A stretch of DNA of 64,000 nucleotides. Source: Labia minor. Taxonomy: Eukaryota > Arthropoda > Insecta > Dermaptera > Spongiphoridae. Each line of letters starts with the position of its first letter. The first letter of the stretch is position 1. The notes below the pieces were generated by a model. That model was given only the letters and a program-made list of their open reading frames with translations, made no database searches and was not told the DNA's origin. The position numbers and the translations under genes were made by a program. The stretch spans positions 24,275,875 through 24,339,874 of the forward strand of contig OY720350.1 in assembly GCA_963082975.1 (NCBI GenBank), read 5' to 3'. Positions 1-64,000 of this stretch are shown here, one piece after another.

Positions 1-82
1 AAAATATATTCTAATTTGCCTGGCCCCCAGATCTTTAAAATTATTATATTTGGCCCTTTCCTAAAAAAGTTTGACCACCCTG
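1..82. repeat. hAT-type element, one end only
   Basis: The stretch ends in AAGTTTGACCACCCTG, the kind of CAGGGTGG-type terminus (read on the other strand) that closes many hAT elements. The other end lies outside the window, so neither a target duplication nor coding content can be checked. Confidence 0.35.
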
Positions 83-100
83 CTCTACAACTTCAAAAAA

Positions 101-334
101 GATGGAAAGCAGCACAGTCATTTCTCGATCTTAACGAACTTTTTAATGGATGATTTCTCTTCTGTCCCACCTCACATACCACATATCCTAATCGACGAAA
201 TTCGATGGCCAACCTCCTCCTGGCTTATCCTCCAAACTGGTATCACATGATTTGAAACGGGCAAACACTCCCTACACTGCAGTTTGCACCCTACAGTTCG
301 TTGAGATCGAGAAATGAGGGTGCTGCTTTCCATC
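101..334. repeat. Foldback with 39-bp arms
   Basis: Positions 101-139 and 296-334 are reverse complements with about three mismatches in 39. Both arms share GATGGAAAGCAGCAC at the outer end. The loop is about 156 bp and less AT-rich than its surroundings. An 85-residue minus-strand ORF over the loop and one arm matches nothing I recognise. It could be a foldback MITE or a hairpin-RNA source. Confidence 0.7.
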
Positions 335-339
335 TGTTC

Positions 340-2029
340 CCTAACTGGTACAGCATACATAATATGGCGAATAGGACTATGGTTTTCGACACACATTTTT
401 CTAAAAAAATAGAGATTATTTTCATACAAAAATAATAAACAAAACGCTACTTTTTACTGATGAAAAACGCGCCGATATAAATTCCGGATAATTATGCATC
501 AACCTAATAATAATTATATATATTTCAGTTTTAATATTTCAGCATTTAATTCTAGTTAGTTCTAGACTAGTTACGTGAGACTTAAAGACAAGAAACGGAC
601 ACAGATAGTAGTATTGATGTTCTAATTAAGATTAAAGATCATCTATACTCACCATTTTAAGACATGTTTGACATGCCACAACTAAGAGTTTACATTGAGA
701 GTCACCTGCTCTAAACTCGGTCTTTCTACCTGTTGATCCTCTTAAATAAATGATTAAATAACACGAAGAAAAAAGAAAAAAAAAAGAAAATGGATGATAA
801 TTTCAAGTCTTTGAATTAGATTTTTCTTAATTATTTCCTCTTACTATATATATATATATATATATGTAATATATATTTAATGCCTCATTTATCTGTCACT
901 TTTTTGTCCCTAAATCGTTTTGTCTTTTCTTTTCAGTCGAACTTAGTCGCTCCTCATTCATTCAGTCATAATCAAAGCCCTCCTGGTATTTTTTTCCATC
1001 TTCTCATTTGATAAATGATACTTAATCATTTTTGCGTTTTATTCATCGCTTTTTTTTTCTTCTCGCTCATCTATTTCCTTTTGAAATCGACACCAGCCTC
1101 CCTCACGCATCATTCCATCTCAACCACTCTCATCCATTTAATCTTCAGTTCAGTGTTCATTCACCCAGAACCAACAAATCAATTTATCATAAATCGTTGA
1201 CTAATTTCTTATTGATTTAAGATTTTTCAAATAATTAAAATAATAAATATATCAAATCAGTTATAATAAAAATAGCTAATTAATGATTAAAAGTAATTCA
1301 TAACACAAGTGTTTGGATTTTTCCAGGCGTTTAATAGTTTGAATTATGAAAATAATTATAGTAAAATTATCTTTCTAATATAAAAACATTATTTTTACAT
1401 ATTTATCTCTAATATAACGTAATTAAAACGTATTTTTATAGAGAAAATGGTCATAAAAAAAGTCAAGGAGAAAAAATATGAAATGATCAGTTGTTTTTTG
1501 AGAAAAGGTCATTTGTTGTATATGCTTCTCAAAATGGCATCTTAGTGTACAATTTTAATTATGATTAATAATTCATACAATCTAATATCTCAATCCATAA
1601 TAATATTAGATTCTTCTATCTTAATGTATATTATATCTTTAAATAAATTATTTTGTTCAACAGGATTTTTTAGAATTAGTCAATTAATGAAAAATTTTTA
1701 GTTTTATTTAAAAAAAAGTATCAATACATCATAATAATCAAATATTCTTCACGCATAAAATTATTTCAATGTTAGAACACTAATGTTTGTAATAGTATAT
1801 AGAAAACAATTATAAATTTCAACTTTATTGAGAAAAAAAATAATTACTTAAAATTAAAACATTTCCAAGTAACCCCAAATGCAGAAATTCTTAAAATAAA
1901 ATCAAAAACCAAAACAAATTTTTTTAATTCACTGATGAAAATTAATTTAGAAAATGAAATTAACAAATTATTCTTTAAAATTTAGATAATGGTATAACAG
2001 TATATGAATCATCATTGTCTATAATAGTA
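340..2029. other. AT-rich spacer, no gene seen
   Basis: Contains a (TA)n run near 845-866 and short ORFs of low complexity. No domain, repeat end or RNA gene is recognisable. Confidence 0.6.
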
Positions 2030-2056
2030 CAGTGATTCTCAACCTGTGGGGCGCGA
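2030..2056 (+). repeat. Possible hAT-type 5' end
   Basis: CAGTGATTCTCAACCTGTGG resembles the CAGTGGTTCTCAACC start common to hAT-derived MITEs. No matching 3' end or 8-bp duplication was found, so this is a truncated copy at best. Confidence 0.3.
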
Positions 2057-2284
2057 GCATATTTATTATCTTATAATAAATAAAAATAAAAATATAAGAA
2101 AAACTTAAAATTACTTACATTTGATGGAAAAAAGTATATTTAAAAACTAAAATTGAATTAATTATTATTAAATGTTTTGTTCAAAATAAACAACAAGAAA
2201 CAAAATTAATTATATTCTTATTTAACAAAAATAAAATAGAATTATTTTAGGAAATAATTGAAAGAAAAATCAAATTCATTTTAA

Positions 2285-3210
2285 TTCTCCGGAAGCGCTT
2301 TCTTTTTTTGAAGTTTATGGGAAGCAGAATGTAAAAAGAATAAAAAATAATTTAAAAAGAATACTCGGAACTTATAGTAAATGTTTAAATTATCTCGAAA
2401 ATTGAAGTAGTATTATGTAAATTGAAGACCTTTAAGTTCAGTATCATATAAAGCAGGCCTTCTTAAACTATGGGTCGCGACCCCAAAGGGAGTCTCGTAG
2501 CAAAATTCTGGGGTCGCGAGAGATTTTAATGTCAAATATTTAAATACACGATCTTGTGAACTGTAATAAATACACTTTTGCAACTTTTTGTGCAATTTTT
2601 AATTTTAGATTTATATGTATGTATATATTGTTACCTAATAAATAAATCATCAAAAAATATTTATATATCTTTCTTTTATATTTATACTAGGTCGCCAAGA
2701 AACTCGCAATCATAAATGGGGTCGCCAATGAAAACAGTTTAAGAAGCCCTGATATAAAGCATTGTTTTTTAACTCCATCTCATTTTATAACTGGAAGTCC
2801 TCTTCTAACTGCTTTAAAAATTGAATATACTTCTGATCAACAAAATAAATTAGCCAAATGGAAACAACATAGATAAATGGTGCAACTATTTTGGAAAAGA
2901 TGGTCTAAGGAACATTTACAAATACTAATGAAACGTTACAAATATTATACAAACCAAAATATAAACATGTCGGTTAACATTATTGTCATAGTAAAGGAAG
3001 ATAATTCCATCCCTCTGAGATGGTTATTAGATCGAGTGTTGGAAGTATATCCTGCTAATGATCAAATAATCAGAGTATGCAAAGTAGTAATGAACGGAAA
3101 TGAGCATATTAGACCAGTTAATAAACTAATTCCGATTAATGTGATTGATAAATTATAGATAATTTCTTATGAAAAAGAGGGTAATAATGTTTATACTGTA
3201 AAATTGTAAT
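2285..3210 (+). mobile_element. BEL/Pao LTR retrotransposon fossil (pol 3' part)
   Basis: This is a broken relic of a BEL/Pao element. It keeps the end of the integrase region and the DUF5641-type C-terminal domain, with the family's LTPSHFITG-like segment and a Trp/Lys-rich stretch followed by a PLRW-type core. No LTR, gag or protease is visible nearby. A hAT MITE sits inside it (2454-2751), so the fossil is older than that insertion. Several breaks are present. Confidence 0.75.
2454..2751. mobile_element. hAT-type MITE with 8-bp target duplication
   Basis: A 298-bp element with imperfect terminal inverted repeats: CAGGCCTTCTTAAAC at the left and GTTTAAGAAGCCCTG at the right. It is flanked by the exact 8-bp duplication atataaag (2446-2453 and 2752-2759). 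An 8-bp duplication with CAG...CTG termini is the hAT hallmark. It has no coding capacity and is inserted in the BEL/Pao fossil. Confidence 0.9.
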
Positions 3211-4034
3211 TTAAATCAGGTTGGTGAAAAACTTAAAAAACATTATTTTAGTATACTTAGATTTTTATGTTGATAATTAAATGTATATAAAAAATAATTA
3301 TTAATTATCCATTGTTTATATAAATAAACAAGTATAAAATCGTTTAACGAAGAAAGAATAAAATTTTCAATAAATAATTAACCAAAATAGAATTATTAAA
3401 ACGAAAATGCCAATGCAATCGAATTAAAATAATTATTTGAGAAAGAACATTGAAGATTATATTAGCTATTTATGCCGAGGTGAGTGGAGTAAAAATTATT
3501 TGAACCCAAATTGATTATTGAAAAAATAAATATTCAATATTCGTGAATATAGATTCTAATATCAATTTTAAGAATAAGGTTAAAAGTTTAAAATTATATA
3601 TTAAATTTGATTAAGAAAATTATTATAATTATAAACAATTCAATTATTGTTATTAAAATATTTTTGTTGTTTCGACTAAATAAATAAAAAACCAGAAAAC
3701 TAAAGGTTAGTAAAATTAACAATATATATATATATATATATATATAACATATACTGAAAATAAATAATATAATTGAAATTACCCTCCTCTCCATTCCTTC
3801 CCTTATAGATTTTATTTCTTTCGCCTTTCCTGGTGAGTTGACAGTCATAACCACAGACCATCCATTAGTCACAATTTTCTATGTATATTAAATTTAAAAT
3901 ATAGTTAAGTAAGAAAAAATTATTAATTAAGTAAAATTGTAATATGGCAAAATAAACAAATTAAACTTAGAAATATTATAACTTTCATCTTTTGTATATG
4001 TTCCAGTAGAACCTTGCCAAGTTCAATTAGATTT
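3211..4034. other. AT-rich spacer
   Basis: A (TA)n run lies at about 3721-3746. The 92-residue ORF across it is low complexity and is not taken as a gene. Confidence 0.6.
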
Positions 4035-4260
4035 TACGGGATTGTCCCATTTTTAGGTGCTCTATCCCGGTGTCCCGAAAAAAGTCTTTGGGATAGCCTA
4101 TTGTCCCGTTTTTTAATATTTAGAACATTTCGTACTTTTTTCAATTTAGTTCTAAAAAAAAGTCAAACGTTTTCTGGACTAAGCTCTTGAAGCTCTTGGA
4201 AGATTTCGTACTTTTTTCAAAATTTTCAATTTGGTTCTATTATCTTATATTCAAATATTC
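4035..4260. repeat. Diverged copy of the TAGGGTGACC MITE
   Basis: Phrases such as TGTCCCGTTTTTTAATATTTAG and TTTAGGTGCTCT match the inside of the MITE at 5199-5380. The termini are decayed and part of the sequence is duplicated, so this is an older and rearranged copy. Confidence 0.5.
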
Positions 4261-4598
4261 TTTTTCTTTTACTAACTAAAAAAGAAAAACTACAGTAAAG
4301 TGTGAGAGATGTGAAGAATTTGTTTGCAACACACGTAAAATTAGTTTATGTCCAAAATGCAAATGAAACTCATATTTATTAAGTAAAATCCTATCAATAT
4401 AATAGTCAATATTGTATTTAAGTGTCATTATTAATTAAAGATAAATAAAAAACTTTAATTATAATAATGACATTAAGATAAATAAAAAACTTAATTAAAA
4501 TGTTTTTTACTTAAAATTTATTTTTACAAAAATTACATTCAAATAGATTCCAATCGATTTACTCATGTTAGAATTAATTAATGTGTATTAAAGTACAA

Positions 4599-4790
4599 CT
4601 AGCTGCTCCGAGCGCCTTCGGCGCTCCTCACACCTAGACGGGGGCTCCGCCCCCTGTACCCCCGAGTGATACATAGTATTTGGTTGAAAGTCTGTATGTA
4701 AAAGGTTTTCATCCATTTTGTTTCAATCAGTATAAGTAGATAAGACTTTCTTGTAAAATATATTTTAATTTAATCAGTAAATTAATTATA
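4599..4790 (-). mobile_element. Helitron 3' end (non-autonomous)
   Basis: Read on the minus strand the element ends in GAGCGCCGAAGGCGCTCGG, then AGCAGCTAG, followed by T. This is the Helitron signature: a GC-rich hairpin about 10 nt before a terminal CTAG, inserted before T. A conserved G/C-rich block (GGGGGCGGAGCCCCCGTC) lies internal to the hairpin. The 5' end is not resolved because the sequence runs directly into LINE-derived DNA. Confidence 0.8.
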
Positions 4791-4829
4791 TATTATTATT
4801 GTATTTATCTAACTGTGTGTCTCTACAGT

Positions 4830-5610
4830 TTTCGAAAGTTCTTAGCCGCACCATCCACATTTCTCTAAGCGTCCCTATCCTGAACTACAACCAAATCCTA
4901 CCATGTCCCATCTCTCCCATGTCCCTTCCTTCATTGTCCACCCACCTTGGTCCTTGGTCTTCCACCGGATGTTTCCCAATCGGTTTCTCCTAATTTCTAG
5001 TTTCTCCAATTCCAACCACGTCCCCTTCCTATCCCAGCCTTCTTGATTTTATAACCTTAACTATATCTGGACATTATTTCTCGTTATGCCATCTCCGCCA
5101 TCCCCCTGTGACCTCATCTTCTTTTGGCCTATAAATGCTGCGAACAATATTAATCTCACAAATACTCCAAATCTACTCTCGTCTCCCAGAGTCATCGATA
5201 GGGTGACCAAACGTCCCGTCTTTAGGTGCTCTGTCCCAAAAATGTCTTCGGGACACCCTACTGTTTTTTCAATATTTAGGACATTTCGTAATAATTTTTT
5301 CAAAATTTTTTCAATTTAGTTCTAAAAATAAAGGTATACCGTTTGTCCCGGTTTGGTGTTTTCGAAATATGGTCACCCTAGTCATCGATCAACATGAAAA
5401 ATAATTGTTTTATATATTTTAATTTTGATCCTCTTGGATGAGATAAGCCCCTTTACTGCATAATAACAGGCGTTACTCAATTACAACGTCGATTTAAATT
5501 CTTCTCGAATATTATCCTTCGTGATTAAAGATCTTAAGTATTTAAATATTTTTATACTTTTTCAAATTCTACATTTTGTATGTTAATTGTATGTAAGCCG
5601 TATCCGTATA
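4830..5610 (-). mobile_element. LINE 3' fragment (endonuclease/RT type)
   Basis: Minus-strand translations, in more than one frame, recall the C-terminal part of a widespread insect LINE family. There is a DNIREEFKS...ACYYAVKGLIS segment, then KIKIYKTII (family consensus KLKIYKTIIRP), then a GRP..W.D.-like stretch and VVQDRDA...A.K near the 3' end. Frames are broken and the element is 5'-truncated. A MITE is inserted at 5199-5380. A near copy lies at 63.29-64.0 kb. The clade (RTE-like or other) is not settled. Confidence 0.7.
5199..5380. mobile_element. TAGGGTGACC MITE, hAT-like, 8-bp target duplication
   Basis: A 182-bp element with TAGGGTGACCA at the left and TGGTCACCCTA at the right. It is flanked by gtcatcga on both sides (5191-5198 and 5381-5388). 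The 8-bp duplication points to the hAT superfamily. It is non-coding and nested in the LINE fragment. Confidence 0.88.
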
Positions 5611-6045
5611 ATAATTCTTGAATTTTTTTGTTTAATTTCATTTCGGTTGATTTTTCCCCAATTTCTCTAATCATATGTCTCCTGTCCAATTCATTTACCT
5701 ATCAATGTTGCATAAGGCATTTAAATTTCTTAATTTGGCTAGAACACTCCATTTTTTAAAATTTTAAATAGAGGGAGAGAGAGAGTTTCTAATTATATAT
5801 ATATATATCTGTTTCTATGACAGCAAAAAAGTAAACAAATTACATACATACAAACACTCTCCTTTATATATATTTCTGGAAAATGGAACACCCGCAGCTC
5901 AGCTCAGGAGTTACCTAAGATTCTAATTTCTTTTTTATTTTTCATCATTTGAGGTACCCTTCACCTCAGAAAAATTTGGTTACCTTACCACTTGTTTAGG
6001 CTCTGGAGTTTTTTGCGTACAGACGGACACTATCGTATTAAATAT
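5611..6045. other. AT-rich spacer
   Basis: Holds a short GA run and a (TA)n run at 5771-5808. No gene is visible. Confidence 0.55.
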
Positions 6046-6359
6046 ATAGATGTTGTTTAATATTCTTTTTACAATAATTACATTCGAAATGTTTTCCTTC
6101 TAAATGAATTAATACATGTTTATTCGTGGTTTTTAAATAACATTTCTTTTTAAAAAATTTACATCATAATTCTTTTCAACTGTATGAATTAATAAATTTA
6201 TTTTTACAAAAATTACATTCAAAAGCCCTTTCAAATGTAGTGCCTTAATCAGTAATTTGTTCAAGTTATTCGATATGACTGTGTTCCTTGGAATACTTCT
6301 CTATATCTTCTTTGAGATTTATTTTATTTTTTAAAATTGAAAATATTTCCTTATGAATA

Positions 6360-6445
6360 CATTTTACGGGGTGGGTGGACAATGTAGACAGGGACGTGAG
6401 AGAGATGGGAGAGGTTTGATGGATGTGGCTTAGGATAGAAACATT
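6360..6445 (+). mobile_element. LINE 3' scrap
   Basis: GGGTGGGTGGACAATGTAG followed by GACGTGAGAGAGATGGGAG corresponds to the family's W-V-D-N-V..D.....MG motif, as in the LINE fragments at 4.8, 54.3 and 63.3 kb but on the opposite strand. It interrupts the trailing fingers of pseudogene A. Confidence 0.5.
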
Positions 6446-7523
6446 TGGAGAAATGTAAATTTATTTTTACAAAATTTACCCTTAAAGGCTTCTCCTCAGT
6501 ATGAATTAATAAATATTTATTTAAAGGAAATTTTAACAAACTTTATTTCTACAATAATTATATTGAAATGTCTTTATGAATTAATAAATGTGTATTTAAA
6601 TGAGATTTTTTATTAAATTTATTTTTTCAATGAATATATTCAAAAGGCTTATCCTTTGTATGAATTAAAACATGTTTCTTCAAATTGGTTTTTTTATTAA
6701 ATTATTTTTTACAAAAATTACATTCAAAGGGCTTTTACCCTGTATGAATTAATGCATGAGAATTTAAAGTAAATTTTTGATTACATTTCGTTTTACAAAA
6801 ACTTCATTACAAGGGATTTTCACCTGAATGACCATAAAAATTATTAATTAAAAGAGATTTCGGATTAAATTTAATTTTACATAAATTACATTCAAAAGGT
6901 CCCTGTATGAATAAATAAATGATTAATTAAATGAATTTTTAAAGAAAATTTTCTTTTACAATAATTACATTCAAAAGGTTTTTCACCAGTATGAATTAAT
7001 AAATGCCTTTTTAAAATAGAATTTGGATTAAATTTCTTTTTACAACAATTACATGCAAAGGTTTTTGCACTTATATGAATTAATAAATGTTGATTTAAAT
7101 TATATTTCATATTAAATTTCTTTTTACAAAAATTAAATTCTGTAAAATCCATTTGTTTAATCAGTATCTTCTTCGAGTTATTCCTTTTTTTTTTGTATCC
7201 TCTCTTCAAGTATTTATATTTTTAAAAATCGAAAATAATTCTTTATGAATTTAGTTAAATGTTTAAATAAAAATTCCTCATTTATAAGATTTGTATAATA
7301 ATATGCACAAGAGTATAGAATTCCTAAAACAATATTCCTATTTTGATTGATTTAGAGAGAATTATTTAAAAATAATTAAAACTCTAATACTTAGAACTCT
7401 TAAAACTAATACAAAATGCAAAGTTCGGAATAATAATTCTGATTACAAATTAGATTTCAAAAAATAATTTTTATGAAAATTAATAATAATATAGATGACG
7501 AAACATTGAAACTTACCTATATA

Positions 7524-7918
7524 CAGTGCCGGACTAAGGAATTTTCGGGCCCTAGGCAAAGACAGAATTCCGGGGCCCCCACCCAGATGAAAAAAAAAAC
7601 ATAAAATCTACTATTTATTTTATTTTTCATTTAAAAAAATTATTATTGAAGAGTAGTACATGGTATGTAATAAAGGTATTATTATTGCATAGAGTATTTT
7701 GCTAACGTAGAACTTCTTATTGTTATTGAACAGTATTACTTTGTATGTAATAAAGGTTTTATTATATAGAATAATTTTGTTTGGAATTTTTAATTCACAA
7801 TACATAAATATTTATTTATCAGCTTGAAATTTACGATTTTTTTAACCGTTTTACGGGCCCCCTGAAATTACGGGCCCTAGGCAGTTGCCTATTCTGCCTA
7901 GGCCTAAATCCGCCCCTG
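7524..7918. mobile_element. hAT-type MITE in exon 1 junction of pseudogene A
   Basis: A 395-bp element from CAGTGCCGGACTAAGG to CCTAAATCCGCCCCTG. It is flanked by the exact 8-bp duplication cctatata (7516-7523 and 7919-7926). Subterminal GGGCCCTAGGCA and its complement repeat near both ends. The target is the conserved exon 1/donor sequence of the zinc-finger family, so the insertion separates the splice donor from exon 1. The 61-residue minus-strand ORF inside is low complexity. Confidence 0.92.
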
Positions 7919-7968
7919 CCTATATATATTAGATAATTTTTATTTGTTATGAATATAAATCTATTTTA

Positions 7969-8537
7969 AAATTCATTTAATTATAAAAAATATGTTTTTT
8001 TAAATGTTATAAACTTTATTTTTGATAAAGAATCAGCAAACTGAAAATAGAACATTTTTCCATACAAGTTTTTATTTTTTATTATTCTTACTATAAAAAA
8101 TATTAACGAACACAAAAAAGAAATTCTAACAGTAGATATAAGTGGGAGTTGTCGGGGCATGAAAAAGTACTGGAACGCCTTCCGGTTCTAAAAAAAGGTA
8201 AGGGAACGTCGTTCCCCCGAAACACCACAGCAAATATTTGGCGATTTATTTAAAAATTATTATATAAATTTAATTTTTTAACTTTATTTTTTAATCATTT
8301 GTAGATTTTTTGAAAAATTATATAAAAAATTCTAAAGTAAAATTTAAGTAAAGAAAAAACATAAATAGGTACAGAAATATAGAAGTCAAGTTAGGAATTA
8401 TAAAATGATTAAGAATTATAAAATTGAAATAGATAAATTAGTTTAAAAATGTTTTTATTGATAAAGTTAAATAATCAATCAATATATTAATAACTAAATA
8501 TTAAGCTGATTTTGATTTTTACAAAAAAAAAATTTTT
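7969..8537. other. Upstream remnant of A and spacer before B
   Basis: 8000-8050 still resembles the TTTAAA.TTTATTTTTG...AATG stretch found upstream of genes B-D. A patch at 8145-8230 (GGAACGCCTTCCGG, GGGAACGTCGTTCCCCC) is GC-richer and may be a MITE scrap. Nothing else is recognisable. Confidence 0.4.
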
Positions 8538-9515
8538 TTAGTCATTTTTTTGAAAAGTATGAATTAATACATGTCTTTTTAAAGAAGAATTTTGATTAAA
8601 TTTCTTTTTACAAAAATTACATTGAAAAGGTTTTTCTCCGGTATGGATTAATACATGTCTTTTTAAAATAGAATTTTGATTAAATTTCTTTTTACAAACA
8701 TTACATTGAAAAGGCTTTTCTCCTGTATGAATTAATAAATGTATTTTTAAAGCAGAATTACTAATAGATGTCTTTTTACAAAAATAACATTCAAAAGCCT
8801 TTTTCCTTGTATGAGTTTTAAAATGTCTATATAAATTATATTTCGATTTAAATTGTCTTTTACAAAAATTACATTCAAATGGCTTTTCGCCCGTATGGAT
8901 AAATAAATGATTAATTAAATGAATTTTTAAAGAAAATTTTCTTTTACAATAATTACATTCAAATGGTTTTTCACCTGAATGAATTAATAAATGTTTATTT
9001 AAATAATTTTTGCGAGTAAATTTCTTTTTACAGTAATTACATTCCAAATTCCTTTTATCCGAATTAGATGAATTATTTTCAAGTATTTCGTTAATGTTTG
9101 AATCAGCATATTCTTCATGTTTTTCGACTTGACTGTTTTCATTGGAATATTCCTCCATATCCTTTTTCAGTTTTATTTTATTTTTTAGAATTGAAAATAT
9201 TTCTTTATGAATACATTTTTTTACATGTTTAGATAAAAATTCCTCATTTATAAAATTAGAATGACAATACTGACAAGGATATAAAGGACCTAAAACAAAA
9301 TTCCATTTTAATTGGTTTAGAGCTACTTAAAACTATTTAAAACTCTACAAATCAAACTATTTTAAAATTCAATATTCTGAATAATACGATTCCAAATTAA
9401 GTTTCAAAAAACAATTTTTGTGGAAATTTTTAATATAGATGAACAAACATTTAAATTTACCTATTCATATATCGTATATTGAATATTTTCTGTTTTCTTG
9501 TAAAAAAAAATCCAT
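8538..9515 (-). CDS. C2H2 zinc-finger protein, gene B (exon 1 probably broken)
   Basis: This is a putative nuclear DNA-binding protein. Exon 2 runs from 9289 to the stop at 8538. It encodes GPLYPCQYCHSNF..., a C2HC head finger (C-x2-C-x12-H-x4-C), a Lys/Glu-rich linker that includes MEEYSNENSQ, then six C2H2 fingers. The fourth finger (CYFCKKTSISNSALKIH) lacks the usual core Phe. Exon 1 would be 9515-9461 with the intron at 9460-9290. It is 9 nt longer than in its relatives, and the extra codons bring a stop (…SIYDI then TGA) before the splice site. Either B is a recent pseudogene, it uses another 5' exon, or translation starts at the internal Met at 9158, which would drop the head finger. 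Its sister genes are C and D. Confidence 0.7.
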
Positions 9516-9639
9516 TTTATACTAATTAAATTGTAAAGACAATAATTTATATATAAGTAGTAAATAAGTCCTATATATAAATGTTTAAAACTTTATTTTT
9601 GTAATGACATTCAAATAAAAACATCCAAATAGTTATGTT

Positions 9640-9900
9640 TATGTTAACAACTTTAAAATTAGCATATAGACAAAGAAAATTTTTAATCATTTTTATTGTA
9701 CAGTATTAATCATGTCCATGGTGTCGGAATAGACACACCACAGACCACAATGTCCTCAGGACTCAATACTGAAGGCGCTCTTTCTACAGGTACAAATGAG
9801 TTCAGACACTTCCAAGCCGGGGTAAAAATCAGCGAAATAAAAAGCTGGGTTGACTTTTTAATAATTATTTATTGTAAGTAATTCACAAAGTATATACATG
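9640..9900. other. Unidentified less AT-rich patch
   Basis: A 61-residue plus-strand ORF (9696-9881, containing GIDTPQTTMSSG) lies in a patch richer in G and C than its surroundings. I recognise no family. The left part (9590-9640) is the conserved upstream region of gene B. It could be a transposon scrap. Confidence 0.3.
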
Positions 9901-9909
9901 GATGTTTAT

Positions 9910-10200
9910 CGATTATTATTTATCGAATTAATAAAAGTTGATTTAAATTATATTTCAAATTAAATTTCTTTTTACAAAAATCACATTTAAAATCCATTTC
10001 ATATGTATTTATTTAATCAGGATCTTATTCTAGTTTTTCGTTATGATTGTTTTTTTTTTTGAAATGCTGCTTGTATCCTCTTAAGTTTTATTTTATTTTT
10101 TAAAATGGAAAATAGTTTCCTTATGAATACATTTTTTTAAATCTTTAGATAAAAATTCCTTAATAATAAAATTTGTATTATTAAAAATGTGTTTTTAAAT
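9910..10200 (-). pseudogene. Zinc-finger pseudogene fragment A2
   Basis: On the minus strand this matches the 7070-7300 part of pseudogene A: a decayed head finger region, the linker and one finger (TTAAATTATATTTC.. AATTAAATTTC). Many indels are present and no frame is open. It is a truncated duplicate lying between B and C. Confidence 0.7.
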
Positions 10201-10238
10201 GAGATTTATTATTAAATTTATTTTTTCAATGGTTACAT

Positions 10239-11277
10239 TTAAAAGGTCTTTGCATGAATTAATACATGCTTATTTAAAGTGTTTTTTCGATTAAATTTCT
10301 TTTTACAAAAATTACATTCAAAAGGTTTTTCTCCTGTATGAATTAATAAATGAGAATTTAATGTAGATTTCTGATTAAATTTCTTTTTACAAAAATTACA
10401 TTCAAATGGCTTTTCGCCCGTATGGATAAATAAATGATTGATTAAATGAATTTTTAAAGAAAATTTTCTTTTACAATAATTACATTCAAAAGGTTTTTCA
10501 CCAGTATGAATTAATAAATGTCTTTTTAAAATAGAATTTTGATTAAATTTCTTTTTACAAAAATTACATTCAAAAGGCATTGCTCCTGTATGAGTTATCA
10601 AATGAGTATTTAAATAAGGTTTTCGCTTAAATTTTTTTTTGCAATAATTACATTCAAATGGCATTTCTTCTGTATGAATTAGTAAATGTGTTTTTAAAGT
10701 AGACTTTTTATTGAATTTCTTTTTACAATAATTGCATTCAAATGGTTTTTCACCAGTATGAATTAATAAATGTATATTTAAATGATTTTTGCGAGTAAAT
10801 TTCTTTTTACAATAACTACATTCGAAATTCCTTTTATCCGAATTAGATGAATTTTTTTCAAGTTTTTCGTCTTGACTGTTTTCTTTGGAATATTCCTCCA
10901 TATCCTTTATCAGTTTTATTTTATTTTTTAGAATAGATAATATTTCTTTATGAATACATTTTTTTACATGTTTAGATAAAAATTCATCATTTATAAAATT
11001 AGAATGACAATACTGACAAGGATATAAAGGACCTAAAACAATATTATTTTCATTGATTTAAATCAATGGGAATATTCCAATTTTAATTGGATTAGAGCTA
11101 CTTAAAACTATTTAAAACTCTAATTAGCCATTGATGATTAAATTGAATATTCAGATATTTTGATTACAAATTAAATTTCAAAAAAATAATTTTTGTGGAA
11201 ATTAATAATATAGTTGAACATTTAAACTTACCTATATATATTGGATATTTTCTGTCTTCTTGTAAAAAAAAATCCAT
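10239..11277 (-). CDS. C2H2 zinc-finger protein, gene C
   Basis: The two-exon model gives about 279 residues. Exon 1 (11277-11232, 46 nt) encodes MDFFLQEDRKYPIYI. The intron (11231-11033) has GT/AG ends and splits a Gly codon. Exon 2 (11032-10239) starts GPLYPCQYC. The order is N-terminal peptide, C2HC head finger (residues about 21-41), charged linker with MEEYSKENSQDEK, then seven C2H2 fingers of C-x2-C-x12-H-x3-H form with TGEKP-type linkers. No break is visible. The array ends with HAKTF, and a decayed further finger follows to about 10200. It is probably a nuclear sequence-specific DNA-binding protein. Its upstream block is shared with D, so C and D arose by duplication. The internal Met at 10901 is a less likely start because exon 1 is intact. 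Confidence 0.85.
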
Positions 11278-11379
11278 TTTATATTGATTAATATAAGATA
11301 AAGATAATAATTTATATTAAAGTCGTAATAAGTAATAATAATGTTTAAACTTTATTTTTTAATGACATTCAAATGAAAA

Positions 11380-11680
11380 CGACCATCATGTGAAAGTTAG
11401 CAACACCTCTAAACATTAGCCGCTTAATTTAAAAATTATTAAAAAATTTAATTTTTAATGTTTTATTTTTAAATGATACGTATAACTTTTAAATATTATT
11501 ATTATTTATTTTTGTTTATAATAAATATATATACTTCATATGTATTCAATTCAATCCAACAATTTGGATGGTAACAACTTAAAAATTATATATTAAAAAG
11601 AAAACATTCAAATCAATTCAAACCAGAAATTTTGGTGGTAACAACTTAAAAATTATAAATTTAAAACAAATTTATATAAA
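11380..11680. repeat. Duplicated 5' flank of C, with an internal repeat
   Basis: Corresponds to 13320-13570 upstream of D, so the duplicated unit included 5' flanking DNA. Within it AATTTGGATGGTAACAACTT occurs twice, once with TTTTGGTGG, giving a short tandem duplication of about 85-90 bp spacing. No coding content. Confidence 0.6.
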
Positions 11681-11754
11681 CTAAAAGAACAAGAGCATCT
11701 TTGTGGCTTCCTTGCTTACATGTCAATTTTGAGATTGAAATGAAAAATTTTTTA

Positions 11755-12194
11755 GTCATTTTCTAGTACAGTATGAATTAATATAAATATCTTTGTAGGT
11801 AAATAAGTATTTTCATTGAAATTTTTTTTCAATATTACACTTTAAAATCTTTTTCTTTCTATAAACTAATAAATGAGAAATTAAATGATTTTTGCGATTT
11901 TTCATCTTAAGATGATTTGATTTTTACACAAAAAAATTTTAATCATTTTTACATACTGACGATAGGAAGAGAAGGTATTATTTTAAAAAAAATAAATTAA
12001 TAAATGTCTTTTTAAAGAATTTTTGATTAATTTTTTTTTACAAAAATTACACTCATAACGCTTCTAACTGGATGAATTAATAAATGTTTATTTAAAGAAT
12101 ATTTTACCACAAATTTTTTTTTACAATATTTACATTAAAGTTTTTCTCTTGTATGTAATAATACAAATATGTATTTAAATGAGATTTAATACAT
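11755..12194 (-). pseudogene. Decayed trailing fingers of gene D
   Basis: Minus-strand finger phrases (TTACAAAAATTACACTC, TGAATTAATAAATG, AAATTTTTTTTTACAATATTTAC) continue downstream of D but are split by frameshifts and stops. Ancestral D was therefore longer by several fingers. An alternative is a separate truncated copy. Confidence 0.7.
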
Positions 12195-13239
12195 TTAATG
12201 AATACATTTAAAAGGCTTTTCCTTTGTATGAATTAATACATGTTTATTCAAATTGTTTTTTCGATTAAATTTCTTTTTACAAAAATTACATTCAAAGGGC
12301 TTTTCTCCTGTATGAATTAATACATGATAATTTAATGTAGATTTTTGATTAAATTTCTTTTTACAAAAATTACATTCAAATGGCTTTTCGCCCGTATGGA
12401 TAAATAAATGATTAATTAAATGAATTTTTAAAGAAAATTTTCTTTTACAATAATTACATTCAAAAGGTTTTTCACCAGTATGAATTAATAAATGTCTTTT
12501 TAAAATAGAATTTTGATTAAATTTCTTTTTACAAAAATTACATTCATAGGGTTTTTCGCCCGTATGAATAAATAAATGTTTAATTAAATGAATTTTTAAA
12601 GAAAATTTTTTTTTACAATAATTACATTCAAATGGTTTTTCACCAGTATGAAATAATAAATGTCTTTTTAAAACAGCATTTTGATTAAATTTTTTTTTAC
12701 AAAAATTACATTCAAAAGGCATTTCCCTTGAATGGGTTATCAAATGAGCATTTAAATAAGGTTTTCGCTTAAATTTCTTGTTACAATAACTACATTCGAA
12801 ATTCGTTTTATACGAATTAGATGAATTATTTTCAAGTTTTTCGTTAATGTTTGAATCAGCATATTCTTCATGTTTTTCGTCTTTACTGCTTTCCTTGGAA
12901 TATTTTTCTATATCCTTTTTCAGTTTTATTTTATTCTTTATAATTGAAAATATTTCTTTATGAACACATTTTTTTATATGTTTAGATAAAAATTCATGAT
13001 TTATAAAATTTGAATGACAATTCTGACAAGGATATAAAGGACCTAAAACAATATTCCCGTTTTAATTGATTTAGAGCTTCTTAAAACTATTTAAAACTCT
13101 ACAAATCTTAATTCAGAATTTTATGATTACAAATTAAATTTCAAAAAATAATTTTTGTGGAAATTAATAATATAGTTGAACATTTAAACTTACCTATATA
13201 TATTGGATATTTTCTGTCTTCTTGTAAAAACCAATCCAT
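12195..13239 (-). CDS. C2H2 zinc-finger protein, gene D
   Basis: The two-exon model gives about 297 residues. Exon 1 (13239-13194) encodes MDWFLQEDRKYPIYI. The intron is 13193-13043 (151 bp, GT/AG). Exon 2 is 13042-12195 and is open throughout, with no ATG needed near 12743. It encodes GPLYPCQNCHSNF..H....C, a C2HC head finger, a linker rich in Lys, Glu and Asn, and seven C2H2 fingers. A partial eighth (KEKPFKCIH) is cut by the stop. The first finger is CSYCNKKFKRKPYLNAHLITH. Alternating NQNSILKRH and SLKIHLI.H helices suggest that a two-finger block was duplicated. It is likely a nuclear DNA-binding protein, and C is the closest relative. Confidence 0.85.
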
Positions 13240-13640
13240 TTTATGTTAATTAATAATTAAAGACAATAATTTATATAAAAGTAGTAAATAAGTCCTATAA
13301 AGTTTTAAATCTTTGTAATGACATTCAAATGAAAACAACCAAATAATCATGTTTTGGTTAGCAGCGCCTTTAAACATTAGCCGCTTTTTTTTAAAAATTA
13401 TTAAATAAATTTGATTTTTAAATGTTTTATTTTTAAATGATTTGTATAATTTTTAAATATTATTAATATTTATTTTTTATTTTTATAATAAATATATTTA
13501 CTTCATACGAATTCAATTCAATTCAACAATTTGGATGGTAACAACTTCAAAATTATAAAATTATATATTAAAAAAGAAAACAAAATAAACTGAAATGACT
13601 GACAAAAAAATGAGAAAATTTAGAGCAACAAGAGCATCAT
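13240..13640. promoter_or_regulatory. Conserved upstream region of gene D
   Basis: Read on the minus strand, TTTGGTTGTTTTCATTTGAATG followed by an AAACTTTATAG-like stretch also lies upstream of B and C. This is likely the shared 5' flank including the core promoter. No start site can be fixed from sequence alone. Confidence 0.45.
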
Positions 13641-14060
13641 TGTATTGTGTGAATCACTTTCTTCATCAAATTGTTCTCCGAGATGGTTTTCCTTCGAATA
13701 GTATTATAACCTTTTTCAGTTTTATTTAATAAATTTACAATTCAGGGATTCCCAATTTTTTCTATGTGGACTTTTTTAAGCCCATGAGATCATTTTTTCT
13801 ATATCTTCAATTATAATATTCGTGTCGGAATACCCTTTTGATTTGATTTCACGATTTCCTAATCTGATAAATATGTGCTACAATGTTCTAATCATGGTTT
13901 ACCTAATTTGCAATATGTATCTATTCGGATAATATTTACAGCACCTCCTGAATCAACTAAAAAGTTAAAAGTTAAATCGTTGAAACCAAAAACGACAATT
14001 GGGATATGACGGAGCAAAATACCATAAGTTTCTGAAAGTGTTAGACAGGTTTTTACATTG
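13641..14060 (-). mobile_element. Ty3-type LTR element fossil (protease region)
   Basis: A minus-strand segment resembles a retropepsin, with the DSG active-site type motif in a hydrophobic context (FLVDSGGAVNII). It is a broken, isolated scrap. No LTRs and no RT or integrase are visible next to it, and it looks old. Confidence 0.45.
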
Positions 14061-14149
14061 CTCTACATAAAATAACAGTTTTTCATTTAATATTATTGAC
14101 TTGTTTAGTGTATATAAAGGAAAATCATAAAACGTTCATAATTACATTT

Positions 14150-14300
14150 TCGTCATGCAGATGTCTACCGACGTCAACTGAACAAATTGAACGGCCAATT
14201 GTTGCAAAACAAAACCAGCAATATCGAGTAACAGACGCAAAGTCATTCTTTTGAATGACAATCCATCAGCAAATATTTATCCTGAGGAATATTTACACCA
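14150..14300 (+). mobile_element. Mariner transposase scrap
   Basis: Codes in part for YRRQLNKLNGQLLQNK, and in another frame VILLNDN. These resemble the mariner stretch that ends in the second catalytic Asp (LLHDNARPH in intact families). Frames are broken and no terminal repeats were found. Confidence 0.45.
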
Positions 14301-15084
14301 AAGATTTAAATTAAACTAAATTTGCCAACTCTCATATATTATATATAATTGTAATCAATCATAAAGATATTATTTTAAATTACAATTACATAAATATTTA
14401 TAGTAATAATAAATTTTAATACTGACATAATTATAACTCTCATTGGATTCATGTTTGAATATTTTCCCATCTCTTCCGCCATTTTTCACAATCTAACTGA
14501 GTTTATTAACTATATATTTCTTTCTTAATTATATATATATATATATATAATTAATACGTTTCGAATGATGATCAATAGACAAATGTCAGATGGATTTTAA
14601 TGATTTGTTATTTCCTTATATATAAGAGAGGGTCCGAACCTGAATCCCTTGAATTTTCTTTAAGTCTTGGTGCATTTGTCGAATCATTCTAATTAATAAT
14701 TTTAAATATCGATATCTTGATTCATAAAATTAATAAGAGGGAGTGAAGGAATAGAAAGAAAGAGAGAGGTATAACGTAAAAAAAAACTTTTGAAGGTAGT
14801 TTAGATTAATGGAACTAGATTTATTCTACTTGAATTTATATGTTTTTTGCGACTGGTATGTAAGTATATATTAATAAACCAGCTGAATTTTGTTATTAGG
14901 TTTGAAGTTCCTAGACCCCATTTATTTACATTTGAAATCTACATTGATAAAAGAGAAACATGTGACGCCAAATTTTATTATTTAAAAAATATTTTATAAC
15001 TAATTTTCATTTATATAAATCATTTCTTAATAATAAAAAGATAATATACCAATATTTTTTTTAAATATAAGTAATTTAATATTA
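14301..15084. other. AT-rich spacer
   Basis: A (TA)n run lies at 14529-14548. No gene or transposon end is recognised. Confidence 0.55.
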
Positions 15085-15235
15085 AATATGTAGGCTCTGT
15101 AATCACGAAGGATACTAATATTCAAGAAGAAATTAAATAGAGGTTTCAATCGGGTAACTTCTGTTATCATCATAGACTATTTATATCATGCAGTAAAGGG
15201 CTTATCTTGTCAAAACTAGAGGGTAATATTTCCCG
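15085..15235 (+). mobile_element. LINE fragment
   Basis: VGSVITKDTNIQEEIK, a stop, then RFQSGN.CYH matches the YLGSVITKDNNIREEFKSRLKSG.ACYHAVK segment of the minus-strand LINE copies at 62.8 kb. It is a short, broken fragment on the plus strand. Confidence 0.65.
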
Positions 15236-15502
15236 GATTATTTTAAAATTTTAAAAAATACTAAATTTGGGGTAGAAATTGTAAAAGTTTTACTAAAAAG
15301 TTAAATAAATGTTATTTTTGAAAAAAAAATAAAATAAATTTAATTCAAAAATAAAAAAAATACAGTAAGATATAATACATAATAATCAAAATGTATAATA
15401 AACATAATTATAAAAAAAATATATAATAAAATATAATAAATAAAATAAAATATATATAAAAATATTATATAAATAAATAAGTTGACCTGTGGCCAGGTCC
15501 GA

Positions 15503-16687
15503 ACCGACCGACGGTTTGAAATAAATTAATTTCCAGCTACAGAAACAATTTCAAATAATTTTAATATATCTATTAATTTAATAAAAAACAGATATGGATA
15601 TAACATAAATATTTTTAATTTTATTTTATTTATAATATATAAGTAGTAGCTGGCTGTGATGTCATGAATGGCTGGATGACGTCATATAATTTTAATTAAG
15701 AAAAAACTAATAAAGATGATTTTTCTCGAGTATAAAACCAATACAAAGTGAATGATTCGTGATGATATGTAAAAAATCTCCTCATGTGAAATTTGATGCG
15801 AAAATAACCCTTACCTTCCTATCGTCGATCGCTAATACTACCACTTCCGGTTTCCGGATTTGCACCAAATGTTGATCAATTCATCCTACTGATGCATTAA
15901 GTAAATATACCAAATTTCATCAAAATCCGTTGAGCCGTTCAAGCTGTACAGACCAGGCTGTGACGTCATGAGTGGCTGGATGACGTCATATAATTTTAAA
16001 TTAAGAAAAAAACTAATAAAGATGATTTTTCTCGAGAATAAAACCAATACAAAGTGCATGATTCGTGGTGATATGTAAAAAATCTCCTTATGTGAAATTT
16101 GATGCGAAAATAACCCTTACCTTCCTATCGTCGATCGCTAATACTACCACTTCCGGTTTCCGGATTTGCACCAAATGTTGATCAATTCATCCTACTGATG
16201 CATTAAGTAAATATACCAAATTTCATCAAAATCCGTTGAGCCGTTCAAGCTGTACAGACCAGGCTGTGACGTTATGAATGGCTGGATGACGTCATATAAT
16301 TTTAAATTAAGAAAAAAACTAATAAAGAATAAAACCAATACAAAGTGCATGATTCGTGGTGATATGTAAAAAATCTCCTTATGTGAAATTTGATGCGAAA
16401 ATAACCCTTACCTTCCTATCGTCGATCGCTAATACTACCACTTCCGGTTTCCGGATTTGCACCAAAAGTTGATCAATTCATCCTACTGATGCATTAAGTA
16501 AATATACCAAATTTCATCAAAATCCGTTGAGCCGTTCAGGCTGTACACATCTATACGGACGGACAGACATCATGCTAAAAATACTTTTTTCTGTTTAGAA
16601 AATGCATGATTCGTGGAGATATGTAAAAAATCTCCACATGTGAAATTTGGTGTGAAAATAATACCTCCCTTACTATCGTCGGTCGGT
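15503..16687. repeat. Dispersed element with ACCGACCGA / TCGGTCGGT ends
   Basis: The left end ACCGACCGAC and right end GTCGGTCGGT are inverted. Shorter relatives lie at 28.0-28.44 kb and 37.83-38.01 kb, and tails only (CTATCGTCGGTCGGTAA) at 51.36, 56.93, 58.33 and 60.8 kb. Shared internal phrases include GGACGGACAGACATCATG and GATTCGTGGAGATATGTAAAA. It is non-coding, and its superfamily is not clear. Confidence 0.6.
15652..16550. repeat. Three tandem copies of a ~305-bp unit
   Basis: Units start at 15652, 15956 and 16262, each with GGCTGTGA(T/C)GT.ATGA.TGG. They are nearly identical through the CCACTTCCGGTTTCCGG and AAATCCGTTGAGCCGTTC phrases. The third has lost about 16 bp near GATGATTTTTCTCGAG. 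The array lies inside the ACCGACCGA element. Confidence 0.9.
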
Positions 16688-16689
16688 AA

Positions 16690-17945
16690 TAGGCAGTTGT
16701 TTTCTTTGATTCTAACATAGTCTGCGAAATTATTATATTATTAATTTCTATTAATTTAAATATTTAAAATAATTTACTTAGAATTATTTTTTAATAAAAA
16801 GACAGTAAAGTGTGGATAAAAAATATAATGAAATTTCCCCATCTACTCCTAGTATTTCAAATAAATATCGGTTTGATCGAAACTTAAACACTAAGGGTTT
16901 ACCCCTTAAATAAAGACAACCACCTTTATTTTTATTTAAGTATTATTTATTTTTAATTTTTATAAAGATTTTATGAAAATAATAAATATTATTTATTAAT
17001 TTTCTCCCAATATCTGCCTTCCCTAGAAATTGCTTTGTTTAGAATTTTATAGAATTTTTAATCTATTCAATTAATTTTAAGTCTAAATTTAAGCAATTTA
17101 TGATGAAATAAACTGTTTATTAACTACTTATATTGTTTTAACTACTTTCTATAATACTACTTTATAAAAAATTTCATACTTTTGTTTTATCCGAAATGAA
17201 TAATTAATTTTATTGTAGTTAAAAATTTACATAACATGACTTTGACACTTGTAAATATAACAAATTTATTATGTGTATATATGTAATATATGTATAAACT
17301 ATATAATATCACTGACAAATATTCAAATCGTATTTATATCTAAAAAGAGACCAGATTATTATTTTTCTTTGACTGGGCTAAAATCTGTCAAAAGTCGATT
17401 TATTATCAATAAAATTAAACCACACAAAAACTTTTAATTGATGTAGCAATATAAAACAGGTTCCCTCAGTGATAAGCCACCGAGAAAATCTTAATAAATT
17501 TTTTATTCCCTTTCGCCGCATTAATTTCAGTGCTATTCTTAGACACTACTTTCTTCATTCCTCCACCCTTAATCTTCCAATTGATACCTTATTAACTCAT
17601 AAAACCTGTTTTGTTTCAACCTCTTTATCCTATTAGTGATTTTAAATTATTTTGATAAAAGTGACATATATTATGTATTTAGATAAAAATGAAAATAAAA
17701 AAAAATATTGGTCAACTTATGTTATTCATCTTAAATATTTTTTGTTTTTTGATTAATTAACTGAAATTAGAAAATCTTTTTTATAAGAAATAATTATTTA
17801 ATCAATTTTCGTAATAACATATATAGTAAATACGTATATATTATAAATCTAGGTGCAATTTTTTAATTTATAATCACTATATCAATCTTGCTGTTCTCTC
17901 TCTGACTGATTTATAAAGTTTTCTTTACAAATTTTATTATTTTTA
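16690..17945. other. AT-rich spacer, no gene seen
   Basis: No ORF of note and no repeat end recognised. Confidence 0.6.
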
Positions 17946-17948
17946 CTT

Positions 17949-18062
17949 TTTACTATCTCGCCAGAGATAGTATTGCGATCACGAAAATTTTCGATGTTAA
18001 GATTTTGATGTTTTTATACGTTTTGAAGGTTCCTGAATCATTTTCACTAAGGTTGAGAAAAA

Positions 18063-18110
<48 letters not shown>

Positions 18111-18265
18111 ACCAAGATTACGCAAAAACGGTTTGAGCTAGAATGATGAAATTTGGTACATGCGCATTATTCAAAATTCGTAGTTTTCTATCAACTTTTG
18201 AGAAATGTAGCTCAACCGGAAGAGGGTCATTACTCACAACCTTTTGATTTTTTTTCCTCTAAAGT
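17949..18265. repeat. Dispersed repeat headed by ACTATCTC hairpin, with (GT)n
   Basis: ACTATCTCGCCAGAGATAGT is a perfect 8-bp stem with a 4-nt loop, followed by ATTGCGATCACGAAAATTTT. The same 70 bp recurs at 39926-40000. A (GT)n run of about 38 bp at 18065-18102 and a TE-like phrase (TGATGAAATTTGGTACATGCG) follow. Confidence 0.6.
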
Positions 18266-18284
18266 GACCGTAAAAATAAAGATA

Positions 18285-18545
18285 TATGTTTGATAATTTT
18301 TCACATGATTAAAAATTGTATAAAACTTCTATATATAGAATTTCAGCTTGATTTATTTGCTGCAAGTACCAGAATTAATTTTTTAATACTGCAAATCTCA
18401 CGCGCCAACATGGTGCCATCAACAAAGAGCCAAACATGCGCTGGTTTAATAAATATTATTTATTAATTTTAATTTATAATTTATAATTAATTAAATTTAA
18501 TTTAAATATAATATATTATGTTATTTATTCCAAATGAAATTGCGA
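18285..18545. repeat. Diverged copy of the spacer repeat at 50.7/57.6/60.1 kb
   Basis: TTTCACATG.TTAAAAATTG, TATAGAATTTCAGCTTG and CTGGTTTAATAAATA match blocks upstream of genes F, G and H. This shows that those spacers contain a dispersed repeat and not only locally duplicated DNA. Confidence 0.65.
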
Positions 18546-18840
18546 GATAGTCGAGTGGAGACACTAATTTCTTAAATTATCTTTTAATTTTCTAGTAGCT
18601 GTGCTAGGCTTTCTGTTCTCACCCACAAGTCAATTACTTATATAAATTTTAAATTAAAACAAAAAAAAAAATAATACAAAAAAAATAATTAAAAAATAAA
18701 ATTTTATTTATTATTTTATATTTCTTAATAATATACTTTTGCAATTCTATGCCTATAATGTTTGTAATTTATTCTTGTGATATTGTTATTTAGATTACAA
18801 AATCAAAATTAATACAAAATTTAATTTAATCTATCTTTAA

Positions 18841-19602
18841 TCTATATATATAAAAGGCAATGTCTGTGTGTGTGTGTGTGTGTGTGTCTGTCAAATACTC
18901 AAAAACTACCCGTCCGATTGCGGTGAAACTTTCAGGGATTGTTGTGGGTATCCCAGGGAAGGTTTTAGTGTAGTTAAATCCAAAATTAATTTATCCAAAA
19001 TTAATTTAATTAGTAATATTTTGGTAAAAGTCTATAGTGTCACAAAACTATCGACAGATGGCGCTACATAAAAACTTAAACATTCAAATATTTTTAATTT
19101 AAATGTATATATGTGACGTCACAGTTACCGCCTTTTAGATATATATCTATTCTTAAAATAAAATTAAAAATATTTATATTATATTCATATATATGTAAAA
19201 TAATAATTATATTATTTTAATATTCCTATAAGTTGGTAACACAATTTATTATTATTATGAATTATTTATAATTTATAAGTAATTAATATTAATAATTGGT
19301 ATTAATAAATAAATAATATTAATTATATTAACTTAATATTTCTAACTTTGTATTACAATAATGAGACGGAATTGTTGTGTGTTAAGGTTAGGTACTAGGA
19401 AAATTTGTTGTTGATTAAATTAAAATATATTTTCCAAGAAAAAAAAATATATCTTATCTACTTATACTGATTGAAACAAAATGGATGAAAACCTTTTACA
19501 TACAGACTTTTTCAACCAAATACTATGTATCACTCGGGGGTACAGGGGGCGGAGCCCCCGTCTAGGTGTGAAGAGCGCCTGGAAGGCGCTCGGAGCAGCT
19601 AG
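18841..19602 (+). mobile_element. Complete non-autonomous Helitron (762 bp)
   Basis: The 5' end is TCTATATATATAAAAGGC after A. The 3' end has hairpin GAGCGCC-TGGAA-GGCGCTC, then GGAGCAGCTAG followed by T, so it sits between A and T as Helitrons do. It contains a (TG)n run and the typical subterminal phrase CGTCCGATTGCGGTGAAAC. No Rep/helicase coding is present. The 67-residue ORF at 18868 is repeat sequence. Confidence 0.88.
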
Positions 19603-19604
19603 TG

Positions 19605-20716
19605 AATAATAAATTAATAAAAAATAAAATAAAAATAGTATTATTTATTAAAAAAAAACTTACGCACTAGTTATAACATATATAGATAATTTTTTATTTA
19701 TTTTATCAAAGTAATTTATTATTGTTCTTAATGTTAATTGGATTAATTAATAAATATTTACCTGGCACTGTAAACAAACTAAAACTTTTCCTTTCAAATA
19801 CTAACCTATATGCTTATTATAATGGTTGAAATGAATTCGTAGAATTCATTAGATCTATTGAGAAGTAAATATAAAATTAACTTTCATCACACACATTTAA
19901 ATCGATATCTTAATTTAATTGATAAAAAGATCATTCTTATTATCTAATTAACATTTTTAGATCGTGATGATGATCCTTTTAAAGAGATGAGATAAAAAAT
20001 ATGAGATATGTTCTGTTCTAGGAACTATTAATAGTAAAATATTTTAAAAAGAAATAAAGGATTGATAGGTGAATGAGGAATGAATAGCAAAAAAATAAAG
20101 AATAGAACCTAGTTATTATTAAGTTAGTAAAAGATTTAAAATATATGCTCTTTTACTTTTAGATAAAATTAATAATTATTTCTTGGAAATATAAATTATA
20201 GTAAATGTTTTATTTCTTTTGAAATTAATATAAAGTACAATATTGATTTCTTTAATAGTTTTATTACTTTTTAGCGTGGTACCTTTCTCAACAGCATTAT
20301 ATATAAATTAAAATTAGAAAAACTAATTTTTAATACCAATTTAATTTTAAATGATTGACAGGTTTCTGTTTTTATGATATTAAAAATTAATTTCTTAAAT
20401 TGTGATTAACATATTCATGCTGTTGTTGAAGACTGGTGTGTTCTGTTTTTTCCATCATTGTATATAACGTAGATCCTGACAATTCCAAAACTCTTCAAAA
20501 AGAAGCATAATAAAACATTTAAAATGAATAAAATGTAATTGATTAAAGATTTTTTTATTAAACTTTTTTATAATTCAAATAAGATATATATGAATATTGT
20601 CGTATTTTGAAGGCTTAGTATGGGTTGGGTTATAAAAAAAAATGGGTTTAAAATTAATCAATTTAATCTTGAATTTAATTGGGTAACACTCTGGTTAATT
20701 ATGAATAAAAAATAGT
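19605..20716. other. AT-rich spacer
   Basis: No gene, repeat end or RNA gene is visible. Confidence 0.6.
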
Positions 20717-21830
20717 TTGGTGAATCCAGCGACGGTTGATAAGGGAAAAAGTAAAGTTGAATTCATTCCACTAATTTTGGATACTCAAATCATATCAAGG
20801 GTAGATAGGGTAGAAAATGAATTTTCTCAGTATCATCCCATATGTTCAGGAGTCCCTCAAGGCAGCGTTCTTGGGCCTTTCTTATATTCCATATACACTG
20901 CAGATATACCGACAACGCCAGATTCATTTATTGCTTCTTATGCCGATGATACCGCCATTCTCGTCACAAGTACATATCCAGACATAGCTTCAATCATACT
21001 TCAAGAACGACTCGACAACATCCAAAACTGGTTACATCGATGGAGGATTCATGTGAATGAATCTAAATCGAATCATATCACCTTCACTAATAGAAAAGAC
21101 ATATGCCCAACAGTTTATTTAAACTCCAAAATCATCCCCTATACTAACTCTGTAAAGTATCTTGGATTGAACCTCGACTCAAGACTTAGCTGGAAAATTC
21201 ATATAGAAAAAAAAAGAAATGAATTAAATATTAAATATAAAAAAATGTATTGGCTATTAGGAAAAAATTCCCAACTTGAATTAAAATCAAAAGTTTTACT
21301 ATATAAGTCAATGCTTATGCCAATTTGGTCATATACATGTCAAATATGGGGAACTGCTAGCGAATCCAGTATAAGTAAGATTCAAAGAGTGCAATCCAAG
21401 ATACTCAGATGTATAGCAAACGCCCCATGGTACTTTACAAACGAAAGTTTACACAGTGACCTTCTAGTCCCGTCAGTTAGGGAAGTAATTCTTCAAAGAT
21501 TCACAAAGCATACACAAAAACTTGAAAATCATCCATACACATCAGCCATTACTCTCCTGGACAACAGTGAGGTGACCAGAAGGCTCAAGAAGAACCATGT
21601 TCTAGATACTGAAGTACGCTCTTCCTTGAACAATTGGAAAATGAAATTCAAATAGAGAAGTTATCGATGGATAACTTTCCCTTCAAGTGACGTGTGAGTG
21701 TATGAATGAATGTCTGTGAGTGTGTGTATGAATGAAAATCACTTTTATCAAATTTACTAATAATTTTTGTATAAGCTGATTGTAAATAGAAAATAAAATA
21801 AAAAAAAGAATAAAAATCAAGGATTAAATT
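20717..21830 (+). mobile_element. Jockey-like LINE, 3' half with RT ORF
   Basis: The open frame 20717-21655 (312 residues) is the C-terminal part of a non-LTR reverse transcriptase. Residues 45-54 are GVPQGSVLGP (RT block 4) and residues 75-78 are YADD, the catalytic pair. NWLHRW, NESKS and KYLGLNLDSRLSWK follow, then the thumb and a C-terminal region with VQSKILRCIANAPWY. ORF1, the endonuclease and the first RT blocks are missing, so it is a 5'-truncated copy. The remaining frame is unbroken, which suggests a fairly young insertion. An A-rich tail follows at about 21785-21830. The first residues, before about 30, do not look like the family and may be host sequence. Confidence 0.88.
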
Positions 21831-24276
21831 AAGATAAAATTAATATTTAATATCTAATAATAAAAAAAAATTAACATAATTTTAATTGGTATCATAAGAA
21901 ATTATAAAGAGGTAACTGATAATAAAGTAAAGTTATTTATTTAATATTAGATATTAAATCAAGTTTATTAAATTTAGTATTTGATAAGCAATTACAATTT
22001 AATAATAGTCGACCACTTAGCTATGGGCTGGTGACTCTGAAGGCGTGGAAGTCGGCCGTGATGTCTGCTCCTGAATTGAATTCACTTAGGGGTGATTAGA
22101 CTCTCTCCTATCTATTCCGAAGACTGATTAAAATTTGTCCTTACATCCATAAGAAAAACTCTTCATCCCTTCCTTTTCAATAAATCACCCCATCTTGTAC
22201 ACATGTGTTGTCTCTCGCAAATATTCGGACACCACAAGTCATGTAATTTATGAGTTTAAAAAAAAGGAATGAAATATTTTCGCTTCTTCAATTGAAAATA
22301 CTTCTTTTATCTTTTCGTCATTTAGGTCTTTTGTTCATTAAAAGTTTTTAAGAAACATGTCATGAAATTTATTATTATTTATGAGTTTAATTCATGACAA
22401 AAGTTTTCATTTTTTTAATCGAGAACATTTCTTAAATCGTTCACATGTCTTCGACCCAAAATTAAGTCGACGTGAGGATGTCAATGTCTGTTATAAATGT
22501 TAAATGCTAAATTTCTCTAATAAAGGGCATTTTTATGCTTATATATATATAACTTATGTGTTTATGTGTTCATATAAAACTTAAATAAATAATCGGTGTA
22601 CTTTTTTAGTTTTATTTAAATAAAATCGTTCACTATCCCAATAAATATTTCTTGCCATGTTAAAAGTTATTTCTAATTTGTTTTTTTTTCTTATTTTGTT
22701 AAAGAAATAATTTACATTATAAAGAGAGACATTTCGACACCTGATTTCTAATCATTTTTTAAATTCAACTCATTTACATTCGGTTGAAATATTTGATATT
22801 TTATTACTTGGCTATCATTTAAAAAATATGATAAAATTTGAAAACATTTCGAAAAAATAAATAAATAAATGAAATAATATAAATATATTAATGAATATAT
22901 ATACTGTTAATTGATTAATTTTTTTCTCTATTAAAAGTTTTTATTATGATTAAAAGAAAAAAAAATAAATTGAAAGATTTTATGTTAAGGAGTAAATAAA
23001 GAAAAATTGAACTTTATTTATATAATATATATATATTTGAATAAGATGATATTAGAAATCGAGAAAGAAGCTCACAAATTTAGTTTTTAAAGGCGTTTTA
23101 TATCAATTTTCTTTGAAAATTCAATAATACTTTAAATAAATAATATTAACAATCTCTCTATTTATAAATTTAAGAAGTGAGATTTTACTTTAAAAAATTG
23201 ATTTATATGTATTATACTAACTTTTTTTTCAAGAAATAAAACTTTCTCTTTTTTATTTAGTTTAATCAAAATGTCAGATATACAATTTATGAACTATTTA
23301 ATTAAATTCTCTTTAATAATTATAATATCGATTTATTCATTTATTAATAAAAACAATAATTTATTTATTATCCCATCATGATTTTTTTAATTTTGATTTG
23401 AATAAAATATTCATGAATTTTTTTAATTGATTATAATACATATTTTCGTATGTATAATATTAATTTCATTTTTTTTTAAATGAATATATTATAGTTATAT
23501 ATATCTTTTATTTCCTATTTTAAGTCATCTACTATTTTGAATTTAAGATAGTAAGTACATAGTTAGTTATGGGAGGTGTTTATTTTTTAAAAATATTAAT
23601 TGAGAATAATTTAAATTTAACTGGAATGGAAATGATATTTGACATCCATTTAACGCCTCTGGGTGTCTTTTAAAAGATATCTCTTTAGAAATCTTAATAT
23701 AATAGAGGTAGGTTATTAATAAACATTATAAAGAGCGGCGCATTCAAGTCTTCTATTTTCTCTCCTTGTTTCTCCCTATTAAAGAAGGATCAATTTACAG
23801 TTTGTGCTCTGGAATTTTTTTTATTTTAAAACAATTCATAGCTTTTCTAAATGGAAAAACACCATCTAATTGATCGTGGCGAATATCAATTTAAATCTTT
23901 TACACTACTATTTTACTGTCTGATTTGTCTATTACCTTATCCCGTCCGTTAGCTATAATAAAGTACCAATAATCAAAAATAGATTTGAATTAATTTATTT
24001 CTGGTTTGTATTTCAAATATTTTAATATAATAAACACTATTTTTCACAATTCAAATAAATATTCATAAATTTAATTATATCTATAATTATTATATAATTG
24101 TATTTATTTATTTGATTGTTTGTTTTGTTTCTTGATATTGGAAATTTTGAAATTATTGTTATCGAAGTTGAAATATTGAGAACTAAAATAGGGGCTAGAA
24201 CCCGTACAATTTTGGAAAATAATAATTTGGCAATTGACTAACTTCCAGATGATAATATATCTATATATAGATATAT
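21831..24276. other. Long AT-rich spacer
   Basis: A less AT-rich patch at 22010-22240 matches nothing I know. (TA)n runs occur near 22545 and 23023. No gene seen. Confidence 0.55.
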
Positions 24277-25206
24277 TAGGTTGGGGAAAAAGAAATCCAT
24301 TATTTTTTCGGTAGATGGCTGTAGTGATCGATATCTCGTAAATTATCGATCAAACAATTTCAAATTTATGCTCGTTGTCAAGGTAACAGTTCGCACTAAA
24401 AGAATTCGTTTGCAGTTTTTTGTTTTGTCCATTCAGTTCTGAGTTACACGGCGTTAAAGATGGAAGTCAACAAAGAGAAAATTCGGTACATTTTACAGTT
24501 TTTCTTTGATAAGGGCGAAAATGCAAGTCAGGCGGCTGAAAATGTGAATAGTGTTTATGGTCCCGATATTGTAACAGCTAATTACGCGCAATTTTGGTTT
24601 CGTCGATTCCGTTCGGGTATTTTTGACGTTAAGGATGCCCCTCGCACAGGCAGGCCCGTCGTCGAAAATGTCGACAAAGTCACTGAAATCATCGAAGTGG
24701 ACCGGCATGTTAGTAGTCGTAGCATCGCCCAGGAGTTAAAGATCGACCACAAAACAGTTTTAAACCATTTGCACAAAGCTGGGTTTAAAAAAAAGCTTGA
24801 TGTTTGGGTGCCACACCAATTAACACCAAAAAACATGATGGATCGAATTTCCATCTGCGAAGCCTTGGCCAAACGTAATGAAATCAACCCATTTCTTAAA
24901 CGGATGGTGACTGGGGATGAGAAATGGGTCACATACGACAACATTATGCGAAAGCGATCGTGGTCAAAGCGTGTTTTAGTGATAAGAAATTGGCATCAAG
25001 GGAAGAGTGTGAAAATCAATTGCTGGAGTTTTTCGCTAATAAGGACCAAGACTTTTATGAGAGAGGCATAATGAAGCTACCATTAAAATGGCAACAAATT
25101 ATAGAACAAAATGGTGCATATTTGATCTAAATCGGACAATGCAAAACATGTTAAATAAAGTCTTGAAGTTCACGTAAAAATAATGGATTTCTTTTTCCCC
25201 AACCTA
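24277..25206 (+). mobile_element. Internally deleted mariner
   Basis: Terminal inverted repeats TAGGTTGGGGAAAAAGAAAT and its complement bound about 930 bp, with TA at each side. About 30 bp of each end match almost perfectly. It is shorter than a full mariner (about 1.3 kb) because the middle of the transposase gene is gone. It is a non-autonomous copy that could be moved only by a transposase supplied from elsewhere. Confidence 0.92.
24460..25130 (+). pseudogene. Mariner transposase, central part deleted
   Basis: Starts MEVNKEKIRYILQFFFDKG. The N-terminal half is intact: paired helix-turn-helix region with ASQAAENVN, a GRPV linker, SIAQELKIDHKTVLNHLH, the WVPHQL motif, and TGDEKWVTYDN with the first catalytic Asp. 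The frame then joins abruptly to the C-terminal tail, which is read in another frame as SDKKLASREECENQLLEFFANKDQDFYERGIMKLP...WQQIIEQNGAYL. The second and third catalytic Asp are therefore missing and no active enzyme is possible. Established family: IS630/Tc1/mariner, DD34D type. Confidence 0.92.
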
Positions 25207-25209
25207 TTA

Positions 25210-26049
25210 TATAGTTATGCACACTTTTTTCAATATTTTTTCGAATTTTTTTCCTATTGATGATTTTTTGTCAAAATATTATCCAGTAACATTTGTAAAC
25301 ATTATTGTATTACTTCCAAACTTATAACTATTATAGAAAAATTTAAAAGAATATTTAGTTTACTTGTATTTTGTTCCAAGGTGGGGAAAGTTAAAAATAA
25401 ATGTAAAAAGTTAAAATCTCTTATACTATTACTTTACTATTGTCTATTGACTTGTCCCTATAATAAAGTTTGTCGCTATTATAAAGTTTATTTGGAATTG
25501 TTTCTCCAAGACAAAAAATTAGTGATAAGTGATAAGTTATTAGAAGTAAAGTGATAAAACTATTTGAAATTAATATTTTCAAATTTTGTTTTGATATTCT
25601 TTATTTCTAATAATCCTTGTTCTTATTAATAAAATTCTAAAAGAACTAAAAATAAACATAAATTAAATGAAAAAATATTTTAAAGACAATATATTTTGGT
25701 AAAATAAAAGTGAATTTGGCAAATTTATTATGCCCAAAGGTGTACCATACAAAAATTTTGAAATTTTACCATTTAGGTAGTTAGGCTTAACATCAGATCA
25801 GAACAATTATTGTATTAGTTTTTTAAAAAAAATAACGTTAAATCTCTGTACATTTATTTCAAAATATTTTCATTAAAAATTCACTTTTCAACTTATCAAA
25901 TTGTATATGTAAGTTACTAGACAAGTTCAAAAAATAAAAATCTTAATAAGTTGTAACTGTTTTTTCATATGGAATCAAAACATATCTGACAATATGATTG
26001 TGATCCATTTCCCTTTATCTAATATAAAATTTTTGGCAAAATATATATA
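25210..26049. other. AT-rich spacer
   Basis: No gene or element end recognised. Confidence 0.6.
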
Positions 26050-26442
26050 CAGTGAACGTTCTATATAAGCAACCTCTCTATAAGCCACCTCTATACAAGA
26101 AATTTTTTTAGTTCACCTGTTCTATATAAGCAACTTATTTTTTTAAGGCTAAATATTTGAGTTGACAGCTGTTCACAACAACATAACCTCAAGTTTTTAA
26201 AATTCTGTTATTGGAATATGTTTTTGTTTTGAGCTGCCAGTATTGAAGTTGATTTCTGTTAATTAGAATAGTTATTTATATTTATTCTGACACAATTTAG
26301 TTAGTAAAAGAAATAAGGAAAAATATTTTCCAGGCGGTAAATATTTTTATAGTCCCTCTTTTCCGTATAAGCAACTTTTCCCAATAAGAAACTTTTTTAT
26401 TGATATTGGTTCAAATGAATTGGTTATATAGTGCCTTCACTG
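26050..26442. mobile_element. Pogo/Tigger-like MITE
   Basis: CAGTGAACGTTCTATATAAG at the left and an inverted ...CCTTCACTG at the right, flanked by TA. Repeated internal phrases TATAAGCAAC are also typical of Tc1/pogo-derived MITEs. It is 393 bp with no transposase. Confidence 0.75.
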
Positions 26443-26579
26443 TATGTTCAAGATATGATTTCATCTAGTCGTATTTTTAAAATTTTTAAAAATTTTCCCT
26501 GATTTTAAATAAATATTGTATATTTCTATAAGGTTTTTAACTAAACCGTTTTTTTATTTTTTATTACAATGATTGATAA

Positions 26580-26950
26580 CAAAAACATTTAAAAAGAAGA
26601 TTTGAGTTGAGTAGAGTGGCTGGAATTGGGTGTTTCTGCGTTGAAGGACTCTTAGGAATATACAACTTGAGACAATTAATCAAAAGGTTGGAGGCAATAA
26701 ATCAAGCATACGAATCAGCGGGAATAAAAAAAAAAGAAGCAGATGAAGAAGAATATGCGTTGAAAAATATGTGTAGCGAGAATCGAACGGTATCTTTTTA
26801 GCTCTGCGTGTCTAAGATGCTATCAGCATCGAACAAGATAACCAAGATGGTTTTGCAAAAGAAGCGGGAGCCCCTTTCAAAGCCCTTTCGGGGTTAATTG
26901 ATTGAGCCCTCGAAGTTTTTAGATTAAAATCAACGTGTCGATAGATTTCA
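26580..26950 (+). other. Unidentified ORF patch
   Basis: A 64-residue ORF at 26607-26801 has a charged, helix-like run (LIKRLEAINQAYESAG then KKKEADEEEYALKN). It may be a fragment of a larger coding or transposon sequence, because the downstream 150 bp is also less AT-rich. No family is recognised and no splice model is attempted. Confidence 0.3.
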
Positions 26951-27702
26951 CTCAATTTTTATTCACTTCAACCGAGGTTAGTCTTTTTTTCTTCTCCCAC
27001 ATCTCACTATCTTTCGATATTCTATTGGCAACAAGCAAGGTTTATTAATCATCAACGGCTACGGAATTTAATAAAAAAAATAAAGTATGCACTACATAGA
27101 AACTTTTAACAAGCCAATTTATTAATTTACGCTAATAAATCATAATATATGATATATATTACTACTACACCTTAAAAAAAAAAACAATCGAAGAGACTTA
27201 TATAAAATTATTTATGTATTTCAAAATAGTTATTAAATCAATATGCCATTTCTATAAAGGTATTCTATAAATGTCTAATGAAATTGTTTAATATTTTATA
27301 ATCCAATTGTATATAATTATATAATTTAATTTTTTTCTTTCTTTTTAGGTAATTTCAATAATAAATTTGAAATTGTATTATTTATTATCTCAGTTTTAAA
27401 TTGAAGAAATTTTTTTAAAGAATATAATGAACACAATAAGAACAAAATAAGGTCAAATACACGCAACTCTTTTTTACACGGTAGATACGTTCATAAGTAA
27501 GCCGTGGAAAAAATAGTGTAAAAAAAATACATACTCAATATGGTAAATTTGAGGATATGTTCCATAACTTTAAAAATTTGTTTGATATGAAAATACTGTA
27601 ATATTTTTATAAAAATCTTGCAAAATAGTATTAATAAAATTAATTTTACATATTTATAAAACAAATATTAATAAAAAATTAAAATTAATGCACAGTGACG
27701 GA
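26951..27702. other. AT-rich spacer
   Basis: Nothing recognisable. Confidence 0.55.
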
Positions 27703-27807
27703 AAAATGTAATAGTCAGTGGGCGCTGTTGTCGGGCAATGGCAATATTCATTCTCAGTCGGTTTATTGCCCAATAACAGCGCTCTCTGGCGTTTACATTT
27801 TTCCATA
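27703..27807. repeat. Foldback MITE
   Basis: GGAAAAATGTAA...GGGCGCTGTTGTCGGGCAAT pairs with ATTGCCCAATAACAGCGCTC...TTACATTTTTCC across a short loop of about 25 bp. The arms are about 40 bp with a few mismatches. Confidence 0.8.
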
Positions 27808-27999
27808 TCTATACATACAGTGTAGTTCATAAATATATATGTTCATAGAATATACATATAATAATTGAAATTGAAATTAGAAATAAAAGTGAACTAATTC
27901 AATATTTAGACTATTAGTTAGTAATGATTATGGAAATTTCTGATCATTATCTCTTAAAAAAAGTGTCAATGATATATGCATAACCAAAATAAGAAAAAA

Positions 28000-28440
28000 T
28001 ATGAGCTGTGGCCAGGCACAGAACCGACCGATTTGAAATAAAATAATTTCCAAACATCATTAAATATATATATATAAAGTATAAAAAAAAATTTAAAACT
28101 TGAATTAAAATGACTAAATTATATTATCTTGGTATTTATTTTTAGTTTAATTACTCAATTATTAATTACTCCTATATTTTAAATGAAATATTATCCGACA
28201 ATGAATATAAAATTAATAGTTTGTAAACTACCACTTCCGGTTTCCAGATATACACCAAAACTTTTCAAGCTATACACGTCTATACGGACACGCAATGGGC
28301 AGACGGACGGACAGACAAATATCACGCTAAAAATACTTTTTTCTGTTAAAAAATTGCATGATTCGTGGAGATATGTAAAAATCTCCACATGTGAAATTCG
28401 GTGTGAAAACAATACCTTTCTTACTATGGTCGGACGGTAA
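28000..28440. repeat. Shorter copy of the ACCGACCGA element
   Basis: The head GTGGCCAGGCACAGAACCGAC matches 15488 on. The tail CTCCACATGTGAAATTCGGT...ACTATGGTCGGACGGTAA matches 16632-16690. It has a single middle unit and no tandem array. ORFs on both strands here are repeat sequence. Confidence 0.65.
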
Positions 28441-28828
28441 AAATCATATGTCTATAATAGATTTATTTTTGTAGAGATGTTTCTTCTTAAAAGGAAATAT
28501 ATTAAAATATATTAAAAAATATTAATAGAAATATAAATTATTTATTTATTTTATTTTTAATTTAATAAGTGAATTTGAAACAGGTGATTCTTTAACCCCA
28601 TTCTTCTTAACTTCTTCGATTGATTTCCCTCTCCTCTATTCTATGGAGATGAAAACAATGTAATTCAAACTGTACTGTATTATTCTATTGAATGGGATCT
28701 TATCAAGATTGTGACTAAGCATATATATATATAGTGTTTCAAAATGACTCCACTTTACTAAATAACTTTAATGACTTTCTTATAATTTAAAATAATAGAG
28801 AAATTTATTATAAATATATATATATATA

Positions 28829-28948
28829 AGGGTTGCCTACTCTATAAAGTTCCAAAAATGGACACCGTTAAAAAATTAGGTACACTTAGGGCAGTCGAGA
28901 GTATTCAAAAAAGGACTGTCCTTTCCAAAAAAGGCCATTTGGCAACCC
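28829..28948. repeat. Small MITE with GGGTTGCC ends
   Basis: GGGTTGCC at the left and GGCAACCC at the right, with AAAAAGGAC...CCTTTCCAAAAAAGGCC palindromic sequence between. Flanks are (AT)n, so the duplication cannot be read. Confidence 0.5.
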
Positions 28949-29361
28949 ATATATATACAATGTATTTAATGTAATATAAATATTTATATTATAATTTTTT
29001 GCTTTCATATATATTTCAACTATTTTATTATATTTAGAATTTTGAATCAGGATTTTACTAAAACTCAAAATAGGAAATGAAGATATTTAGAATATTAATT
29101 TATTGTATTTTCTTTTTCTTTTTTTATTTTGTTTTATTAAAATTTAAACACAGAAAAAACTTAAATCAATTTTTTATATATTTTTTCTACGAATTAAAAA
29201 TATTGGAAAATCTCTACTCAAACTCAAATAATTATCTGCTTAAGTCGGAGCAAGCGTACGGTACTTGATAACGACTGCAGAATAAGCAGCCAAAACGGTG
29301 TACATTTATTTAAATAACAAAATTATGGTGTATTAATAGAAATTGCTTTAACAAATAATAA

Positions 29362-30105
29362 TCTATATATATAAAAAAAGGTTTTTGTCTGCACATTGCT
29401 CAGAATTTAAAATTTTTTGCATATCTTCGCGTTTCATGACCTCTAGAATCCAAAAGTGACTTTAGAATTTTTCATGTCTGTCTGTCTGTCTGTCGGTCTG
29501 TCTGTCCGGAAAATTACTATTTTATAGACTCAGAATTGGCTGAACCGATTTCTTTGAAATTACATCACAATATTCTTATATACCCCTAGAGTAACATAGG
29601 CTATAAATTTTATTAATATTTAATCAATAACCGCAGAAATTAATTTTTTAAAGTATATATAATTCTCCATGTTGTTCATTCAAGAGCCTGGCGTGGCCCA
29701 CTGTCCCTAGCGGAATCATTTCAAACAATGAATTATCATAGCGATTCCCAATTAAAGAATTATTATAATATTTCACTTTTTATTTTAAATTCTAATATTC
29801 AAATATCAATGCATTTAAATCATTTATTCTAAAAGTTCTCATTTTAATTAATTTAATAAAATATTTATTAGATCATATTTTTATCATAAATTATTTTTTA
29901 TTTAATTGAATATTTCTTCTTTTTCTATAATATATATAATATAATAATATATAAATTTTATCATTGAATAATAAAAAAAAAATATTATTTAGTATTTTAT
30001 GAAGTGAAAATATATAAAAATATTATATAAAGTTATTTTAAATTTTTGACATTTTTAAATTGGTTATATTTTTTAAATTTATTAAAATGTTTTTTATTAT
30101 TATTA
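29362..30105 (+). mobile_element. Helitron 5' end and body
   Basis: Begins TCTATATATATAAAAAAAGG after A, then GTTTTTGTCTGCACATTGCT and a (TGTC)n run. The body (29600-29890) is the reverse complement of segments at 49.86-50.17 and 56.4-56.69 kb. No own 3' end is seen before the next Helitron begins, so this copy is truncated or was interrupted by it. Confidence 0.7.
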
Positions 30106-30423
30106 TCTATATATATAAAAAAAGGTTTTTGTCTGCACATTGCTCAGAATTTAAAATTTTTTGCAGACCTTTCATGATCTTTGGAAGCCAAAAGTGAGTT
30201 TAGAATTATTTATATTTGTCTGTCTGACCGAAAAATTTTGACGTTAATTATATCACAGTATTCTTACATATCTCTATGAATGTTTTATGTAATATTCTGA
30301 TTGAAACAAAATGGATGAAAACCTTTTACTACTGTCAAGCAAATACTATGTACCACTCGGGGGTACAGGGGGCGGAGCCCCCGTCTAGGTGTGAAGAGCG
30401 CCGAAGGCGCTCTGAGCAGCTAG
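30106..30423 (+). mobile_element. Complete short Helitron (318 bp)
   Basis: The 5' end TCTATATATATAAAAAAAGG matches its neighbour for about 70 bp. The 3' end has the hairpin GAGCGCCGAAGGCGCTC, then TGAGCAGCTAG before T. Inserted between A and T. No coding; the ORF through it is spurious. Confidence 0.88.
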
Positions 30424-30727
30424 TTATTCATAATAATGAAAGTTGTTTAGTGTTATTGAAAAATTAATTTATAAGACAAAAAAAAAAAAAAATACATGTG
30501 TCACAAATTAATTAATAAAAAATTTACTTATTAATATTTAAAATTTACCCTTATCAACAAAAAATAATTTACTGCTTATTTTCATAATAGAAAGCGAAGG
30601 AAAAGAATATCCGTGGTTCTCATTGAACTTATTTAATTAAATACTTTAAAAGTTAAATTTTTTGTGTAAAAATATTTATTATATCAAAAAAATGATGTTT
30701 AAAGATTATATATTAATAAAATAATAA

Positions 30728-31056
30728 TAGGTTGTCAAATATCTCCCTTCCGCTTTTTCGCTCTTTATTCAATGCTTTATAAAAAATGTTACGATGATCC
30801 GATTTAGTTCAAATATGCGCCATTTTGTTCGATAATCTGTTTCCATCTAGACGGCAACTTCATAATACCTCATGTTTACACGTCTATAACTGTTTAACGC
30901 AATATCCAACCTAATCATGCATAGCGTCGTTTTGTAGATTATGTCAAGACCTTTCAAATGATGTATAGTATTACCAGATACGAGCTCTGTAGCGCTTTAT
31001 ACATAGCCGCGAAATTCATAAGACAAAAAGGCGGAAGGGAGATATTTGACAACCTA
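30728..31056 (-). mobile_element. Mariner-derived MITE
   Basis: Inverted ends TAGGTTGTCAAATATCTCCC and its complement, about 27 bp each. Inside, the minus strand keeps the mariner C-terminus phrase IMKLPSRWKQIIEQNGAYL (30812-30872, approximate). It is a deletion derivative of a mariner different from that at 24.28 kb. Confidence 0.85.
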
Positions 31057-31199
31057 ATATAATATCTAAAAGTTTTTATTAAATGTACTATATAAAAAAA
31101 AACAAATTTGTTCAATAACTTAATGAATTAGTTTTTTTATTTTAATTTAATGCAATTATACTCCCAACATTTTTTAAATGAAAGGGTATTAAACTAGAG

Positions 31200-31470
31200 A
31201 AATACGCTAATGATAAAAGGTTAGAAACAGCTGATCTGTAGCACTGGAAAGATGCTATGGCCCACTGGTGTGAGCTCCAATAATCTAAGATGTTCCCAAT
31301 TTTCACCTTTCTATACTAAGTTTTAGAAAAAAAGTAAAAACAAGAAATATAATTATATCTTCTGTTTAAGTGCTATTCAAATTTAGAAAAAAAGAAATTC
31401 CACCCTGCGCTGAGTAATACTTTTTCAGAAAAGGGGGTGGTAGGCCAAATAAGTTGGAGAACCACTGATC
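31200..31470. repeat. hAT-type MITE, 3' part
   Basis: Ends GTTGGAGAACCACTG, the complement of CAGTGGTTCTC, a common hAT terminus. The matching left end and an 8-bp duplication were not found. Confidence 0.45.
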
Positions 31471-31479
31471 TAGAGGAAT

Positions 31480-33110
31480 GTTTCCTTTGTCAGACATATG
31501 GTATACGATTAAATGCTTTAATGACTTTAAATGACATGTTATATTTTATCTAAAATATTGACTTTATTAATATATTATATTTATAAATTAATACATATAC
31601 TATTTACATAATCTTTCAAAACTTATGTATATGAAAAAAACATCGCATATATTTTCTATAATTCTTAGTTATTTGTTATATATATAACATATATACACAT
31701 ATATGTCTAAAGAAATAATTTTTTTTTAAAATCTCGAATTGAGTGTTATGGAAATTAGTTTAAAGAGTTCAGATCTACTTTCATGCTTCAGGCATTGAAA
31801 CCAATCCAACTAGTCATATTGAAGTAATTCATAATATTAAGATATGGCTAAAGTTTGAACTTGTATACCTGAAATTTTCTTGTATTTATTTTATCGTAAT
31901 TTAAGATGAAATAACGAATACTTATTATAAAAATAATAAATTTATTATAATATATATATTGAATATTAATGTTTTAATTAAAATAAAAAATAAATAATAA
32001 AAGAAAAAATTTATTTACCATATAAGCTGAAAAATAATCTTGGATTCTTTTTTGAACATTCATTTATTTTAAAATAAGATATTTTGTGATAATAAAATTT
32101 CATGATATTCTTAAACATTCTGAAACATAAAATGTGGCATATCTCTTTGTGCATCTCCATCTGTCCATTCACTAAAATAAAAGAATATTAATTGATAATG
32201 ATGAAAGATATTCAAAGAGAAAGAGAAAGGGAGAAGGAGAGAGGAAACGATAGCGAGGATTATATTCATACACAACGTTTCGCTCTCCTTTCTTGACGCT
32301 TTCGTTGCAAGTGTTGAATTGAATGTGCTGACACTTCATTCGCTTTCGCTTCAGCTATTTCAAAGAGTTATTAATGATTTCTTCTTCAAGAATAGATAAA
32401 TATCCTTCTCTCTTCTACTTCAATTTTTTTAGACTATTACTAGGAGATAATCGAAGTTGATATGCATAAGCAGTTTTCGAATAACAATTAATTATTTAAG
32501 CTTCGTTCATTTCATTCATATTTATACAATTAGATGAATTCATGTTTTGCTTTTTTATACAGTGGGTATTCGGATGTCGTCGTTAATTGGTTTCAAATTG
32601 AATTTTCCCAAAAGAAATAACTAAAAACCAAGTAATCCGTTTTAAGTTCCCCAATATCACTCAAGTCTATGCTATTTTCTCCATGATTTTAACAATATTA
32701 TAGCTAAAATATAATAAATAAAGTTACATCACATTATTAATTAAAGAAATATAAATAAATAAAAAGAAAAATGATAAAATAAATAATAAAGATAATAAAA
32801 AGTCGAAGTAAAGCTATCGATCGAGCACATATAAGTATAGCGCGTACTGCAACGTTTTCTCTTATTTTATGACAGCCACTACTGTTTTCTTTCTGTCCCA
32901 CAGTACCTTAAAATATTTTTGTAAATTTGTTCAACACCTTTATTGTAAAATAAACTTGAAGTATAGTTGATTTAGTTTATCAAAAGAAATTTAGGAAAAT
33001 ATAAAGGAGTAAAGTTCAGTACAGTCTATTTTATAATAGACAATAGAGAAAACGAAAAGTCAAAAACAAATCTACCGATTTATTATACTGAAGGGTACTC
33101 ATCAGTGGCG
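31480..33110. other. Spacer with a purine-rich tract
   Basis: A GA-rich run (about 32213-32250) is followed by a moderately GC region to 32350 (TTTCGCTCTCC, GACGCTTTCG). No ORF or domain supports a gene. Confidence 0.45.
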
Positions 33111-33113
33111 TAA

Positions 33114-33300
33114 CTAGGGGGGGCGGGGGCGGGGGGGACATATGAAGACTGAAGGAAATGACGATAACTAGGTGTGAATTTCCGGTCAATTTTTGACGAG
33201 ATCTGAAAGTGACGACATGCAAATGTATTTGATTTCATTTTCAACCTTTTTGTTTGTTTCAATCTTTCAATACTCACTTAACAATTACAAAATTCTGAGC
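33114..33300 (+). repeat. Truncated hAT-type repeat
   Basis: CAGTGGCGTAACTAGGGGGG is the standard left end of a hAT-type MITE group. The G run is expanded. No right end was found, and ORFs here are by-products of the repeat. Confidence 0.45.
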
Positions 33301-34022
33301 TACGCTAAAAATAAGATTTAAAAGATTCTTATATACTGAGTAAAATAGTTTATAAAAGAACATAAAAGAATGATTTTTATTATATATGATTTATACAATT
33401 TCTTTTAATTAAAAAAATAAACTTAATTTATTATCTAATCTAAAAAAAATTTAATTTACAGATATTAGGTAGGATTTTTAGTTTTTCAAATTTCTTATCA
33501 CAATTTAGAAATTGATCTTAGAGGAATCTTTCTTTATGTTAAATATTTAAATAAAATAAATAATATATTGATCAGAAGGAGGTATCTTTTGACTTTCTAA
33601 AATAATTAATGATTTTAGTTAACTTGGAGGTTATGAGTACAAAATATCGGTTAGAGACTTGGAGGTTATGTTTGGTTCAAAACTTCTGACAAATGACCAT
33701 CCCTATATGTACATAATACATTTAATACAAAATATAATACATTTAAAAATTTAAATTTTTAAAAAAATAATGATCTGTTGTTATGAAATATATCTATAGA
33801 TATACTTAAAACTTTATATAGAAAATGAGAGAGATCCAGAATACAATAATATTTTTCAGAAATATTACATGTTGCCTTGTTAGATTGAAACTTTCTGAGC
33901 CATTAATATTAATATTAATATTTTAATTATTCTCAACATTGATAAGATATAAAATGTTTATTTTCTACTAGCTTTTTTTGGTATTGTCGTACAGTCTCTG
34001 CCCTCTTTCTGTTCATCTAAAT

Positions 34023-34774
34023 CAGAGATGGGCATTAAGTCGATCGCGATCGACTGGTGGACCGCCGAGTCATTTTAAAGTGATCGCCTTTACTCATTGC
34101 CTTTTTTAATTAAACTACTCCTTAGCATATAAAAAATTCCATTACTCGGGGAAGAAATAACCAAAAATATAAACGAATTGTTTTCTATAACTATTGAGGA
34201 AGATGAAGTTCTTCTTCTTCAAAATGACATAATTTTAAAAGCACATAATTCAGATCCTACAAATATTTTTTGGAATTTAATGGACGAAGTTAAGTATCCT
34301 AATTTAAAAGGTCTCGCATTAAATTTAACATCGTTCTTTGGCTCTACCTACCTATGTGAATCTGCATTTTCTACGATGAATATAATTAAATCAAAATATC
34401 GCTCCCGTCTTACAGACAATCACCTCGAATGCAGTACAAGACTGGCAGTTAGTAATTATACACCAAGATTTACTAAATTAGCAGAGGATATGCAGTGTAA
34501 ATCTTCTAATGCGGACAATTTCACATGACTTTATCTTAAATAATAATTCGAATCAGAATATTTCTTATGAACTTGATATTTTTATACTTTTATAATCTTT
34601 AAATTTTGTTTGAAAATATATACCTAAGTTCCTTTCTTATTCTATTTTTTTAGTTACCTATGTACATTTATACCACATTGTTTATTATTATTATTTTAAT
34701 AAATATCTGGTGGACCGACTTATTGTAAAAAAATTAGAAGTAGACCGCATCCTAAAAAAGTTTGCCCATCCCTG
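34023..34774 (+). mobile_element. hAT element with both ends, deleted inside
   Basis: Left end CAGAGATGGGCA and right end TGCCCATCCCTG are inverted repeats, flanked by the exact 8-bp duplication atctaaat (34015-34022 and 34775-34782). GGTGGACCG recurs near both ends, inverted against GGTGGACCGACTT/AGTAGACCGC. It carries only the transposase C-terminus (34178-34528), so it is non-autonomous. Confidence 0.92.
34178..34528 (+). pseudogene. hAT transposase C-terminal dimerisation region
   Basis: 116 residues with YPNLKGLALNL, then FFGSTYLCESAFSTMN and KSKYRSRLTD. This is the hATC block by which hAT transposases dimerise, close to the ZBED/SCAND3-like group. The DDE catalytic part and the BED finger are missing. 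The ATG is just the first in the remaining frame and not the true start. Confidence 0.88.
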
Positions 34775-34782
34775 ATCTAAAT

Positions 34783-35735
34783 CAATATTTGTTACATGGA
34801 AAATAATGATAATTTGTTGTTACAAAAAAAATAATGATAATAATATTCAAAGAATAGTCGTTGAAGATGAAATTGAAGAAGTATCTGATCGGACTATGAG
34901 AAAATGCTCATATATGTATATTTTTTGCAAGCGACCTTTTTCGACATTTAGTTCAAAAACTAAATTTAAAAATACCTTAGAGCTTAGACACACGGTACCT
35001 CAAACTAAATAATTAATGAAAAGTTATAATTTAATTAATTGATTATATATATATATATTAAAAACTAATTTTTAACCTAACCGTATATATAAAAAGAATT
35101 AATATTTATGAAAATATGAAAAATTTAATGTTAATATAGGATATATGTAAAATATATTTATGTTGTAATGCAAACGTGGGTCAATTTTATTGTTAGTAAC
35201 CTACACTCTTGACTTTATACTACATATAATATTTTAAATGTATTGTGGAGAAGTAAGGTTATTTGTTTCCTAGAGACTTTAAGGTCAGGTCACCGACAAC
35301 CGACCTCTAATTAGTGATAGTCTAGCCAAGACAATAAATAAAATTATGAAAACATTCAGAGCATCAACAACAAGAGGATATAATTGCAATAACAGAATGA
35401 ATGATAAATGGATTGATTAAAAGAATGCGTCATTTTGCAAATGCATGAGGAAATAGAAAGCTTTCCCATTGGTATCGGATCTGTGTTTTGTTTGTTGAAC
35501 TACAAATGGAAGATGAATTTTATCTAAATTAGATGACATTGCGGTGTGGAGGATTTAAATAATCTAACGATTTATTCTCGCTGCCCCGGGTGGAGTTGTT
35601 GTCAGAGAACAACACCCAATAACACAGGCGAAGATTACCCACCCAATTATACATATATGCTCGAGTATTGATATGTACTTTGTAAATGAAAAGAAATCAC
35701 AATTTTTTTTAATAATTACTAATACTCATAATATA
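34783..35735. other. Spacer
   Basis: 35220-35650 is less AT-rich (CACCCAATAACACAGGCG, CGCTGCCCCGGG) but has no long ORF. It may be an old element or a non-coding exon. Confidence 0.4.
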
Positions 35736-36300
35736 TAAGTACCTGGTTCACCCAGCCACCGCTCGGTCAATAAAAAAAAATGATTCCTTATTATCGGGCT
35801 TGGATGGTAATATTAATACGTGATTCACCGAATCGCTATTCAAATAATTTAAAGAACATAAATTTAAAAAAATTGGCCATAAAACATAAACGTACTTATT
35901 AATGCACTGGAAGAAAGAAAAGAATGAGCTTAAAAAATTATTTATTTAGAGATAAAACTGACATTTCAGATATGCTGCTATTATGCTTTTCTTAAGATCA
36001 TACCTGGTTCCCGAGCCGCCGTTCAGTCATTAAAAAAAAATTTTCCTTATTATCAGGTTTGGCTGGTAATATTAAGTACCGGGACCCCGAGCCTCGGCTC
36101 GGTACTTAAGTTAAAAAAAATGATTCATTATTATTGGATTTGGCTGGTAATATTAATACCTGGGACACCGAGCTCTCGCTCTACCCTTTAAAAAATATTG
36201 ATACACAATTCTTTAATTATTTATTACAATTATTAAATGTTACACATTTGCATCAATCTGATTAAAATTAATGAACTTGTGCTCCTCAATAATACATAAA
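35736..36300. repeat. Repeat cluster with ACCGAGC-type palindromes
   Basis: Units carry a CTGGTTCACC.AGCC.CCG or GTACCGGGACCCCGAGCC head followed by ATGATTC.TTATTAT.GG and GGCTGGTAATATTAA. Three or four partial units lie in tandem here. A near copy of the last two is at 39617-39830, and one head is at 37678. GTACCGGGACCCCGAGCC with GGCTCGGTAC can form a hairpin. Confidence 0.7.
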
Positions 36301-36650
36301 TATATAATATATAGGTACATATATTTTTTTTCTATAGTGTTTTTTTGAAAAACTGTTTAGCGCCCCAAGTGGTTATAAAACAAACTAAAGACAAAAAAAC
36401 GTGCTTTGCAGCTTTTCGGAATTAAAAAAGCAAAATTGGCAGTCGTGGGACTGGCCGACAGAAGTGAAAACTTCTGCGTAAGAAATTTTAAAACAGACGA
36501 AATTCGCGCTATTTCACGAGAAAGATGAATTTCATATGCATGTATATATATATAACTTATATATTATTTTAAACATATATTTTAAACAAATTTGTAACTT
36601 ATATTTATATATATATAAATACACAACTTTGTTTAAAATATTGCAATACG

Positions 36651-36799
36651 AACTGTTTTATAATTCTTATCTCTAACATAAAATATATATTTATTATGTG
36701 AAGTTCATTTCGTATAATTTTGATTATATATGTATATATGAAATGAACTTTACATAATAAATATATATTTATATGTTAGAGATAATTTATAAAACAGTT
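36651..36799. repeat. Long foldback, ~65-bp arms
   Basis: AACTGTTTTATAATTCTTAT...TTCATTTCGTATA (36651-36715) pairs with TATATATGAAATGAAC...ATAAAACAGTT (36733-36799) over almost the whole length. Outside it, AGAAGTGAAAACTTCT (36465) and AGAAGTTTTCACTTC (36929) are also inverted, so the whole element may span about 36430-36960. Confidence 0.8.
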
Positions 36800-37324
36800 C
36801 TAATGACAATTCAAATTTCGCGCTCTGTTATAAGAAATTTGAAAGCAGATGGTTTCATGGTGTTGGTCACGATCACGCGAGTTCTATACTTTTTCCCCAT
36901 CCCGCAAAAGTGCTCAACGCCGCTAAAGAAGTTTTCACTTCAAAAATTATTTAATATTTGGAAATATATCTGACTTATAGAAAAAATGAATATTAATTAA
37001 AGAAAGAAATAGTTTTTAAAATATCCTGAATAATATGTAACAATTTTCAAGATAGAAATTTATTACAATATTACAATTATTAACTGTTGCATCATTGCAT
37101 CAATCTGATTAAAATGAATGGAACTTCGGGTACTCAATAATAATAAATAAAATAATATTAATAAATATATTGAATAATATTTTATTGAAAAAATATTAAA
37201 ACTTATAAAACTATCTAAAACTTTATTAATAAAAGAACAATGAATAAATAAATATAGAATAGTAATTTATTAAAAAGTAAACAATAGATAAAAAGAAAAA
37301 AAAATAACAAAATCATTATTTTCA

Positions 37325-37410
37325 TTTTTAAATAACGATTCACCCGGCGAGTTTCGAACCGACGAAATCCACTCGTTAAAACATCAGTCCAACCGCTGGA
37401 CTATATGTAT
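37325..37410 (-). repeat. tRNA-like sequence, probably SINE-related
   Basis: On the minus strand GTCCAGCGGTTGGAC looks like a D arm and GGTTCGAAACTC like a B box, but acceptor and T stems do not pair properly. Likely a tRNA-derived repeat and not a working tRNA gene. Confidence 0.4.
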
Positions 37411-37499
37411 TTAGATAAAAAATTGTCATTTTTTTACTGTCTTAGCAGGCAGTATTAAAAATTTTGACGTTTTCCATATAATATATAATTTTCAATTAA

Positions 37500-38010
37500 G
37501 AAATTAATAATGAAGCTGTATGTTTCAAGAGATATCATCAATAAAACTTAATTTTTCTTTATAAATACTATATCTAGTGTGAATTTGAAAAAAATCGTTA
37601 GAGCGGTTTTTGAGAACCATGATATATAGATAAATACATATATACAATTTTAGCTAGCATAATAAGATAAGATACCTGGTTCACCGAGCCGCCGCTCGAA
37701 TAATTTAAATTTAAAAGAACATAAATTAAAAAAAAAATAGTAATAAAACATACAGCCCTTAATCGTACCTATTAATTTCACTGAAAGACAAGGTGGATAT
37801 AACATAATATATATTTTGTAATTTTATTTCAAACTGTACACGTCTATATGGACACACAACGGACGGACGGACAGACGGACAGACATCATGCTAAAAATAC
37901 TTTTTTCTATTAACAAAATGGATGATTCGTGGAGATATGTAAAAATCTCCACATGTGAAATTTGGTGTCAAAACAATACCTTCCCATCCTATCGTCGGTC
38001 GGTAAAACAC
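37500..38010. repeat. Mosaic of dispersed repeats
   Basis: 37540-37625 (ACTATATCTAGTGTGAATTT, TCGTTAGAGCG) recurs at 48650-48710. A CCGAGCCGCCGCTCG head is at 37687. 37830-38010 is the tail half of the ACCGACCGA element, ending CTATCGTCGGTCGGTAA. Confidence 0.65.
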
Positions 38011-38014
38011 AAGG

Positions 38015-38140
38015 TTTCCGGAAGTCAAATTTGCGTGTCACCTACCTGATTGCTATCTTAATGACAAATATTTGGTTGTTATTTTAATTGTAAATCAAAA
38101 TCAAAATTTAAAAGGTTTATATCACAGATCATCTGGTATA
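38015..38140 (+). promoter_or_regulatory. Orphan zinc-finger upstream region, left part
   Basis: TTGGTTGTTATTTTAATTG and AATCAAAATTTAAAAGGTTT match the upstream region of genes E, F, H and I. It is split from its exon 1 (38856) by a mariner copy. Confidence 0.65.
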
Positions 38141-38142
38141 TA

Positions 38143-38799
38143 CGAGATGTGGCTATTAAATAACGAGACTGCGCGCGCGGACGGCCTCCAGGAGAGGGTA
38201 ATGCACCGTTGTACAGCTGGAAGGGTCTACTATTCCAGTACGAGAACACATGTCTGGCGGTGAAGTAGTTTTTTTTCTGTAGCGGTTTAAAATAAACGTG
38301 TTTTTGTTCCTACGCCGAATGTGTGACGAAAAACACGAACAACGTATCAACGTATCGAAATCGTGCGAAAAGATCGTCGTATGAGTATGCGAATGATTGG
38401 TGAGGCTGTGAATGCCGATAAGGAAACCGTCAGAAAAATTTTACACGAAGAATTGAACATGAGAAAAATGTTTGCAAAGTTGGTACCAAAAATCTTGACT
38501 CTCAATCAAAAGCTCACCCTCCTTACTCCCCTGATCTAGCACCCTGCGACTTCAACCTGTTTCCGAAAATCAAGTCCGCACTAAAGGGAAGCCGATTCGA
38601 GTCGATCGAAGAGGTGAAAAGAAAAACGGCGGAGCTTCTGAAAGCCCTTACAAAAAACGACTTGGAACACTGCTTTGAGCAGTGGAAAAAAAGGATGAAG
38701 CGGTGTGTGGCGAGTGAAGGGGAAAGTTCGATTGTACCATAATTTTTTTAATTAAACCATTTTTTGTAAGCAGTCTCGTTATTTAATAGCCACACCTCG
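38143..38799 (+). mobile_element. Internally deleted mariner
   Basis: Inverted ends CGAGATGTGGCTATTAAATA and complement (...TAGCCACACCTCG), flanked by TA. Inside are two separate transposase pieces: RMSMRMIGEAVNADKETVRK...KLVPK (N-terminal helix-turn-helix), then, in another frame, YSPDLAPCDFNLFPKIKSAL with the third catalytic Asp and a C-terminal tail. The middle, with the first and second Asp, is deleted. It sits in the upstream region of the orphan exon. Confidence 0.9.
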
Positions 38800-38855
38800 T
38801 ATTACTTATTACCTATTATATATTTTATAATTGATAATACATTAATCAATTAAAA

Positions 38856-38898
38856 ATGGATCTTTATTCCCAAGACAGAAAATTTCCAATATATATAG
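38856..38898 (+). pseudogene. Orphan first exon of the zinc-finger family
   Basis: Encodes MDLYSQDRKFPIYI, followed by a G and a GT donor. It is one codon shorter than the 46-nt exon of its relatives but in frame. About 35 bp of intron similarity follow, and then the match stops. No zinc-finger exon lies on the plus strand before 43 kb; the nearest finger gene downstream is on the minus strand. It is a truncated duplicate, or an exon without a known partner. Confidence 0.82.
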
Positions 38899-39004
38899 GT
38901 TATTTTTTATTTCTGTTTTTTTTCATCTAAAGTAATGTTTTTTTTGGCTTTTTCGCCTGCTTTCTCAGATTTGTTTTATTATTTTTATTTTTATTTATAT
39001 TTAT

Positions 39005-39085
39005 ATATCGATGCACTCGGCGAGGTTTGAACCCTCGAACTCGAGTCGGCGGACCGGTCACTTTAACCTCGCTAAGTTCCCGGTA
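39005..39085 (-). repeat. tRNA-like sequence with a good T arm
   Basis: Minus strand: TTAGCGAGGTTAAAGTG resembles an A box/D arm, and CGAGG-GTTCAAA-CCTCG is a perfect 5-bp T stem with a 7-nt loop. The acceptor ends do not pair, so this is probably a tRNA-derived repeat related to that at 37.33 kb. Confidence 0.45.
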
Positions 39086-39616
39086 AAGTAATTTTAATTG
39101 TCACTAAAATAATTTTTTTAATATTATTAATTATTATTATTACAATTTAATTTATATTACAATCTGCTGTTTCTGAAGGTCCAGCTTCACTATCTAATTC
39201 TTAAATGGAAAAGTATTTAAGAATTAATTCACTAATTTAAAAAAAAATTCAAATCTTACCTTCTTTCGTATTTTGAAAAAAATCTGTAATTAGTCTTCGC
39301 TTCATAATTTTTATGAAATAAATAACAAACATTTAACATCAATTATTTAGTTTATAAATTTAACAATTTTCTTAATTCATATTTAATAATATTATATAAA
39401 ATATAACATAAATTTAAATATTATTTATAGCCTTGCCATTGAAATTAATATTAATTCACGAAATATTAAATATTTAATATATTTTAATAATAAAATTTAG
39501 TTCAATCAGTGTTTATATTGTCCACTAACCTTTATTCAATTAACTCTATTAATATCTTCAATGTGATTAGGCTTACAGATACGCACATCTATTCCACTTG
39601 CTGGATATTTTCTTAG

Positions 39617-39830
39617 TACCGGGACCCCGAGCCTCGGCTCGGTACTTAAGTTAAAAAAAATGATTCATTATTATTGGGTTTGGCTGGTAATATTAATACC
39701 TGGGATACCGAGCTGTCGCTCGACCCTTTAAAAAATATTAATATTTAATTCTTTAATTATTTATTACAATTATTAAATGTTGCATCAATCTGATTAAAAT
39801 GAATTGAACTGGGGTCCTCAATAATACAAA
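39617..39830. repeat. Second copy of the 36.07-36.3 kb repeat
   Basis: AGTACCGGGACCCCGAGCCT through GGCTGGTAATATTAATACCT to GCATCAATCTGATTAAAAT matches 36076-36270 with few differences. Confidence 0.85.
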
Positions 39831-39925
39831 CAAACAATTGGAGACACTCCAGCTTATCTACTACATTTTTTTTATTTCTTATATTAAATTCTTTACGAAA
39901 AAATAAGCAATTTATTTTTGCTAGA

Positions 39926-40000
39926 ATTTTTACTATCTCGCCAGAGATAGTATTGCGATCACGAAAATTTTCGATGCCGAGATTTTGATGTTTTTATTTA
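39926..40000. repeat. Second copy of the ACTATCTC-hairpin repeat
   Basis: Same hairpin and following ATTGCGATCACGAAAATTTT as at 17949. Here it ends after about 70 bp. Confidence 0.75.
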
Positions 40001-40384
40001 TTTACATTTTTTAAAAAAATTATTTAAATATATTTATTTCTGGTATTATAATGCTCAATAAAATATAATGAATTTGTTATTATTTACTTTTTTAGGTAGA
40101 TTTATAATTGAATTTAATTTTGAAATATTGATACAAGAAAATATTTCGGCTCACAAAAATTTTCATTGGTTCTAAAACAAAAAATGTGAAATTAGGATAG
40201 CATTTTTACCGGTATGTACAAGGCACTATGTATTGTAAGTATTGGCTCGTTGCAAAAGTGCTTCGGAAATTAAAAACTCCATCAGGAGTTTTGGCCGAGC
40301 AATGGAATGGAATGTTCAAATTTTAGTACAACGGTATCCACATTTACTTACTGTGTAGATACACTCTGCGTTAAAATTATGTGT

Positions 40385-40635
40385 TTCAGATTTTACTGTG
40401 CTTTAATAATATTTACTTAGCAAAACGTGTTTTTTACTGGGCATTTAGATTTTTTACTTTGCATTTTGTTTTTTAATAAGTGTTTAATTTCTGTACTGGG
40501 CATTTAGTTATTTTACTGAGCATTTGGATTTTTTACTGAGTATTTAGTTATATACTGTGCAATTTTTTCCCCTACTGGGCATTTCAATAATATACTGGGA
40601 ATGTGTACTGTGCGTATTATTATAATACTGAGCAA
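40385..40635. repeat. Degenerate minisatellite
   Basis: About ten imperfect units of 20-28 bp built on TACTGGGCATTTAGATTTT, with TACTGAGCATTT and TACTGTGCAATT variants. No coding frame. Confidence 0.7.
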
Positions 40636-40786
40636 TTAATTGGTACCCTTTTAAAAATATTGGAATCAGTGCAAATAAAAAATCAAAGAAATGTTCCGGT
40701 GCCATCCTTTCGTCACCTACCAACGCCAAGATGACAATCAAGATTAGAATAGTTATGATTAAAAAATATCTTTTAATGACGATATA

Positions 40787-41487
40787 CAAGGTGATTATAA
40801 AAGAACTTTACAACTTTGAAAGCACATTGATATTTATTGAAATTACTTACAGAACTGAGAAAGGTGTCATTTTATTACAAAACACTTCAAGTTTAACATA
40901 TGGGTGTCATTTTGGTTCGGTGTGACTGCCCTTGCTAATGCGACATATATCTCACCGATAATCGATTTCTTGCCAAACTCGTTTCAGTATATCAGTTGTA
41001 ATTTGTGCAACTGCATCGTTGATCCGATTGATATGAGGGATTAAAAAGTTTTCCAGCATTCCATTGATTTTTTTTTCCATGAAGAAAAAAGGCCGTACAC
41101 TTTAAAATGGCTGACGGCACAAAAAACATTTACTTTTGGACTGTCACGAACGTGTTCAATACATGCATTTGGATTCTTGCTACCCCAAATTCTACAATTG
41201 TGAGTGTTCACCTTGCCATTAACATAAAACGTCGACTCATCGCTAAAAATGATTTTCATAAGGAATGTCTCGTCTGCCTCTATCCGTTCAAACATTTCGA
41301 CACAGAATTCACTACAAGCTACCTTATCCAAGTCACAATTTTTTGCAGTCACATCGAACCAAAATGACACTCTTAAGTTAAACTTGAAGTGTTTTGTCAT
41401 AAAATGATACCTTTCTCAATTCTGTCAGTAATTTCAATAAATATCTATGTTCTTTCAAAGTTGTAAAGTTCTTTTATAATCACCCTG
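40787..41487 (-). mobile_element. Tc1/mariner-type element with ~88-bp inverted repeats
   Basis: CAAGGTGATTATAAAAGAAC... (40787-40875) and its complement at 41400-41487 match for about 88 bp with few changes, with TA on both sides. Total 701 bp. It holds the middle of a transposase gene on the minus strand and is internally deleted. Confidence 0.88.
41041..41400 (-). pseudogene. Transposase fragment, Tc1/mariner superfamily
   Basis: 119 residues with the FSDESTFYVNGKVNTHN motif (first catalytic Asp), then RIWGSKNPNACIEH and SPKVNVFCAVS. This matches insect transposases often labelled Tc3-like. The second and third catalytic residues and the DNA-binding N-terminus are missing. The ATG lies at the junction with the inverted repeat, so it is not a natural start. 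Confidence 0.8.
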
Positions 41488-41734
41488 TATTTATTAGTTT
41501 TATCAATAATAATCATCAAATTAATGAATTTAAAAACTCGTTTGTATATTCTATGAATGAAATACAAAATAATTTACTGACATTTTCTATACATAAGTTT
41601 CATATTTAATTTACCAACAATCATAATTGTTTTAATAATGTATTAATCTGTAATTTTTTCAATTATAATCACTACATTCCTATACTTTTTAATCATTACA
41701 TTAAGTTACAAGTTATAATTTAATTTTTACAGAT

Positions 41735-42566
41735 GGTTCAAAATATATAAAAATAGTAATTTTGTAAGAGGTTTTTTTTATACAAATATATTTAACATTA
41801 AGTATAAATGTAAATTTAAAATTAACAAAAATACCTCGAATTTTACAGCAGAATCAACAGCTATCTTGAAGGCATTACAATTTATTGAATTTAGAAGAGA
41901 ATGTGATTTTTTAATTTGCTCTGATTCTACTAGTGTGATTGAGTCGTCTAGAAATTATAAATTTAAAATAAACATTAACTATGTAATAAGTAACATATTA
42001 GTATATAAATAAGGTTTTAGAATTAAAAAACAAAGGTAAAAATATTTCATTTATGTGGATTCCCGGTCATCAGAGATTTAATGGAAATAAGTAAGCTGAT
42101 TCTTTAGAAATCTCTGCCATCTTAGATGGTAAATATATAGATATGGATATAGAATTACCAAAAACAGATATTTTTAATTTATTTAAAAAAGAAGCTAAAA
42201 ATCAATGGCAAACATTTTGGAATGAAACTAGTAAATTTAAGGGGGTTGTGTCTTTTTAGAATACAATCTATACATACATTAACTACTTGGTTTAATGCAT
42301 GTTACTTGTTAAAAAAAATAAGTCATTTATTTACTAGGAATAGAAATGGGCACGATCCTAATTCTGTCAAATTGTTCAGGTTTGGAGTTATAAATAATCC
42401 ATTTTGTAAGTGTTCTCAAATCACTTTATGTGATGCGAATCATATTGATCTCAATTTTCGAATTTATAATAAGCAAATAAATCAATTCTATAAATCGGCT
42501 GTCAAATACATCAACTTACATATTGGCTGCTTTGGTGATTTTTTGGTTAAATGTTTCAAGTTGTGA
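41735..42566 (+). mobile_element. LINE fragment with RNase H domain
   Basis: Plus-strand pieces in shifting frames: TDGS (first catalytic Asp of RNase HI), FTAESTAILKAL (Glu), CSDSTSVIES (Asp), then FMWIPGHQRFNGNK and ADSLE, the late RNase H motif. After that comes a C-terminal region (42222-42566) with NPFCKCSQ...DANHI, the zinc-knuckle-like tail of Jockey/I-type LINEs. Several stops and shifts are present and no RT is kept. Confidence 0.75.
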
Positions 42567-42599
42567 AAGAATATTATTTTCGCTATCATCGTTATTGTC

Positions 42600-43398
42600 A
42601 TAAGTACTGTAATTAAAAAATGAGATTGTTTGAAAAGTGGCCAATTCGCTTTTTTAATTTGCCATTTTGAATGAGTGCGACTAATGGGAAGTTTTCGATT
42701 ATATTTGAGAATGATCGGAGTGATCAGAGCTACATAAATCTGAATGTGTACTCCAAGAGAATCGATCATAAATAGATGAAGATAATAATGAAGAATTGAA
42801 AAGCTACCATATGATGAACTAAAATGAGTTGAACTATTGTTATTTGAAGCCGAAACGTTATTATCAACTAGAAAAGACTCGAATATTTTCCCTCTGGAAG
42901 ATATAATGTATTCTTAAAAGAATAATGTAAATATAAAAATATATGTGGAATCTTAATTTTATTAGATGCATGTAATGGAATAGAGTAGATAGACTCATCA
43001 ACCCTAATACCGAAAATCACAAATTGTGGATCCATAAATAGTTTGTTAAATTCTAATATAATATATATAATATATATTATCAATAACATGTTCTCTGTAA
43101 GTTTAAAGATTGAAAATATAAATCAAATGTTTCATTTATATACATTAGTTTATATATATTCAAATTGCATTCTCGATTAATAATTAAAATATCAGAACTA
43201 AAATTAGAATTTTCATAAAATTTATTCTTATTGATTAATAAATTGGAAGAATCTTTTGACTTATTTTAGACTTTAAAAAAATAGATATCAATTAAACGAA
43301 CATGAATAATAAAGATTTTTAAATGTATTTAGATAATGTTTTTATTTATGACGGAAATAAAAATAACTAATATTATTGATCAGTTAATAAATAAGATT
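42600..43398. other. AT-rich spacer
   Basis: No recognisable gene. The short ORFs are not supported by any motif. Confidence 0.5.
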
Positions 43399-43479
43399 TT
43401 TATTGAATTGAACATAAAACTATAAATATAATTATAATCGAAGAAAGAATCAAAAATAATTTTTAGTCTGCATTATAAA

Positions 43480-43630
43480 GCCTTTTTTATTCTGTATGAA
43501 TGAATATATGTTTTTTTAAGGTTGATTTCAGATTAAATTTCTTTTTACAATCATTACATTCAAAAGGTTTTTCTCCTGTATGATTTAATAAATGAGTATT
43601 TAAAGTTGATTTCAGACAAAATTTATTTTT
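43480..43630 (-). pseudogene. Two lost C-terminal fingers of gene I
   Basis: Directly after the stop of gene I the same frame continues as a finger without its second Cys (stop in its place: CNY then TGA) and a finger with CNDC. It then ends with a KHIFIHTE tail like that of E and H. The array was shortened by one TGT to TGA change. Confidence 0.8.
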
Positions 43631-44897
43631 TCAATAATTACAATCAAAAGGCTTTTCACCTGTATGAATTAACAAATGTGATGTTAAAGTAGTTTTGTGA
43701 TTAAATTTCTTTTTACAATAATTACATTCAAAAGGCTTTTCTCCTGTATGAATTAATAAATGTACATTTAAATGAGATTTCTGTTTAAATTCCTTTTTAC
43801 AGTAGTTACATTCAAAAGGCTTTTCTCCTGTATGAATTAATATATGTCTATTTAAATGACATTTATGATAAAATTTTTTTTTACAATTATTACATTCAAA
43901 AGGCTTTTCTCCTGTATGAATTAATAAATGAGTATTTAAAGTTGATTTCCGATTAAATTTCTTTTTACAATAATTACATTCAAAAGGCTTTTTTCCTGTA
44001 TGAATTAATAAATGTTGTTTTAAATCTGATTTATCATTAAATTTCTTGTTACAATAATTACATTCAAAAGGCTTTTCTCCTGTATGAATTAATAAATGTC
44101 TATCTAAAATTGATTTCTGATTAAACTTCTTTTTACAATAATTGCATTCAAAAGGTTTTTCTCCTGTATGAATTAATAAATGTACATTTAAATGAGATTT
44201 CTGTTTAAATTCCTTTTTACAGTAGTTACATTCAAAAGGCTTTTCTCCTGTATGAATTAATATATGTCTATTTAAATGACATTTATGATAAAATTTCTTT
44301 TTACAATTATTACATTCAAAAGGCTTTTCTCCTGTATGAATTAATAAATGATTATTTAAAGTAGATTTCCGATTAAATTTCTTTTTACAATAATTACATT
44401 CAAAAGGCTTTTTGCCAGTATAAGTTAATAAATGTGGATTTAAATGAGATTTATGATCATTCTTCTCTTTAAAATTATTACATTCAAAACTCGTGTCTTC
44501 TGTATTGTTAATTTCAGTATATTCTTCAAATTTTTTGTCTATATATTTCTCTGCACTCTTTATGAGTTTCATTGCATTTTTTAAAATTGAAAATATTTTT
44601 TTATGATAACATTTTTTTAGATGTTTATATAAAAATTCCTCACTTATAAAATTTGTCTGACAATATACACAAGAATATAGAGGACCTAAAAAAAGAATTG
44701 TTTTCATTATTTTAAATCATTATATTTTTATATATAAACTATTTAATAATTCCATTTAAAGAATAATATCATTACAAATAATATTTAAAAAAATAATTTT
44801 TGTGAAAATTAACATTAATTTAGATAGAAAAAACAGAGAAATAAAAATTACCTTTATATATTGGATATTTTCTGTCTTCTTGTGAATAAAGATCCAT
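43631..44897 (-). CDS. C2H2 zinc-finger protein, gene I
   Basis: The two-exon model gives about 366 residues. Exon 1 (44897-44852) encodes MDLYSQEDRKYPIYK, the intron is 44851-44686 (166 bp), and exon 2 is 44685-43631. It has a C2HC head finger (CVYCQTNF...H....C) and a linker with FEEYTEINNTEDTSFEC. A degenerate finger without its second Cys (CNNFKEKN) follows, then nine C2H2 fingers with TGEKP linkers, then a stop in the tenth. Fingers 1-3 and 6-8 are almost the same block (RKSTL, HKCHL, QKSHL helices), a sign of an internal duplication. The 3' flank keeps the family's GTCTAAAAATTATTT-like sequence, and an AATAAA lies at 43404-43399. The Met at 44707 lies in the intron. It is nearest to gene G, and diverges from gene E 2.1 kb away. 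Confidence 0.87.
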
Positions 44898-44959
44898 TTT
44901 TAATTTATTAAAGTATTATCAATTTTAAAATATATACTAGGTGATAAGTAATAAAAACG

Positions 44960-45090
44960 GTTTAAATTTTGATTTTTACAATTAAAATAACGTACTCTGT
45001 GCAAGAGACTCCCGTGCACCAGGGGCACCAGGGGATGGACTGGGATGGACCAGGATGGACACTGATGGACACGTAATGTTAAATTCTGAA
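44960..45090 (-). promoter_or_regulatory. Upstream region of gene I with short GGAC repeats
   Basis: On the minus strand TTTTAATTG...AATCAAAATTTAAA matches the motif upstream of E, F and H. Farther out, 45020-45080 has irregular repeats of GGGATGGACCAGGATGGAC type, recalling GGACCAGTGGGCACCAGTGG upstream of gene G. Confidence 0.5.
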
Positions 45091-45217
45091 ACAGCGTTTG
45101 GCGCTGCTTCTTAGTGTCTCTTAAATGAACTAATTGAGGTAAAAAAACCGGCCTGGCACCATTTTTAAAATCCATTTTGAATCATTTGAATGAGAGGAAA
45201 GGGAGGAATGAAAAAAT

Positions 45218-45363
45218 TATGAAATTTTTCAGTTGAGTGAAAAATTATTTATTTAAAGCTAAAACTGACATTTCAGAAATAAATTTTTTTTTTCAGAAAA
45301 TTGCTGAAATGTTGGTCTTATCCCCAAATAAATAATTTTTCACTTAACTGAAAAATTTCATAA
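45218..45363. repeat. Foldback MITE, ~60-bp arms
   Basis: TATGAAATTTTTCAGTTGAG...CTGACATTTCAG pairs with CTGAAATGTTGGTC...CTGAAAAATTTCATA. Related but shorter units (AAAAATTATTTATTT.GA.ATAAAACT.ACATTT) lie at 35.93, 51.22, 56.78, 58.19 and 60.66 kb. Confidence 0.85.
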
Positions 45364-45639
45364 TTTGCATGTCTAGAAGAAAAGAATAATGTTGTATGTG
45401 ACATATTAATTTGAAAATAGATTATTACAAAATATAATTAACAATAATGATGTGTATCTCATTTGAAAACAAATCTTTTATACATATTTTTCTTTAAACA
45501 TATTATTATATATTAAATTTCTCACTTAAATAAAAATTACACATTTTTTCAATTATATAATTATATAATTTGCACATCTAAAATGAAAAGAATAATGTTC
45601 TATGTAACCTATTTATTTAATAAATAGATTATTATTGTG

Positions 45640-46650
45640 ACATGTTTTTAAACAAAATTTGTGATAATCTCTCACAGGCTGAGAGAGACTAAGAGGCTCT
45701 CACAGGGTAAGAGACTAGGATGTTCTCATAGGCTGAGATCTTGAGGCCAAGAACGTAGATTTACTTAGAGGATTGAGAAATATATTTCACGAAAATGTTG
45801 ATGATTTCGCTTGAAGATATATCAATCTGTTACACATTTTAATAATAACATTTCTTTATGTAAAAGAAGGCTACATCTTTTGGCGAAATCATCACCATGC
45901 AAGGGACAAAAGTCAGTGGGGAAGAAAGGATCTGAAATGGAAGGAGAAGCGAGGATATTTGAGAGATGGATGACGCTAGGGATAATTGAATAAAACCTGC
46001 CCATCTCTTCAGTGATTACTTTTGTGAAATTATCTGAGGGAGATTTTGAAAAAATTTTGCCGCAATTCTGTTGATTCTTGAATGTCATTACTCCTTTCCG
46101 CGCATGCGAAATTCTCGCAGAAACGACATTCATTTATCAACACTTGGCTTAGGACAGTACCAGCAACGTTGGCTCCTTTGCTTATATGCAAATCAGGGTG
46201 TGCGGGAGTACCCAAGGGGATAGATAGGAGTGTTAAAGGAAAAGGATTGATAGGTTTTGGTTCGGGGGGAGTTAATTGTGAATTTAAGAGTTGGCGGTAG
46301 GAAATAAGGATACGTTCACCATCATCTTCACAATTCATACCTGAACTGCTTTTTGCAGTATTTTGCAAAATAACAGTTTTAAAGGCATCGACGAATTGTA
46401 AAGTTTATGGTTTCGTGTTGCCCCCACACAACCCACTCGCAATAAATTCTCTAAAGGATCTTGGTTAAAAGATCTTAAAGCAAGGATTAAAGATTGGATA
46501 TAAATCCATTGATATCCGATTTAGCTAACATGGTTTATCGTGTTTATCTCGAAAACTAGAAGTTTTCCTAAGAATTGCCTAAGGAAAAAGTTTCTTAGAA
46601 TTAATCAAAGAATCAACTGGCGAAGTTTCATCAAATTCTGCGAGGTGTAG
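45640..46650. other. Unidentified, less AT-rich region between I and E
   Basis: Overlapping ORFs of 60-112 residues occur on both strands. The longest are minus strand 46030-46368 (with PPEPKPINPFPLTLLSIPLG) and 45822-46133. Base composition differs from the spacers, so it may be an old coding exon or a transposon part. No domain is recognised. 45675-45740 has repeated CTCACAGG..GAGA phrases. Confidence 0.3.
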
Positions 46651-46938
46651 GGGCCATAGTATATATACCATAATATTATTATATTATATAAAATGTATAA
46701 ACATATTGTATATAATGATAAAATTATACTAAACAAAATCAGCTGAGGTCTCCTAGTCAAAATTGTGGTCAAATGAATCCACTTGACAGATCAAAAACAA
46801 AAATTTAAAAAAAAAAAGTGTCATTTGTCGACACCAGCGCCCCCTGGTCATTGCCCTTGCAAATATACATAAGGTTTCAGGAAGTGTCATCCTTGTGTCA
46901 CCACCACAGACCATGACCCTCCTGTGATTTGCATGTTA

Positions 46939-46959
46939 TTTTGATTGTGAAAATCATAA
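46939..46959 (+). promoter_or_regulatory. Inverted-repeat motif upstream of E
   Basis: TTTTGATT, a 5-nt spacer, then AATCATAA (one change from the perfect arm AATCAAAA), followed by TTTAAAACGTTTATATATA. It lies about 79 bp before the ATG. Confidence 0.5.
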
Positions 46960-47037
46960 TTTAAAACGTTTATATATATATATAATTTATTTATATTATA
47001 TATTTTCTCATTAAAAAAATACATTCATAAATTAAAA

Positions 47038-48448
47038 ATGGATCTTTATTCACAACAAGACAGAAAGTATCCAATATATATAGGTAATTTTTTTATTTCT
47101 TCTTGGTTTTTTCATTGTAACTAAAATTATTTTTTTTAAAAATATTTGTAATGATATTATTCCTTAAATTTAATTGTAGAATAGTTTATATATAAAAATA
47201 TAAATATTCAAAATGATGAAAACAATACTCTTTTTAGGTCCTTTACATTCTTGTAGATATTGTCATATTAATTTTATAAGTGAGGAATATTTATCTAAAC
47301 ATCTAAAAAAATGTTTTCATAAAAACATATTTTCAATTTTGAAAAGTGATATAAAACTCCAAAAGGATACAGGGAAATATTTAGATGAAAAATTTGGAGA
47401 AGATACTGATTCACACAATACAGAAGACAGAAGTTTTCAATGTAATTATTGCATCAAAAAATTTAATTCGAAATCAAATTTAGATCAACATTTATTAATT
47501 CATGCAGGAGAAAAGCCTTTTGAATGCAATTATTGTGAAAAGAAATTTAATCGGAAATATGATTTAAATAGGCATTTATTAATTCATACAGCAGAAAAGC
47601 ATTTTGAATGTAATTATTGCAATAAGAAATTTAATCGCAAATCTAATTTAAATGTTCATTTATTAATTCATACAGCAGAAAAGCCTTTTGAATGTAATTT
47701 TTGTAAAAAGAAATTTAATGTGAAATCAAGTTTAGATAGACATTTATTAATTCATACAGGTAAAAACCCTTTTGAATGTAATTATTGTAACAAGAAATTT
47801 AATCGGAAATCTGATTTAAATACACATTTATTAATTCATACAGTAGAAAAGCCTTTTGAATGTAATTATTGTAAAAAGAAATTTTATCGGAAATATGATT
47901 TAAATAGACATTTGTTAATTCATACAGCAGAAAAGCCCTTTGAATGTAATTATTGTAAAAAGGAATTTAATCTGAAATCAACTTTAAATACACATTTATT
48001 AATTCATACAGGAGGAAAATATTTTGAATGCAATTTTTGTAAAAAGAAATTTAATCAGAAATCAATTTTAGATAGACATTTATTAATTCATACAGGAGAA
48101 AAGCCTTTTGAATGTAATTATTGTAAAAAGAAATTTAATCTAAAATCAACTTTAAATACTCATTTATTAATTCATACAGGAGAAAAGCCTTTTGAATGTA
48201 ATTCTTGTAAAAAGAAATTTAATCAGAAATCAACTTTAAATACACATTTATTAATTCATACAGGAGAAAAACCTTTTGAATGCAATTATTGTAAAAAGAA
48301 GTTTAATCAGAAATCAATTTTAGATAGACATTTATTAATTCATACAGGAGAAAAGCCTTTTGAATGTAATTATTGTAAAAAGAAATTTAATATGAAATCA
48401 ACTTTAAAAACACATTTATTCATTCATACAAATGAAAAAAAGAATTGA
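47038..48448 (+). CDS. C2H2 zinc-finger protein, gene E
   Basis: The two-exon model gives 418 residues. Exon 1 (47038-47083) encodes MDLYSQQDRKYPIYI, the intron is 47084-47237 (154 bp), and exon 2 is 47238-48448. The N-terminal peptide and C2HC head finger (residues about 21-41, CRYCHINFISEEYLSKHLKKC less one residue) are followed by a charged linker with KYLDEKFGEDTDS and NTEDRSFQC. Twelve C2H2 fingers follow, closing with HLFIHTNEKKN. The contact residues (helix -1, 2, 3, 6) vary from finger to finger (RYDR, RSNV, QSIR, LSTT), while the framework is almost constant. An AATAAA lies at 48542-48547 after the conserved GTCTAAAAATTATTT 3' flank. The Met at 47213 is intronic. It is probably a nuclear DNA-binding protein; the target is unknown. 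Confidence 0.9.
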
Positions 48449-48589
48449 AAAAGAGCTTAATAATTTTGTCTAAAAATTATTTCTGATTCTTTCTTTGATT
48501 ATAGTTATATACTTTATAGTTTTATGATTCAATTGGTGGAAAATAAAAAGTATAAAAGGATCTCAACATATACATTTAAATTAAAAAAA

Positions 48590-48717
48590 AAAACTAATAA
48601 AGATGTATTTTTCCAGAGATGTGATCAATAAAACTCAATTTTTTTTTATAAATACTATATCTAGTGTGAATTTCAAAAAAATCGTTAGAGCGTTTTTTGA
48701 GAACCCATGGCCAAATA
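48590..48717. repeat. Dispersed repeat fragment
   Basis: AAAAAAACTAATAAAGATG, and CTATATCTAGTGTGAATTTC with ATCGTTAGAGCG, match pieces at 16.0 kb and 37.5-37.62 kb. Confidence 0.6.
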
Positions 48718-49506
48718 TCTTATATATAAAATTCTCGTGTCACAAAACTTTGAAATGATACTCCTCCGAAACGGCTGGACCGATTCTTATGAAATTTTTT
48801 ATGCATAATCAGTAGGTCTCAGGGCATGTCAGACTTCTTTTATTAAACCGCTAATTGCTAAGGTGTGTCCAGGGGGTGCTAATTAATTAAAAATAGTTTA
48901 GTTACCATACTAGATCATAGAGACGCTGGTGGCGAAAATTTGACATCTTATATATACCCTTATAAGAGGCCTGCAAACAATACTAGTTTGTGGGTAAACC
49001 AGCTAGCGCGCCATCTTATGACTTTGCACCCTCAGTTCGAAACTCGCAAAGGCACATTTTTTTCTTCAAGTATTATATATTTTTTACAAATTTATTAATT
49101 TTTATTATTTTAATATTTTATTACATTATTTTATTTTATTAAATTAAATTTTATTATTCAATTTTATTAAATTAAATTTTATTATTCAATTTTATTAAAT
49201 TAAATTTTATTATTCAATTTTATTAAATTAAATTTTATTATTCAATTTTATTAAATTAAATTTTATTATTAAATTTTATTAAATTAAATTTTATTATTCA
49301 ATTTTATTAAATTAAATTTTATTTTATTAAATTTATAATTATGTCAATTAATTTTTTCTGCATAAATAAACATATATAAAAAACTATAGAGATGGGACAG
49401 GGTAGGAGTTAGATGGTTATAGCTCAGAATAGGGACACTCGGGGGGGTACAGGGGGCGGAGCCCCCGTCTAGGTGGGAGAGCGCCGAAGGCGCTCGGAGC
49501 AGCTAG
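48718..49506 (+). mobile_element. Complete non-autonomous Helitron (789 bp)
   Basis: The 5' end is TCTTATATATAAAATTCTCG after A. The 3' end has GGGGGCGGAGCCCCCGTC, the hairpin GAGCGCCGAAGGCGCTC and GGAGCAGCTAG before T. It contains the phrase CGGCTGGACCGATTCTTATG, a tRNA-like patch (about 48988-49052, with AGTTCGAAACTC) and a 28-bp tandem array. Confidence 0.88.
49130..49330. repeat. 28-bp tandem array in the Helitron
   Basis: Units of TTATTCAATTTTATTAAATT plus AAATTTTA repeat every 28 bp (C residues at 49159, 49187, 49215, 49243), about seven copies. Confidence 0.9.
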
Positions 49507-49534
49507 TATATATATACAATTTTTACTCGTATAA

Positions 49535-51440
49535 GAAGATAAGATATAATAGATTACAATAATTTTGATTTAAAACAAATTTTAAAAAAATACTCAAAAT
49601 TTAAAACATCTCGTTCATTTGTCTAAAATATCATATTTTAATTTTATATAACCAAGAAATCATTTATGTACTTAAATATAGTTGTAATTAATAATTGAAA
49701 CAAAAACAAAAATAATATAATTTAGTAAATTTAATTGACGTTCTGAAAATATTTTTGTATTCATAAAACATTAAAAATAATATATTCTGTTTTTTTAACC
49801 TTTCATTTTCAAATAGAAAAGAAATATTCAAATATATAGAAAGAATAAATGAAAATTAAGTTAAATATGATCTAAATATTTTATTAAATTAATTAAGATG
49901 AGAACTTTTAGAATAAATTATTTAATTGAATTGATATTTTAATATTAGAATTTAAAATAAAAAGTGAAATATTATAATAATTATTTGATTGGGAATCGCT
50001 ATGATAATTCATTGTTTAAAATGATTCCGCTAGGGCCAGTGAGCCGGGAGCCGGGAGATTGCGCGAGATGCTCTTGAATGAACAACACCGAGAATTATAT
50101 AAACTTGAAAAAATTAATTTCTGCGGTTATTGATTAGATATTAATAAAATGTATAGCCTATATCTAGATGTGAAAAACGCAAAAAATGACCGCAGATCAC
50201 CCCGTCCCACAGGCCTTCCGAATTCCCTGCATTTATTTGAGTATCAAACTCGACACCCACATACCATCCATATACATAATATTCGAAACAAACCCAGCAA
50301 ACATGGTATTAACTATTACTAATATTACACAATATTTAAATTATACAAAAAAAAACTTGTTCATCAATGACAGCAATCGAAATAAATTGATTTCTTGACT
50401 AATTTTTATTTTTCACTTAACTTATGAATTTATATTTATTATTTGATAAATATAAATATAAATTTTATTTAACACTTAACACCAATAAAATTAAAAAAAT
50501 TATTATTTTTTGTTTGATAAATAATTTAAAATACATTGTAACACTTCGCGCTATCGATCAAATACCAAAGTTAAATTATTTAATATTTGATAAATAAATA
50601 CAAATTTCACAACAATATAGAAACTCACAATAAGCACTATTAAATCAAATATATTCACGTACTCCTCTCAGTATATCTTTTATAGTTTTTCACATGTTTA
50701 AAAATTGCATAAAACTTCTTTATATAGAATTTCAGCTTGGTTGAATCGCTGAAAGTACCGGAATTAATTTTTTAGCACGTTGACTAACAATCACGCGCCA
50801 GCATGTGACCAGATGCCATCAACAAAAAGCCAAACTCTCGCTGGTTTAATAAATACTATTTATTAATTTTAATTTATAATTTAATTTAAATATAGTATAT
50901 ATATATATATGTGTTAATTTATCCAATTGGAATTTGCATGATAGCCGAGCGGACACATCCCACATTTTTTTCATTTATAAATTAACCCGAATGTACGTAA
51001 ATCAGTTGTTTAATAAACTTAGATGATTAAAAATGCGTTGGATTAATTATTCTTAGTTAATCAATGATTTATGGATTTCTTGTGATCTTTATAAATAGTA
51101 TATTTATGGAAATAGAAATGATTATTTATTTGTCACTGGACTGGATATTAACAAGAACATTATTCGTTTATTTTATTTATGTAAATTACATAAAAGATGG
51201 TGGGGTTTTCTGTTAATTTAAAAATTATTTATTTGGATATAAAACTAACATTTTTGAAAAAAGCATATTTGATTTCTGTAATGCTAATTTTATATCTCAA
51301 TAAATAATGTTTAAATTCCCAATATTCATTCAAAAAAAAAAATTTAAAAATACCTCCCTACTATCGTCGGTCGGTAAAAACGCTCACACATGCCCGCCTG
51401 CCATCATTGGCTCCTTTAGCAACTAAAAAAAAATAGCATT
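49535..51440. repeat. Duplicated spacer block upstream of F
   Basis: Matches 56070-58380 over most of its length (for example GATTTAAAACAAATTTTAAA, then CCGTCCCACAGGCCTTCCGA versus CCGTCCCATAGGCCTTCC). Its second half also matches 60090-60870. It includes a reversed Helitron body (49860-50170), the dispersed repeat at 50650-50880, the ATTTATTTGG.TATAAAACTA MITE and a CTATCGTCGGTCGGTAA tail. The 70-residue ORF at 50186 is repeat sequence. Confidence 0.85.
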
Positions 51441-51479
51441 GGGTGCACCACAGAGCATCACTCTGTGATTTGCATGTTA

Positions 51480-51500
51480 TTTTGATTGTGAAAATCAAAA
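51480..51500 (+). promoter_or_regulatory. Inverted-repeat motif upstream of F
   Basis: A perfect 8-5-8 inverted repeat: TTTTGATT, spacer GTGAA, AATCAAAA. TTTAAAACGTTTATATATA and a long (TA)n follow. About 93 bp before the ATG. Shared with H and, slightly changed, E. Confidence 0.55.
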
Positions 51501-51508
51501 TTTAAAAC

Positions 51509-51542
<34 letters not shown>

Positions 51543-51592
51543 TTTATTTATATTATATATTTTCTAATTATAAATACATTCATAAATTAAAA

Positions 51593-53003
51593 ATGGATCT
51601 TTATTCACATCAAGACAGAAAGTATCCAATATATATAGGTAATTTTTTTATTTCTTCTTGGTTTTTTCATTGTAATTAAAATTATTTTTTTTAAGAATAT
51701 TTGTAATGATATTATTCCTTAAATTTAATTGTAGAATAGTTTATATATAAAAATATAATTATTTAAAATGATTAAAACAATTCTCTTTTTAGGTCCTTTA
51801 CATTCTTGTAGATATTGTCATATTAATTTTATAAGTGAGGAATATTTATCTAAACATCTAAAAAAATGTTTTCATAAAAACATATTTTCAATTTTGAAAA
51901 GTGATATAAAACTCCAAAAGGATACAGGGAAATATTTAGATGAAAAATTTGGAGAAGATACTGATTCACACAATACAGAAGACAGAAGTTTTCAATGTAA
52001 TTATTGCATCAAAAAATTTAATTCGAAATTAAATTTAGATCAACATTTATTAATTCATACAGGAGAAAAGCCTTTTGAATGTAATTATTGTGAAAAGAAA
52101 TTTAATCGGAAATATAATTTAAATAGGCATTTATTAATTCATACAGCAGAAAAGCATTTTGAATGTATTTATTGCAATAAGAAATTTAATCGCAAATCTC
52201 ATTTAAGAGCTCATTTATTAATTCATACAGGAGAAAAGCCTTTTGAATGTAATTATTGTAAAAAGAAATTTAATCGCAAATCTAATTTAAATGTTCATTT
52301 ATTAATTCATACAGGTACAATGCCTTTTGAATGTAATTATTGTCAAAAGAAATTTAATCAAAAATCTCATTTAAATGTTCATTTATTACTTCATTCAGGA
52401 GAAAAGCCTTTTGAATGTAATTATTGTAAAAAAGAATTTACACAAAAATCTTCATTAAATAATCACTTAATGATTCATACAGGAGACAAGCCTTTTGAAT
52501 GTAACTACTGTAAAAAGGAATTTAAACATAAATCTCATTTAAATGTACATTTATTAATTCATACAGGAGGAAAATATTTTGAATGCAATTTTTGTAAAAA
52601 GAAATTTAATCACAAATCTCATTTAAGAGCTCATTTATTAATTCATACAGGAGAAAAGCCTTTTGAATGTAATTATTGTAAAAAGAAATTTATTCAGAAA
52701 TGTGATTTAAATAAGCATATATTAATTCATACAGGTGAAAAGCCTTTTGAATGTAATTCTTGTAAAAAGAAATTTAATCAGAAATCAACTTTATATACAC
52801 ATTTATTAATTCATACAGGAGAAAAACCTTTTGAATGCAATTATTGTAAAAAGAAGTTTAATCAGAAATCAATTTTAGATAGACATTTATTAATTCATAC
52901 AGGAGAAAAGCCTTTTGAATGTAATTATTGTAAAAAGAAATTTAATATGAAATCAAATTTAAAAACACATTTATTCATTCATACAAATGAAAAAAAGAAT
53001 TGA
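51593..53003 (+). CDS. C2H2 zinc-finger protein, gene F
   Basis: The two-exon model gives 418 residues. Exon 1 (51593-51638) encodes MDLYSHQDRKYPIYI, the intron is 51639-51792, and exon 2 is 51793-53003. It has the same head finger and linker as E, then twelve C2H2 fingers. The gene is a patchwork. Its 5' flank and intron match H, the head to finger 3 match E, fingers 5-8 (52330-52612) match G 59641-59923 with only two differences seen in 283 bp, and fingers 10-12 and the 3' flank match E. Recombination or gene conversion among cluster members is the simplest reading. AATAAA is at 53097-53102. The Met at 51768 is intronic. Likely nuclear DNA-binding. Confidence 0.9.
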
Positions 53004-53114
53004 AAAAGTGCTTAATAATTTTGTCTAAAAATTATTTCTGATTCTTTCTTTGATTATAGTTATATACTTTATAGTTTTATGATTCAATTGGAGGAAAATA
53101 AAAAGTATATAAAA

Positions 53115-53321
53115 GGATCTCAACCTATGACGGTTAGTCCTTTATTAATATATGAAATGGTCTCAAATCTCTACGAAACAGCCAATATTTTCGCACAACA
53201 CTTTGAACGTATATTTTCATCTCAAAATTATAATCCTCGATTTATATTAATAAAACATTTGGCAGAAATTTCAAATTCTACCATCTTTTATATAATTTAC
53301 ATAACTAAAAGAAACGGATAA
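53115..53321 (+). mobile_element. LINE scrap in the 3' flank of F
   Basis: YETANIFAQHFERIFSSQNYNP resembles the segment between endonuclease and RT in Jockey-type LINEs (EKAN.FA.HF...F). It is short, without RT motifs, and joins the conserved 3' flank at about 53115. Confidence 0.45.
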
Positions 53322-53329
53322 TGTTCTTG

Positions 53330-54040
53330 TTAATATTTATTTAAAAATCATTTAAAATTATAAATGTTGTTTACAAATTTAGTGATGATCTCACTAGTAA
53401 ACATATCTTTTTTACATATTGTTTTGTTATATATTGTTTTTGATTTTTCTCCTGCGCGAAAATTTGTTAATTTTTAAATTGTTATTATTGAATATACACA
53501 TCTAGATGAAACGAGCAATGTTCCATGTAGAATATAATATATAATATACAATATTTACATAAAAATAAATTAAACTTACAATTTATATAATCGTAATCAC
53601 AAATTGAGTGATGATCTCACTAGTAAGCATATGTCTCTTCTGCATATTGTTTTGTTACACAATTTTTAAGGAATTATTTTTTATATGTCGATATATTTAG
53701 AATTTAATTTTATATGAAAAAACACATTTTATTTTAAGTGTTATATTTTTTTTTAGAAATTAATCAATTTTTATTAATTTAAAAGTCTAATTAATTTAAT
53801 TTTTATCCCAATTAACTAATCAATGTCTTTTTGTTTTATTTATCTTTGCAAATTTGATCATAACATAATCTTTTATATTTCGTTTGTTATATAAAATAAA
53901 TTTACCGAATAATATAAATATTAAAATAACGTTTTTCTTAATATCTTAAACTATTTTAAAATTATTTGTAGTTCTCCCTCAGATGAATTAATATATTTAA
54001 ATAAGAATTATTTTTATAGGTCGATATATTTAGAAATTTA
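53330..54040. other. AT-rich spacer with a short repeat
   Basis: TTTAGTGATGATCTCACTAGTAA occurs at about 53380 and again in near form (GAGTGATGATCTCACTAGTAA) at 53604, a duplication of about 60 bp around it. No gene. Confidence 0.5.
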
Positions 54041-54200
54041 CTAGTTGCTCAGAGCGCCTTCGGCGCTCCTCACACCTAGACGGGGGCTCTTGGTTGAAAG
54101 TAGTAAAAGGTTTTCATCCATTTTGTTTCAATCAGTATATTACATACATTCATTTCTTTTTGTGTTCTTATTTAAAATATATTTTAATTTAATCAGTAAA
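54041..54200 (-). mobile_element. Helitron 3' end, diverged copy
   Basis: On the minus strand hairpin GAGCGCCGAAGGCGCTC, then TGAGCAACTAG before T. The inner GC block is shortened. It continues into TTTCATCCATTTTGTTTCAA and joins LINE sequence like the copies at 4.6 and 63.05 kb. Confidence 0.78.
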
Positions 54201-54229
54201 TTAATTATATATATTATTATTGTTTATGT

Positions 54230-55060
54230 TATATCTATCTATCTATGTGGCTCAAAGATACTCGGAAGTTCTTGGCCGCAACAACCACATTTCTCCAAGT
54301 GTACCTATCCTGAGCCCTTGTTCCATCTCTCTTACGTCCATTCCTACGCGTCCTTGGTTTTCCAATCGGTTTCCCCACAAATATCTTTTTCCTCTCCCAT
54401 TCTAGCCACGTGCCCTGCCTATCGCAGCTTTTTCCCTTTTATAACCCTAACTATTTCTGAAGTTGCAGAGAGGTCATGCAATTTCTCGTTATGCAGTCTC
54501 CGCCATTCCCCGGTGACCTCATCTTTCTTTGGACATAAATGCTGGGAAGAATCCTATTCTCAAATACTCTGAATCTACTCTCATCTTCCAGGGTCATAGA
54601 TCATGCCTCCCACCCATATAATACAACAGGCAAAATAATTTTTTTATATATTTTAATTTTGATTCCCTTTGATAATAATTTTGATGAGATAAGCCTCTTT
54701 ATTGCAAGATAACAGGCGTTTCCCGATTGCAACCTCGATTTAAATTCTCAAATATTATTATCCTTCGTGATTACATTCAATTTTTCTACATATTCAAATT
54801 CTACATTTTGTATATTAAGATTTTGTATGTTACTAAATATTTTTTCTTATCACTATTAATTTCAAACCTCCATTAAATTTTCCTCGCTATCTGTAATTGC
54901 AATTCCCGAATCTCCTATTATATTTAAGTCGTCTGGGTAACCGAATATTTTACAATTGATTTCCGCATCTTACTCTTTCTTTACTACCTTCAAGACAAAT
55001 TTGAAGATCAAAATTTGAAAAAGTTTATCCGGATGTATTGTGTCATGCGTATGTTTCACT
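54230..55060 (-). mobile_element. LINE fragment (RT to 3' end)
   Basis: The minus strand carries YPDDLNIIGDSGIAITDSEE, a changed YADD catalytic box of the RT, near 54.95-54.89 kb, then the thumb and 3' part as in the 4.8 and 63.3 kb copies. Frames are broken. Similar to the family of the 62.4 kb copy. Confidence 0.65.
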
Positions 55061-56070
55061 AAAATCTACAAATAATTAGTGAACAGAAATATTGAATTCG
55101 CGGTTTTTTTCTAATATATGTCACAATGAAAATATCTTAATTAATGTTGATCGATTTGGCCTGAAATCGCAATATCTCCTAATATTTCCTCCGCCTATGG
55201 TTCTTAAGTATTGTATATGTTATAATAGTGAAATAGAGTATAATATTTCTTAATGATTACATTTTGATATTTTATTTTCATTGCTAGATTATTATTGATT
55301 ATTTTTAATTATAATGAAATTTGAGAAAATGCAAAGTTAGAGACTTGAGACAATTTATAAAAATTAACGGTATAAAAATATAGATAAATTAACAATATAT
55401 ACATTCATTAATAGTATTCATTTAAATTAATTATTTTTTTTGTTTTTTTATTATTAAGTTCATTTATTATTAATTTTTCTAGATCATAGTTAATTTCCTC
55501 CCTTAAAAGAAACTTACCTAATTCTGTGGTGCTAGGAGATTTGAAAATTATTATTTCGCTTACAGTTTCTGTCATGTTCGACCTCCATCCAACAGTTATT
55601 TTCTCTCAAGTTTCTTGCTTCTCTTAATTATGTGATCTATATATTTAATTTTTTTTGATTCATTATATAATAAAATTAAAACAAATAAAAATTTTCACTT
55701 AGTTAATTTATATAAATTTCAATTTAAACTGATTGTGAGTCATACGCTTTGCCAAGAAACTGAATAATTTGTGTACAGAAATATTGAATGTTCTTAGCGA
55801 GATTTGATATAATATTATCCGATTTGTCCTAAATCTGAATTAGAAGAAAATTATAAATGGAATTTAATACTAAGTTGATTTTCAAAATTTTCCATTCTTA
55901 ATGCATATGATTGATTACATCAATTACATGTGTTAAAATTTAAAAAAATTCAAATATTCTAATTTTTAAATTTATATACAATTTAATATTATTTTTTATT
56001 AATCATATCAAAAAAAGAGAATTTATTAAAAATTAAAAATAAAAAAAGAAGCCTATTAATAAAAAAATAT
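55061..56070. other. AT-rich spacer
   Basis: No recognisable gene. 55030-55110 and 55730-55830 share TTGTGTACAGAAATATTGAA-like phrases, a hint of a small duplicated piece. Confidence 0.5.
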
Positions 56071-58380
56071 AATAGAATACAATAATTTTGATTTAAAACA
56101 AATTTTAAAAAAATACTCAAAATTTAAAACATCTCGTTCATTTGTCTAAAATATCATATTTTAATTTTGTATAACCAAGAAATCATTTATGTACTTAAAT
56201 ATAGTTGTAATTAATAATTGAAACAAAAACAAAAATAATATAATTTAGTAAATTTAATTGACGTTCTGAAAATATTTTTGTATTCATAAAACATTAAAAA
56301 TAATATATTCTGTTTTTTTAACCTTTCATTTTCAATTAGAAAAGAAGAAATATTCAAATATATAGAAAGAATAAATAAAAATTAAGTTAAATATGATCTA
56401 AATATTTTATTAAATTAATTAAGATGAGAACTTTTAGAATAAATTATTTAATTGAATTGATATTTTAATATTAGAATTTAAAATAAAAAGTGAAATATTA
56501 TAATAATTATTTGATTGGGAATCGCTATGATAATTCATTGTTTAAAATGATTCCGCTAGGGCCAGTGAGCCGCGAGGCCGAGAGCTGCTCTTGAATGAAC
56601 AACTCGGAGAATTATATAAACTTGAAAAAATTAATTTCTGTGGTTATTGATTAGATATTAATAAAATGTATAGCCTATATCTAGATGTGAATAGCTCCGA
56701 AGCAGCTAGTATTAACAAGAACATTATTCGTTTATTTTATTTATGTAAATAACATAAAAGATGGTGGAGTTTTCTGTTAATTTAAAAATTATTTATTTGG
56801 ATATCAAACTAACATTTTTGAAAAAAGCATATTTGATTTCTGTAATACGAATTTTATATCTCAATAAATCATTTTTAAATTCCCAATATTCATTCAAAAA
56901 AAAAATTTAAAAATACCACCCTACTATCGTCGGTCGGTAAAAACGCACACACATGCCCGCTCTACAGGCTTTTTGCTGACTCTTAATCACAGACTATACA
57001 TGATGGTTGTCCAGCTCAATGGGACGGGTGAAATTCGAACGCCAGATGGTGTTGCAGGCGAAAACGGTTGACTCTTCAGGCGCCCAAACGCTACGCAAAA
57101 AATGACCGCAGATAACCCCGTCCCATAGGCCTTCCGAATTCCCTGCATTTATTTGAGTATCAAACTCGACACCCACATACCATCCATATACATAATATTC
57201 GAAACAAACCCAGCAAACATGGTATTAACTATTACTAATATTACACAATATTTAAATTATACAAAAAAAAACTTGTTCATCAATGACACCATCGAAATAA
57301 ATTGATTTCTTGACTAATTTTTATTTTTCACTTAACTTATGAATTTATATTTATTATTTGATAAATATAAATATAAATTTTATTTAACACTTAACACCAA
57401 TAAAATTAAAAAAATTATTATTTTTTGTTTGATAAATAATTTAAATTACATTGTAACACTTCGCGCTATCGATCAAATACCAAAGTTAAATTATTTAATA
57501 TTTGATAAATAAATACAAATTTCACAGCAATATAGAAACTCACAATAAGCACTATTAAATCAAATATATTCACGTACTCCTCTCAGTATATCTTTTATAG
57601 TTTTTCACATGTTTAAAAATTGCATAAAACTTCTTTATATAGAATTTCAGCTTGGTTGAATCACTGAAAGTACCGGAATTAATTTTTTAGCACGTTGACT
57701 AACAATCACGCGCCAGCATGTGACCAGATGCCATCAACAAAAAGCCAAACTCTCGCTGGTTTAATAAATACTATTTATTAATTTTAATTTATAATTTAAT
57801 TTAAATATAATATATATGTGTTAATTTATCCATTTGGAATCTGCATGATAGCCGAGCGGAGACATCCCACATTTTTTTCATTTATAAATTTACCCAAATG
57901 TTCGTAATTCAGTTTTTTGATAAACTTAGATGATTAAAAATGCGTTGGATTAATTATTCTTAGTTAATCAATGATTTATGGATTTCTTGTGATCTTTTTA
58001 AATAGTATATTTATGGAAAGAGAAATGATTATTTATTTATAAATTTCCTTCTCACTAAGAACAATTCGTATGTGTTTCTCTCGTTTCAAATATTGACATT
58101 TAAGAAAATTTTTAATCCATACATATTAAATATTAACAAGAACATTATTCGTTTATTTTATTTATGTAAATTACATAAAAGTTTTCTTTAAAAATTATTT
58201 ATTTGGATATAAAACTAACATTTTTGAAAAAAGTATATTTGATTTCTGTAATGCTAATTTTATATCTCAATAAATAATTTTTAAATTCCCAATATTCATT
58301 CAACAAAAATTTAAAAATACCTCCCTACTATCGTCGGTCGGTAAAATCGCTCACACATGCCCGCCTGCCATCATTGCCTC
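56070..58380. repeat. Second copy of the duplicated spacer block (upstream of G)
   Basis: Copy of 49535-51440. Between 56700 and 56955 it carries an extra inserted piece that repeats its own later part (ATTAACAAGAACATTATTCG to CGTCGGTCGGTAAAAACGC), beside a Helitron 3' scrap (GCTCCGAAGCAGCTAGT). 56955-57100 is unique, and its minus-strand ORF (56994-57176) matches no family. Confidence 0.82.
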
Positions 58381-58547
58381 CTTTAGCAAAGAAAAAAAAA
58401 TAGAATTGAGTGGACCAGTGGGCACCAGTGGACTCATCTGTGTATGATGCTCTGTGATCTGTGGTTAATATAACAATCAAAATATAAAACGATCTAATTA
58501 CTTATTAGTATATATTTTAGAATTGATAATACATTAATCAATTAAAA

Positions 58548-59963
58548 ATGAATCTTTATTCACAAGAAGACAGAAAATATCCAATATATAAAGGTAATTT
58601 TTATTTCTCTGTTTTTTCTATCTAAATTAATGTTAATTTTCACTTATAATGATTTAAAATAATGAAAACAATTCTTTTTTTAGGTCCTCTATATTCTTGT
58701 GTATATTGTCAGACAAATTTTATAAGTGAGGAATTTTTATATAAACATCTAAAAAAATGTTTTCATAAAAAAATATTTTCAATTTTAAAAAATGCAATGA
58801 AACTCAAAAAGAGTGCAGAGAAATATATAAACGAAAAATTTGAAGAATATACTGATATTAACTATACAGAAGACACGAGTTTTGAATGTAATAATTTTAA
58901 AGAGAAGAATGATCATAAATCTCATTTAAATCCACATTTATTAACTTATACTGACAAAAAGCCTTTTGAATGTAATTATTGTAAAAAGAAATTTATACAC
59001 AAATCTACATTAAATAGACATTTATTAATTCATACAGGTGAAAAGGCTTTTGAATGTAATTATTGTAAAAAGAAATTTATTCGGAAATATGATTTAAATA
59101 GACATTTGTTAATTCATACAGGTGAAAAGCCTTTTGAATGTAGTAATTGTAAAAGGAAATTTAATGATAAATCAGCTTTAAAAAAACATTTATTAATTCA
59201 TACAGGAGAAAAACCTTTTGAATGTGATTATTGTAAAAAGAAATTTGAATTAAAATCTCATTTAAATGAACATTTATTAATTCATACAGGTGAAAAGGCT
59301 TTTGAATGTAAGTTTTGTAAAAAGATATTTTTAAAAAAATCTTCATTAAAAAATCATTTATTCATTCATACAAGAGAAAAGTCTTTTGAATGTAATTATT
59401 GTAAAAAGAAATTTAATCGGAAATCTGATTTAAATAGTCATTTATTAATTCATACAGGTGAAAAGCCTTTTGAATGTAGTAATTGTAAAAAGAAATTTAA
59501 TCACATATCTCATTTAAGAGCTCATTTATTAATTCATACAGGAGAAAAGCCTTTTGAATGTAATTATTGTAAAAAGAAATTTAATCGCAAATCTCATTTA
59601 ACTTTACATTTATTAATTCATACAGGAGAAAAGCCTTATGAATGTAATTATTGTCAAAAGAAATTTAATCAAAAATCTCATTTAAATGTTCATTTATTAC
59701 TTCATTCAGGAGAAAAGCCTTTTGAATGTAATTATTGTAAAAAAGAATTTACACAAAAATCTTCATTAAATAAGCACTTAATGATTCATACAGGAGAAAA
59801 GCCTTTTGAATGTAACTACTGTAAAAAGGAATTTAAACATAAATCTCATTTAAATGTACATTTATTAATTCATACAGGAGGAAAATATTTTGAATGCAAT
59901 TTTTGTAAAAAGAAATTTAATCATAATTCTTCTTTAAAAAGGCATTTATTAATTCATAAATGA
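58548..59963 (+). CDS. C2H2 zinc-finger protein, gene G
   Basis: The two-exon model gives 441 residues. Exon 1 (58548-58593) encodes MNLYSQEDRKYPIYK. The intron (58594-58683) is the shortest of the family at 90 bp. Exon 2 is 58684-59963. It has a C2HC head finger CVYCQTNF..., a linker with FEEYTDINYTEDTSFEC, a degenerate finger without its second Cys (CNNFKEKN, shared with gene I), then twelve C2H2 fingers, the last CNFCKKKFNHNSSLKRH. Finger sequences are more varied than in E (CSNC, CDYC, CKFC). The 3' flank differs from E, F and H. The Met at 58662 is intronic. G and I form one branch of the family although they lie on opposite strands. Likely a nuclear DNA-binding protein. Confidence 0.9.
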
Positions 59964-60084
59964 TTTCACATTAATGTAAATTTTGTAAAAAAGTAATTGA
60001 GAAATATTGTAAAGTAATAGAATTAGACATTTCTTTTAATATCATTATACGAAAATATATTATTTTTATAGTTTTACTTTTTAT

Positions 60085-60890
60085 ATTATTTAAATCAAAT
60101 ATATTCACATACTCCTCTCAGTATATCTTTTATCGTTTTTCACATGTTTAAAAATTGCATAAAACTGCTATATATAGTATTTCAGCTTGGTTGAATTGCT
60201 AAAAGTACCGGAATTAATTTTTTAGCACGTTGACTAACAATCACGCGCCAGCATGTGACCAGATGCCCTCAACAAAGAGCCAAACTCTCGCTGGTTTAAT
60301 AAATACTATTTATTAATTTTAATTTATAATTTCATTTAAATATAATATATATGTGTTAATTTATCCAATTGGAATTTGCATGATAGCCGACCGGAGACAT
60401 CCCACATTTTTTTCATTTATAAATTTACCCAAATGTTCGTAATTCAGTTTTTTGATAAACTTAGATGATTAAAAATGCGTTGGATTAATTATTCTTAGTT
60501 AATCAATGATTTATGGATTTCTTGTGATCTTTATAAATAGTATATTTATGGAAATAGAAATGATTATTTATTTGTCACTGGACTGGATATTAACAAGAAC
60601 ATTATTCGTTTATTTTATTTATGTAAATTACATAAAAGATGGTGGGGTTTTCTGTTAATTTAAAAATTATTTATTTGGATATAAAACTAACATTTTTGAA
60701 AAAAGCATATTTGATTTCTGTAATGCTAATTTTATATCTCAATAAATAATGTTTAAATTCCCAATATTCATTCAAAAAAAAAAATTTAAAAATACCTCCC
60801 TACTATCGTCGGTCGGTAAAAACGCTCACACATGCCCGCCTGCCATCATTGGCTCCTTTAGCAACTAAAAAAAAATAGCATTGGGTGATT
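60085..60890. repeat. Third copy of the duplicated spacer (upstream of H)
   Basis: Near identical to 50640-51440 upstream of F, including CACGCGCCAGCATGTGACCA, the tRNA-like ATAGCCGA.CGG, the MITE and the GTCGGTCGGTAA tail. Together with the matching 5' flank and intron this shows that F and H come from one recent duplication. Confidence 0.88.
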
Positions 60891-60929
60891 GGGTGCACCA
60901 CAGACCATCACTCTGTGATTTGCATGTTA

Positions 60930-60950
60930 TTTTGATTGTGAAAATCAAAA
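60930..60950 (+). promoter_or_regulatory. Inverted-repeat motif upstream of H
   Basis: The same perfect TTTTGATT / AATCAAAA arms as in F, with a shorter (TA)n after it, 75 bp before the ATG. Confidence 0.55.
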
Positions 60951-61024
60951 TTTAAAACGTTTATATATATATCATTTATTTATATTATATATTTTCTAAT
61001 TATAAATACATTCATAAATTAAAA

Positions 61025-62351
61025 ATGGATCTTTATTCACATCAAGACAGAAAGTATCCAATATATATAGGTAATTTTTTTATTTCTTCTTGGTTTTTTC
61101 ATTGTAATTAAAATTATTTTTTTTAAGAATATTTGTAATGATATTATTCCTTAAATTTAATTGTAGAATAGTTTATATATAAAAATATAATTATTTAAAA
61201 TGATTAAAACAATTCTCTTTTTAGGTCCTTTACATTCTTGTAGATATTGTCATATTAATTTTATAAGTGAGGAATATTTATCTAAACATCTAAAAAAATG
61301 TTTTTATAAAAACATATTTTCAATTTTCAAAAGTGATGTAAAACTCAAAAAGGATACAGGGAAATATTTAGACGAAAAATTTGGAGAAGATACTGATTCA
61401 AACAATACAGAAGACAGAAGTTTTCAATGTAATTATTGCAACAAGAAATTTAATTCGAAATCAAATTTAGATCAACATTTATTAATTCATACAGGAGAAA
61501 AGCCTTTTGAATGTAATTATTGTAAAAAGAAATTTAATTGGAAATATGATTTAAATAGGCATATATTAATTCATACAGCAGAAAAGCCTTTTGAATGTAA
61601 TTATTGTAAAAAGAAATTTAATCGCAAATCTAATTTAAATGTTCATTTATTAATTCATACAGGTACAATGCCTTTTGAATGTAATTTTTGTAAAAAGAAA
61701 TTTAATCAAAAATCCCATTTAAATAGTCATTTATTAATTCATACAGTAGAAAAGCCTTTTGAATGTAATTATTGTAAAAAGAAATTTTATCGGAAATCTG
61801 ATTTAAATAGACATTTATTAATTCATACAGCAGAAAAGCCTTTTGAATGTAATTATTGTAAAAAGGAATTTAATCTGAAATCAACTTTAAATACACATTT
61901 ATTAATTCATACAGGAGAAAAACCTTTTGAATGTAATTATTGTAAAAAGAAATTTAATCTAAAATCAAATTTAAATCATCATTTATTCCTTCATACAGGT
62001 GAAAAGCCTTTTGAATGTAATTATTGTAAAAAGAAATTTAATCAGAAATCAACTTTAAATACTCATTTACTAATTCATACAGGTGAAAAGCCTTTTGAAT
62101 GTAATTATTGTAAAAAGAAATTTAATCAGAAATCAACTTTAAATATTCATTTACTAATTCATACAGGTGAAAAGCCTTTTGAATGTAATTATTGTAAAAA
62201 GAAATTTAATAAGAAATCTATTTTAGATAGACATTTATTAATTCATACAGGAGAAAAACCTTTTGAATGTAATTATTGCAACAAGAAATTTAATATGAAA
62301 TCAACTTTAAAAACACATTTATTCATTCATACAAATGAAAAAAAGAATTGA
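61025..62351 (+). CDS. C2H2 zinc-finger protein, gene H
   Basis: The two-exon model gives 390 residues. Exon 1 (61025-61070) encodes MDLYSHQDRKYPIYI, the intron is 61071-61224 (154 bp), and exon 2 is 61225-62351. It has a C2HC head finger CRYCHINF... and a linker KKDTGKYLDEKFGEDTDSNN, then eleven C2H2 fingers ending with the HLFIHTNEKKN tail shared with E and F. Fingers 8-10 (QKSTL, QKSTL, KKSIL) are close neighbours in sequence, suggesting recent finger duplication. The 3' flank matches E and F until about 62405, where LINE sequence starts. The Met at 61200 is intronic. Likely nuclear DNA-binding. Confidence 0.9.
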
Positions 62352-62404
62352 AAAAGAGCTTAATAATTTTGTCTAAAAATTATTTCTGATTCTTTCTTTG
62401 ATTA

Positions 62405-63050
62405 TAATTATTGGTATTCCAACCGGACGTTTCCTAATCGGTCTCCCCACCAATATATTTTTCGCCATTCTTCTCTCCAATTCTTTCCACGTGCCCTGAT
62501 AATCGCACACTTCTCGATTTTATAACCCTATGTCTAAAGTTGAATAGAGGTCATGCAATTCCTCAATATTCAATTTCCGCCATTCCCCGGTCTCCTCATC
62601 TTTCTTCGGTCCATAAATAAAGAATCCTATACTTAAATACTCTAAATCTAATCTCATATATCAGAATCATAGACCATGCCTTACACCCATATAATACAAC
62701 TGGCAAAATAATTAAATGTTTTAAAATAATAAATAAATTTAATTTAATTTTTTAATAAATGTTTTTTATATTTTAATTTTTATCCACTTTGATAATAATT
62801 TTGACGAGATAAGCACCTTTACTGCATGATAACAGGCTTTACCCGATTTCAACCTCGATTTAAATTCTTCTCTAATATTATTATCCTTCGTGATTACAGA
62901 ACCTAAGTAGTTAAACTCTTCAAATTCTAAATTTTGTAATTAAGACTTTGTGTGTTAATACTATTCCTCTCTGTTACAAATATTTTGTCTTATCAATATT
63001 AGTTTCGGAATCTCCTATTATATTAAAGTCGTCTAACGTAATAATTTATA
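62405..63050 (-). mobile_element. LINE fragment
   Basis: The minus strand reads EFEEFNYLGSVITKDNNIREEFKSRLKSGKACYHAVKVLIS (62.93-62.81 kb; quoted in parts by family alignment), then the region towards the 3' end. It is cut on its right by the Helitron at 63051 and on its left joins the 3' flank of gene H. Confidence 0.75.
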
Positions 63051-63285
63051 CTAGCTGCTCCGAGCGCCTTCGGCGCTCTTCACACCTAGACGGGGGCTCC
63101 GCCCCCTGTACCCCCGAGTGATACATAGTATTTGGTTGAAAGTCTGTATGTAAAAGGTTTTCATCCATTTTGTTTCAATAGTATAAGTAGATAAGACATG
63201 TTTTTGTTTTCTTGTAAAATATATTTTAATTTAATCAGTAAATTAATTATATATTATTATTGTATATGTTATATTTATCTAATTC
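63051..63285 (-). mobile_element. Helitron 3' end
   Basis: The minus strand ends with the hairpin GAGCGCCGAAGGCGCTC, then GGAGCAGCTAG before T. The GC block GGGGGCGGAGCCCCCGTC is present. It is almost the same as the copy at 4599 and has inserted in, or beside, LINE sequence. Confidence 0.82.
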
Positions 63286-63289
63286 TGTC

Positions 63290-64000
63290 TCTACAGTTTT
63301 CGAAAGTTCTTAGCCGCAGCATCCACAATTCTCTAAGCGTCCCTATCCTGAGCTACAACCAAATCCTACCCTGTCCCATCTCTCCCATGTCCCTTCCTTC
63401 ATTGTCCATCCACCTTGGTCCTTGGTCTTCCATCGGATGTTTCCCAATCGGTTTCTCCCAATTTCTAGTTTCTCCAATTCCAACCACGTCCCCTTCCCAT
63501 CCTAGCCTTCTTGATTTTATAACCTTAACTACATCTGGACATTATTTCTCGTTATGCCATCTCCGCCATCCCCCTGTGACCTCATCTTCTTTTGGCCTAT
63601 AAATGCTGCGAACAATATTAATCTCACAAATACTCCAAATCTACTCTCGTCTCCCAGAGTCATCGATAGGGTGACCAAACGTCCCGTCTTTAGGTGCTCT
63701 GTCCCAAAAATGTCTTCGGGACACCCTACTGTTTTTTTAATATTTAGGACATTTCGTAATTTTTTTTTCAAATTTTTTCAATTTAGTTCTAAAAAAAAGG
63801 TATACCGTTTGTCCCGGTTAGGTGTTTTCGAAATATGGTCACCCTAGTCATGGATCAACATGAAAAATAATTGTTTTATATATTTTAATTTTGATCCTCT
63901 TTGATGAGATAAGCCCCTTTACTGCATAATAACAGGCGTTACTCAATTACAACGTCGATTTAAATTCTTCTCGAATATTATTATCTTTGGTGATTAGAGA
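63290..64000 (-). mobile_element. LINE 3' fragment, copy of 4.83-5.53 kb
   Basis: Matches 4830-5530 closely, including the MITE. It runs off the window edge. Confidence 0.75.
63667..63846. mobile_element. TAGGGTGACC MITE, same insertion as at 5199
   Basis: The same ends and the same target (gtcatcga at 63659-63666; gtcatgga at 63847-63854, one change). The shared site shows that the host LINE piece was copied after the MITE had inserted. Confidence 0.88.

What the first reader, a model, noticed from the sequence alone, without database searches (positions are those of the whole stretch)
6046..62351. A zinc-finger family defined by a 15-residue first exon and a C2HC head finger
Seen: seven loci (B, C, D, I, E, F, H) plus G, a pseudogene and an orphan exon share a tiny exon 1 of the MDLYSQEDRKYPIYI type, a phase-1 intron in a Gly codon, a C-x2-C-x12-H-x4-C head finger, a charged linker and 6-12 C2H2 fingers. 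Known: insect zinc-finger expansions usually carry a ZAD or BTB head, and C2HC fingers of this spacing (as in FOG proteins) bind proteins. Inference: exon 1 plus head finger is a partner-binding module of a lineage-specific DNA-binding family that I cannot match to a named one.
Basis: partly seen in the sequence, partly recalled or inferred. Interest (0 to 1): 0.85.

Follow-up and report, generated by a model that had tools for sequence, protein, structure and literature searches.

The report
Zinc-finger gene cluster with unusual head
This stretch of animal DNA holds a cluster of duplicated genes for DNA-binding proteins that share one fixed front end while their DNA-reading fingers change and are swapped between copies; the front end matches no family model I could test, so it may be a new protein-docking or pairing part.

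Summary
Eight two-exon zinc-finger loci (B, C, D, I, E, F, G, H), a wrecked ninth (A) and an orphan exon share a short first exon; the eight share a phase-1 intron and a C2HC head finger. Corrections: the head is C-x2-C-x12-H-x3-C, not x4; B has an in-frame stop in exon 1; G is open; I is truncated by a TGA. Seven spliced frames are open. Exon 1 is 86.5% identical between the two clades, against a noncoding maximum of 64%, so it is very likely a real coding exon, though no RNA was available. The fingers look like a young polydactyl family: variation peaks at base-contact positions (6, 3, -1), and finger cassettes move between genes (F fingers 5-7 match G fingers 9-11 at 97.6-100% while their heads are of different types). 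The head reaches no Pfam cut-off, is not a ZAD, and has INSM1-like spacing. Its exon-2 part models as a finger running into a long amphipathic helix. Best reading: a fixed interaction or dimerisation head on shuffled DNA-binding arrays, ZAD-like in plan but not in zinc module. Substitution ratios in the head are near neutral; taxon and distribution are untested.

The parts
6046..7980 (-). locus A, wrecked copy: exon-1 relic about 7964-7920 with ATA in place of the start codon, separated from its intron by a TE-like insertion (about 7918-7524, 8-bp target duplication TATATAGG); stops and frameshifts in the rest
   Evidence: read by eye; only two complete fingers, 6991-7053 and 6907-6969
9461..9515 (-). 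locus B exon 1, with in-frame TGA and 9-nt insertion
8538..9289 (-). locus B exon 2: head finger, linker, 6 fingers
11232..11277 (-). locus C exon 1 (MDFFLQEDRKYPIYI-G)
10239..11032 (-). locus C exon 2: head finger, linker, 7 fingers
13194..13239 (-). locus D exon 1 (MDWFLQEDRKYPIYI-G)
12195..13042 (-). locus D exon 2: head finger, linker, 7 fingers
38856..38898 (+). orphan exon 1 (MDLYSQDRKFPIYI, one codon shorter, donor GTTA instead of GTAA); no head or finger found between here and the next locus
44852..44897 (-). locus I exon 1 (MDLYSQEDRKYPIYK-G)
43631..44685 (-). locus I exon 2: head, degenerate unit, 9 fingers, then TGA; one more complete finger downstream (43496-43558)
47038..47083 (+). 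locus E exon 1
47238..48448 (+). locus E exon 2: head finger, linker, 12 fingers
51593..51638 (+). locus F exon 1
51793..53003 (+). locus F exon 2: head finger, linker, 12 fingers
52328..52612 (+). finger cassette in F that matches locus G (59639-59923) with 2 mismatches in 285 bases, flanked by abrupt divergence
58548..58593 (+). locus G exon 1 (MNLYSQEDRKYPIYK-G), intron only 90 nt
58684..59963 (+). locus G exon 2: head, degenerate unit, 12 fingers
61025..61070 (+). locus H exon 1
61225..62351 (+). locus H exon 2: head finger (Tyr at the H-x5 site), linker, 11 fingers

Best explanation
A tandemly duplicating cluster of polydactyl C2H2 zinc-finger genes in an AT-rich animal genome. Each protein has a fixed N-terminal module of about 63 residues: a 15-residue exon-1 strap, a C2HC beta-beta-alpha finger, and an amphipathic helix running on from the finger helix. 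Behind it, after a charged linker, come 6-12 C2H2 fingers. SHOWN: the gene structure, low divergence of exon 1 compared with its flanks, variation peaking at base-contact positions, and finger cassettes shared between genes whose heads differ. INFERRED: the array binds DNA and its specificity changes quickly; the head does not read DNA but binds a partner or pairs with another copy, so that new specificities keep one effector. In plan this resembles ZAD-ZNF proteins (a zinc globule plus a stem helix that dimerises), with an unrelated zinc module. Estimates: real spliced protein family 0.93; DNA-binding arrays under diversifying change 0.8; interaction or dimerisation head 0.55; repeat or TE silencing as the main purpose 0.25.
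For: Seven spliced frames open, with identical splice phase. Exon 1 at 86.5% inter-clade identity against a noncoding maximum of 64%. No indel in exon 1 or in the 48-residue exon-2 head among the seven open copies, while introns, flanks and linkers have many. DRKYPIY, GPL, the three Cys and His, and I31, I34, L41, Y48 (exon-2 numbering) are invariant in the six or eight heads aligned. Array: of 75 fingers the core Leu and last His are 75/75, and entropy is highest at helix positions 6 (3.12 bits), 3 (2.77) and -1 (2.68); counting the two degenerate units, 76 of 78 array units before the stops keep four ligands. Nonsynonymous change relative to the pooled synonymous rate is 1.54 at -1/3/6, 0.66 at -2/2/5, 0.26 elsewhere. 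In the head the equivalent positions vary little: helix 2 Glu and 6 Lys invariant, 3 Tyr or Phe, -1 Ser or Asn. Cassette shared by F and G: 2 mismatches in 285 bp. AlphaFold2 of the exon-2 head: mean pLDDT 75, two 2-residue strands then one helix 16-54; positions 27-48 are amphipathic (shuffle P 0.0014-0.085 over 7 heads). TATAWA at -36 to -41 from the ATG in 9 of 9 copies, against 0.067 for a random 20-nt stretch of the window.
Against: No RNA evidence. Substitution ratios give no support for purifying selection on the head: against a neutral spectrum, exon 1 plus head has ratios 0.46-0.86 (P 0.16-0.38 in 6 pairs); by NG86 the head alone is 0.64-0.97 between clades, 1.0-1.3 in three E-I pairs and 0.44-0.62 in three B-D pairs. 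The case for constraint rests on divergence and indels compared with intron and flanks. In 7 of 8 loci the last ligand could be the His at H-x5 instead of the Cys, which would make the head a plain C2H2 finger. A longer model of the head with two more fingers had pLDDT 44; AlphaFold2 does not place zinc; exon 1 was not in any model. The amphipathic helix is not significant in B (P 0.085), the heads are not independent, no correction was made, and the central a position is Asp, Ala or Lys, so a coiled coil is a weak call. A and B are broken and I is truncated. In one search the search pattern itself demanded both Cys and the first His, so their invariance is by construction. In one search the contact ratio is 1.35 if measured against the synonymous rate of the same codons, and P (0.010) treats opportunities as exact and paralogues as independent.
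Confidence: 0.6

Rival explanations
1. The head finger is only the first, diverged finger of the DNA-binding array (possibly a plain C2H2 finger through the H-x5 His), and exon 1 is an ordinary leader peptide. There is no partner-binding module.
For: The head fits the C2H2 core spacing exactly (C-x2-C-x3-F-x5-L-x2-H-x3-C) and 7 of 8 loci offer a His at H-x5; substitution ratios in the head are close to neutral.
Against: Head contact positions vary little and are acidic or aromatic; the head is separated from the array by a charged linker without TGEKP; locus H lacks the alternative His; exon 1 and the head keep their type while array fingers move.
Confidence: 0.2
2. Exon 1 is not used. Translation starts at the ATG just before the head finger (M[M/I]KTILFLGP or MKTILFLGP).
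For: E, F, G, H and I have an in-frame ATG 7-8 codons before GPL.
Against: B, C and D have no such ATG in frame; the upstream exon and its G|GTAA donor are the conserved element in both clades.
Confidence: 0.06
3. A decaying cluster: a burst of recent duplications now drifting to pseudogenes, with no current function.
For: A is wrecked, B has a stop in exon 1, I is truncated, an orphan exon exists, and transposable-element remnants lie in between; head substitution ratios are near neutral.
Against: Seven of eight finger loci keep a spliced open frame, 279-441 residues; 76 of 78 array units keep four ligands; backbone ratio 0.26.
Confidence: 0.12

Closest known systems
ZAD-ZNF proteins of insects (PMC5509000 and PMC7655104, passages read)
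   Same: N-terminal zinc module with a long stem helix and a C-terminal C2H2 array; clustered, young, high-turnover genes; the ZAD is a homodimerising head
   Different: A ZAD is 71-97 residues with two Cys pairs about 50 residues apart; here one Cys pair, one His and one Cys within 21 residues. No ZAD match in Pfam. In Drosophila ZAD-ZNFs positive selection falls mainly on linkers; here change peaks at finger contact positions.
ZF271-like / APEZ expansions of Hemiptera (PMC6444547, passages read)
   Same: Tandem clusters, pseudogenes, varied arrays, species-specific expansion
   Different: Those are reported to have no domain besides the fingers; here a shared head exon and C2HC finger are present at 8 of 8 finger loci. 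APEZ sequences could not be compared.
KRAB-ZNF families of vertebrates (cluster growth and KRAB/KAP-1 from PMC6444547 passages; contact-residue evolution recalled)
   Same: Fixed N-terminal effector plus polydactyl array with fast-changing contact residues and cluster duplication
   Different: No KRAB match in three head stretches
INSM1 and MOZ C2HC (CCHC) fingers
   Same: INSM1 has the same C-x2-C-x12-H-x3-C spacing; the MOZ CCHC finger is the top fold match
   Different: Scores are weak (INSM1 E 0.012; MOZ fold E 1.2, probability 0.82) and other zinc fingers score nearly as well; surrounding architecture differs
FOG / U-shaped C2HC fingers (recalled)
   Same: A C2HC finger proposed to bind proteins
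   Different: FOG spacing recalled as H-x4 or x5-C; here x3. No FOG or U-shaped chain is named in the table of 57 PDB matches.

Membership tests
Polydactyl C2H2 zinc-finger (Krueppel-type) proteins | tandem C-x2-C-x12-H-x3-H units with TGEKP-like linkers | tested here: met
   Pfam PF00096 1.2e-58 and PF13465 4.9e-96 for E
ZAD-ZNF | N-terminal ZAD with two Cys pairs about 50 residues apart | tested here: not met
   only three Cys before finger 1; no ZAD hit for 3 head stretches at E <= 5, nor among the 25 of 34 families shown for full-length E
ZAD-ZNF | head homodimerises | not testable with these tools
   needs protein; an amphipathic helix only hints at it
BTB-ZNF / KRAB-ZNF | N-terminal BTB or KRAB domain | tested here: not met
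   no such match for 3 head stretches at E <= 5
FOG-type C2HC finger | H-x4/5-C spacing (recalled) | tested here: not met
   8 of 8 heads are H-x3-C
INSM1/MOZ-type C2HC (CCHC) finger | C-x2-C-x12-H-x3-C on a beta-beta-alpha fold | tested here: inconclusive
   spacing as in INSM1; fold match weak, E 1.2
APEZ / ZF271-like | no domain other than finger arrays (PMC6444547) | tested here: not met
   shared exon 1 plus C2HC head at 8 of 8 finger loci
APEZ / ZF271-like | phylogenetic grouping with hemipteran ZF271-like proteins | not tested
   no such sequences on hand

The most novel reading that the evidence does not exclude
Exon 1, the C2HC finger and its stem helix form an undescribed zinc-dependent pairing or docking domain that arose on its own and plays for this lineage the part that ZAD plays in flies and KRAB or SCAN in vertebrates: one fixed head under which finger cassettes are exchanged between genes, so new DNA specificities arise without changing the effector.
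Probability: 0.33. Interest if true: 0.68.

Novelty: new variant of a known kind. Interest (0 to 1): 0.46.

Why it matters
Zinc-finger expansions in Hemiptera were reported to have no domain but the fingers, and that paper calls for a search for their interaction partners (PMC6444547, passages). If this head is a partner-binding module it gives a defined bait for such a search in its own lineage. The F/G tract shows finger cassettes moving between genes with different heads, a direct case of specificity shuffling.

Tried and rejected
Relatives elsewhere: head alignment A2 found none in viral contigs (49 pattern hits, 0 confirmed) or genome contigs (92, 0); A3 found none in viral contigs (49, 0) and one of 112 in genome contigs, a Pseudomonas protein whose match covers query residues 6-117 but which, read by eye, holds C2H2 fingers and no C2HC head. 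No Rfam family at gathering score and no tRNA in the window. PDB by profile: 57 distinct matches at E <= 10, best 0.012, so none below 0.001. Foldseek: 205 matches at E <= 10 (50 shown), none at E <= 0.001. Pfam on three head stretches: only matches below cut-off, the lowest E being CILP_C 0.0072 and zf-C2H2_3rep 0.023, not followed. The first structure job (117 residues, 8 sequences) was poor, pLDDT 44. Aligning F with E, H and G end to end blurred the cassette exchange because the arrays are out of register; finger-by-finger comparison in the same call showed it. Showing head constraint by substitution ratios alone failed; at about 80% A+T few synonymous changes are possible. Paper searches: I saw no head of this kind in the listings; only passages of PMC6444547, PMC7655104 and PMC5509000 were read. 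The library holds open-licence papers only, so this is no claim that the family is unpublished.
Full report
WHAT IS THERE. The window has no held genome and is 21-29% G+C in 4-kb steps. Nine ORFs of the 33 were checked against Pfam: among them are remnants of a reverse transcriptase (20705-21655), a Mos1-type mariner (24400-25071), a hAT C-terminal region (34133-34528) and DUF5641 (2877-3158), which I recall as a tail of BEL/Pao elements. This fits an animal, probably an arthropod; the taxon was not tested. Among these lie two groups of zinc-finger loci: A-D on the minus strand at 6-13 kb, and I (minus), E, F, G, H (plus) at 43-62 kb, with an orphan first exon at 38.9 kb.

GENE MODEL. Nine exon-1 matches were found in six frames of 64 kb, nine of nine at family loci. 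Each of the eight finger loci has exon 1 (46 nt, 55 in B), donor G|GTAA, an intron of 90-199 nt, and acceptor TTTAG|GTCC, giving a Gly codon split in phase 1. C, D, I, E, F, G and H read through (279-441 residues); B stops inside exon 1; I stops after nine fingers with one more complete finger downstream; A is wrecked and its exon-1 relic is separated from the intron by an insertion with an 8-bp duplication (by eye). A TATAWA sequence stands 36-41 nt before the ATG in nine of nine copies, which would put transcription start within about 10 nt of the ATG; that is inference, and related copies in AT-rich DNA are not independent tests.

IS EXON 1 REAL? Alignment of the eight 5' regions shows identity falling on both sides of exon 1. 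A 46-nt window on exon 1 is 86.5% identical between C/D and E-I; 87 overlapping noncoding windows average 45%, maximum 64%. Among the seven open copies there is no indel in exon 1 or in the 48-residue exon-2 head. Against a neutral spectrum from flanks and introns, nonsynonymous to synonymous ratios for exon 1 plus head are 0.46-0.86 and not significant. NG86 ratios for the head are 0.64-0.97 between clades, 1.0-1.3 in three E-I pairs and 0.44-0.62 in three B-D pairs. So exon 1 and the head diverge far less than their flanks, but protein-level selection is not shown by ratios.

THE HEAD. It is C-x2-C-x12-H-x3-C in all eight loci. Seven of eight also have a His at H-x5; locus H does not, so Cys is the likelier ligand, not a certain one. 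Three head stretches gave no Pfam match above cut-off and no ZAD, BTB or KRAB match. A profile of the head matches the INSM1 C2HC finger best among solved chains (E 0.012), with the same spacing. The exon-2 part (57 residues, seven sequences) models with mean pLDDT 75 as two 2-residue strands and a helix from 16 to 54; a longer construct gave the same order of elements at pLDDT 44. Foldseek's best match is the MOZ CCHC finger, E 1.2, probability 0.82, with ordinary C2H2 fingers close behind. Residues 27-48 carry a stripe [FYIV]-I-I-x-L-x-Y with spacing 4-3-4-3-4-3; the hydrophobic moment beats shuffles at P 0.0014-0.045 in six heads and 0.085 in B. The helix positions that touch bases in a DNA-reading finger are here Ser/Asn (-1), Glu (2), Tyr/Phe (3) and Lys (6).

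THE ARRAY. In 75 of the 76 fingers, the core Leu and last His are invariant and entropy peaks at helix 6, 3 and -1 (the pattern itself required both Cys and the first His). Over 62 near-neighbour finger pairs, nonsynonymous change relative to the pooled synonymous rate is 1.54 at these positions (1.35 against their own synonymous rate), 0.66 at -2/2/5 and 0.26 elsewhere; Fisher P about 0.01, with opportunities treated as exact.

CASSETTE EXCHANGE. Exon 1, intron and upstream DNA of F are closest to H, its head from about 51848 and its first two and last three fingers to E (97.6-100% for those fingers), yet its fingers 5-7 match G fingers 9-11 at 98.8, 97.6 and 100%. The head of G is of the I type, 63% identical to E over the first 104 residues. 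The shared tract is 285 bp with 2 mismatches and sharp edges. F finger 4 equals H finger 3 at 100%, I fingers 1-3 repeat as 6-8 (97.6-98.8%), and C, D and B share fingers at 98.8-100%. Larger blocks around F, G and H are 92-97% identical, so the cluster also grows by segmental duplication.

HOW IT LIKELY WORKS. Arrays bind DNA and change specificity by point change at contact residues and by cassette exchange; the head stays and supplies a constant interaction. The plan matches ZAD-ZNF proteins, where a zinc globule with a stem helix dimerises (PMC5509000, passages), but the zinc module differs. Repression of repeats, as discussed for KRAB and hemipteran arrays (PMC6444547, passages), is possible and untested.

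KNOWN OR NEW. The kind, clustered polydactyl C2H2 genes with a conserved head, is known. This head could not be matched, so I file it as a new variant of a known kind, with the caveat that no arthropod proteome could be searched.

Noticed in passing
L001:2721-5513: In Pseudomonas sp. PB101 (NZ_RWIR01000011.1) an ORF that reads like an Rhs/YD-repeat protein (by eye) ends in a eukaryote-type array of six C2H2 fingers with TGEKP-like linkers; G+C is 55% in that kilobase against 59-65% in the other nine.
   Followed up: partly
window 7524-7918: A roughly 395-bp hAT-like non-autonomous insertion with 8-bp target duplication TATATAGG, at the exon-1/donor boundary of pseudogene A (read by eye).
   Followed up: no
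window 4598-5531 and 63050-64000: Two copies of one repeat at 94.9% identity, one at each end of the finger region, with a diverged copy (69-71%) near 54040-54601.
   Followed up: no
window 49541-51131 and 56064-58038: Segmental duplication upstream of F and G, in two pieces at 96-97% identity.
   Followed up: no
36-41 nt before the ATG of nine exon-1 copies: A TATAWA box in nine of nine copies that would imply a very short 5' leader of about 10 nt or less.
   Followed up: partly
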